In this document: positions 1 to 32,599 of the stretch, one piece after another | How positions within the stretch are numbered: the first letter of the stretch is position 1 | How the letters are laid out: the number at the start of each line of letters is the position of its first letter | IMG/VR virus record: IMGVR_UViG_3300006923_000081 | Location: 1 to 32,599 of that record | From: a virus | Length of the DNA stretch: 32,599 nucleotides | Strand: one strand, 5' to 3' | The notes under the pieces: model-generated | Told to the model about the DNA's origin: nothing | What the model saw: the letters and a program-made list of their open reading frames with translations, nothing else | Databases searched by the model: none | Made by a program: the position numbers and the translations under genes

Positions 1-126
1 CAAGTGAATCAAGTGAATCAAGTGAATCAAGTGAATCAAGTGAATCAAGTGAATCAAGTGAATCAAGTGAATCAAGTGAATCAAGTGAATCAAGTGAATC
101 AAGTGAATCAAGTGAATCAAGTGCCG
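1..126 (+). repeat. 9-bp tandem repeat, about 13-14 copies
   Basis: The unit CAAGTGAAT repeats without interruption from base 1 to about 123. It encodes Ser-Glu-Ser in the frame starting at base 3. The array begins before the window, so the total copy number is unknown. Perfect short tandem arrays of this kind are prone to slippage, and each 9-bp step keeps the frame. Confidence 0.95.
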
Positions 127-278
127 AGAGCAGCGAGAGCCCCAGCGATGAAAGTTTCGGAGGTAGTGAAGATTCCAGCGATGAAAGTTTCGGAGGTAGT
201 GAAGATTCCAGCGATGAAAGTTTCGGAGGTAGTGAAGATTCCAGCGATGAAAGTTCCGGCTTATTTAGCGGTGCCTGA
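3..278 (+). CDS. C-terminal tail of an acidic Ser/Glu repeat protein (5' end outside window)
   Basis: The frame beginning at base 3 is open from the window edge to TGA 276-278. It reads Ser-Glu-Ser triplets about 13 times, then about three copies of the 11-residue unit SSDESFGGSED, ending SSGLFSGA. The start codon lies upstream of the window. The tail is highly acidic and Ser-rich, so it is probably disordered or a linker. The switch from a 9-bp to a 33-bp repeat with the frame kept argues that this is the real frame. The next gene encodes a von Willebrand A-like, Cys-rich protein, so a virion-associated role is plausible but inferred. No family is recognised. Confidence 0.72.
   Translation, partial: SESSESSESSESSESSESSESSESSESSESSESSESSESSAESSESPSDESFGGSEDSSDESFGGSEDSSDESFGGSEDSSDESSGLFSGA
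144..257 (+). repeat. 33-bp tandem repeat, three full copies and a partial fourth
   Basis: Units at 144-176, 177-209 and 210-242 are nearly identical and encode SxDESFGGSED-type 11-mers. The first unit begins Ser-Asp after a Pro, and a truncated fourth unit runs to about 257. The repeats are in frame with the SES array upstream. Confidence 0.9.
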
Positions 279-308
279 TTATTGCACCTCCAGACAGAAA
301 TTGAGATC

Positions 309-2060
309 ATGGCAGACACAACTAATATCATAACCTGTAGGAATTGGGACAACGAAGTCGACTACACAAAAAACGCAGGAGAAGACGGGGAACAAGAAGG
401 CGTTTTTCGGTGGAGCAAGCGGACCCTGATCGAGCTGCAGAAGAGAAAAGGTGCCCCTCCTGGCGATCCGTGCCAAGTAGATGTGATGCTGGTGGTCGAT
501 TCGCAGATAGCAAATACTGCTGCTGTTGAGGATCTTCAGTCTGGTGCTCTTCAACCATTGGTCGATTGGCTCGAAGAGAACACAGAAACCTACCAGCTGG
601 GACTCATAACCTTTCGATTAGATGACGGTACTGTTGAAACAGACCTTCCATTTTCTCTTGATAATGGAACAGCTTTTCTGGCAGCGATGGACGCAATTTC
701 AATCACAGAAAATGCGGGAGGTTCGCCCAGCAACGACAGACCCACTGAGATCGCTATGGTTGCTGCCAGGGATGCCGTCTGGAGACCTACGGCGAATAAG
801 GTGTGCATTCTGTTGAATCAAGGAGAGACCGGCCTCACAGCGAAAGTGTCGCAGTATCAGATAGCGTACACGATGGCCAATGCTGGCATCGAAGTCAACG
901 CAATCACGACTCCCTATTGGCCTGCAGGCACGTTCAATGCCGACTCCAGCGAGATCAATGGAAAGACAGCATTGAGTGGTGGGGGATCTCATTCAGAGAT
1001 TTTGTCAGATGGCACTGCTGACAACAATGGAGGCACTGTACTTCTTCCTGATCATATATTGTCGCTCATCAGCGGTCTGTGTCCACCACCGGACGATTTG
1101 TACAGATGTGCTCGTCCTTTCTGTGGTGATTGTACTTGTACGTGCGAAGAAATATGCGTATCCGTCACGAACATGACCACAGATGAATGGTGTGAAGGCA
1201 TCGCCTCATTCGACGGGGAGTTGTGCAATGACAAGTCTGCTGCTCCTCACTGGTCTGGGACACTTGATTGCGATCCTAGCGGTTCGATGGATGTGGAGTT
1301 CTCGCTTCAACGGAATGCGGAAACAGACGCTTGTGAGTTGATCGGGACGATCGTGGGCAGTGTGGGAGCATCGGCTGCTGTCGACGTAGATCTGGAACCT
1401 GTTTCGGTATCTACGTGTTACGATATACGAACCTCTTTTGAATTCGAAGTGGGATTGGAAACATACTCCGTTGCCATTCGTTGTTTGGAATGCGGCAATT
1501 GCGATCCTGAGATTTGTATTGAATGCTGTGATTCGGTTCCTCCGTATCCACCAGCCACGTTGATCTGTCGAATCACACTTGCGACTGTTACACAACCGGA
1601 ACCTCCTGAACCTCCATTCTCCACTGCTTGTTGGGAGGATTTAGAATTTCCCATTTCGTTTTTGTACGACATCGATGAAGACACAGAGGATGTTTGCATA
1701 GGAGCTGGCAGCACTCGCCGCGTCGATTGTATTGGGAATTTGCTGAATAATGAATTCAACACGGATTGCTGTACTGGAGGTCAATGGATAGGAGGCAGCG
1801 GCAATGGATGCGGTGATATCGATGTCTGCTTCGTTCCTTGCGGTACTCTCACCTGTGATCCACCACCTCCTGGCGAAACGCTAACTTCATGGGACTTGTA
1901 CATTGCAGTAGGGGGAAGCCACTGCAGTGAGGGCAAACTTTGTTTGATCTGCCACGATGAGATAGCATGGGGAGTGGAAGGCTACCATGATTGCGGGGCT
2001 ATTTTGTTCACTGTCGGAACAGGTAGTGTGTCACTTCAGGTTGATATATCCGAGACATAA
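309..2060 (+). CDS. von Willebrand A-like domain protein with cysteine-rich C-terminal half
   Basis: This 583-aa protein starts best at ATG 309 (MADTTNII); the frame is open from TTG 282 but nothing favours that codon. Residues about 56-262 look like a vWA fold: strand VDVMLVVD, the MIDAS-like sequence DSQIA in place of DxSxS, and a later VCILLNQGE strand. The metal site is therefore degenerate. Residues about 265-583 carry many Cys pairs and clusters (CGDCTCTC, CIECCDS, CLICHD), suggesting several small disulfide or metal-bound modules. No signal peptide or membrane segment is seen. Its place after a repeat protein and before glycan-modifying genes fits a virion surface or adsorption protein, which is inference. 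Confidence 0.7.
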   Translation: MADTTNIITCRNWDNEVDYTKNAGEDGEQEGVFRWSKRTLIELQKRKGAPPGDPCQVDVMLVVDSQIANTAAVEDLQSGALQPLVDWLEENTETYQLGLITFRLDDGTVETDLPFSLDNGTAFLAAMDAISITENAGGSPSNDRPTEIAMVAARDAVWRPTANKVCILLNQGETGLTAKVSQYQIAYTMANAGIEVNAITTPYWPAGTFNADSSEINGKTALSGGGSHSEILSDGTADNNGGTVLLPDHILSLISGLCPPPDDLYRCARPFCGDCTCTCEEICVSVTNMTTDEWCEGIASFDGELCNDKSAAPHWSGTLDCDPSGSMDVEFSLQRNAETDACELIGTIVGSVGASAAVDVDLEPVSVSTCYDIRTSFEFEVGLETYSVAIRCLECGNCDPEICIECCDSVPPYPPATLICRITLATVTQPEPPEPPFSTACWEDLEFPISFLYDIDEDTEDVCIGAGSTRRVDCIGNLLNNEFNTDCCTGGQWIGGSGNGCGDIDVCFVPCGTLTCDPPPPGETLTSWDLYIAVGGSHCSEGKLCLICHDEIAWGVEGYHDCGAILFTVGTGSVSLQVDISET

Positions 2061-2061
2061 A

Positions 2062-2511
2062 ATGCACGAGATCACAAGACAGCGGTTGGTTGAGATGAAA
2101 GCCAGGAGAGAAAAAACGACGTTCAAGGTCAGTCGTTCCTCATCTGGATCAGAAACCGCTCGTCGTTTCAATAAGCTGCTCAACAAGAGCAAAGTGGGGA
2201 CGTTTTTGGCTGTCGACATCAAGTGGTTGACTGGTATCAAAGGTGGGGAGGGTTGTGGTTGTAAAAATTTAGCTGACGAGATGAACAGAAAAGGTCCTGA
2301 TTGGTGCGAGAAAAACATCAAATACATTCAGGATAAAATGGTAAAAAATCGGAATGCGTTGGCAAAAGTGACTGGTGTTCCTGAATCAATACTGGGTACA
2401 AAGCCGGGGTTGGTCGCGTTGAAAGCTGGGGCATACATACTCGTCACAAACGCGATTCGAAAGGATCGCATTCGTCACGCAAAACAAGAAGAAGAACTGA
2501 AAAGCAGTTGA
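2062..2511 (+). CDS. Hypothetical protein with CGC...C motif
   Basis: This 149-aa protein starts at ATG 2062, one base after the upstream stop, which couples it to the vWA-like gene. The N-terminus is basic (MHEITRQRLVEMKARREK). The central stretch GEGCGCKNLADEMNRKGPDWC has a C-x-C pair and a distant Cys, a possible metal site or redox cluster. The C-terminal part is helical, moderately hydrophobic (GLVALKAGAYILVTNAI) and ends in a charged tail. No family is recognised; neighbours suggest a virion-linked or surface-modification context. Confidence 0.6.
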   Translation: MHEITRQRLVEMKARREKTTFKVSRSSSGSETARRFNKLLNKSKVGTFLAVDIKWLTGIKGGEGCGCKNLADEMNRKGPDWCEKNIKYIQDKMVKNRNALAKVTGVPESILGTKPGLVALKAGAYILVTNAIRKDRIRHAKQEEELKSS

Positions 2512-2545
2512 CAGCAGATCCAAGATCAGAACAGAAACAGAGACA

Positions 2546-3379
2546 ATGCTTGCGTTCACGGATTCGGACTACCAAGAAACGGATTTCTCAAGGCTCTTAA
2601 TCAACACACCGGGGGCATTTCTTGTGTGTGGCGGTCCATCTGCCAACAATATGGATCTGAAATCTCTGAACAACAGAGGCATCTTTTCACTAGCAGTCAA
2701 CAATGTAGCAGGGCACTCGGAATTCAAACCGAGTGCCTTTGTTTGTTCTGACCCTCCGGAGAAATTCCACCTGGGGATATGGAAAGATCCATCCATTATG
2801 AAGTTCGTGCCCCATCCCAAGCTGAGAAAAGGAAGATCAGTGCTTGTGGAGAGACGTGGGGCTGGAGACTTCCGTAAGATCAAGCTCTCAGCTCGTGACT
2901 GCCCCAATACGTGGAGTTTCTTACGCCGGGCATGGTTTACCCCAGACGATTCGTTCTTCACAGAGGGAGCATCCTGGGGCAATCTGGATGCAGGTGTGAA
3001 AAGGACAGGTCTACCAAAAACTGCTTGTACGATGCTGCTGGGTATTCGTTTATTGTACGAGTTCGGCGTTCGGAAGATTTACCTTCTAGGTGTCGATTTT
3101 GATATGACTCCTGGCTATTCGTTTCCACAGCACAGGGATGATGGATCCATCAAATCGAATAACAATCAGTTTCGAATCGTCAATGAGTGGTTGACGAAGA
3201 TGGAAACAGACGGGGTATTCGATCGAGCGGGGCTTCAGATCTTTAATTGTAATTTATCGTCCAAGTTGGAAGCGTTCACGAAGATCGGGTTCGGTTCAGC
3301 CATGGCAGATATTCTTTGTGACTTTCCAGCCGAACCTTTTGATTTAGAAGGCTGGTACGAAAAGCAGGCAGTACAATGA
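2546..3379 (+). CDS. DUF115/sialyltransferase-like Rossmann protein
   Basis: This 277-aa protein begins FLVCGGPSANNMDLKSLNNRG, which resembles the G-x-G-P-S...D/L nucleotide-binding start of DUF115 (MAF flagellin glycosylation) and GT42 sialyltransferase-like proteins. It continues with FSLAVNNVA, FVCSDPPEKF and a late KIYLLGVDFD strand. These families transfer or prepare sugars, but the substrate cannot be read here. No clear SD precedes ATG 2546. It opens the carbohydrate-modification island and ends in an ATGA overlap with a tiny ORF. The fold assignment is moderate and the activity is inferred. Confidence 0.55.
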   Translation: MLAFTDSDYQETDFSRLLINTPGAFLVCGGPSANNMDLKSLNNRGIFSLAVNNVAGHSEFKPSAFVCSDPPEKFHLGIWKDPSIMKFVPHPKLRKGRSVLVERRGAGDFRKIKLSARDCPNTWSFLRRAWFTPDDSFFTEGASWGNLDAGVKRTGLPKTACTMLLGIRLLYEFGVRKIYLLGVDFDMTPGYSFPQHRDDGSIKSNNNQFRIVNEWLTKMETDGVFDRAGLQIFNCNLSSKLEAFTKIGFGSAMADILCDFPAEPFDLEGWYEKQAVQ

Positions 3380-3423
3380 AAGCAGGACTTGAAACAGAAC
3401 CTTCAGAACAGGACGACGAATGA
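3376..3423 (+). CDS. 15-residue bridging mini-ORF
   Basis: ATG 3376 overlaps the upstream TGA as ATGA. The frame encodes MKAGLETEPSEQDDE and stops at TGA 3421-3423, which again overlaps the cupin start ATG 3420 as ATGA. It could be a translational-coupling relay between two genes that lack a strong SD. It may equally be chance, since a 15-codon open frame is short. Confidence 0.3.
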   Translation: MKAGLETEPSEQDDE

Positions 3424-3890
3424 GCAACTATCAATGGGAAGATAAATGTTGGGGCAGAACGAAGCAGTTGTGGATCACTGCCGGTCCTCCGATGACAAAG
3501 CACATTTTGGAAATGAAAGCAAATACGTTTTGTTCCTTTCATTATCACAGAAACCGAGCTAATGTTTTTCATGTACTGAGTGGTCACGTTCGGCTCATAC
3601 TCTTGAATGGTTTGACACTCAGTCCTGTGGATCTGAAAGAGAACCTGGTGTTCATAGTTCCGGCACGGGTGTGCCATCAGTTTCAGGTAGTCGAAGACAG
3701 TACGATGGTCGAAGACTACTTCTGCGAATCAGGAGCCGTCCCCAATCCAGACGACATAGAACGGCTTTGGCCGGGAGGTGTGACCTCAGAGAAGTTGATG
3801 TCGATCAGTCCTCGTCTTTTGCTGCCCAATGGACAGTTGTGGGTGCCTTCAGCTCCAGGAGCTTTATTGGAGTTGCCAAATGCAGTTTGA
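3420..3890 (+). CDS. Cupin-domain protein, similar to phosphomannose isomerase type II cupins
   Basis: This 156-aa protein is one small beta-barrel cupin. Motif 1 is FCSFHYHRNRANVFHVLSG (HxH then a G-turn) and motif 2 is FIVPARVCHQFQV. The tail GAVPNPDDIERLW closely matches the gEDDIvRlxD tail of the C-terminal cupin of type II mannose-6-phosphate isomerase/GDP-mannose pyrophosphorylase enzymes. The nucleotidyltransferase part of those enzymes is absent. A role in sugar-nucleotide supply or sugar isomerisation fits the glycosyltransferase neighbours. It overlaps the next gene by 11 bases. Confidence 0.75.
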   Translation: MSNYQWEDKCWGRTKQLWITAGPPMTKHILEMKANTFCSFHYHRNRANVFHVLSGHVRLILLNGLTLSPVDLKENLVFIVPARVCHQFQVVEDSTMVEDYFCESGAVPNPDDIERLWPGGVTSEKLMSISPRLLLPNGQLWVPSAPGALLELPNAV

Positions 3891-4671
3891 TATCGTGCTT
3901 GGCGTCGATCTGGAACACATGCCCCATCTTAGGCGGGTGTGGCCGAATTGGCAGCAGTACAAGCCTTCACTGTTCGAGCATCAAATCATAATCTTCTACG
4001 ACAGCTCAGTCGATCCGGAGACATTGCGAGTGGTCGTTGGGCCAGATCCAAAGCTGGTCTCATGGAGACCGATGGCTCATTACTCTGACGATGGTACGAA
4101 GTGGACCAAGCCCCAGAGGCAAAAGATGCTGGCCGGGTTTGTGTACACAGCGGCACTGAACGTGAAGTCTCCTTACTGGTTGAAGTTAGATCTGGATGTG
4201 ATCGCCTCTGGTGTAGATGACTGGATCGATCCGGATTGGTTCGAAGGTGATCCAGCCATCATATCACATCCATGGGGGTACACAAAGCCAGCTGATCAGA
4301 TGATGGAATTGGATCGTTGGCTGATTGACAGTCGCAAAAGCATGTATCCTGAGTTCATGGAAAAGTGCAGCTGCCTCAACCTTGCTCCCATTCCGGGGCA
4401 CGGGATGTTATCCCACAAGCGAATCATTTCCTGGTGTGGGTTTTTCCAATCGGAGTTTACTCGGATCTGTTCGATGGCGGCTTCTGTTTCTTGTGGGCAT
4501 GGGAAGCTCCCAGTTCCATCACAGGACGGGTATATGTGGTGGATGGCACAAAGCCAAGGGCTTCCAATCCATCGAGTAGGAATGAAGCGGAGAGGCTGGA
4601 TCCATCGATCCTCACTGAAGAATATGGACGCAGAACTGGAGAAATTGAATGTGGATGGAGCTTCTGGTTAA
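3880..4671 (+). CDS. GT-A-type glycosyltransferase (1 of 3)
   Basis: This 263-aa protein starts at ATG 3880, preceded by GGAG at 3869-3872; an in-frame codon at 3829 would overlap the cupin more and lacks support. Strand FDIVLGVDLEHMPHLRRVW starts a nucleotide-binding fold. YWLKLDLDVIAS (Asp104, Asp106) is a DxD metal motif after a helix with Lys/Arg. QDGYMWWMAQSQG resembles the acceptor-side ED/QD motif of GT2-like enzymes. It is probably cytosolic, using a nucleotide sugar, with unknown donor and acceptor. Confidence 0.65.
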   Translation: MQFDIVLGVDLEHMPHLRRVWPNWQQYKPSLFEHQIIIFYDSSVDPETLRVVVGPDPKLVSWRPMAHYSDDGTKWTKPQRQKMLAGFVYTAALNVKSPYWLKLDLDVIASGVDDWIDPDWFEGDPAIISHPWGYTKPADQMMELDRWLIDSRKSMYPEFMEKCSCLNLAPIPGHGMLSHKRIISWCGFFQSEFTRICSMAASVSCGHGKLPVPSQDGYMWWMAQSQGLPIHRVGMKRRGWIHRSSLKNMDAELEKLNVDGASG

Positions 4672-4687
4672 GTTGCTGCTACGAGTG

Positions 4688-4783
4688 ATGCAGTCCCTTT
4701 TCGTTATCTGCATCGGCTGGTCAGTATTGGAAATTTACGAATGTGCTTATTACGCAAAGAAGGAACGACAGAGCGATGACTAA
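4688..4783 (+). CDS. Small 31-aa protein with a hydrophobic N-terminus
   Basis: The frame from ATG 4688 encodes MQSLFVICIGWSVLEIYECA followed by a charged tail (YYAKKERQSDD). It fills the only gap in the island and overlaps the next gene by 8 bases. Residues 3-15 could form a short membrane segment. No good SD precedes it, so it may be a spurious ORF. Confidence 0.38.
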   Translation: MQSLFVICIGWSVLEIYECAYYAKKERQSDD

Positions 4784-5639
4784 GCGAGTTTTTTATCTGA
4801 TGTCAGGTTCGGCTCATTGTCCGTATTTGGTGACCAGCCTGCACAGTCTTCGGAACACGGCTCATTTCACTGGAGAGGTCGAGGTGTACGCTTGGCCGGA
4901 TTCGATCGAGTTAGTGTCTCGGATCGCGGAAGATCTGGAGTTGGGAATTCGTGTCATTGAGCGAGAGCCTGAGTATCGCGGCAAGAATTCGCAGTTCCTT
5001 GACAAGATTCGATTGGCTCAGTCCATGGAAGATGGTGTGAATCTGTATCTGGATGCGGACACGATGCCGGTGCAGGAGTTAGATGTGTTATTCGCTGAGG
5101 CAGAGAACAGCTTCGTTGCTACACAGTTTGGAAACTGGGTGTCCAATGAAGGCATGCCGCGAAAGAGAGTCAATCGGCTTACTGAGTATTTTGAATCCGA
5201 TTGGTTGGATGCGGCTTTGATGCACCCTTTCCCAAGCCCGAACGGAGGGGTGTTTGCATTTACTGAGCAAGCGGGGGATTTGTTGGCTTACTGGGAACAG
5301 TGGACGAATCGAGTCAAGAAGAACATTTTCATTGCTGATGAGGCTTGCTTGCATGTGATGGTTGCTGCTTTCCTCGGCAAGGGTCTCTGGTGCTCTCCAG
5401 GCTGCTGGAACTCTTCCCCGAAGCACAAAGTATGTTCTGATGAAGAAGTGAAGATCTGGCACTTCCATGGGGACTCAAACGTACGCAGGAAAGACGGCAA
5501 GTTCAAAAGTCAGAAGGGGTACGATGTGTGGTGGCCGGTTTTTCAGGAGTGCTTGGATCAGAATGTGGGTGGAGTTGCTGAGTGGTGTAAGTCAGCTGGA
5601 AATTCTGACATAAATTATCTTTTAGGAGGAAAGCAATGA
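4776..5639 (+). CDS. GT-A-type glycosyltransferase (2 of 3)
   Basis: This 287-aa protein starts at ATG 4776 with AAGGA at 4759-4763. MTKRVFYLMSGSAHCPYLVTSL begins the fold. FLDKIRLAQSMEDGVNLYLDADTMP holds the DxD pair (Asp93, Asp95), followed by PNGGVFAF and a late HFHGD, an arrangement seen in GT8-like and related GT-A enzymes. It stops in an ATGA overlap with the methyltransferase that follows. The acceptor is unknown; the island suggests surface glycans. Confidence 0.7.
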   Translation: MTKRVFYLMSGSAHCPYLVTSLHSLRNTAHFTGEVEVYAWPDSIELVSRIAEDLELGIRVIEREPEYRGKNSQFLDKIRLAQSMEDGVNLYLDADTMPVQELDVLFAEAENSFVATQFGNWVSNEGMPRKRVNRLTEYFESDWLDAALMHPFPSPNGGVFAFTEQAGDLLAYWEQWTNRVKKNIFIADEACLHVMVAAFLGKGLWCSPGCWNSSPKHKVCSDEEVKIWHFHGDSNVRRKDGKFKSQKGYDVWWPVFQECLDQNVGGVAEWCKSAGNSDINYLLGGKQ

Positions 5640-6505
5640 AATACCGACGACTCGCAAAAAATGAGATCATCGTGTACGGGGATGAAGTTGATCGGTGTTC
5701 AGATGCTTGGACTTATGTTCCGGTATGGGAACCTGTGCATGATGATGACATAGGAAAACTTGCTCCAGATCCACAGTATCCTTCCCATCGACAGTACCGG
5801 CGGGCGATCGCAGCTGGTGTTCGGAACTACACAGATCGTCGCAAACTGGCTCTGGAGGAAGAGCATCGGGTAGCGTTCGAGCCGCTTGAAAATCAGGTGT
5901 CCATTGGGATCCAGGATCGTAGCAATTTCAGCTTCACTCGCAATTGGTTTCGGCAAAGAAACCAGAGCACATGGAGCACGTTCTTCCCAGGTAGGTTCAA
6001 GTCGACTGAGCCGCACAAGATGCTTCAGATTGGAGTCTTTGAGGGCCAAGATCTCGTGTGGTGTTTGCAGAACATTTTAAGCCATCCGAGAAGTAGAGTG
6101 ATCACGATCGATCCATGGGAGTCTACTCGGAAAATTGACACAGAGCACATGGATGCTGTGATGCAAAGGGCTCGTGTGAATTTGGCTCAGTTTGGAAATC
6201 AAGTTGATGTCAATCGTGGATATTCTCAGCAGTTCCTCAAATCAAAGCATCCAGCACTGATCAAAAAGACCTTTGATCTGGCGATCATCGATGGTGATCA
6301 TACAGCAGATGCAGTGTACCAGGATGCGATCTTGACGCTGCCTCTGATGAAGAAGGGCAGCTGGATGGTGTTCGATGATGTTCGAAATCGAGTTCGGAAA
6401 AAAGATCATGTACAGCAGGGGCTCGATCGTTTCATTCGATTGAATCCCGGAGCTACTCAATTGGCTTGGCGGCACCGATACTGTGATTGTCTGGAGGTTC
6501 TGTGA
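5636..6505 (+). CDS. Class I SAM-dependent methyltransferase (Methyltransf_24-like)
   Basis: This 289-aa protein has a perfect SD (AGGAGG at 5625-5630) before ATG 5636. Residues about 1-125 are a distinct N-terminal part with no recognised family. Then come KMLQIGVFEGQDL (SAM-binding motif I), RVITIDPWE (acidic end of strand 2) and FDLAIIDGDHTADAVYQDA...SWMVFDD, the pattern of Methyltransf_24 O-methyltransferases that act on sugars or small molecules. It is flanked by a glycosyltransferase and two more methyltransferases, so sugar O-methylation is likely but inferred. Confidence 0.75.
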   Translation: MKYRRLAKNEIIVYGDEVDRCSDAWTYVPVWEPVHDDDIGKLAPDPQYPSHRQYRRAIAAGVRNYTDRRKLALEEEHRVAFEPLENQVSIGIQDRSNFSFTRNWFRQRNQSTWSTFFPGRFKSTEPHKMLQIGVFEGQDLVWCLQNILSHPRSRVITIDPWESTRKIDTEHMDAVMQRARVNLAQFGNQVDVNRGYSQQFLKSKHPALIKKTFDLAIIDGDHTADAVYQDAILTLPLMKKGSWMVFDDVRNRVRKKDHVQQGLDRFIRLNPGATQLAWRHRYCDCLEVL

Positions 6506-7116
6506 TGGCTGAGCAGCACCAATTCGATTGCCATGAGGATTATGTCAAAGCTCAGACGAAGTTGACTTCATTCAAAATAAATAGAAAGAAGACCACTCGC
6601 TGCTTCTGCGTTGATGCTGTTGTTGCTGTCATTGAAGAGCATTTTGATCCTCGATTGACAGACCCTAGAGGGCTGTTTGGTTTATGCCATGGGGTTCGGA
6701 CGGGACAAGAGCTTGACATGTTCGAAAATGCGTTCGGAGGTGGTTGGGTAGGCACTGAGATTTTTCCTGAAATCTGCGACGGCAAACGGATTTTGAATCA
6801 GTCTTTTGATGAGTTGCCTGCTTCGTGGTGCGGAGCTTTCGATATTGTGTACTCGAATTCATTCGATCACTCCCGATACCCAAGAGGCACGGCATCGACA
6901 TGGGTGGAAGCATTAGCCCCTGGCGGTCGACTGTTCGTCGAATGGACGGAGTGGCATGAAAAGCTCGGTAGCAGAGGAAACAGAGCTGATTGCTACGCGG
7001 CTTCTTTGGATGAATACATTGAAGTGTTCAATCGAGCGGGGGAAGTTGAAACAGTCCTAGATGCCTTTGAGCAGTGTGAAAGAAAGATCGTGGTGGTAAA
7101 ATGCAAGCAGAACTGA
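6505..7116 (+). CDS. Class I methyltransferase (type 11-like)
   Basis: This 203-aa protein starts at ATG 6505 in a TGATG junction with GGAGG at 6493-6497. RGLFGLCHGVRTGQELDMF is motif I in a relaxed form, WVGTEIFPEI is the acidic strand-2 motif, and FDIVYSNSFDHSRYP followed by EALAPGGRLFVEWTEWH is typical of Methyltransf_11. It overlaps the next gene by 16 bases. The substrate is unknown. Confidence 0.68.
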   Translation: MAEQHQFDCHEDYVKAQTKLTSFKINRKKTTRCFCVDAVVAVIEEHFDPRLTDPRGLFGLCHGVRTGQELDMFENAFGGGWVGTEIFPEICDGKRILNQSFDELPASWCGAFDIVYSNSFDHSRYPRGTASTWVEALAPGGRLFVEWTEWHEKLGSRGNRADCYAASLDEYIEVFNRAGEVETVLDAFEQCERKIVVVKCKQN

Positions 7117-7649
7117 TCAGACTCATTCAAAAGCACTGCGGCCCTCATCCAACCATGGGGGCTGAGATTGGCGTCTGCAAAGGGGAGACTTCAGTTCAGT
7201 TGCTGTTGGCTTTCCCACAGACTCATCTGGTGTTTGTTGATCCTTGGATTGAATGGCCAGCAGGATCGACATACCACGACGCTCACAAACGAACGGGCCG
7301 GTGGGATCAGAATGCTTGGAAAAACGTAGAGCAAGCAGCTCGGGCCAGGATCGATTCCTACGCTTTACCAGAGCGGTATGAAATCCAAAAAGAGCTGTCC
7401 ACAGTGGCGGCTGAAAGGTACGCAGACGACGCTTTCGATTTCGTTTTCATTGATGCCAATCATACGGAAGAGTCTGTATCTGCAGACATCAAGGCTTGGT
7501 TGCCAAAGACAAAAAAGCTTCTGTGCGGGCACGACTACGGCAGATCTTACAAAGGAGTCAAGCGAGCTGTAGACAACTGGTTTGATGAATGCGTAGAGGC
7601 TCCAGGGGCTCGTCTCTGGGCTGTGGATCTTGAGAGGTGGAGGCTATGA
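7101..7649 (+). CDS. Class I methyltransferase (Methyltransf_24-like)
   Basis: This 182-aa protein shows the SAM-binding motif GAEIGVCKGETSVQLLLAF, LVFVDPW as strand 2, and FDFVFIDANHTEESVSADIKAW then KLLCGHDYG as strands 4 and 5. It is the compact form of the family and lacks the long N-terminal part of the enzyme at 5636. It overlaps both neighbours (16 and 4 bases), consistent with one translationally coupled operon. Confidence 0.75.
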   Translation: MQAELIRLIQKHCGPHPTMGAEIGVCKGETSVQLLLAFPQTHLVFVDPWIEWPAGSTYHDAHKRTGRWDQNAWKNVEQAARARIDSYALPERYEIQKELSTVAAERYADDAFDFVFIDANHTEESVSADIKAWLPKTKKLLCGHDYGRSYKGVKRAVDNWFDECVEAPGARLWAVDLERWRL

Positions 7650-8212
7650 TTCGCTACGAAAGGTTTTCGTTTGCGGCGGCTCCACGGACTGCGTCAACGT
7701 GGTTCATTCAAGCTTGTGATGCTGCTGGGTTCGTCTCCAAAGAAGGCAATGTCTTTTCCAAGCATGCCCCAGATACAGATCCAGGCATTTACAAGGTGTC
7801 GATGGTACGCAGGCCGGTCGATTGGCTCCAGTCCATCTACTATTCACTCAGTGGGGGTTTGATTGGAGAGTTGCAATTTGATGCCATCAGCATGTTCGCT
7901 CGCAATGCGATCAACGTAGAAGACTTTTTTGAAAAGTACCTACAATCAGAGCACAGGGTTGCAGATGCTTTCAATGTGTATCAGCCGAATTCTGTGGTAC
8001 GGGTGGAAGATCTACCATGGGCTGCTGTCGAGCTGTTCGAGAGTTTCGGGGCATCAGAAGAAGAAGGCAAAGCGGTGGCTGAGTTGCCCAAGGTCAATTC
8101 TACCAAGTTGGCTGGATTCCCAGAAAACAAGTTCCCGCCATTGGATCGTAAATTGAGAAGGCGAGTGTTTGAGAAAGAGCGAGATTTCTGTGAACGGTGC
8201 GAGTATTTCTAA
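7646..8212 (+). CDS. Sulfotransferase-like protein (PAPS-binding P-loop)
   Basis: This 188-aa protein starts at ATG 7646 after GAGGTGGAGG. FAAAPRTASTWF (residues 9-20) matches the 5'-phosphosulfate loop (PRTGSTW type). YKVSMVRRPVDWLQSIYYS (Arg55 to Ser63) matches the 3'-phosphate binding motif with its R...S spacing. Sulfotransferases of this fold move sulfate from PAPS to sugars or small acceptors. It sits among glycosyl- and methyltransferases, so sulfation of the same glycan is a reasonable inference. The protein is short for the family, but both PAPS motifs are intact. Confidence 0.72.
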   Translation: MIRYERFSFAAAPRTASTWFIQACDAAGFVSKEGNVFSKHAPDTDPGIYKVSMVRRPVDWLQSIYYSLSGGLIGELQFDAISMFARNAINVEDFFEKYLQSEHRVADAFNVYQPNSVVRVEDLPWAAVELFESFGASEEEGKAVAELPKVNSTKLAGFPENKFPPLDRKLRRRVFEKERDFCERCEYF

Positions 8213-8454
8213 TGACAGATGATGAGCTGCCCCTCTCGTGGGATGACAAGGGTTACGCCAACAAGAAGTGCCAGCTGATCGATGCTCAGATGGAAATGCA
8301 CATCGATCCGTTTGAGCCTTGTCAGTTCCCACCGGGTTCTCCCCAAAAAGTGGCAGCAATGGCGGCACGGTTCTCAGTCGGGATGTCGTTGTGGAATTTT
8401 GGAGACGCAGATCATTCCAGTATTTTGAGGATCGTGGTCGATGAAGAGCATTGA
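8212..8454 (+). CDS. Hypothetical 80-aa protein
   Basis: ATG 8212 overlaps the upstream stop as TAATG and the gene overlaps the next by 14 bases. The protein (MTDDELPLSWDDKGYANKK...) is acidic at its N-terminus and has two Cys and no membrane segment. No family is recognised; tight coupling suggests a function with the flanking sulfotransferase-like and glycosyltransferase genes. Confidence 0.55.
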   Translation: MTDDELPLSWDDKGYANKKCQLIDAQMEMHIDPFEPCQFPPGSPQKVAAMAARFSVGMSLWNFGDADHSSILRIVVDEEH

Positions 8455-9175
8455 AATCGTATCGCACTGTTGGGCTGGAGAGCTCAAGATCTATGCTCAG
8501 CTGTTGCGGCTGCAGATCAGTTCTTTGATCCTCAGAAGCAAGCACGAGTGCCAGGTGACGCTGTCAGTGGTGTATTCTCCTGGGGATGAGCACACTACGA
8601 AAGTGGTGGACTGGGCAGAGAAGGCTTTGAGTTTCAGAGACGTAGTGCTGAATCGGATACCAGTACCTCGCAAGTTGCTATTCCAGAGAGCGGCGGGCCG
8701 GAATATCGCGGCACTCAGAACAGAAGCTGATGTGGTGTTTTTTACTGATTGTGATTATCTATTCACTGGTACGTCACTAGATGACGCTCTAACGGCCTGC
8801 CTGACAAGTCCGACAGCTATTACGTTTCCAACAGAAGTCAACGCCAGTCGGACACACAGCCACGGAGACAGCACGATACTGACAGCGGACATGAGCCCAT
8901 CCATGTTGTGTGATATCAATCTGGATGACTTTGCTATGACTCGATATGGCAAAGCGATCGGGGGTATCCAGATCGTGGCGGGCGATCGTTGTCGATCTCT
9001 TGGATACCTTCCCAATTCGAAGTGGACTCGACCACTAGCTGACATCAGCCGGGGCTTTTTGCCTTGTCGTTGTGATGTTCGCTTCCGTAAATCAGTTGGT
9101 GAAAAAAATGAAGCTGACATAAATGGAGTATGCAGAGTAAGGCATTCGCAAAGAGGGAGGGATTGTTCCCGATGA
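8441..9175 (+). CDS. GT-A-type glycosyltransferase (3 of 3, GT2-like)
   Basis: This 244-aa protein shows GRNIAALRTEADVVFFTDCDYLF, with the GT2-type R-N helix and DxD pair (Asp103, Asp105), then GGIQIVAGDRCRSLGY. The Arg-rich end (CRVRHSQRGRD) looks like a natural terminus rather than a truncation. It is the last gene of the island and overlaps the HNH gene by 4 bases (ATGA). Donor and acceptor are unknown. Confidence 0.7.
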   Translation: MKSIEIVSHCWAGELKIYAQLLRLQISSLILRSKHECQVTLSVVYSPGDEHTTKVVDWAEKALSFRDVVLNRIPVPRKLLFQRAAGRNIAALRTEADVVFFTDCDYLFTGTSLDDALTACLTSPTAITFPTEVNASRTHSHGDSTILTADMSPSMLCDINLDDFAMTRYGKAIGGIQIVAGDRCRSLGYLPNSKWTRPLADISRGFLPCRCDVRFRKSVGEKNEADINGVCRVRHSQRGRDCSR

Positions 9176-9681
9176 TCACACAAGACACAGTGGAAAAATT
9201 ATTAAGGTACAATGCAGTTACAGGTGAGTTCCATTGGAAGAAGAGTTCAGGATCGAAGTCTGCTGGATCGGTTGCTTCTCATGTTGGAAAGTTGGGGTAT
9301 GTTCAAATTAGAATAGATGGGGTTCTGTACTATGCTCATCGGTTGGCTTGGCTGGTGTCTCATGGGTGCTTTCCAACAGCACAAATTGATCACATCAATC
9401 ACAACAGATCTGATAACCGATTGTGCAATCTGAGAGAAGTGTCCCATGCGGAGAATCAACGCAATAAGGGGATGAATTCTCGAAATAAATCAGGGGTTAC
9501 TGGGGTATTTTGGGATTTTGTAAATAATAAATGGAAAGCACAGATTAAATTTGAAGGCAAAGTAGTGAATCTGGGAAGGTTTTCCGCCAAAACCGATGCT
9601 ATCGCTGCTCGCACTGCCGCTGAAGCAAAAGCAAACTACCACCCCAATCATGGAATTGGGGAGCGGGGTCGAGATTGCTGA
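9172..9681 (+). CDS. Free-standing HNH endonuclease with AP2-like domain
   Basis: This 169-aa protein starts at ATG 9172 after GAGGGAGGG. Residues about 55-95 form the HNH site (HRLAWLVSHG, DHINHNRSDNRLCNLREV) and 106-150 an AP2-like DNA-binding module (SGVTGVFWDFVNNKWKAQI, NLGRFSAKTDA). Such genes are homing endonucleases common in phages. It seems more AT-rich than the flanking genes and sits exactly between the glycan island and the first promoter cassette, consistent with later insertion. No intron is evident, because the upstream gene looks complete. Confidence 0.9.
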   Translation: MITQDTVEKLLRYNAVTGEFHWKKSSGSKSAGSVASHVGKLGYVQIRIDGVLYYAHRLAWLVSHGCFPTAQIDHINHNRSDNRLCNLREVSHAENQRNKGMNSRNKSGVTGVFWDFVNNKWKAQIKFEGKVVNLGRFSAKTDAIAARTAAEAKANYHPNHGIGERGRDC

Positions 9682-9723
9682 AGGGTTATTTTCCGTAATC
9701 TTTCAGATATTTCCCCTTTGGCT

Positions 9724-9791
9724 GCTCTTCTCCCTCAAAAATGTCGTACAATACTTGTGTGACGTGACTTTTGAGGTTTCTTAGAGAGGAG
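9724..9791 (+). promoter_or_regulatory. Promoter cassette A (most diverged copy)
   Basis: GCTCTT at 9724-9729, a 17-bp spacer and TACAAT at 9747-9752 keep the family geometry. The shared transcript start GTGTGACGTGA and an SD (GAGAGGAG) follow. The family hairpin is replaced by a weak AAGGG...CCCTT pair at 9682-9716. It drives the gene at 9799. Confidence 0.6.
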
Positions 9792-9798
9792 ATGTGCC

Positions 9799-10122
9799 GT
9801 GCGTGTTCCAACTGTAATTCACCTGAATCGATTCCGTGAGTTGATCATGGAAGACATCGGGGTGGAAGTTCCAGACGTGCTGACGTTCAAAGTGAACGAT
9901 CTGGTGGAGTTGATGAACGTACCACTCAACCGCCGGTTCTTTGGTCCCTTGAGTCCTCTGGTAGAGAATGCCATTGTGAACATCCAGTACGGGCTAGCAT
10001 TGGGGACCGAAGCGATTATTGTAAAGTACAGCTATCTGATTGATTTTGCTGATAAGCATGGGGATGACGAGCGTGTAGTGACCAAGATTGTTTACCCTGG
10101 CGGGGAGGTACAAGTAGCATGA
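9799..10122 (+). CDS. Hypothetical 107-aa protein
   Basis: GTG 9799 is chosen because GAGAGGAG at 9784-9791 is 7 bases upstream; the ATG at 9792 opens only 15 codons in another frame. The protein is mixed alpha/beta, with no membrane segment and no recognised family. It is the first gene behind cassette A and shares ATGA with the next gene. Confidence 0.55.
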   Translation: MRVPTVIHLNRFRELIMEDIGVEVPDVLTFKVNDLVELMNVPLNRRFFGPLSPLVENAIVNIQYGLALGTEAIIVKYSYLIDFADKHGDDERVVTKIVYPGGEVQVA

Positions 10123-10322
10123 CGTGTATTTGCAGTTCATTTAATGTGCAGTTGGAAGGAGATGTGAAATTTTACGATCCGGATGACAAATGCTTGCGGC
10201 GGGATGACGGAACCAAATATCGATTCTATTGGCTCGGCTGTCCAGCTCATAAAGGTCGTTCTTTCAGAAAGACCCCTTCATTGGTTGTGGGGTTGAAGAT
10301 AGCCAACGAACTAGAAAGGTAA
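10119..10322 (+). CDS. Hypothetical 67-aa protein
   Basis: It starts in an ATGA overlap with its upstream neighbour. CICSSFN near the N-terminus and a later Cys-Pro-Ala-His (GCPAHKG) could bind a metal. No family is recognised. Confidence 0.5.
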   Translation: MTCICSSFNVQLEGDVKFYDPDDKCLRRDDGTKYRFYWLGCPAHKGRSFRKTPSLVVGLKIANELER

Positions 10323-10326
10323 GCTG

Positions 10327-10689
10327 ATGGAGTGCCCACACTGCAACAAGCAATCAGTTTTTGAGGCTGTGGAGATGATGAAGTTCAGACCTACCATTGA
10401 GAACTGGAATCTGGACAATCCACTGCATCAGCTGCCTGCTGCTTTGTACACTTGCGTCGAGTGTGATGGGACAGTCAAGATCGATCTCAAGTGTCATTAT
10501 TTGCAAGCCATCGAAACTCCGTTGATCTTCGACGACACAGCGAAGCAGATTCTTGCAGCGGCCAGGAAAGATCGATCGAAGCCAGTCCCCAGAAGCATCA
10601 TCGTGGCTCTGCGTCAGCGGAATTTCAAGAGAGTGCCTGACGATATGACCGGCTTGGATGTGGTTCGTTTGATTCTGGGCCAGACATGA
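10327..10689 (+). CDS. Zinc-ribbon-like 120-aa protein
   Basis: The protein begins MECPHCNK and has a second pair CVEC at about residue 43, spaced like a zinc ribbon. The rest is basic (AARKDRSKPVPRS, LRQRNFKR), consistent with nucleic-acid or protein contact. AAAGG at 10315-10319 serves as a weak SD. The stop is just before the hairpin of cassette B. Confidence 0.6.
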   Translation: MECPHCNKQSVFEAVEMMKFRPTIENWNLDNPLHQLPAALYTCVECDGTVKIDLKCHYLQAIETPLIFDDTAKQILAAARKDRSKPVPRSIIVALRQRNFKRVPDDMTGLDVVRLILGQT

Positions 10690-10691
10690 TT

Positions 10692-10801
10692 CCCCTTTAT
10701 TTTCACAATCTTTGTGATTTCAAGGGGATTAGAGTGGTCTTTTCCCCTTCGAATGCCGTATAATAAAGATGTGACGTGAGTGGTGTTCTTGAGAGGAGAA
10801 A
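10692..10801 (+). promoter_or_regulatory. Promoter cassette B (hairpin plus promoter)
   Basis: CCCCTT 10692-10697 pairs with AAGGGG 10722-10727, with an inner TCACAA/TTGTGA stem. GGTCTT lies at 10736-10741, the spacer is 17 bp, and TATAAT is at 10759-10764. AAAGATGTGACGTGAGTG and GAGAGGAG follow. There is no T-tract after the hairpin, so it is not a classic intrinsic terminator. Confidence 0.85.
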
Positions 10802-10807
10802 AGTGAG

Positions 10808-10990
10808 ATGGGCAAACTGATTTATTCTGGATGCATCGGCAATGGAAAGCTGAAAGAACTGGAAGTGATTCAGCTGAAGAGCGGTCGAGTTCGAATGATG
10901 CTGGCGGCTGGTGGCTGCTATGGTCAGATCTTTGAAGGGTCGATTGAAGAAGCCCGAGCGGAGTACAAACGACTGAAAAAGGAGAACTGA
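10808..10990 (+). CDS. Hypothetical 60-aa protein
   Basis: It starts at ATG 10808 after GAGAGGAG. The sequence alternates short strands (KLIYSGCIGNGKLKELEVIQL) and ends in a charged helix (EEARAEYKRLKKEN). It is the first gene of the operon that also carries the sigma-like factor and SNF2 helicase. No family is recognised. Confidence 0.55.
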   Translation: MGKLIYSGCIGNGKLKELEVIQLKSGRVRMMLAAGGCYGQIFEGSIEEARAEYKRLKKEN

Positions 10991-10991
10991 G

Positions 10992-12290
10992 ATGAGTGAC
11001 AATACTGTTGAACCTAGAACCTATTTCATTCCAATTTGCTGTTTGGAAGAGCTGACGGCCAAGATCGAGAAGCTGAATAAACGGGCCAAAAAACTGGGAG
11101 CCACTCCAATCGGGATGGAAGTTGGGGACAAATCTGTTCGGTACGGTATCCACGAAATGGATACCATCGCATGGGTGGAAGTGGTTGAGCCCCATCACAA
11201 GCCCACTGGGCAGGTCATAGAAGTCCGAGAAGTGACTGTCACAGGGGAATCCCCCAAATATGACGGGTGGACGTTCCTGGCGACTCTGGAGCCTGTGGGC
11301 GAAAAGAACATAATCCGATCGCTGGATGATGAGTGTGACTTGTCAGAGTACCGGGATCGAGTTGGGGAGTGTGATCACTGCCGGAAAGATCGTCGGAGAA
11401 AAGACACTTATGTCGTTCGCCACGATGATGGCAGAATGATGATGGTTGGCAAAACTTGCCTGAAGGACTTTCTGGGGCACAGCAATCCCAATTCATTGGC
11501 AGCGTGGGCATCCGCCATGTTCGGACTGGATGATCTGTTTTCCGGGTATGCTGATTCTGATGGATTCGGGGAGCGGTCGGTCGGCAGCTGGTCACTGGAA
11601 CTCTTCCTGGGATACGTGGCTGGCTACATCCGAGCCTATGGTTGGGTTTCTGGAAAAGAAGCTCATGAGAGTTTGGGTGCCAAGTTCTCCACTGCCCATG
11701 AAGTGGTCGATCACCTGGCCACTCCAGATGCTTACAGAAACGAAGCTTGGAATCGTGTTGAAGAGAAGATCTTCCCCACTGCAACTTCAGTCTGTAATAA
11801 AGCAGCAGCGGCCATCGAATGGGCCAAAGCCATTGAAACCGGCAACGGCAACGACTACCTGGACAATCTGCAGTTGATCGCAGAAGCGGGGTACGTCACC
11901 CAGCGGCTGGCCGGATACGCGGCTTCCATGCTGATCGCTCATGATCGATTCTTAGATCGGGAGCTGGAGCGGCTGAAGAAAGCTAATCGTCCTGATTCTC
12001 ACCATGTGGGAAACATCAAGGAACGAATGACGATGACTGTCACTTGTGAGCGGATTTTCACGAGTGAAGGAATGTGGGGAGTGACTGGGATCCACAAGAT
12101 GGTTGATGCGGATGGAAATGACATTACCTGGTTCGCTTCCGGCTCTGCGGAATGGTTGGACATCGGTAACACTTACGTTGTCAAAGCCACCGTCAAAGAG
12201 CACAGCGAGTACCGGGATCGGGCTCAGACCATCGTCAATCGAGTGAAGATCATGGAAGAAGTGGCGGAAGAAGTTGCGAGTGTTGGCTGA
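10992..12290 (+). CDS. Phage protein with CxxC finger and C-terminal OB-like strand region
   Basis: This 432-aa protein has ECDHCRKDRRRKDTYVV (Cys127, Cys130) and VGKTCLKDFLG (Cys156), a treble-clef-like finger I know from uncharacterised proteins of several phages. The centre is helical. The C-terminal part (TCERIFTSEGMWGVTG, ITWFASGSAEWLDIGNTYVVKATVK) alternates short strands like an OB fold. A nucleic-acid-binding role is inferred. It is separated by one base from the gene before. Confidence 0.6.
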   Translation: MSDNTVEPRTYFIPICCLEELTAKIEKLNKRAKKLGATPIGMEVGDKSVRYGIHEMDTIAWVEVVEPHHKPTGQVIEVREVTVTGESPKYDGWTFLATLEPVGEKNIIRSLDDECDLSEYRDRVGECDHCRKDRRRKDTYVVRHDDGRMMMVGKTCLKDFLGHSNPNSLAAWASAMFGLDDLFSGYADSDGFGERSVGSWSLELFLGYVAGYIRAYGWVSGKEAHESLGAKFSTAHEVVDHLATPDAYRNEAWNRVEEKIFPTATSVCNKAAAAIEWAKAIETGNGNDYLDNLQLIAEAGYVTQRLAGYAASMLIAHDRFLDRELERLKKANRPDSHHVGNIKERMTMTVTCERIFTSEGMWGVTGIHKMVDADGNDITWFASGSAEWLDIGNTYVVKATVKEHSEYRDRAQTIVNRVKIMEEVAEEVASVG

Positions 12291-12344
12291 TTCAGTTACA
12301 TTAGTCAATTGCAGAAATTTGGACTTAACCTGAGGAGAAACAGG

Positions 12345-12881
12345 ATGCAGGCTTTGATGGAAGTGGACCCAGAACGGGAGACGTACGAAGACGTGGAGCA
12401 GCTGATCAACAAGATCTGCAATCGATTCGTGAAAACGTATGGCGGGGAATTTGATGAGCTGAAAGGTATTGCCAATTTGGCCTATGTTCCAGCCAGCCGA
12501 AGCTATGAACCGGGACACGGCACCAAGTTCACATCTTACATATCCACATGCGTCTGGAGGCGTCTCAAGTACCACTGTGACATCCAGCGAAGAAACGTGA
12601 CGGCTCAGTCGCTGACGACAAAAGAAGGCGAACAGCGAGACGTGGAAGCCCCTGGTGCTTCTGATTTCAGAATTAGCAGCATGCTGAAACAGCTGTCAGA
12701 AGACGCGAAACAGATCGTACAGGTTGTGGTTGGCAGTCCGGAAGATTTGGCCGAGACGCTACTGCCGCCTGGGACGCACACCTTCTATGCAAGAGCTGCA
12801 GTCAATAAGTACATGAAGTCGTTGGGCTGGAAACCAGCTCGGATCAAAAAGTGCTTGGCTGATATCAAGGGGGTGCTGTAG
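12345..12881 (+). CDS. Sigma-70 region 2-like transcription factor
   Basis: This 178-aa protein starts at ATG 12345, 7 bases after GAGGAG at 12332-12337. Residues about 15-85 resemble sigma region 2: an N-terminal helix (VEQLINKICNRFVKTYGGEF), a shortened 2.2 helix (DELKGIANLAYV) and YEPGHGTKFTSYISTCVWRR, which mirrors FDPxxGxKFSTYAxWWIR (regions 2.3-2.4, -10 recognition and melting). The C-terminal part (LSEDAKQIVQVV..., YMKSLGWKPARIKKCL) is helical and could be a divergent region 4. It lies in an operon headed by cassette B and is a candidate factor for the repeated promoters, which is inference. Confidence 0.68.
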   Translation: MQALMEVDPERETYEDVEQLINKICNRFVKTYGGEFDELKGIANLAYVPASRSYEPGHGTKFTSYISTCVWRRLKYHCDIQRRNVTAQSLTTKEGEQRDVEAPGASDFRISSMLKQLSEDAKQIVQVVVGSPEDLAETLLPPGTHTFYARAAVNKYMKSLGWKPARIKKCLADIKGVL

Positions 12882-14281
12882 TGCCAAGCAGTCCAATGCC
12901 TCACCAGAAAGATGGCATCAAGTTCATCGAGAAGCATCACGGAAGGGTGCTTCTCGCTGACGATATGGGGTTGGGAAAGTCGTTCACTTCGTTGGGGGTT
13001 CTGTATCGAAATCCTGACATGTTCCCGGCTGTGGTGGTTTGTCCAGCTGGGGTGAAGTTCAATTGGGAGCACGAAGCTCAGCATCACTTCGGATATCGAG
13101 CTTCGATCTGTGAAGGTGAAGCAGCTCCAAATCTGACGGATCGGGCCGGGATTCCCCAGCTGACGATTATCAATTACGACATCTTGGCTCCACGGAGAAA
13201 AGATGATCGAGTGGTGAAGATCAAGCCGTGGACAGATTACCTTCGGCAGCTGAAGCCGAAGACTCTGATTCTCGATGAATGTCAGATGTTGGGAGGTCGG
13301 GCAACGAAACGGACCAAAGCAATCACCAAGCTCAGCAAGGAGTTCAAGCACATCATTGCGATGTCTGGGACTCCGATTGTGAATCGACCGATCGAGCTGT
13401 TTCCAATTCTTCGGATCCTTTGGCCAAGGGAGTTCCGTTCGTTCTGGGAGTATGCACAGCGTTACTGCAATCCGAAGCTCAAGCCGTGGGGTTGGGAGTA
13501 CAAAGGTGCTACCAATTTGGACGAGCTCCACAATCGATTGAGGCGGTTGGGGATGCTGCGACGAACTGAAGGTATTCTGAATCTGCCAAATAAGAAGACT
13601 TCAATCACAGTGATGCCGATGAAAGATTCCAGCCAGTATCACATGGCTGAGAATGATTTCCTGGCATGGGCTCGAAAGCACAAAGCAGACCGAGTGCATT
13701 CGATCAAGAAAGCCGAAGCTGTCAGCAAGGTGGGCTACCTTTTGCGGTTGGCGGCTGAGCTGAAGATGGATTCTTGTGTGGATTGGGCCAACAAATTCTT
13801 GGATGAGAATCCAAAGGAGAAGCTGGTGCTGTTCGCTTTCCACAAGCCAGTGATCAAACGACTGACCAAAGAAATTCCTGTGAAGTCGATCGTGATCGAT
13901 GGGACCGTGACGGGCAGAGTTCGACAAGAAGCCGTCTGGCAGTTCCAGAAAGATCCACAGACTCGTCTCTGCGTGGCTCAGTTGAAGGCAGCGGGGGTTG
14001 GGATCAATCTCACAGCAGCGGCCACCCTGGCTCATGTGGAGCTGTGGCACAATCCAGCGACTCACAATCAGGCTTCCAAACGGATCCATCGCATTGGCCA
14101 GAAGTCAGACACAAACATCCACTACTTGATCGCTCAAGGTTCGATCGAAGAACGTCTCTGCAAGCTGTTGCAGAAGAGACAGGAGATCATCGCGGCGATC
14201 ATCGATGGAGGCGATTCGCCAAAAGACTTCAACATTTACCAGGAGCTGGTTTCAGCTTTGGGCAAAGGAGCTTTTTCATGA
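12881..14281 (+). CDS. SNF2-family DNA helicase/translocase
   Basis: This 466-aa protein starts at GTG 12881, overlapping the upstream TAG by one base. It carries the full SF2 set: motif I DDMGLGKS (residues 27-34), Ia VVVCPAGVKFNWEHE, II LDECQ (DEAH-box variant), III MSGTP, V AAGVGINLTAA and VI QASKRIHRIGQ. It is compact like SMARCAL1/RapA-type phage helicases and lacks extra DNA-binding domains. It uses ATP to translocate on duplex DNA, with likely roles in recombination, repair or replication. It shares ATGA with the next gene. Confidence 0.92.
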   Translation: MPSSPMPHQKDGIKFIEKHHGRVLLADDMGLGKSFTSLGVLYRNPDMFPAVVVCPAGVKFNWEHEAQHHFGYRASICEGEAAPNLTDRAGIPQLTIINYDILAPRRKDDRVVKIKPWTDYLRQLKPKTLILDECQMLGGRATKRTKAITKLSKEFKHIIAMSGTPIVNRPIELFPILRILWPREFRSFWEYAQRYCNPKLKPWGWEYKGATNLDELHNRLRRLGMLRRTEGILNLPNKKTSITVMPMKDSSQYHMAENDFLAWARKHKADRVHSIKKAEAVSKVGYLLRLAAELKMDSCVDWANKFLDENPKEKLVLFAFHKPVIKRLTKEIPVKSIVIDGTVTGRVRQEAVWQFQKDPQTRLCVAQLKAAGVGINLTAAATLAHVELWHNPATHNQASKRIHRIGQKSDTNIHYLIAQGSIEERLCKLLQKRQEIIAAIIDGGDSPKDFNIYQELVSALGKGAFS

Positions 14282-14598
14282 CGGACGAAAACAAGATTCG
14301 CGATATCGACAGGGCCAGGGAAACCATCCGGAGACCAATCCGGATCGATCCAAAAACCGTGGCAGCGATCAATTTGCGGAATATCACACACAAGATCCGA
14401 CAGGACTTCAAAGCGGCTTGTGCGAAGTCCGGAATTAGTGTTCACCATGCACTGAGAGAGTACGTTGAGATGTGTATCCAAAAAGGTGAAGTGCTGACCA
14501 TGTTGTACTACGACATGATCATGGAGATCAAAACACTGAAAGCCCAGATCGAAGAATTGCAGCAGCAGATAGATGACGACAGCATTCCAGATCTTTGA
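14278..14598 (+). CDS. Small helical protein, possibly ribbon-helix-helix-like, with coiled coil
   Basis: This 106-aa protein starts at ATG 14278 (AAAGGAG upstream, ATGA overlap); a longer in-frame start lies wholly inside the helicase gene. IRQDFKAACAKSGISVHHALREYV resembles the helical part of ribbon-helix-helix/Arc proteins, and LKAQIEELQQQIDDD is a short coiled coil. A DNA-binding or helicase-partner role is possible. It closes the operon. Confidence 0.55.
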   Translation: MTDENKIRDIDRARETIRRPIRIDPKTVAAINLRNITHKIRQDFKAACAKSGISVHHALREYVEMCIQKGEVLTMLYYDMIMEIKTLKAQIEELQQQIDDDSIPDL

Positions 14599-14603
14599 TT
14601 ATT

Positions 14604-14705
14604 CCCCTTAATCTTTAGGATTCCAAGGGGATTAGAGTGGTCTTTTGAGGGGAAAGTGACGTATAATAAAGATGTGACGTGAGTGATGTCTTTTGTTTGA
14701 GGAGA
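14604..14705 (+). promoter_or_regulatory. Promoter cassette C (hairpin plus promoter)
   Basis: CCCCTT 14604-14609 pairs with AAGGGG 14625-14630, with inner AATC/GATT. GGTCTT is at 14639-14644, the spacer is 17 bp, and TATAAT is at 14662-14667. The GTG at 14679 is in frame with the gene's ATG 14712, giving a possible 11-residue extension. Confidence 0.87.
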
Positions 14706-14711
14706 ATTGAG

Positions 14712-15026
14712 ATGGCCAGGTCAGTAGTGATCAAAGCGTTTGGCAAAGAGCTGGAAGTTTACTTGGTGAAACACAAGTACCCCAATGGTAGAATCGCCAT
14801 CGCTGCCATCGATTTAGACGATGATGAACCCTGGGGAACACTCTCTGTCAATGTTCCAGACGCTCCTCTGTACGAAGATGAAATCATCATCAAAAACTAC
14901 TCAGAGAATCACGTTTGGGCCATGAAGGTTGTGGAAGCTTTCCCCGAAATGTTCGAAGAGACTGGCCTGACTGCTCGGGTTGGCTATCGATCTTGCCCCG
15001 TGTACAAGTTCAAAGGAGGACTTTAG
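14712..15026 (+). CDS. DUF4313-like protein
   Basis: This 104-aa protein matches the pattern I know for DUF4313: FGKELEVYLVKHKYPNGRIAIAAID, then PWGTLSVNVPDAPLYEDEIIIKNYSEN, then a helix and a C-terminal Cys-Pro-Val-Tyr. The family is common on phages and plasmids, with unknown function. ATG 14712 is chosen for its GAGGAG at 14699-14704; GTG 14679 would add residues encoded by the cassette leader. Confidence 0.68.
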   Translation: MARSVVIKAFGKELEVYLVKHKYPNGRIAIAAIDLDDDEPWGTLSVNVPDAPLYEDEIIIKNYSENHVWAMKVVEAFPEMFEETGLTARVGYRSCPVYKFKGGL

Positions 15027-15027
15027 A

Positions 15028-15804
15028 GTGACTACTAAAGAGAAGAAGAGAACGAAGATCTACGAATGGGAAAAGCCGGTGGAGTTCACCGAGACATTCA
15101 AATGGGACGATCTGGATGCCACATTCAAGGCTGAGAGTTACAATGCCTGGATGCTTGATGCTTTGCCCATGATTGGAGAAATGACCATACTGGAGCACAC
15201 AGAAGCTCGTGAGAAGGGCATCAAGATCGGAGATCGCATATTCTACAAGCGGCGACTGCCATTGTATTCTTTGCGGAGCCGCTGGTTGTTTTGCACTCCG
15301 ACGATGAGCAGGACAGAGCTTTCTGTCTACAAAGGTCGAACTGAGCGAATGGTTCGCTTTGATGCGGAGATCGGAATCCCGGTCTTGGCCGATCAGACTT
15401 TGAGCCCGTGGATGTCGCTGACTCCAAATGAAGTCTTTACCCTTCGGGGGCAGATCAGACGAGCTAAAGGCAAAGTGGCCATGGCTGGGCTGGGACTGGG
15501 TTGGGCAGCTCGGAAAGTTCTGGAGAGGAAGAAGGTTGAGCATCTGACTGTGTACGAGAAAGATCAGGATGTGATCGATTACTTCGGCAAGAGCCTTGTG
15601 GAAGATTTTGGTGATCGAGTGACTCTGGCCTGTGGCTCAGCCTATGAAGCAGACTGGATGAGGTACGACGTTGCTCTCTGGGACATCTGGATGGGCATCG
15701 GAGACGCTGCGTGGGACAATCGGTATAATAGGATCAAAGACGAGATGATTGCCGCTGGGAAGGTCTGTGTGGGATGGGCTGACGGCAATGTGCATCGGTC
15801 TTGA
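15028..15804 (+). CDS. Methyltransferase-fold (spermidine-synthase-like) protein
   Basis: This 258-aa protein starts at GTG 15028 with AAGGAGG at 15013-15019. Residues about 150-215 read VAMAGLGLGWAARKVLERKKVEHLTVYEKDQDVIDYFGKSL, a Rossmann motif I followed by an acidic strand-2 end, then RVTLACGSAYEADWMRYDVALWDIW. This is the layout of spermidine synthase-like and other class I methyltransferases. The N-terminal 140 residues are unassigned. Activity and substrate are unknown. Confidence 0.6.
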   Translation: MTTKEKKRTKIYEWEKPVEFTETFKWDDLDATFKAESYNAWMLDALPMIGEMTILEHTEAREKGIKIGDRIFYKRRLPLYSLRSRWLFCTPTMSRTELSVYKGRTERMVRFDAEIGIPVLADQTLSPWMSLTPNEVFTLRGQIRRAKGKVAMAGLGLGWAARKVLERKKVEHLTVYEKDQDVIDYFGKSLVEDFGDRVTLACGSAYEADWMRYDVALWDIWMGIGDAAWDNRYNRIKDEMIAAGKVCVGWADGNVHRS

Positions 15805-15814
15805 GGAGAGTGTG

Positions 15815-16057
15815 ATGATAATGATTGTGAGAAAGAGACGGGGGTACATTTCAGTGGCTCCAGCCAGGCGGATACCACCAAAAGCGTATTTGCCACCGAA
15901 GCCCAAAGTCTTCAAGAAAAAGAAACAGGCTGAAGCAGCGGCAGCTAAAATGTTGGATGATCGGTACAAAACGCATGTGTACCGAATGGGAGGCGGCTGG
16001 GTTGCTACGGTTGCCGATTATGGTGAGATCGTCCACTACGTGATCAAGGACCATTGA
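15815..16057 (+). CDS. Very basic 80-aa hypothetical protein
   Basis: ATG 15815 follows GAGGAG 15803-15808 at good spacing. The N-terminal half is strongly basic and Pro-rich (RKRRGYI, PPKAYLPPKPKVFKKKKQAEAAAAK), followed by a small strand-rich region (YRMGGGWVATVADYGEIVHYVI). Nucleic-acid binding is plausible. It abuts the primase start directly (TGA then GTG). Confidence 0.5.
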   Translation: MIMIVRKRRGYISVAPARRIPPKAYLPPKPKVFKKKKQAEAAAAKMLDDRYKTHVYRMGGGWVATVADYGEIVHYVIKDH

Positions 16058-16945
16058 GTGATCTCAGACTATCTTCAAAACAGGGGAATCCAGACAGCAA
16101 ATTCTTCCCACCACCATGTGAGATCTGGGTGGGTTGGATTTGACTGTCCCGGCTGCTCTCCTGGTTGGGGGAAGTTCCGAGCGGGCATTGAGCTATCGAC
16201 TGGCAGAACGAATTGCTGGCATTGCGGGCTGTTGCAAGGTCGGAAGGTGTTGGTTGATCTGCTGGGGATACCATACTCCGAAGCTTGTCGGGTGTGGGCT
16301 CAGGAGTTCAAAAATCAGCACCTCTTTGTGCCTGATGCCGAAGATGAAAAACTCGGTACTCTGGAGCTGCCGAAAGGCATCGTCGATCTGATGACGATCC
16401 ACAAGCAGTATCTGAAGAAGCGGGGATTCGATCCAGGGATTCTGTCAAAACTTTGGGGGATCCGGGGGATCGGCATGGCGGTCAAGCTTTCATGGAGGAT
16501 CTTCATCCCGATCCATGATGATCGTGGTCGAGTTGTTTCCTGGACTACCAGAGCACTCCACAACGACGGCACTCGATACCAATCAGCATCGAACGATCAG
16601 GAAGAGAAGAACCTGAAGACGCTGTTGTATGGCGAGCACTTGGCGAGAAACACAATCGTGATCGTGGAAGGTCCGATGGATGCGTGGGCGATCGGCCCCG
16701 GTGGAGTGGCCACTCTGGGTATCGCTTACACTCAGACGCAGCTGTGCAGGCTCTCACAGTACACTCAGCGGATAGTTTGCTTCGACGCGACAGAAGATGC
16801 ACAAGATCGAGCTGACGCTCTCTGTGCTCAACTGGCGGCTTTTCCTGGACTCACTGAGAATGTGATGTTGGAGACCGGAGATGATCCAGCTGATGCTGAT
16901 CCAGCTGAGATCGCAGAGCTACGAGCCCGTTATCTCGAATTCTGA
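16058..16945 (+). CDS. DnaG-like primase (zinc finger plus Toprim)
   Basis: This 295-aa protein has an N-terminal zinc-binding site (CPGC at 30-33, CWHC at 53-56). A middle region (FIPIHDDRGRVVSWTTRAL, YLYGEHLARN-like YGEHLARN) precedes the Toprim motifs VIVEGPMDAW (Glu204, Asp208) and IVCFDATEDAQ (Asp243). The domain order matches DnaG-type primases without the helicase-binding domain. It would make RNA primers for phage replication. GTG 16058 follows the upstream TGA directly. Confidence 0.85.
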   Translation: MISDYLQNRGIQTANSSHHHVRSGWVGFDCPGCSPGWGKFRAGIELSTGRTNCWHCGLLQGRKVLVDLLGIPYSEACRVWAQEFKNQHLFVPDAEDEKLGTLELPKGIVDLMTIHKQYLKKRGFDPGILSKLWGIRGIGMAVKLSWRIFIPIHDDRGRVVSWTTRALHNDGTRYQSASNDQEEKNLKTLLYGEHLARNTIVIVEGPMDAWAIGPGGVATLGIAYTQTQLCRLSQYTQRIVCFDATEDAQDRADALCAQLAAFPGLTENVMLETGDDPADADPAEIAELRARYLEF

Positions 16946-16950
16946 TTATT

Positions 16951-17037
16951 CCCCTTAATCTTTAGGATTCCAAGGGGATTAGAGTGGTCTTCAGAGGGGT
17001 TTATGTCGTATAATATAAATGTGAGGTGTGAGTGATT
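16951..17037 (+). promoter_or_regulatory. Promoter cassette D (hairpin plus promoter, altered leader)
   Basis: CCCCTT 16951-16956 pairs with AAGGGG 16972-16977. GGTCTT is at 16986-16991, the spacer is 17 bp, and TATAAT is at 17009-17014. Unlike the other copies, the leader is interrupted by a separate hairpin (17038-17075) before the SD. Confidence 0.85.
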
Positions 17038-17075
17038 GCTCTTCTCTGCGGAGGAAAGGCCCCGCAGAAGAGAGC
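17038..17075 (+). promoter_or_regulatory. Long 5'-UTR hairpin unique to cassette D
   Basis: The left arm 17038-17051 pairs with the right arm 17062-17075 over 14 positions, with one G-U and one C-A. The 10-base loop contains the SD-like AGGAAAGG. It lies about 20 bases into the predicted transcript and 32 bases before ATG 17107, so it could tune stability or translation. Confidence 0.6.
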
Positions 17076-17106
17076 TTTGTTTGTCGCTGATTTGAGGAGA
17101 GAAGTG

Positions 17107-17520
17107 ATGGCTGAGAATCGAGTGTCTCTGAAAGGGATCAAGACTTTATCAACTGGAGCATTCGTCGCTTCATTCTACTGGGACGGTAAGAAGATCGGAA
17201 CAGTAGAAGACGGCGGGCGGGGGGCTTGTTATCGATACTGTTTTGGGTACGAAAAGCTGCGGGAGTGTGAAGCTTGGGCGAAGGAATTTCTTGGGGATGA
17301 GGCTTCTTCAGTTGAGAATCTGGATCACGTCGTCGCGAAACTAATCGACGAGCATTTAGCAAAAAAGAAGCTGAAGTCGTGGTGCAAGAAAGGGATCGTT
17401 CTCAAAATGAAAGATGGATCTTACTTGACCTACAAAGTTGGGTACACTGTGGCTCTGGCGGATAGACTTCGAGAAAAACATCGTGACGATCTTGAGTGTG
17501 TTGTGAATGAAACTATTTGA
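17107..17520 (+). CDS. Hypothetical 137-aa protein
   Basis: ATG 17107 follows TTTGAGGAG, the family SD. The N-terminal half is strand-rich (GAFVASFYWDGKKIGTVEDGGRG) and the C-terminal half helical and basic. It has three Cys and no recognised family. An in-frame GTG at 17032 would read through the leader hairpin and is less likely. Confidence 0.6.
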   Translation: MAENRVSLKGIKTLSTGAFVASFYWDGKKIGTVEDGGRGACYRYCFGYEKLRECEAWAKEFLGDEASSVENLDHVVAKLIDEHLAKKKLKSWCKKGIVLKMKDGSYLTYKVGYTVALADRLREKHRDDLECVVNETI

Positions 17521-17533
17521 GAGGAGAACTGAG

Positions 17534-17725
17534 ATGAACGGATATGTTTGCTTCTGGAATGGGAAGCGGTGTGAAGTCTACGCTGAAACGATGTACGCAG
17601 CGAAGCTGAAAGCGGTAGCTAAGTTCAAGGGGATGGCCGGACGAAAGCGGGTTCATTCTCATTTGGTTGCTGTTTGTTTGGCGGAAAAGAACGGCGAAGA
17701 AGTGATTCACAATCCTATTGATTGA
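17534..17725 (+). CDS. Hypothetical 63-aa protein
   Basis: It starts at ATG 17534 after GAGAGGAG. The sequence MNGYVCFWNGKRCEVYAETMYAAKLKAVAKFKG has the strand-strand-helix look of small phage proteins that act on host partners, but no family is recognised. Confidence 0.55.
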   Translation: MNGYVCFWNGKRCEVYAETMYAAKLKAVAKFKGMAGRKRVHSHLVAVCLAEKNGEEVIHNPID

Positions 17726-17736
17726 GGGGATATGAG

Positions 17737-17988
17737 ATGAGAGATGAAACAGAAGGAATCCGTCGACAGATGGTCGATGAGATCAATGGGGCTGCTGCTG
17801 AGCGGAAAGAGATGGAGCAGCGGCATGGGCAGGTTTGGAACACGAAAGAGCTTCAGGAAGATTTCCAGGTGACTGGGTTCCTGGCTCCATGTGTGGTAGT
17901 CGTCAGAAGGTCTGACGGTGTGGCAGGATCGTTACTCTTTCAGGGGAGTCCTCGATTGTACTTTAACTGGGAAGAAGCGGAAAAATGA
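17737..17988 (+). CDS. Hypothetical 83-aa protein
   Basis: ATG 17737 follows GAGGGG 17723-17728; the nearer ATG 17732 opens only two codons. The N-terminus is a long charged helix (TEGIRRQMVDEINGAAAERKEMEQRH) and the C-terminus is strand-rich (APCVVVVRRSDG). It shares ATGA with the next gene. Confidence 0.55.
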   Translation: MRDETEGIRRQMVDEINGAAAERKEMEQRHGQVWNTKELQEDFQVTGFLAPCVVVVRRSDGVAGSLLFQGSPRLYFNWEEAEK

Positions 17989-18182
17989 CAAACGAACTGG
18001 AGCACTTAACTGTTGAAGAGAAAGCGGCTGTGTTTGCTGCTTTGAAGTTGCTGGGATTCAAGAGCCACTGTGGCGAATGGATTGAAATCACAGAAGCGGG
18101 AGCTGTTTACGTGGGATTGGTTGAGATTTTACCGGCTGGAAGTATTTCCTTTAATTCTTTGGAATTGAAGGGGAAAGAGTAG
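17985..18182 (+). CDS. Hypothetical 65-aa protein running into cassette E
   Basis: It starts in an ATGA overlap. The last residues (SISFNSLELKGKE) are encoded by the hairpin of cassette E, and the stop TAG lies just before the -35-like hexamer. Translation would cross the hairpin. No family is recognised. Confidence 0.5.
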   Translation: MTNELEHLTVEEKAAVFAALKLLGFKSHCGEWIEITEAGAVYVGLVEILPAGSISFNSLELKGKE

Positions 18183-18241
18183 TCTTCTGAGGGGTGTCTT
18201 GCGTATAATAAAGATGTGACGTGAGTGGTGTTCTTGAGAGG
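18148..18241 (+). promoter_or_regulatory. Promoter cassette E (hairpin overlaps upstream gene)
   Basis: CCTT...AAGG encloses AATTC/GAATT (18153-18157 with 18162-18166). AGTCTT is at 18181-18186, the spacer is 17 bp, and TATAAT is at 18204-18209. The GTG at 18221 is in frame with ATG 18251. The hairpin is inside the preceding gene's 3' end. Confidence 0.83.
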
Positions 18242-18250
18242 AGAAAAGTG

Positions 18251-18544
18251 ATGAGTTTTGATGTGAGTGCGGAAAAAGCGGCAGAGCTGTTTGGTGAGCT
18301 GGCCCCTTTGGTTGTGTCTCGTAACCGAGAGGTTGGCTTTGCTGTTCGCAGTGGTGCCAGTCGTCACGATGTGGTTGCTGCTGAGTTCATGCTGATGGAA
18401 GCCAATGAGACTCGTGCTCATTTCAAACATCGGGACACTCGGAACTATGTTGTTCTGTTCCGAAGCTGGCCTGATGAAGCTTGGAAGCTGCATGTTCCCA
18501 GCACCGGCAAGGCGTTTATGAAAGGTTTCTTTGACAAAGCGTGA
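18251..18544 (+). CDS. Hypothetical 97-aa protein
   Basis: It starts at ATG 18251 after GAGAGGAG. It is helical at its N-terminus (SAEKAAELFGELAPLVV), with a basic middle and a WPDEAWKLHVP turn. No family is recognised. It heads a run of four small genes behind cassette E. Confidence 0.55.
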   Translation: MSFDVSAEKAAELFGELAPLVVSRNREVGFAVRSGASRHDVVAAEFMLMEANETRAHFKHRDTRNYVVLFRSWPDEAWKLHVPSTGKAFMKGFFDKA

Positions 18545-18560
18545 AGAGGAGAACTGAGTG

Positions 18561-18767
18561 ATGAAGAACGAAGTGACGGAGAAGCGGGTGTTGGATGCTG
18601 TGAGACGGCGGAACTTTGGGATGGAGAATCCTGGGTTCTGTCTGACCTGCGGCGAAGATGCCGATGGTTGCGAACCGGATGCTTGCAATTACAAGTGTGA
18701 AGCTTGCGGGGCGTTCGCTGTGTTTGGAGCAGAAGAGGTTCTGCTCATGGGTCGTTACAAATCTTGA
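18561..18767 (+). CDS. Small zinc-ribbon protein (68 aa)
   Basis: CLTCGEDADGCEPDACNYKCEACGAFAVFGAEEVLL gives two CxxC pairs about 15-17 residues apart plus extra Cys, a zinc-ribbon pattern I know from small proteins in many phages. GTG 18558 is an alternative start three bases earlier. The role is unknown; protein or nucleic-acid binding is inferred. Confidence 0.68.
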   Translation: MKNEVTEKRVLDAVRRRNFGMENPGFCLTCGEDADGCEPDACNYKCEACGAFAVFGAEEVLLMGRYKS

Positions 18768-18782
18768 GAGGAGAACTGAAGA

Positions 18783-18965
18783 ATGTATGTGATCAAACGA
18801 ACGGATCAGGGAGGCGGTTACTTGGCGAAAGATGGAACTGCTGGGGCGTACACTGCCGATTTTGCGAAAGCAAAAGTGTTCTCAACTCGTGTCAGTGCTG
18901 AAGCTGACCGTTGCATTGAGAACGAGATTGTGGTGTCTGTGGAATCTGTATTTAACAGCAATTGA
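18783..18965 (+). CDS. Hypothetical 60-aa protein
   Basis: ATG 18783 follows GAGAGGAGAACTGAAGA. The sequence MYVIKRTDQGGGYLAKDGT...TADFAKAKVFSTR is a small strand-rich fold common in phage accessory genes, with unknown function. Confidence 0.55.
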   Translation: MYVIKRTDQGGGYLAKDGTAGAYTADFAKAKVFSTRVSAEADRCIENEIVVSVESVFNSN

Positions 18966-18980
18966 GAGGAGAACTGAAGA

Positions 18981-19766
18981 ATGTGTGTGAAGCAAAAAAT
19001 CATGGGCCTGCTGAATATCAGCAAAGACGACGCTGCCTCTGAAGCCGAGATCGAAACGGCTCTGCGGCTGGCGAACAAACTGATGGACAGGCACCATCTG
19101 AGTGAAGGCGACCTTGATGATGCAGAGAATTCTGCCTTGGATCGAGCGGTTTCTTCTGAGAAAAAGCAGGGTCACTCCGTTGTCGGCAAAAAGATGTACA
19201 TGTGGGAAAAGGTCTTGACACACTTCGTGTCTGATCTTGTGGGAGTTCCACATTATCTGAGTCGAGGGGTGATGGACAAAAAGACAGCCAGCGGTTTGGT
19301 CTTTCGAGACATAAACGGCAAAGCTGTCCGGGGTCGCTCTGTGGTCTTCTACGGAGTTGCTGAAGATGTTGATATCGCAGTTTCTCTTTACGATGAGCTG
19401 CGGCTGGTGATTATCGCTCTGGCTCGTCTTCGCTACGGTTCAGTTTTCCAGGGTGAAGGTGGGGTCTACTCTGAAGGCTTCGTCAGTGGACTGCGGTCCA
19501 ATCTGAAGAAAGACAAAGCTGAGCAGAAACGGTTGGCTCAAGGCTCTTCCGATGAGAGAGCCCTGGTGCTGATCGATCGCCGGAATGATCTGATTCGGAT
19601 CAAAAGCAATCTGGCCAGCAAGTGGTTGAAGAAGGAGAAGGGGATCAATCTGGTCACCAAATCCACTCGGGGAGGTGCTTCTGGAAGTAGTGACGCTCGA
19701 AACGCTGGACGTGCTGACGGTCGTGGTTATAATGTCAGTGCAGCACGAAGAAGAAAGCTCTCTTGA
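18981..19766 (+). CDS. DUF2786 domain protein
   Basis: This 261-aa protein begins VKQKIMGLLNISKDDAASEAEIETALRLANKLMDRHHLSEGDL, the helical DUF2786 pattern. The middle part (WEKVLTHFVSDLVGVPHYL, VVFYGVAEDVDIAVSLYDEL) matches the second domain that usually follows it in phage proteins. The tail is basic and Gly/Ser-rich. Function is unknown in general. A strong terminator follows the gene. Confidence 0.75.
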   Translation: MCVKQKIMGLLNISKDDAASEAEIETALRLANKLMDRHHLSEGDLDDAENSALDRAVSSEKKQGHSVVGKKMYMWEKVLTHFVSDLVGVPHYLSRGVMDKKTASGLVFRDINGKAVRGRSVVFYGVAEDVDIAVSLYDELRLVIIALARLRYGSVFQGEGGVYSEGFVSGLRSNLKKDKAEQKRLAQGSSDERALVLIDRRNDLIRIKSNLASKWLKKEKGINLVTKSTRGGASGSSDARNAGRADGRGYNVSAARRRKLS

Positions 19767-19810
19767 GCGATGAAATAGCTGGGGTGGATTTCTCCTCTCC
19801 CCCATGCTCG

Positions 19811-19850
19811 GCCCGATCGATGTACGTCACTCCATCGATCGGGCTTTTTT
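19811..19850 (+). terminator. Intrinsic terminator after the DUF2786 gene
   Basis: The perfect 12-bp stem GCCCGATCGATG (19811-19822) with CATCGATCGGGC (19833-19844) is followed by six T. It ends the operon from cassette E just before cassette F. Confidence 0.93.
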
Positions 19851-19863
19851 CGTGTCAAAATTT

Positions 19864-19972
19864 CCCCTTTATTTCCACAATCTTTAGGATTCCAAGGGGA
19901 TTAGAGTGGTCTTTTGAGGGGAAAGTGACGTATAATAAAGATGTGACGTGAGTGATGTTCTTGAGAGGAGAA
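19864..19972 (+). promoter_or_regulatory. Promoter cassette F (hairpin plus promoter)
   Basis: CCCCTT 19864-19869 pairs with AAGGGG 19894-19899. GGTCTT is at 19908-19913, the spacer is 17 bp, and TATAAT is at 19931-19936. The GTG at 19948 is in frame with ATG 19978. It is the only copy that also has a classic terminator upstream. Confidence 0.87.
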
Positions 19973-19977
19973 AAGTG

Positions 19978-20139
19978 ATGTTGATGACTGCCGCAAGAGA
20001 AGCTGAGTCCCAACGACGGAACGATTCTGAAGACATGAGCGTTGTTGAGTCTGTTGAGATGGCAGTGATTACTGCCGGGGCTTTGTCTGCTTTTGGTTTG
20101 GTTTGTCAGTTAGCTGACTGGATAGTGGGGGCGATATGA
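19978..20139 (+). CDS. Small membrane protein (53 aa)
   Basis: It starts at ATG 19978 after GAGAGGAG. The N-terminal 28 residues are charged (TAAREAESQRRNDSED). Residues about 31-52 (VEMAVITAGALSAFGLVCQLADWIVGAI) form one amphipathic-to-hydrophobic segment, probably a membrane helix. The product could act on the host membrane. It shares ATGA with the next gene. Confidence 0.58.
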   Translation: MLMTAAREAESQRRNDSEDMSVVESVEMAVITAGALSAFGLVCQLADWIVGAI

Positions 20140-20399
20140 GAGTCATAGATGCGTTCAAGGAAGTCTTTGCCGCTGCCGATGAGCAGTGCGGTCACGGTCC
20201 TGATTCGGCTGTGATCGAGTGGGTCGACAGCATGCTCCTGATCACACAGGATCCTACTGAAGATCCTGAAGTCGATGTGTTCAATGTGGGAGTTTACTCC
20301 AAAGCGGTTTGGAACGATGGGGGATGTCCTTATCTGACCAGAGAATTCAAGCAGCTGAATGATGCTGTCAATTATGTAGATGGGTTCACTGATGCGTAA
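20136..20399 (+). CDS. Hypothetical acidic 87-aa protein
   Basis: It starts in an ATGA overlap. The sequence is acidic (TQDPTEDPEVDVFNVG), with two Cys and an N-terminal helix (VIDAFKEVFAAADEQ). No family is recognised. It overlaps the following gene by 8 bases. Confidence 0.55.
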   Translation: MRVIDAFKEVFAAADEQCGHGPDSAVIEWVDSMLLITQDPTEDPEVDVFNVGVYSKAVWNDGGCPYLTREFKQLNDAVNYVDGFTDA

Positions 20400-21375
20400 A
20401 TCTTGGTTTGAAAAACTGATGGGATTCAATGAGTACGATCACGATCATGACATGGTCAAAAGTCTGCTCAGGGTTTCGAGTAACGGGTTTCTGCAGTCTC
20501 GGGCGAACAGAAAGAAGTACCGCTGTGGGGTTCTGGATACTCCATCTGTGGAAGGTCTTCGCAGAGTGGCCAGCACTCACTATGGACCACCAGGAGACCG
20601 ATTGAAATTTGAGCAAATTGCTGCCGATGTCACAAATCTGCATCGGGATCCAGCCAATGCCGGGGCTCTGTTCCAGGTGGCGTCTCAGTTCAATCTGCTG
20701 GAAATGGTGTCTCCTGACATGACTCCAGAGTGTGGGCTGGCGATCTATGAGAACGATCACACTCAAGGGCCAGCATGTGCCATTGCCTGCGGAGCTGGCA
20801 CGATCTATCGAAACTACCTGGCCGAAGTAAACGGACAGGTGGGGCAGGACAAGAGAAATCAGATCGACTGTTCTGATGACATCGGGCACTTGCTGGGGAA
20901 TGCGAGAGAAGAGCTGTGGAAGATGGCGAATGGATATCTGTTGCCGACTGTTGAAGGACTGCGAGAGATCGCCGGATGGGTCGTTGACGAGCCTGGCAGT
21001 TTACGCAACAAAGCCATCAACCTTCTGAAGATCGGGATCCAGTGGGACACTGAGGTCACTCTGGAAGACTGCGGGCATTGTGTGACTCAGGCGTATTGCT
21101 CAGCGGTCCCGGTTTCTTACTCTCGGATTTTCTCCGATGAGTGGAAAGAGTTGGGGATCTTGATTCTGGAAGGTGCCTATGAAGCCACTCTCTGTGCTGG
21201 CATCATTAACGCAGTGGCCACCGGAAATAACACGGTGTTTCTGACTTCACTGGGTGGGGGAGCGTTCGGCAATCCTGAAGAGTGGATCACCGGAGCGATC
21301 GACAAAATACTCAAAAAGTACGCAGCTTTCGATCTGGATGTCAAACTTGTCCACTATCCCAAGAGCATCAAATGA
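20392..21375 (+). CDS. Macrodomain-like protein of unknown function
   Basis: This 327-aa protein contains ENDHTQGPACAIACGAGTIYRNYL in its middle and TVFLTSLGGGAFGNPEEWITGAIDKILKKY near residue 280, followed by LDVKLVHYPK. The GGGAFGN loop after a hydrophobic strand and before a helix resembles the second ADP-ribose-binding loop of macrodomains, and an uncharacterised family with both motifs is known to me from diverse genomes. Hydrolysis or binding of ADP-ribose or an NAD-derived signal is possible but unproven. ATG 20392 lacks a strong SD and overlaps the gene before by 8 bases. Confidence 0.55.
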   Translation: MRKSWFEKLMGFNEYDHDHDMVKSLLRVSSNGFLQSRANRKKYRCGVLDTPSVEGLRRVASTHYGPPGDRLKFEQIAADVTNLHRDPANAGALFQVASQFNLLEMVSPDMTPECGLAIYENDHTQGPACAIACGAGTIYRNYLAEVNGQVGQDKRNQIDCSDDIGHLLGNAREELWKMANGYLLPTVEGLREIAGWVVDEPGSLRNKAINLLKIGIQWDTEVTLEDCGHCVTQAYCSAVPVSYSRIFSDEWKELGILILEGAYEATLCAGIINAVATGNNTVFLTSLGGGAFGNPEEWITGAIDKILKKYAAFDLDVKLVHYPKSIK

Positions 21376-21641
21376 TCATGGAGATTCCCCCCAAGTACCT
21401 GAAAGCAATGAAGCAGGGAACGCAAGCCCCGCCTGGTAGCATCGAAAAGATCAACATAATGTGTGATCGTCACTCGCTGGGCATGCCTTTACATGCAAAA
21501 GGCGATGCTCATCTTTTCGCTGATCTGTCAGCTAGTGAAGCAAGTAAGAGAATCCATGCAGACCGTTCGTGTGGTTTGCATTTGAGCCACAGGGGGCAGC
21601 TGCCGAAGTTCAAGAGTGAAAAACCAGGAGAGCAGGCATGA
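21372..21641 (+). CDS. Hypothetical 89-aa His/Cys-containing protein
   Basis: ATG 21372 overlaps the upstream stop as ATGA; ATG 21378 is an alternative. The middle holds IMCDRHSLGMPLHAKGDAHLF and CGLHLSHRG, two His/Cys groups that could bind a metal. No family is recognised. It may work with the macrodomain-like protein, with which it is coupled. Confidence 0.5.
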   Translation: MIMEIPPKYLKAMKQGTQAPPGSIEKINIMCDRHSLGMPLHAKGDAHLFADLSASEASKRIHADRSCGLHLSHRGQLPKFKSEKPGEQA

Positions 21642-21643
21642 TT

Positions 21644-21755
21644 CCCCTTAATCTTTCACAATCTTTGTGGTTTTAAGGGGAAAAGAGTGGTCTTCAGAGG
21701 GGAATCTAGCGTATAATAAAGATGTGACGTGAGTGATGTCTTTTGTTTGAGGAGA
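21644..21755 (+). promoter_or_regulatory. Promoter cassette G (hairpin plus promoter)
   Basis: CCCCTT 21644-21649 pairs with AAGGGG 21675-21680, with an inner CACAA/TTGTG stem. GGTCTT is at 21689-21694, the spacer is 17 bp, and TATAAT is at 21712-21717. The GTG at 21729 is in frame with ATG 21762. Confidence 0.87.
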
Positions 21756-21761
21756 GAAGTG

Positions 21762-21860
21762 ATGGCTGCTGCAAGAAACGAAGCGGAGTTGCCCTGGGCT
21801 GGGGGCTGGGTGTTCTTGGCCGGTTTGGTGGTCGCTGTTGTTGGTGGCATGTTTGCTTGA
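21762..21860 (+). CDS. Tiny membrane protein (32 aa)
   Basis: ATG 21762 lies at the standard distance from the cassette SD. The frame encodes 10 polar residues (MAAARNEAEL) then PWAGGWVFLAGLVVAVVGGM, a complete single membrane helix with a Gly-rich face. Start, SD and spacing match the other cassette-first genes, which supports it despite its size. Confidence 0.55.
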   Translation: MAAARNEAELPWAGGWVFLAGLVVAVVGGMFA

Positions 21861-21882
21861 CTTTTGTGTGAGGAGAAGACTG

Positions 21883-22206
21883 ATGGGGATCGCGGAAATC
21901 ACTTTGAAACAGTTGGGTGGGGCCGGTCGCTTGAAAGCGTTTGCTGGCGGCAGAGACTTCATGAGTGATGGAGTCAACGGTGAGATCTTGATGTTCAAGT
22001 TCAAGGGCAAGGTTGCCAACTACGTCGAAATCGCTTTGGACGCTGCCAGTGATACTTATGTTTTGAAGTTCAAGAAAGTCGGACGGATGAGTCGCAAGAC
22101 TTTCAAGGCTCCCAAGGTCGTCTTGGTCGAAGAAGTCGCTGGTGTTTACTGTGACAATTTGGTCGAAGTGTTTGAGCGTGTTTCTGGTTTGTATTTGAGT
22201 TTGTGA
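21883..22206 (+). CDS. Conserved small phage protein (107 aa)
   Basis: It starts at ATG 21883 after AGGAG. ITLKQLGGAGRLKAFAGGRDF...MFKFKGKVANYVEIALDAASDTYVLKFKKVG...VYCDNLVEVFERVSGLYLSL follows a pattern I know from uncharacterised phage proteins (TLxQLGG, a strand pair, then DxLxxVFxxxTGLY). Function unknown. Confidence 0.62.
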   Translation: MGIAEITLKQLGGAGRLKAFAGGRDFMSDGVNGEILMFKFKGKVANYVEIALDAASDTYVLKFKKVGRMSRKTFKAPKVVLVEEVAGVYCDNLVEVFERVSGLYLSL

Positions 22207-22213
22207 AATATTG

Positions 22214-22332
22214 TGCTCGCAGAGGTCGAAGGACCTAACTGGCACATCGGGGTGCTATTTTCAAGTCTAACGGCGAAGTAGCAACGTCAAAGGCATGAAA
22301 CCTGATGGGGAGTTCGAGTCTCCCAGCGAGCA
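22214..22332 (+). ncRNA. tRNA-like RNA, 119 nt
   Basis: TGCTCGC 22214-22220 pairs perfectly with GCGAGCA 22326-22332 as an acceptor-like stem. A canonical T-arm GGGAG-TTCGAGT-CTCCC lies at 22308-22324. AGGTC/GACCT (22223-22227 with 22232-22236) is in D-arm position but has a 4-base loop. TGGCAC/GTGCTA (22240-22257) is in anticodon-arm position but lacks the usual loop. The total is far longer than a normal tRNA, no CCA is encoded, and one base separates T-arm and acceptor. It could be a degenerate or unusual tRNA or a tRNA mimic. Confidence 0.5.
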
Positions 22333-22392
22333 GCTTTTTGAGTTTGTTGTAATCTGTTGCAATTCTTTGCAACAACCGAGAGGAGAGTTCTG

Positions 22393-22632
22393 ATGGCCAG
22401 GTCTACGTTTCGATGCAATTTGGCAAAGTACACTGGATCTCGGGGGGTGGAAGCTCATGCCTTTCGGGCTGGAGTAGACGAAGCCTTTCGCCAGACGATG
22501 ACGACAGCCGATGATTGCCATTGGACTGCGTTGAAGCTTCGAGAGGACGAGAACGGGGCTGTTTCGTGGTATGTCGATTTGCATTCTTGTCCACCACACT
22601 GGCCAGAAGCCTATACGGAAGGAGATGACTGA
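22393..22632 (+). CDS. Hypothetical 79-aa protein
   Basis: ATG 22393 follows GAGAGGAG. The sequence contains AFRAGVDEAFRQTM and a Trp/His/Cys-containing C-terminus (WYVDLHSCPPHWPEAY). No family is recognised. Its stop shares TGATG with the next start. Confidence 0.52.
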   Translation: MARSTFRCNLAKYTGSRGVEAHAFRAGVDEAFRQTMTTADDCHWTALKLREDENGAVSWYVDLHSCPPHWPEAYTEGDD

Positions 22633-22790
22633 TGCGGAGAGAATGGGCTGTGTTCCGGGGGAACTCTTTGGTGAGTCGCCACTGGCACGAAGCCGATGCA
22701 AGAGACAAATTGAGAGCCGGTTGTCATGTACGGCACTGGCGATACGGATGGGGAAATAAAGGAGGATGGTGCTGTGAGCTGCCTTACTAA
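22632..22790 (+). CDS. Trp/Arg-rich 52-aa protein
   Basis: ATG 22632 sits 7 bases after AAGGAG 22619-22624 in a TGATG junction. The product (MRREWAVFRGNSLVSRHWHE...WRYGWGNKGGWCCELPY) is basic with seven Trp. The competing frame from ATG 22625 has the SD touching its start codon and is less likely. Confidence 0.45.
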   Translation: MRREWAVFRGNSLVSRHWHEADARDKLRAGCHVRHWRYGWGNKGGWCCELPY

Positions 22791-23001
22791 AATGACAGGT
22801 GAACAATTTCGGTCTGCGAAGCTGACGATTGCAAATGAGTTGCAGCAGAGCAAAGAACGCGGCGATCGCTGCTGGCACAGGGCCTGGGCGATGGTGACGA
22901 TGGTGGAGCACACCTTTTGTCACGATGATTACATCTTGTGTGGTCAGTACGTTTGGGATTATATCAACGAACTCGATCGATTTAAGCTGGAGAGTGACTG
23001 A
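22774..23001 (+). CDS. Hypothetical 75-aa protein
   Basis: GTG 22774 is preceded by AAGGAGG 22758-22764; ATG 22792 is an alternative. It is mostly helical (TGEQFRSAKLTIANELQQSKERGDRCW), followed by HDDYILCGQYVWDYINELDRF. No family is recognised. It overlaps the gene before by 17 bases and the one after by one. Confidence 0.5.
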   Translation: MSCLTKMTGEQFRSAKLTIANELQQSKERGDRCWHRAWAMVTMVEHTFCHDDYILCGQYVWDYINELDRFKLESD

Positions 23002-23222
23002 TGCCTACGAAACCACCACCACCTTTCAATCTGGATGCCAGGCCGGGGCTGGGTCCAGCTGTGTCGGCGGCGTACGATGCGTATTGTGGACTGCCAACAA
23101 CAGACCAGAGCCCTGGACCGAGTGAGTACCGAGCGGCAGAGTATCGACGAATCCATGATCGCTTCGTCACTTCGGGAAAATATCCCACCTATCGTGAACT
23201 TTGGAACAAGAAGGAGAACTGA
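23001..23222 (+). CDS. Hypothetical 73-aa Pro-rich protein
   Basis: It starts in a TGATG junction. The N-terminus is Pro-rich (PTKPPPPFNLDARPGLGP) and the rest is helical and basic (YRAAEYRRIHDRFVTSGKYPTYRELW). No family is recognised. Confidence 0.5.
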   Translation: MPTKPPPPFNLDARPGLGPAVSAAYDAYCGLPTTDQSPGPSEYRAAEYRRIHDRFVTSGKYPTYRELWNKKEN

Positions 23223-23223
23223 A

Positions 23224-23403
23224 ATGAGCGGAATCAAAAAACATGGCAGTGTTTACATTGAGCTGGCGGGGAACTTTGCCCCAGAATGGCGACAACTCGT
23301 GGATGCTGTCAAAGCGTTTGAAGGCAATGATGCCAGTGTCGCAGATGCTGCTAAAGAACTGGTTGAATGTGTTTTGTATGTGACTGATGAGAAGGAGAAC
23401 TGA
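23224..23403 (+). CDS. Hypothetical 59-aa protein
   Basis: ATG 23224 follows AAGGAG. GSVYIELAGNFAPEWRQLVDAVKAFEG is a strand-helix start, then a helix (ASVADAAKELVECVLYV). No family is recognised. Confidence 0.52.
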   Translation: MSGIKKHGSVYIELAGNFAPEWRQLVDAVKAFEGNDASVADAAKELVECVLYVTDEKEN

Positions 23404-23404
23404 G

Positions 23405-23626
23405 ATGGATCCACAAGCCACCATTTGCGATCTACTGGACGCAATGCAAAGAAACGACAGAGAAGCCGTGGATGAATTGCTGGACGCTCTGAAGGGCTGG
23501 AACAAAGCAGGGGGCTTCATGCCGATCATTCGGAAGAGTTTGCAAGCAAATCAGTATAGTGTCTACCGATACGACAGAACTGATGCGTATCGTCCTGGAT
23601 ATGCAGAGACAAACAATTCCCCTTAA
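23405..23626 (+). CDS. Hypothetical 73-aa protein running into cassette H
   Basis: ATG 23405 follows AAGGAG at 23392-23397. ATICDLLDAMQRNDREAVDELLDALKGW suggests a two-helix hairpin, followed by a Tyr-rich end. The stop is inside the left arm of the cassette H hairpin. Confidence 0.52.
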   Translation: MDPQATICDLLDAMQRNDREAVDELLDALKGWNKAGGFMPIIRKSLQANQYSVYRYDRTDAYRPGYAETNNSP

Positions 23627-23716
23627 TCTTTCAGAATTGAGGGGTTTAGAGTGGTCTTTTCCCCTTCAAGTGACGTATAATAAAGATGTGACGTGAGTGA
23701 TGACCTTTGTTTGAGG
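23619..23716 (+). promoter_or_regulatory. Promoter cassette H (shortened hairpin plus promoter)
   Basis: CCCC 23619-23622 pairs with GGGG 23641-23644 around AAT/ATT. GGTCTT is at 23653-23658, the spacer is 17 bp, and TATAAT is at 23676-23681. The GTG at 23693 is out of frame with ATG 23725. Confidence 0.84.
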
Positions 23717-23724
23717 AGAGAGAA

Positions 23725-24312
23725 ATGAGATACTCGTTTGCTAATGCTTCAGCGGCTGAGCTGGTTGAGCTGTCCGAAGCGGGCAAAGTTGAAGTGGCTG
23801 GGAACTTGAAGATCTATCGCTTCGATGCGAACGATGGCCCATCTTTGAAGATCTGGCGGGGACGGGCAAAGAAGCCTTATGCCCACTATCGCTTCGCCAA
23901 TGAAGAGCGGCGGGAAGAGTACATCAGAAAGCAGATTGCCAATGATGCCGAGAAGACCGAGCTGAAACTGAAGCACAAAGCTGAAAGCAAAGCTCGGAAA
24001 GCCGAGACGCGAAAGCGGTTCAAAGTCGGAACGATTCTGCATTACTCTTGGGGCTATGGTCAGACTCAGTGTGAGTATTACGAAGTGATCGAAGTCAAAG
24101 GAGCCTATGCGATCATTCGAGAGATTGCCGCCAAGACGGTTCCTGGCTCTGAAGGCTTCATGTGTGACAAGCGGGTTGCTTGTCCTGGTGTCTTCATCGG
24201 TCCCAAGATGCGGAAGCTGATCGGTGAGTATGGGTGCCGGATGGCATCACACTCAGCTGCAGCGAGTCCCTGTGATCCTCTGGAAGAGAATTATTGCTCT
24301 TGGTATCACTAA
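23725..24312 (+). CDS. Hypothetical 195-aa protein
   Basis: ATG 23725 follows TTTGAGGAG. An N-terminal part (FANASAAELVELSEAGKVEVAGNLKIYRF) resembles the compact domain seen in uncharacterised phage proteins. It is followed by a long charged helix (EERREEYIRKQIANDAEKTELKLKHKAESKARKAE) and a small strand-rich C-terminal domain (ILHYSWGYGQTQCEYYEVIE). A clear terminator follows. Confidence 0.6.
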   Translation: MRYSFANASAAELVELSEAGKVEVAGNLKIYRFDANDGPSLKIWRGRAKKPYAHYRFANEERREEYIRKQIANDAEKTELKLKHKAESKARKAETRKRFKVGTILHYSWGYGQTQCEYYEVIEVKGAYAIIREIAAKTVPGSEGFMCDKRVACPGVFIGPKMRKLIGEYGCRMASHSAAASPCDPLEENYCSWYH

Positions 24313-24319
24313 TCAAACG

Positions 24320-24346
24320 GGGGGCAGTGGTTGCCCCCATATTTTT
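24320..24346 (+). terminator. Intrinsic terminator after the 195-aa gene
   Basis: GGGGGCA 24320-24326 pairs with TGCCCCC 24332-24338 (5-base loop), followed by ATATTTTT. It is a compact, strong intrinsic terminator. Confidence 0.9.
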
Positions 24347-24374
24347 CTGAGTTTCATCTGAGAGGAGAATTGAG

Positions 24375-24587
24375 ATGGATTTGATGACATTCCTCAGAGT
24401 CAAACCGATCGGCAGAAAGATCACTGTCAATGTCAGTCGAAACGGGGAGCCGTTTGGGCAGCTGTGGACTTGGTCCAACACTCGAACAGAACGACATCCT
24501 TGGCACAGCAAGCCTCTGGATGGAGAACACAAGACCCACAAGACGCAAAAAGCTGCCCGCAAACGTATGCTGGAAGAAGCCAAATAA
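24375..24587 (+). CDS. Hypothetical 70-aa protein
   Basis: ATG 24375 follows GAGAGGAG. It is basic and Trp-containing (PFGQLWTWSNTRTERHPWHSKPLDGEHKTHKTQKAARKRM), a pattern of small phage proteins with a central strand pair and C-terminal helix. No separate promoter is seen after the terminator, so read-through or a weak promoter is needed. Confidence 0.55.
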   Translation: MDLMTFLRVKPIGRKITVNVSRNGEPFGQLWTWSNTRTERHPWHSKPLDGEHKTHKTQKAARKRMLEEAK

Positions 24588-24608
24588 ACCGCAACGGCAC
24601 AGGCAAAT

Positions 24609-24637
24609 CAAGCAGATTGATCAGCTGCCTCTGCTTG
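24609..24637 (+). repeat. Hairpin of unknown role
   Basis: CAAGCAG 24609-24615 pairs with CTGCTTG 24631-24637. No T-tract follows. It lies between a small gene and the interrupted ORF at 24660 and might be a processing or attenuation element. Confidence 0.45.
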
Positions 24638-24659
24638 CCGCAATACGGAGGAGGTGTTC

Positions 24660-24866
24660 GTGAAAAATCGATTTGTGTGATTACTCCCAGCTGGTTGGCC
24701 TAACCATTTCTCAGATGACGGTCTGGGGAAGATGCCGGAAGATCTCAAGCCCGTTCAGGACCAGCGAGCGGCCCAAGCGAATCTGCCGGGTGAAATTCCC
24801 GGCTTACTGTTTCCCCTTTATTTCCACAATCTTTGTGATTTCAAGGGGATTGGAGTGGTCTTTTGA
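24660..24866 (+). pseudogene. Small ORF interrupted by an in-frame TGA (24678-24680)
   Basis: GTG 24660 is 5 bases after GGAGGAGG 24647-24654. The frame reads MKNRFV, then TGA, then continues open as LLPAGWPNHFSDDGLGKMPEDLKPVQDQ... into cassette I and stops at 24864-24866. Trp at the TGA would give a plausible protein. It may be a decayed gene, a six-residue leader, or chance. Confidence 0.3.
24785..24803 (+). terminator. GC-rich hairpin ahead of cassette I
   Basis: GCCGGG 24785-24790 pairs with CCCGGC 24798-24803, followed by TTACTGTTT, a weak U-rich stretch. It probably terminates transcription just upstream of cassette I. Confidence 0.55.
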
Positions 24867-24929
24867 GGGGTGATATGCGTATAATATAGATGTGCGGCGG
24901 GGGTCGTCGCTGTTGGTTTGTTTGAGGAG
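24813..24929 (+). promoter_or_regulatory. Promoter cassette I (hairpin plus promoter)
   Basis: CCCCTT 24813-24818 pairs with AAGGGG 24843-24848, with an inner CACAA/TTGTG stem. GGTCTT is at 24857-24862, the spacer is 17 bp, and TATAAT is at 24880-24885. The leader lost the GTGACGTGAGTG block (GTGCGGCGGGGG instead). Confidence 0.85.
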
Positions 24930-24936
24930 TTGAGTG

Positions 24937-25185
24937 ATGCGAAATCGAAAAGCCAAGATGATGCTCCCTGATCGTGACGTTCGGGAGCTTCGTCTGTTGC
25001 GAGCGTGGGAGGACGCTGCTGTTGACGCTGGTTGGACTTGGTCCGATCGTCATGATGTTCTTTCTGACGCCAAGTCTGCTGATCGGAAGCACATGCTGCG
25101 TGTTCTTGCTGCCAACACTGTTGGAGACGATACGCTTGCCATGCTTGCCATGGCTCTTGCCGATCCTATGGCTCTGTCTGTTTGA
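24937..25185 (+). CDS. Hypothetical 82-aa protein
   Basis: ATG 24937 is 7 bases after AGGAG; GTG 24934 is too close. It is helical and Arg/Asp-rich (LPDRDVRELRLLRAWEDAAVDAGW, SADRKHMLRVLAANTVGDD). No family is recognised. Confidence 0.52.
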   Translation: MRNRKAKMMLPDRDVRELRLLRAWEDAAVDAGWTWSDRHDVLSDAKSADRKHMLRVLAANTVGDDTLAMLAMALADPMALSV

Positions 25186-25205
25186 TGCTGAAGGCCAGTG
25201 ATCCG

Positions 25206-25292
25206 ATGACTGCTGATGACAAGTCGCTCTTGTCATCCGGGGCACCATCCGCTGGCTTTCTCTTTCCCGGCTGCTGTAGAGGAGAATTCTGA
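25206..25292 (+). CDS. Possible 28-aa peptide
   Basis: ATG 25206 opens MTADDKSLLSSGAPSAGFLF...CCRGEF and its TGA overlaps the next ATG at 25292 (TGATG). There is no good SD. Its last codons are the SD of the next gene, so it may only be a coupling ORF. Confidence 0.28.
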   Translation: MTADDKSLLSSGAPSAGFLFPGCCRGEF

Positions 25293-25438
25293 TGAGTGAC
25301 AAAGAAAAACGGGCTACAGAAGATTCATCACTGATGAAAGTTTGTGAAGCAATCGGAAAAATGAGCCAGAAGGAACTCGACCGATTGTGATTTGAGATCG
25401 ATCTTCGATCCAACCGATTGAAAGGATTACTGCCATGA
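25292..25438 (+). pseudogene. Small gene with in-frame TGA at 25388-25390
   Basis: ATG 25292 follows AGAGGAG. The frame encodes 32 residues (MSDKEKRATEDSS...MSQKELDRL), then TGA, then 15 further codons (FEIDLRSNRLKGLLP) to TGA 25436-25438, which overlaps the next ATG 25435 as ATGA. That junction is the normal one in this genome, so the downstream stop looks like the original end. The first TGA could be a TGG-to-TGA change, readthrough, or the true stop. Confidence 0.45.
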
Positions 25439-25674
25439 GTGACGTTCAACTGCAAAACAAGCACAAGAGTTTGCATCTGCCAGACGGCGGGATCCTGCTC
25501 TACCGATACGAAGAAGGTGATTGTGATACGATCGCCTGGCCGCTGCGGAAAAAGCAGCACAGCCAGCTTGCCGGGGCTCTGTACGCTGAGATGATGTGCG
25601 GAGAGATCGACGAGTACGCGAATGTGATCTTGCCGAATGGCGAGACGTTCGATGTGATCGGAAATTTGAAGTGA
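25435..25674 (+). CDS. Hypothetical 79-aa protein
   Basis: ATG 25435 follows AAAGGA. It is strand-rich (SLHLPDGGILLYRYEEGDCDTIAWPL) and then helical and acidic (LAGALYAEMMCGEIDEYANVIL). No family is recognised. Confidence 0.55.
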   Translation: MSDVQLQNKHKSLHLPDGGILLYRYEEGDCDTIAWPLRKKQHSQLAGALYAEMMCGEIDEYANVILPNGETFDVIGNLK

Positions 25675-25724
25675 TTTTGGAAGTGGAATTTCCAGAAATA
25701 TCCCGAATCCGAACGGCTTAGTGT

Positions 25725-25791
25725 GGACTTTTCCCCTTCAAGTGACGTATAATAAAGATGTGACGTGAGTGATGTCTTTTGTTTGAGGAGA
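25725..25791 (+). promoter_or_regulatory. Promoter cassette J (no hairpin)
   Basis: GGACTT 25725-25730, a 17-bp spacer and TATAAT 25748-25753 are followed by the full conserved leader and TTTGAGGAG. The CCCCTT...AAGGGG hairpin is absent; only a short TGGAA/TTCCA pair lies near 25680. The GTG at 25765 is in frame with ATG 25798. Confidence 0.85.
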
Positions 25792-25797
25792 GAAGCG

Positions 25798-26022
25798 ATG
25801 GCTGGTCGAAGTGTTGATTCTGCGTTCGGTGCTGTTGAGATGGCTTCTGCTGTTGTTGCTGCCATGAAAGAGTTTTGGTCAGCTGACTATGTGGAAGGAA
25901 AGATGGACGAAATGGAATTCATGATGTTCCGAGCGAGCGAGATCATCGAAGACAGGGGAGTTGCTGAAGTCGCCGGGATCATGGCTGATGCCATTGAGAT
26001 CGCAAGAAAAGAGGAGAACTGA
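25798..26022 (+). CDS. Hypothetical 74-aa helical protein
   Basis: ATG 25798 is behind cassette J. It is mainly helical and Met/Glu-rich (AVEMASAVVAAMKEFWSADYVEGKMDEMEFMMF). No family is recognised. It begins a five-gene unit running to 27096. Confidence 0.55.
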   Translation: MAGRSVDSAFGAVEMASAVVAAMKEFWSADYVEGKMDEMEFMMFRASEIIEDRGVAEVAGIMADAIEIARKEEN

Positions 26023-26023
26023 G

Positions 26024-26239
26024 ATGTTGAAAGGAAAACGAAATGTCCACCCACGGCATGATAGAGCTGTGGAGAGCTTGCTTGATAATCTGGGAGCAGA
26101 CGGCACGGTGGAACTGTTGGCTCATAAGTTGGGAGAGGTCACGAATGAGCTGGGGGCTCTTGAGCATTACAGCACAAGAGAGCTTGAAAAAGTTGAAGAG
26201 TTGATCATTTTGCTGGAGACCTGGAAGGAAAGTGTGTGA
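26024..26239 (+). CDS. Hypothetical 71-aa helical protein
   Basis: ATG 26024 follows GAGGAG. HDRAVESLLDNLGADGTVELLAHKLGEV then a Glu-rich helix gives an all-helical protein like several small phage proteins. TGATG junction with the next gene. Confidence 0.55.
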   Translation: MLKGKRNVHPRHDRAVESLLDNLGADGTVELLAHKLGEVTNELGALEHYSTRELEKVEELIILLETWKESV

Positions 26240-26520
26240 TGGGAAAGGCAACAAACATCAGCAATCGAGAGACTGAGATCATGGATACGATGGAAGCTTC
26301 CATGAACAGTGGAGATCTTGATCCATTCTTCAGAGAAGTTGGTAGCATCTCATTCGTAGAGCTTAACAGCTTCGGAGCTCGCAGCATTTGGATGGTGGCG
26401 ACAAGTAGGATTGCTGAAGGTGATTGGTTCATACGAACTGAAGCTGCTGAGCACAGGCGATTTAAGAAGCTCCCAAGTGGCTGGGAGCGATGTCCGTTGG
26501 GAGTTCCGACAGAGAACTGA
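26239..26520 (+). CDS. Hypothetical 93-aa protein
   Basis: ATG 26239 is preceded by GGAAGGA. An N-terminal helix (NRETEIMDTMEASM) is followed by strands (SISFVELNSFGARSIWMVATSR). No family is recognised. Confidence 0.53.
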   Translation: MGKATNISNRETEIMDTMEASMNSGDLDPFFREVGSISFVELNSFGARSIWMVATSRIAEGDWFIRTEAAEHRRFKKLPSGWERCPLGVPTEN

Positions 26521-26533
26521 GAGGAGAAGAGTG

Positions 26534-26812
26534 ATGATTAGAAAGTGCCAAGAGATTCCACTGGCCCATCCAGAATCAGAGTGCATGTTTGACAATCGGG
26601 GAGAAGTACCTTTTGTGGCCACTCCAGGGGCTATCGATATGGTGGGCGGAAGTGAGTCGCTGCTCTGCTGCTTGACGCAGCTTCGGGAGCTGGCGATTCG
26701 ACACAACGGGCTCGATCGCATTCAGGTGTTCTCTGATGATGAGTGGTCTTCTGATCTGTGGTACATCGAAAATTTTGAAGCCATCACGGCTTTGTTGCCT
26801 TCTGAATACTAG
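26534..26812 (+). CDS. Hypothetical 92-aa protein
   Basis: ATG 26534 follows GAGAGGAG. It has three Cys (one pair at LLCCLTQL) and an acidic C-terminus (DDEWSSDLWYIENFEAITALL). No family is recognised. Confidence 0.53.
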   Translation: MIRKCQEIPLAHPESECMFDNRGEVPFVATPGAIDMVGGSESLLCCLTQLRELAIRHNGLDRIQVFSDDEWSSDLWYIENFEAITALLPSEY

Positions 26813-26832
26813 AGAGAGAGGAGACTGGTTGG

Positions 26833-27096
26833 ATGGCGATATATCGACAATCGATTCGCTTGCATCGACCGGAGACAGATTCATTTCTGACAGAAGTCCG
26901 GAAAATTCCGATGTCCGTGTTTCGTAAAATGGTGGAACGCGGTAGAGACTATTATGTGCAGTACATTGATGAGTGTGCGTACAACGATTTCCCCGGCTGG
27001 GAACTGCTGGGGTATCATCTGCCAGACGAATTCATCACAGAAGGTCTGATGGAAGAAGACGAAGACGCTGACGCTGACTTCTATGATGATTTTTGA
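26833..27096 (+). CDS. Hypothetical 87-aa protein with acidic tail
   Basis: ATG 26833 follows GAGAGAGGAG. The body is mixed (RKIPMSVFRKMVERGRDYYVQYIDECAY) and the last 15 residues are almost all Asp/Glu (EEDEDADADFYDD), a DNA-mimic-like tail. Such tails occur in some phage anti-host proteins, but that link is only a suggestion. Confidence 0.55.
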   Translation: MAIYRQSIRLHRPETDSFLTEVRKIPMSVFRKMVERGRDYYVQYIDECAYNDFPGWELLGYHLPDEFITEGLMEEDEDADADFYDDF

Positions 27097-27124
27097 TAAT
27101 AATTGAGAAAAGTTCCGGAATAAT

Positions 27125-27154
27125 TTGCATCATACTGCGATCATTCCGTACTAT
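27125..27154 (+). promoter_or_regulatory. Predicted promoter of the intergenic RNA
   Basis: TTGCAT 27125-27130, an 18-bp spacer and TACTAT 27149-27154 fit a sigma-70 promoter. It differs from the cassette family. Transcription would start near 27161. Confidence 0.5.
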
Positions 27155-27160
27155 GTGAGT

Positions 27161-27311
27161 GGCTGGCAGAAGAAACCTTGACAGAGGTCTGCCAGTTGGG
27201 CAAACTACTTAGGCGAAGTCGTTATGGACAATATGCTTACAATTAGTTCATTCGTGACGCTTCGCCGCTCCGAATCTTAAACCCAGGACCCTGTCAGGTC
27301 CTGGGTTTTTT
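27161..27311 (+). ncRNA. Putative structured non-coding RNA, about 150 nt
   Basis: Between the predicted promoter and a strong terminator lie two more hairpins: TGGCAGA 27164-27170 with TCTGCCA 27188-27194, and GGCGAAG 27212-27218 with CTTCGCC 27260-27266. No gene-length frame is present; the best short frame (ATG 27224-27280, MDNMLTISSFVTLRRSES) has no clear SD. A small RNA is the simplest reading. No known family is recognised. Confidence 0.55.
27279..27311 (+). terminator. Strong intrinsic terminator
   Basis: CCCAGGACC 27282-27290 pairs with GGTCCTGGG 27297-27305 around a 6-base loop, extended by AAA/TTT, and is followed by six T. It ends the putative small RNA and any read-through from the genes upstream. 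Confidence 0.94.
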
Positions 27312-27584
27312 ATGTACACACAGTTCATCCAGATCTTAGTTGACGAGAAGCGGGCTGCACTGACAGCACCAGTCAACAATCACTATTGCCCTTGATGTGA
27401 TTTGAGGTACAGGGCTTCCATACGGTCTCCAGGCACTGAGCTTAGAACGGCTCGATACAATCCTGGTGCAACAATTCAGATTGATTTCTGGATGGACTGC
27501 GTGGGTCAAGCGGCAGATGAGAATCCTGTGCCGCTACGCGATCAGACGAACGGCTGGAGAGTCGCTGATCGGGTCAGGACCTAG
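27312..27584 (+). pseudogene. ORF with in-frame TGA at 27393-27395 (CP-stop-C)
   Basis: ATG 27312, immediately after the terminator T-tract, opens MYTQFIQILVDEKRAALTAP...HYCP, then TGA, then CDLRYRASIRSPG... to TAG 27582-27584, 90 sense codons in all. The sequence around the TGA would be CPxC. There is no SD at ATG 27312. It may be a gene remnant; real translation is doubtful. Confidence 0.3.
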
Positions 27585-27807
27585 AGCTTGGAGTCGGGGG
27601 TCAGGTGTCACGAGCCGTTGCCGATGATTAAGAGGTGATAGGGTCGGCTTTGAAGTCGGTCATTTCTTAGTGCTCTTTAAGTGGGATTTTCTTCTTTGAT
27701 CTTCACACTTAAAGAGCACTAAGGCTCCTGAATCAACTTTGAACATTTTTCAAGCTCATCTTTTATCTCTTTCACTCTAACACTTAACTTGCATGGGATG
27801 GTTGGCA
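27585..27807 (+). other. Non-coding stretch with inverted repeat and pyrimidine-rich leader
   Basis: No convincing gene lies here. Bases 27585-27665 hold nothing I can name. The inverted repeat at 27666-27723 is followed by an A/T- and pyrimidine-rich stretch (27724-27790) leading to the replication genes. CACTTAA from the repeat recurs at 27781-27787. Confidence 0.6.
27666..27723 (+). repeat. Perfect 18-bp inverted repeat with 22-base spacer
   Basis: CTTAGTGCTCTTTAAGTG (27666-27683) is exactly complementary in reverse to 27706-27723. The spacer is T-rich. No T-tract follows, so it is not a normal terminator. It sits just before the replication module, where an origin, operator or RNA stem could lie. 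Confidence 0.85.
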
Positions 27808-28227
27808 ATGAACCAATTATTTGACACTGAGCCAGAGGTAGTAGTAGCAGAGAAGAAGCAATCAGTGGATCTAGCCAGGTTGCTGTACAACAAACTGTCA
27901 GAGAGTAGGAGAGTATTCAGAAAGCACATACTGGCAAAGTGGGCAAAAGAGTTGTCTCTTTTATTGGATCATTATTCAAAGGCTGAGTTGGAAGGGGTGA
28001 TCCTTTGGTACGCTGATCACTGGAACGATGAGTACATGCCCCAGGCCTATTCAGCAAAGAGCTTTGTCGATAAATTCGCGGCGATAAAAAGAGCCTTCGA
28101 TTCACAGAATTCTGATCAGTCTTCCGTCACCGATCGTATAATGGAGAACGAACAGAGAGCGGTAAGTCGCCGCTTGTCCCTCATGGAGAAATTGAAATCA
28201 AAGGGCAGGGAATGCATAATCGAGTAG
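27808..28227 (+). CDS. Hypothetical 139-aa protein, possible replication accessory
   Basis: ATG 27808 is preferred over ATG 27793 because GGGATGG lies upstream at 27795-27801. SVDLARLLYNKLSESRRVFRKHILAKWAKELSLLLDHYSKAELEGVILWYADHW resembles helical N-terminal domains of phage replisome-organiser or loader proteins. The C-terminus is charged. First gene of the replication module; the assignment is by context and weak resemblance. Confidence 0.5.
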   Translation: MNQLFDTEPEVVVAEKKQSVDLARLLYNKLSESRRVFRKHILAKWAKELSLLLDHYSKAELEGVILWYADHWNDEYMPQAYSAKSFVDKFAAIKRAFDSQNSDQSSVTDRIMENEQRAVSRRLSLMEKLKSKGRECIIE

Positions 28228-28637
28228 AGATCTTGACGCTTTGGACAGAATTGCTTGGACCGAAACAGAACAGTTGTGCGATTGCTTATTTAGCTTCAGA
28301 GATCTTCGGAGACGTTCCAGAACAGATGTTGAATGCGGCTGTGGTGTATTCAATCAAGAACGATCGTGGTGCCATACCAGCTGAACTGAGACAGATCATC
28401 GACTCTGGTATGTTCGGTGATCTCAAACAGCCAGAGGAGAAAGTGGTTGTCGTCAAGACCTGGCGAGATGTCGTTGATCAGGAAATCAATGACATGGCTT
28501 TCAGTTCTCGATCAGAAATGATTGAGCACCTCCAAATGGAAAAGTCAGCTGGGGGTTTGGGCTTTACGTTGGTCGATCCTCAGACAAATAAAGCTTTCGA
28601 TGTTCTGCAGCGATTGATGGAGGATGTCGAATCATGA
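28212..28637 (+). CDS. Hypothetical 141-aa protein, possible helicase loader
   Basis: It overlaps the gene before by 16 bases and the next by 4. The helical N-terminus (EILTLWTELLGPKQNSCAIAYLASEIFGDVPEQMLNAAVVYSI) looks like small phage helicase-loader or primase-accessory proteins that precede DnaB-like helicases. No Walker motif is present, so it is not an AAA+ DnaC-type loader. The role is inferred from position. Confidence 0.48.
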   Translation: MHNRVEILTLWTELLGPKQNSCAIAYLASEIFGDVPEQMLNAAVVYSIKNDRGAIPAELRQIIDSGMFGDLKQPEEKVVVVKTWRDVVDQEINDMAFSSRSEMIEHLQMEKSAGGLGFTLVDPQTNKAFDVLQRLMEDVES

Positions 28638-29062
28638 GAGGAAGTGAATCCCCACAACAGTATGCAGAGTGGTTATTAGGACAAGAACAGAAACAGGAGA
28701 CAGTGATGGGAGCGAAGAAGTTTGAGCCTTACGTCTATCAAGCGGAGGTGGTCTCTGTCTACGATGCGGACACTGTAACACTGGACGTGGATTTGGGGTT
28801 CAACGTTACGACAGAGCAGAAGTTCAGACTGTACGGAATCGACGCATGGGAGATGCGAGGCGGCGAGCGTTCAAAGGGTACAATTGCAAGAGACTGGTTG
28901 AGGGGTCAGATACCTGATGGCTCAACTGTGTACATCAAGACAGAGAAGGACAAGCAAGGAAAGTATGGACGCTACTTGGCGACCATCCACAAAGACATCG
29001 GGGGAGGATCTCTGAATGTTAAGTTGGTGGAATTAGGACATGCCGTTTTCAAGGAGTACTGA
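28634..29062 (+). CDS. Thermonuclease (staphylococcal nuclease-like)
   Basis: This 142-aa protein is a single SNase domain. VYDADTVTLDV (Asp46), FRLYGIDAWEMR (Arg65, Asp70, Glu73) and KYGRYLA (Arg113) match the calcium-binding and catalytic residues of the family. It cleaves DNA or RNA with Ca2+. The first 24 residues are an extension; ATG 28706 after AGGAG 28695-28699 is an alternative start. No signal peptide is seen, so it acts inside the cell, perhaps on host DNA or recombination intermediates. Confidence 0.88.
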   Translation: MRGSESPQQYAEWLLGQEQKQETVMGAKKFEPYVYQAEVVSVYDADTVTLDVDLGFNVTTEQKFRLYGIDAWEMRGGERSKGTIARDWLRGQIPDGSTVYIKTEKDKQGKYGRYLATIHKDIGGGSLNVKLVELGHAVFKEY

Positions 29063-29063
29063 C

Positions 29064-29339
29064 GTGATCACTGCCTGCTTAACAGACAGCAGAACCAAGA
29101 TTGAACCCTTCAATTCCACTCACCTCCGGCCAAGAAGGGGATCAAAGTATCATTTGAGTCTGAAGACGATCGAATCAGACGGCTGGCGACAGATACAGAG
29201 TGGTCTTGTCTTGGATTGGCATGGGTCAGAATGCACACTTGTGGTACAGCAAGGTGAGTGGCTGCTCGAATGCGACGATAATGTTTGGATGGTCATGATG
29301 GACGAGGATCTCAACGCTTGTTACATGGAAACCTCATGA
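29064..29339 (+). CDS. Hypothetical 91-aa protein
   Basis: GTG 29064 is 7 bases after AAGGAG 29051-29056 and just after the upstream stop; the longer ATG 29040 start would overlap it. It is strand-rich (SGLVLDWHGSECTLVVQQGEWLLECDDNVWMVMMDED) with an acidic end. ATGA overlap with the helicase gene. Confidence 0.55.
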   Translation: MITACLTDSRTKIEPFNSTHLRPRRGSKYHLSLKTIESDGWRQIQSGLVLDWHGSECTLVVQQGEWLLECDDNVWMVMMDEDLNACYMETS

Positions 29340-30700
29340 GGACAAAGAAATATGATGGAACTGATTTGCGACGTGTCCTGGTTGGGATGGTCCTTTCTGA
29401 CGTGGTCTGCTCTCGGATTGCTAGTCGCTGGACTGAGGAGGGATTATTTGATTCTCGCTGGGCGAATCTCGTCGGAGGATGGTGCGTCAAGTATATTCGC
29501 AAGCATTCCACAGCTCCCGCTAAAAACATCAGTGGGATCTTCGAGCGATGGGCTGAAATCTCCACAGAGTCTGAAGAAGTAGTCGATGCGGTAGAACGCT
29601 TCATTGCAGGTCTGTCAGATGGGGCTGAGGCTCTTGATTCTGATTATCTGCTGGATCTAGCGGACGATCACTTCAATGCCGTACGCTTGAAGTCAGAGCT
29701 CAAGCTGGCACAGCTCGAAATCGACAGGGGCTTGGTGAAAGAAGCATCAGAACGGGTTGCTTCAATCAGGAGGGTTGAGCTGGGGGTTGGTTCTTTCGTG
29801 GAACCAGCGGCTGATTTTGCTCCCTGGTATCAGGCTTTCGAGAGAGACAAACAGTCGCCTCTGGTGAGTTATCCGGGAGATCTGGGTGATTACTTTGCGG
29901 ACGCTTTCAAGCGGGGCGAGTTCTACGCTTTCATGGCTCCAGACAAGACCGGAAAGACGGTGTGGCTGGTGGATCTGGCATACCGGGCTTTGCGGAAACG
30001 GAACAAAGTGGTCTTCTTCGATTCTGGGGACAGTACCCAGGATGATGTGATGACCCGGTTCGCTTGTCGAATTGCCAATCAGCCGGATATGGATGAAGAG
30101 TGCCCGTGCCCGATCGGTTGGGATGATGAAGGTGTTCTTGAGTTGGCTCACGAAAAAGAGAAAGCTGTGAATCCAGCCGAAGCCTTCAAGATGCTGAAGA
30201 AGCGGGTTCGATCGGAAGACAGCTTTCGATTGTCATGCCATCCAAACTCCACCTTGTCTGTTGCTGGTATCGATTCGATGCTTTCGGATTGGGGAGATGA
30301 CGGTTGGAGGCCGGATGTGGTTGTGATCGATTACGCCGATATTTTGGCATACGCTGCCGGATCCGACAATCTGGAACAGATCGATGGCGTTTGGAAGGAC
30401 CTCCGAAAATTGTCGCAAGAGAGACATTGTCTGGTGGTCACTGCCACCCAATCCAATGCGTCAGCTTACGGCAAGGAGAAGTCTTTGCTGACCAGAAAGA
30501 ACTTCAGCGGTCGAAAGACCAAGCTGGCCCATGTAAACGGAATGATCGGGATCAATGTGTCTGACGAAGAGCGAGCGACTCATCAGGCTCGATTGAATTG
30601 GGTGGTTCGCCGGAAGAGCAGAAATCGAAAAGGGTTCTCCTGCGTCCACACAGCCGGTTGCTATAATTCAGAAAATCCTGTAATAATCAGTAGATTCTGA
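29336..30700 (+). CDS. DnaB-like/RecA-fold replicative helicase
   Basis: This 454-aa protein starts at ATG 29336 (ATGA overlap). Residues 1-160 form a helical N-terminal domain. The RecA core has APDKTGKT (201-208, a P-loop with the first Gly replaced by Ala), VVFFDSGDSTQDDVMTRFA, Walker B VVVIDYADIL (Asp332) and TATQSNASAYG, as in the DnaB core. It would unwind DNA at the fork together with the primase at 16058. The divergence leaves KaiC/RecA-like ATPase as an alternative. Confidence 0.75.
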   Translation: MRTKKYDGTDLRRVLVGMVLSDVVCSRIASRWTEEGLFDSRWANLVGGWCVKYIRKHSTAPAKNISGIFERWAEISTESEEVVDAVERFIAGLSDGAEALDSDYLLDLADDHFNAVRLKSELKLAQLEIDRGLVKEASERVASIRRVELGVGSFVEPAADFAPWYQAFERDKQSPLVSYPGDLGDYFADAFKRGEFYAFMAPDKTGKTVWLVDLAYRALRKRNKVVFFDSGDSTQDDVMTRFACRIANQPDMDEECPCPIGWDDEGVLELAHEKEKAVNPAEAFKMLKKRVRSEDSFRLSCHPNSTLSVAGIDSMLSDWGDDGWRPDVVVIDYADILAYAAGSDNLEQIDGVWKDLRKLSQERHCLVVTATQSNASAYGKEKSLLTRKNFSGRKTKLAHVNGMIGINVSDEERATHQARLNWVVRRKSRNRKGFSCVHTAGCYNSENPVIISRF

Positions 30701-30707
30701 TCCTAAA

Positions 30708-30727
30708 GGACAAAAGTCCACTATAAT
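30708..30727 (+). promoter_or_regulatory. Promoter with small palindrome
   Basis: TATAAT 30722-30727 follows the palindrome GGAC-AAAA-GTCC (30708-30719) directly. No clear -35 hexamer is present, so an activator or the palindrome may serve instead. A second palindrome ATCAG/CTGAT lies at 30687-30702. It drives the gene at 30789. Confidence 0.5.
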
Positions 30728-30788
30728 GAGGGTGAGTCGAACAGAGTTGTTGGACATACGAATCTTTTCATAGATAGAAAGAATTGAA

Positions 30789-31460
30789 ATGAGTGCTACA
30801 CGAGTGAGTAAGGTTGCCGCCATTGCGGTGTTCGGGGCTGCTGGTTGGAAAGGTGCCGAATCCTGGCCGATCGATAAGATGTCAGCGAAGTTGAAAGACG
30901 TGCCTGACTGCATGGATGACGATTATGTTCCATCCGGTGACAGTGCTGATTTGATCAAGGAAGCTCTTGGGGCGATCGAAGCGGCTGTGATTGATGCCGG
31001 TGGAGAAGATCCTACTTTCGAAGTCTTCGAAGAAGCGGCAGCGGAAGCTCCAGCCGAAGACAAGAAAGAAGAAGCTCCAGCCGAAGACAAGAAAGAAGAG
31101 AAGTCGGAGAAAGCCAAAGCCAAAGCTGCGGAAAAGGCTGAGAAAGAGAAAGCCAAAGCGGAAAAGGCTGAAGCCAAGAAGCAGCAGGAAGCAGAGAAAG
31201 ATGCTCGAAAAGCTGAGCGGGAGAAAGCCAAAGCTGAGCGGGAGAAAGCCAAAGCTGAGGCGGTTGCCAATCGTACGATCTCGTGGCAAGCGGCCTGTGC
31301 TCGGGTTTTGCGGGACAGTGAAGATGGTTTGAATTCCGACATCAAAGATCTGTCTGCCAGAGTCGTCGCTCTTCGGAAAGACGGCAACGAGAAGACAGCT
31401 CTGTGGGCTCTGCGTACGATGATCACAGCTGTTCAGGCTTGGGAATCTACGGCTTCGTAG
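30789..31460 (+). CDS. Lys/Glu/Ala-rich protein with low-complexity middle
   Basis: This 223-aa protein has a short N-terminal region (SKVAAIAVFGAAGWKGAESWPIDKMSAKL). Residues about 80-155 are of K/E/A repeats (EEAPAEDKK twice, EREKAKA twice), likely a long charged helix, then a small C-terminal domain (SWQAACARVLRDSEDG...ALWALRTMI). DNA repeats of about 24 and 18 bp underlie it. It has its own promoter. No family is recognised; a scaffold or DNA-compacting role is possible. Confidence 0.6.
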   Translation: MSATRVSKVAAIAVFGAAGWKGAESWPIDKMSAKLKDVPDCMDDDYVPSGDSADLIKEALGAIEAAVIDAGGEDPTFEVFEEAAAEAPAEDKKEEAPAEDKKEEKSEKAKAKAAEKAEKEKAKAEKAEAKKQQEAEKDARKAEREKAKAEREKAKAEAVANRTISWQAACARVLRDSEDGLNSDIKDLSARVVALRKDGNEKTALWALRTMITAVQAWESTAS

Positions 31461-31482
31461 CCAAGGACCTGGGACAAATGAC

Positions 31483-32232
31483 ATGGTACTCAACGAACTC
31501 GCACTGTTCGCTGGAGGAGGGGGAGGGATTCTCGCTTCAAAATTACTTGGATGGAATACGATCGGGGCGGTCGAAATCGAAGACTACCCCAGAAGAGTGC
31601 TCCTCCAGCGGCAGCGTGACGGGATCCTCGAACCATTCCCAATCTGGGACGATGTCAACACGTTCGACGGGAAACCGTGGAAAGGGCTTGTCGACATTCT
31701 TTCGGGGGGCTTTCCTTGCCAAGACGTTTCAGCAGCCGGGAAAGGTGCCGGTGTCCGCGACGGAGAGCGTTCTGGATTGTGGAAAGAGTATTCACGAATC
31801 ATTGGAGAAGTTAGGCCTAAGCTTATCTTTGCGGAGAATACCCCGCTTTTACCCAGTCGAGGAATGGACCTCATTCTCTCCGATCTTTCCAGATTGGGGT
31901 ATCATGCAGTCTGGGGGGTGTTGGGAGCTGGGGCACTCGGTGCTCAGCACAAACGTGATCGAATCTGGATACTTGCCTACTCCCACAAAGTTCGACGCTG
32001 TCATGTTGGGCAAGGGGCATCCAACAAGAACGGGAACAGAGACCACCTTAGCCCAAAACATGTGTGGGGATCTGAATCCGGTGTGGGTCGAGTGGCTAAT
32101 GGATTGGCCGATGCGGTGGACAGACTTAAAGCCCTTGGAAATGGGCAAGTTCCAATCGTGGCTGCAGTTGCATTTCAGATCTTGATGCAGTCAGTAGTGG
32201 AGGTGCTCGATGAAGTTCCAGAAACACAGTGA
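31483..32232 (+). CDS. C5 cytosine DNA methyltransferase
   Basis: This 249-aa protein has motif I LFAGGGGG, motif IV GGFPCQDVS with catalytic Cys79, motif VI as AENTPLL (ENV is usual), motif VIII QHKRDRIW (Arg158, Arg160), and motifs IX-X DRLKALGNGQVP. The gap between VIII and IX is short, so the target-recognition domain is small and the specificity cannot be read. No partner restriction gene is nearby, so it is an orphan, probably protecting phage DNA from host restriction. Confidence 0.9.
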   Translation: MVLNELALFAGGGGGILASKLLGWNTIGAVEIEDYPRRVLLQRQRDGILEPFPIWDDVNTFDGKPWKGLVDILSGGFPCQDVSAAGKGAGVRDGERSGLWKEYSRIIGEVRPKLIFAENTPLLPSRGMDLILSDLSRLGYHAVWGVLGAGALGAQHKRDRIWILAYSHKVRRCHVGQGASNKNGNRDHLSPKHVWGSESGVGRVANGLADAVDRLKALGNGQVPIVAAVAFQILMQSVVEVLDEVPETQ

Positions 32233-32533
32233 AACAAGTTTTGCTGCTGCTGTGTCTATTTTAGAGACTGCGGATACGTTGCGAGCCAAAGTATACAGAT
32301 ACCTAAGAGATAGCAAAGGAGGAGCCACAGACGAGTCGATTCAGTTAGCTTTGGAGATGAATCCATCTACTCAGCGACCTCGACGGGTAGAGTTGCTAGA
32401 AGGTAAGTTCATTCGAGACAGTGGACGAACAAGCAATACAATAAGTGGCCGCTCAGCTGTTGTGTGGGAAGTAGTACCTCTCCCTACTGGCCAAGGAGAA
32501 GAGAAGCCCGATAAACTAGCTACGTTTTTTTAA
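32210..32533 (+). CDS. Winged-helix-like small protein
   Basis: This 107-aa protein starts at ATG 32210 after GGAGG 32200-32204, overlapping the methyltransferase by 23 bases. ETADTLRAKVYRYLRDSKGGATDESIQLALEMNPSTQRPRRVELLEGKFIRDSGRT is a winged-helix pattern (GATDEEIQ...STxRPRRxEL) I know from small phage proteins. It probably binds DNA; its target is unknown. Confidence 0.7.
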   Translation: MKFQKHSETSFAAAVSILETADTLRAKVYRYLRDSKGGATDESIQLALEMNPSTQRPRRVELLEGKFIRDSGRTSNTISGRSAVVWEVVPLPTGQGEEKPDKLATFF

Positions 32534-32543
32534 GGAGGGTCTA

Positions 32544-32599
32544 GTGACTAAACGAGTGAACAGAGCCGAGTTTTTGAGTGTGTTGGAATCAGTATCAGC
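32544..32599 (+). CDS. Start of a gene, possibly sliding-clamp-like (3' end outside window)
   Basis: GTG 32544 follows a perfect AAGGAGGG 32532-32539. The visible 18 residues (MTKRVNRAEFLSVLESVS) fit the first strand and helix of DNA polymerase III beta-type clamps encoded by phages, but this is too short to be sure. Its position after replication genes agrees. Confidence 0.5.
   Translation, partial: MTKRVNRAEFLSVLESVS

Follow-up and report, generated by a model that had tools for sequence, protein, structure and literature searches.

An uncultured phage genome carries ten copies of one promoter-like cassette, each placed before a block of mostly small genes (Table 1), and we favour, at a probability of roughly two in three, the reading that these units are dispersed sigma70-type promoter cassettes that carry G boxes at -37 and -15 and have been rearranged by recombination among the copies. 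The stretch analysed (the window) comprises 32,599 nucleotides of IMG/VR record IMGVR_UViG_3300006923_000081, and the anatomy of the units in sequence, their number, their mosaic make-up and their genomic setting are direct observations. All ten -10 coordinates of the original prediction proved correct, and its picture of repeated, same-strand, promoter-like units at the heads of gene runs is supported by the sequence; the single regulon of about 16 kb that it proposed is putative.

The pattern CGTATAATA occurs nine times in the window, always on the plus strand (shuffle mean 0.00), and AGAGTGGTCTT-N15-CGTATAAT likewise gives nine matches at up to 3 mismatches (shuffle mean 0.00). Nine of the ten units have in common a block of the AGAGTGGTCT type, a spacer of 18 bp and TATAAT, while the tenth (9747, TACAAT) has diverged. 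The search with a motif or covariance model that had been proposed as a check was carried out in both forms: a profile of 60 positions, derived from the units themselves, recovered 10/10 in the window (weakest E 3e-10), with the next-best match outside them at E 0.44 (1.59 Mb searched), and a covariance model returned the same ten (weakest 3.4e-16) before a next match at 0.78 (45 sources searched, of 209 loci). Each unit does head a gene run, of 2 to 8 genes rather than the one to seven predicted, these counts resting on start codons chosen by hand. Together the units head 42 predicted genes, 32 of them shorter than 110 aa; no paralogy was detected among the 42 at E 0.01, and PADLOC, applied to 10 of the 42 proteins, returned no match. 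The distance from the end of the -10 element to the start codon is 41-46 nt in 8/10 units and 51 and 92 nt in the other two. Three units (18204, 23676 and 9747) reach into the 3' end of the ORF before them, whose stop codon in the case of 18204 sits inside the -35 block.

Table 1. Units and neighbouring features of the window (gene counts refer to the run headed by each unit)
Feature	Coordinates	Strand	Description
Unit 1, diverged	9665..9798	+	hairpin overlaps end of ORF 9130-9681; TACAAT 9747; leader; SD; 3 genes, 9799-10689
Unit 2	10692..10807	+	CCCCTT/AAGGGG dyad; TGGTCT; CCCCTT box at -15; TATAAT 10759; exact leader; SD; 5 genes, sigma-like protein and helicase among them
Unit 3	14604..14711	+	dyad; TGGTCT; GAGGGG box at -15; TATAAT 14662; exact leader; SD; 4 genes, primase last
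Unit 4	16951..17106	+	dyad; TGGTCT; GAGGGG box; TATAAT 17009; variant leader with strong hairpin 17038-17075; start codon at a distance of 92 nt; 4 genes
Unit 5	18145..18250	+	variant dyad overlapping 3' end of upstream gene; TAGTCT; GAGGGG box; TATAAT 18204; exact leader; SD; 4 genes
Unit 6, mosaic	19864..19977	+	TATAAT 19931; 4 genes
Unit 7	21644..21761	+	dyad; TGGTCT; GAGGGG box; TATAAT 21712; exact leader; SD; 8 predicted genes, two overlapping
Unit 8	23619..23724	+	variant dyad CCCCTTAAT/AATTGAGGGG holding stop codon of upstream gene; TGGTCT; CCCCTT box; TATAAT 23676; exact leader; SD; 2 genes
Unit 9	24813..24936	+	dyad; TGGTCT; GAGGGG box; TATAAT 24880; diverged leader; 3 genes
Unit 10	25718..25797	+	without CCCC/GGGG dyad; TGGACT; CCCCTT box; TATAAT 25748; exact leader; SD; 5 genes
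Sigma-like protein, region 2 fold	12345..12881	+	third gene of unit 2 run; candidate promoter reader
DNA helicase	12881..14281	+	bait for finding relatives
Small protein	14278..14598	+	weak ParG (ribbon-helix-helix) match under Pfam cut-off; weak candidate regulator
Primase	16058..16945	+	left edge of interval with seven units
Hairpin followed by T run, intrinsic-terminator-like	19810..19850	+	-23.0 kcal/mol, z -4.55; just 5' of unit 6; missed by terminator scan (loop limit 8)
Terminator-like hairpin with T tail	27279..27311	+	3' of last gene run; from terminator scan
DnaB-like helicase	29354..30700	+	right edge of interval with seven units

Among the nine TATAAT units conservation is highest at CGTATAAT (2.00 bits), in the first 15 leader bases (1.73) and at TTAGAGTGGTCT (1.70), and drops to 0.98 in the 16-bp spacer and to 1.09 further along the leader; because it is patterned by promoter part, it points to constraint on those parts and not only to recent copying. 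A hexamer starting exactly at -15 is present in all nine, as CCCCTT in three and as GAGGGG in six. The predicted leader is exact (GTGACGTGAGTG) in 7/10 units and occurs as variants at 17009, 24880 and 9747, and the predicted hairpin holds as a dyad with CCCC/GGGG-type arms in 8/10, the hairpin at 9747 being of another kind and 25748 lacking such a dyad. The -35-like hexamer is likewise present (TGGTCT in seven units, TAGTCT at 18204, TGGACT at 25748) but weak, as it is poor by sigma70 rules and only 25748, one unit in ten, passes a simple sigma70 scan, which found 15 sites between 9000 and 28000 versus 14.6 in shuffles and thus no excess.

A full unit is composed of an upstream dyad, usually CCCCTT...AAGGGG; a degenerate -35 element (TGGTCT/TGGACT) within the conserved block TTAGAGTGGTCT; an 18-bp spacer with a RAGGGG box at -15 in either orientation, matched by a second RAGGGG-type box at -37, two helical turns away; CGTATAATA; a conserved leader forming the would-be 5' end of the mRNA; and a strong SD. 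Each unit would be the start of one transcript made by RNA polymerase, with host sigma70 as the most likely partner, yielding about ten short operons, and a factor acting on the G boxes would probably tune the units together. A ribbon-helix-helix protein was considered as a regulator and set aside, its ParG match being weak (Table 1).

A different reader is conceivable: the units could be middle or late promoters for the sigma-like protein of the phage itself, which is encoded in the run of unit 2 and would thereby feed back positively on its own expression. The protein matches sigma region 2 in Pfam (8.7e-5, 22.7 bits, slightly below the 24-bit cut-off) and a PHROG sigma factor (4e-4), a profile of nine of its relatives finds PDB sigma factors at 2e-5, and region 2 of its predicted structure can be laid over 8b3z_D with 70 columns aligned at 2.1 A (E 0.087), although no whole-model Foldseek match reaches E 0.001; we thus count it as a phage-encoded sigma factor of which only region 2 is secure. 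The length and strict conservation of the motif, together with its poor -35 element, also fit phage-sigma promoters, those of phage 7-11 and others being described as typically well conserved (PMC4331800). The -10 element, however, is a perfect sigma70 consensus in 9/10 units, and two relatives, G006 (L048) and G010 (L034), have repeated units with sigma70-like -35/-10 elements while giving no sigma match (by tblastn of the loci only, a search that is weak at 25% identity). We hold dependence on the phage sigma-like protein to be unlikely.

Action of the units mainly on RNA or translation, in the manner of start-associated sequences, with leader and SD setting translation and the dyad marking the 3' end of the upstream mRNA, appears improbable. 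The predicted transcribed leader is conserved, the SD is strong, SD/start contexts are repeated in relatives, and, of the eight units whose dyad has CCCC/GGGG arms, four (10759, 14662, 17009 and 21712) have it beginning 3-6 nt past the upstream stop codon. The strongest constraint, however, falls on CGTATAAT and the -35 block, 5' of any expected transcript start, and the dyads have no terminator-like tail. Their arms have 6 conserved bp plus variable inner pairs and lie 20 to 31 apart, and a terminator role was rejected because they lack a T run: the scan of the region (loop limit 8) listed 23 terminator-like sites versus 15.0 expected, none of them a unit dyad. RNA covariation was likewise rejected, since compensatory pairing was not significant (488/5040 permutations as good; -13.9 kcal/mol for cognate versus -12.6 for swapped halves), and RNAalifold, run on a MAFFT alignment in which the dyad halves are out of register, gave no consensus stem at the dyad. 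Single-unit folds have z-scores of -0.5 to -3.5, and only 9747 and 21712 reach the lowest 5% of background windows (cut-off -2.0).

The units are mosaics of one another. Unit 6 (19931) is identical to unit 3 (14662) over 80 nt, its left (5') end matches unit 9 (24880) over 25 nt, and its right (3') end matches units 2 and 5 (10759 and 18204) over 23 and 25 nt; 25748 and 23676 have 47 nt in common, but 25748 has no homologous dyad, and all four combinations of box orientation and leader type are found. A view of them as small elements, either mobile (MITE-like) or recombinational (hot spots), with an incidental promoter look would suit such dispersed, near-identical, dyad-bearing copies with mosaic breakpoints, but is highly improbable for ten units that lie on one strand, head gene runs, keep a near-fixed start-codon spacing in 8/10 and concentrate their conservation on promoter positions.

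As promoter cassettes, the units would have spread and been rearranged through homologous recombination between copies, and a new block of small genes would therefore be placed behind a ready-made, co-regulated promoter. Since the copies have apparently recombined with one another, the set is probably a plug-in system that switches on accessory genes together. A wider scheme, in which the whole clade gains genes by plug-in expression, with G-box operators (-37/-15, flippable in orientation) and a tagged mRNA 5' end, the cassette copied by recombination before each new block, a phage sigma-like protein or other phage factor reading or gating it, and arriving accessory genes joining one regulon, strikes us as unlikely.

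The interval from primase to DnaB holds seven of the ten units. The gap between these genes is 12.4 kb here versus 33-4742 bp in relatives (both genes found in 42 of 92 loci); a further 11 loci have a primase match and no DnaB match, and since five of them (L043, L050, L053, L054 and L065) extend 5.0-7.6 kb 3' of primase, long intervals may not be special to the window phage.

The only near-identical record is of the same phage, and exact-pattern scans of viral contigs found the unit in that phage only, and in genome contigs not at all. The nearest other relatives (L032 and L033, 45-52% protein identity) have no unit detectable with the 60-nt profile, to which no comparable sequence turned up in any relative searched. 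In genome contigs, relatives of the helicase stay at or below 31% identity (best 80 of 573) and indicate no host. Repeat families are present in 22 relatives, and repeated promoter-type units, judged by eye, in G004 (2), G005 (3), G006 (6) and G010 (3), with a doubtful case in L020 (2); no dispersed repeat was found in G007 (55.8 kb) by the criteria used. Several of these have a better -35 element (TGGACA-17-TATATT, TTGACT-17-TATAAC). The -36..-19 block of G005 unit 4357 agrees with the window consensus at 13/18 positions, a score equalled or exceeded by 3 of 125,392 18-mers of that contig, unit 4357 included; for the two remaining G005 units the agreement is 11 and 9 of 18 (each the best of ten registers), and for those of G004, G006 and G010 only 7-9 of 18. 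A scan for the G005-type unit matched G005 and two contigs, both of the same phage as G005. In the literature searched, to which most subscription journals do not belong, we found no account of this clade's cassettes.

The window phage offers a concrete example, defined at the sequence level, of the way in which phages may enlarge an accessory-gene region while keeping control of it: one promoter cassette is reused and recombined before gene blocks, and the interval concerned is short in those relatives in which it was measurable. Because some other members possess cassette families of their own that differ in sequence, the clade could serve to study whether genes are gained through the reuse of cassettes and how one cassette gives way to another, and the promoter set may help to predict which small phage genes are expressed together.

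The design is known in outline from other phages and from haloviruses, the precedents being cluster K ESAS, the halovirus HF2 repeats and the PeSLs of T4-type phages, none of which the units match in every defining feature. The predicted likeness to the start-associated sequences of cluster K mycobacteriophages, a clade other than that of the window phage, holds in outline, as does the difference in layout. Cluster K SAS/ESAS are, like the units, described as dispersed intergenic repeats before mostly non-structural genes; ESAS are reported to combine SigA-like -35/-10 hexamers 17-18 bp apart with an inverted repeat (PMC11373665), imperfect in the seven copies of Adephagia (PMC11373665; PMC3203893). 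The units have the -10 element in nine cases and a spacer of 18, with a -35 passing in 1/10. They lack the 17-bp imperfect inverted repeat with its 12-14 bp spacing, having 6-bp arms at a distance of 20-31; their dyad lies 5' of the -35, whereas the ESAS repeat, to judge from the lengths stated, seems to span the promoter. Their conserved block is the 5' leader, in SAS the start-codon region, and the 13-bp consensus GGGATAGGAGCCC that SAS have at start codons is not recognisable in the window, where allowing 3 mismatches gave 5 matches versus 6.1 expected.

Halovirus HF2 has seven mid-genome intergenic class I repeats with conserved blocks, thought to serve early-middle genes, and 9/9 cloned repeats of both classes had promoter activity (PMC8707807). 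As described there, these are archaeal TATA/TSS promoters at positions conserved among related viruses, with measured activity, whereas for the window units promoter activity is predicted from sequence.

PeSLs (promoter early stem-loops) of T4-type phages and the HGTV-1 motif are cassettes of promoter plus stem-loop or inverted repeat that are said to mediate gene-module shuffling (PMC4503421, PMC3950731). A PeSL places an early sigma70 promoter in an intergenic cassette, where the units have promoter-like sequence; its stem-loop is described as a terminator, whereas the units' dyad is not terminator-like by sequence scan, and PeSL shuffling is said to take place between phages, that of the units being seen only between copies within a single genome. 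For two window proteins, comparison with a phage collection gave no clear sign of T4-type kinship: all matches fell below 60% identity, the best among the matches listed reached at most 31%, and T4-like Vibrio phages were among those listed for one of the two. Finally, the phage-sigma promoters of 7-11/phiEco32 share with the units a well conserved motif and a sigma-like gene in the phage (PMC4331800), and it is the perfect sigma70-type -10 element that sets the units apart from them.

All ten units lie where the original prediction had placed them (table). CGTATAATA matched nine times, on the + strand only (shuffle mean 0.00), and the two-part pattern AGAGTGGTCTT-N15-CGTATAAT also gave nine matches compared to a shuffle mean of 0.00. 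Both searches that the prediction had called for returned these units: a 60-position profile built from all ten recovered 10/10 (weakest E 3e-10), with the next match in the 1.59 Mb searched only at E 0.44, and a covariance model applied to 45 sources picked from 209 loci found the same ten, its best match beyond them having an E of 0.78. Because both models were trained on these ten units, their recovery is expected and the informative result is the absence of others. The 32,599-base IMG/VR virus record has a counterpart from the same phage, IMGVR_UViG_3300006793_000063 (45,668 bases; 99.99% identity across 30,651 bases), which starts at window position 1949 and continues the sequence rightwards; exactly this unit is known from one phage (n=1). 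The left end of the window, outside the counterpart's coverage, holds a tandem 9-base repeat, CAAGTGAAT.

The region comprises 42 genes (starts picked by eye using ORFs and SD sites), of which 32 encode proteins of <110 aa and none are paralogues at E 0.01. Each unit does head a gene run, of two to eight genes with these starts compared to the predicted one to seven (table). The -10 lies 41-46 nt from the start codon in eight units, 51 nt in unit 24880 and 92 nt in unit 17009, the 3' end of the preceding ORF runs into three units (9747, 18204 and 23676), and 7/10 are located in the interval between the primase and DnaB genes. PHROGs gave no match at E 0.01 for 7/10 small proteins submitted, and PADLOC none for ten others. 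The unit 17009 leader contains a strong hairpin that could be an attenuator, and a ~700-base stretch with no convincing gene in the ORF list is a possible control or replication region.

Several tRNA-like elements were seen in passing. A non-coding cloverleaf-like RNA in the window (fold z -2.3) combines a 7-bp acceptor and a 5-bp D-like arm with a long, extended arm on the anticodon side and a perfect T-arm (loop TTCGAGT), but received no ARAGORN call, with or without introns allowed, and no Rfam match at gathering scores. Similar elements (acceptor plus T-arm) occur in three relatives, one of them between primase and DnaB as in the window; with introns allowed, ARAGORN made one call among them, a tRNA with anticodon CTA at L040 8186-8299. 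Minihelices (acceptor plus T-arm, linker 8-16 nt) located 5' of genes in L020, where the two copies are identical, L068 and L047 may mark mRNA for processing by tRNA enzymes.

Positions of units and other features (L and G numbers, loci and contigs of relatives; element spacings are our own count)
Feature	Record	Position	Description
Unit	window	9747	TACAAT; 3 genes
Unit	window	10759	5 genes
Unit	window	14662	4 genes
Unit	window	17009	4 genes
Unit	window	18204	4 genes
Unit	window	19931	4 genes
Unit	window	21712	8 genes
Unit	window	23676	2 genes
Unit	window	24880	3 genes
Unit	window	25748	5 genes
Tandem repeat	window	1-123	
Gene directly before first unit	window	9130-9681	putative HNH homing-type endonuclease (by eye)
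Sigma-like protein	window	12345-12881	
Leader hairpin	window	17038-17075	SD-like loop, T-rich tail, z -2.4
Cloverleaf-like RNA	window	22213-22339	
Gene-poor stretch	window	27100-27790	
Terminator-like hairpin	window	27279-27311	
Large inverted repeat	window	near 27665-27723	
tRNA-like	L032	5760-5863	between primase and DnaB
tRNA-like	L040	8187-8297, 8302-8393	
tRNA-like	L042	16805-16896	
Minihelices	L020	~2385-2425, ~2645-2685	
Minihelix	L068	4950-4995	
Minihelix	L047	3403-3449	
Unit elements	G004		TAGACT-16-TATAAT
Unit elements	G005		TGGACA or TAGACG-17-TATATT
Unit elements (4/6 units)	G006		TTGACT-17-TATAAC
Unit elements	G010		TTGCAA or TTGCTA-17-TATATT
Hairpin units	L026	325-4765	
Hairpin-like repeats	L053	6235-8815	
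Hairpin-like repeats	L057	2-1324	

Information content, computed for the nine TATAAT units with the register fixed on the -10, averaged 2.00 bits for CGTATAAT, 1.70 bits for TTAGAGTGGTCT and 1.73 bits for the first 15 bases 3' of the -10, with 0.98 bits in the 16-bp spacer and 1.09 bits in the later leader. The conserved leader that had been predicted is present as exact GTGACGTGAGTG in seven units, but not in exact form in the other three. Transcription from sigma70 promoters starts ~7 bases after the -10; if so here, GTGACGTGAGTG would be the mRNA 5' end. Starting at precisely -15, all nine TATAAT units carry either CCCCTT (10759, 23676 and 25748) or its near reverse complement GAGGGG (the other six), the box being flipped between identical flanks in 23676 versus 19931. 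AAGGGG or GAGGGG also begins at -37 (-36 in 18204) in 8/9 of them, and by eye the two units of another phage, G004, have AAGGGG at -14 and CAGGGG at -15, respectively.

A -35-like hexamer exists as predicted (TGGTCT at 18 bp in seven units, TAGTCT at 18204, TGGACT at 25748), but a simple sigma70 scan passes 25748 only, and scanning the region revealed no excess of sites (15 versus 14.6 in shuffles). We favour host sigma70 as the candidate reader, since the TATAAT is perfect and the units of relatives are sigma70-like. These same features argue against the units being read by the phage's own sigma-like protein, which they may be, given that the -35 is poor yet nearly invariant and the conserved motif long. 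This 178-aa protein matches Pfam Sigma70_r2 (8.7e-5, slightly below the family cut-off), a PHROG sigma factor (4e-4) and, by profile, PDB sigma factors (2e-5). Its AlphaFold model is confident over ~residues 11-80, which superpose on sigma region 2 of 8b3z_D (70 columns, 2.1 A), and structure comparison gave no match at E 0.001.

The predicted upstream hairpin was recovered in part: CCCC/GGGG-type arms with variable inner pairs occur in 8/10 units, but 25748 lacks that type and 9747 has a different strong hairpin (z -3.5). Only 9747 and 21712 pass the lowest 5% of background windows in fold energy, compensatory pairing is suggestive only (488/5040 permutations reached at least the observed sum), RNAalifold on a MAFFT alignment supported no stem at the dyad, and the list of terminator-like sites from a sequence scan contains none of the units' dyads. 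Another hairpin, strong and with a T run, lies directly upstream of unit 19931. On these results we treat the dyad as a possible protein site, although it may act as RNA.

The copies are mosaic. Units 19931 and 14662 are identical across 80 nt (-52 to +27); the left end of 19931 matches 24880 over 25 nt, and its right end matches 10759 over 23 nt and 18204 over 25 nt. Units 14662 and 17009 share 49 nt ending where the spacer begins, 23676 and 25748 share 47 nt with unrelated dyads, and 21712 and 25748, whose -15 boxes differ, have 50 nt of -10 and leader in common; all four combinations of leader type and box orientation are present. The simplest reading of these patterns would be recombination or gene conversion between copies.

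Relatives, all metagenome contigs, were collected with the helicase as bait (30-48% identity; in one search, the best 80 of 596), and the sigma-like, helicase, primase and DnaB genes recur together in them. By tblastn, 23 of 92 loci encode the sigma-like protein, 53 the primase and 42 both primase and DnaB; in these 42, which include near-duplicates (e.g. L021/L024, L028/L029), the primase-DnaB gap is 33-4742 bp versus 12.4 kb in the window. Another 11 loci match primase without DnaB, and in five of them (L043, L050, L053, L054 and L065) 5.0-7.6 kb is present 3' of primase, so there may be further long intervals; of the two units of G004 (the same locus as L043), one sits in this downstream stretch. 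Self-comparison revealed repeat families of at least three copies in 22/92 loci, of several kinds and many non-promoter (16/22 viewed). By eye, clear promoter-type units are repeated in G004 (n=2), G005 (n=3), G006 (n=6, with the final two diverged) and G010 (n=3), with two possible units in L020 and none seen in G007. Compared with the window consensus, the G005 block AGGGAATAGGAGTGGACA agrees at 13/18 positions, offset by one base, the other two G005 copies at 11/18 and 9/18, and units of G004, G006 and G010 at 7-9 of 18. The cassette design thus recurs in part of the clade, with its sequence, by these matches, kept weakly and in G005 only. Other repeats were seen by eye: in L026, 5/6 intergenic units have hairpins whose loops are alike (TGCAATT-like) and whose stems differ, with a TTTTTCAGAAAGGAAG-like stretch and then a start codon 3' of them, and in L053 and L057 long hairpin-like repeats lie directly 5' of gene starts. 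L090 and L104 carry the start-region motifs TGACTATAAAAGGGAATA (six copies) and TATAAAGAACAAAAGAAAC-like (eight copies), respectively.

Known parallels include the cluster K ESAS (PMC3203893, PMC12699233, PMC11373665), the HF2 repeats, of which nine were tested and nine had promoter activity (PMC8707807), and the PeSLs and HGTV-1 motif (PMC4503421, PMC3950731, PMC4177764). The predicted likeness to cluster K with a different layout holds as to the kind of system, but at least one tested ESAS feature is absent, and from the PeSLs, too, the units differ in at least one tested feature, so that on the tested features they belong to neither. This kind of cassette system is already known and the arrangement differs: judged on sequence, the window units are distinct in the dyad 5' of the -35, the flippable G box within the spacer, the conserved 5' leader and the mosaic copies mostly inside one interval.
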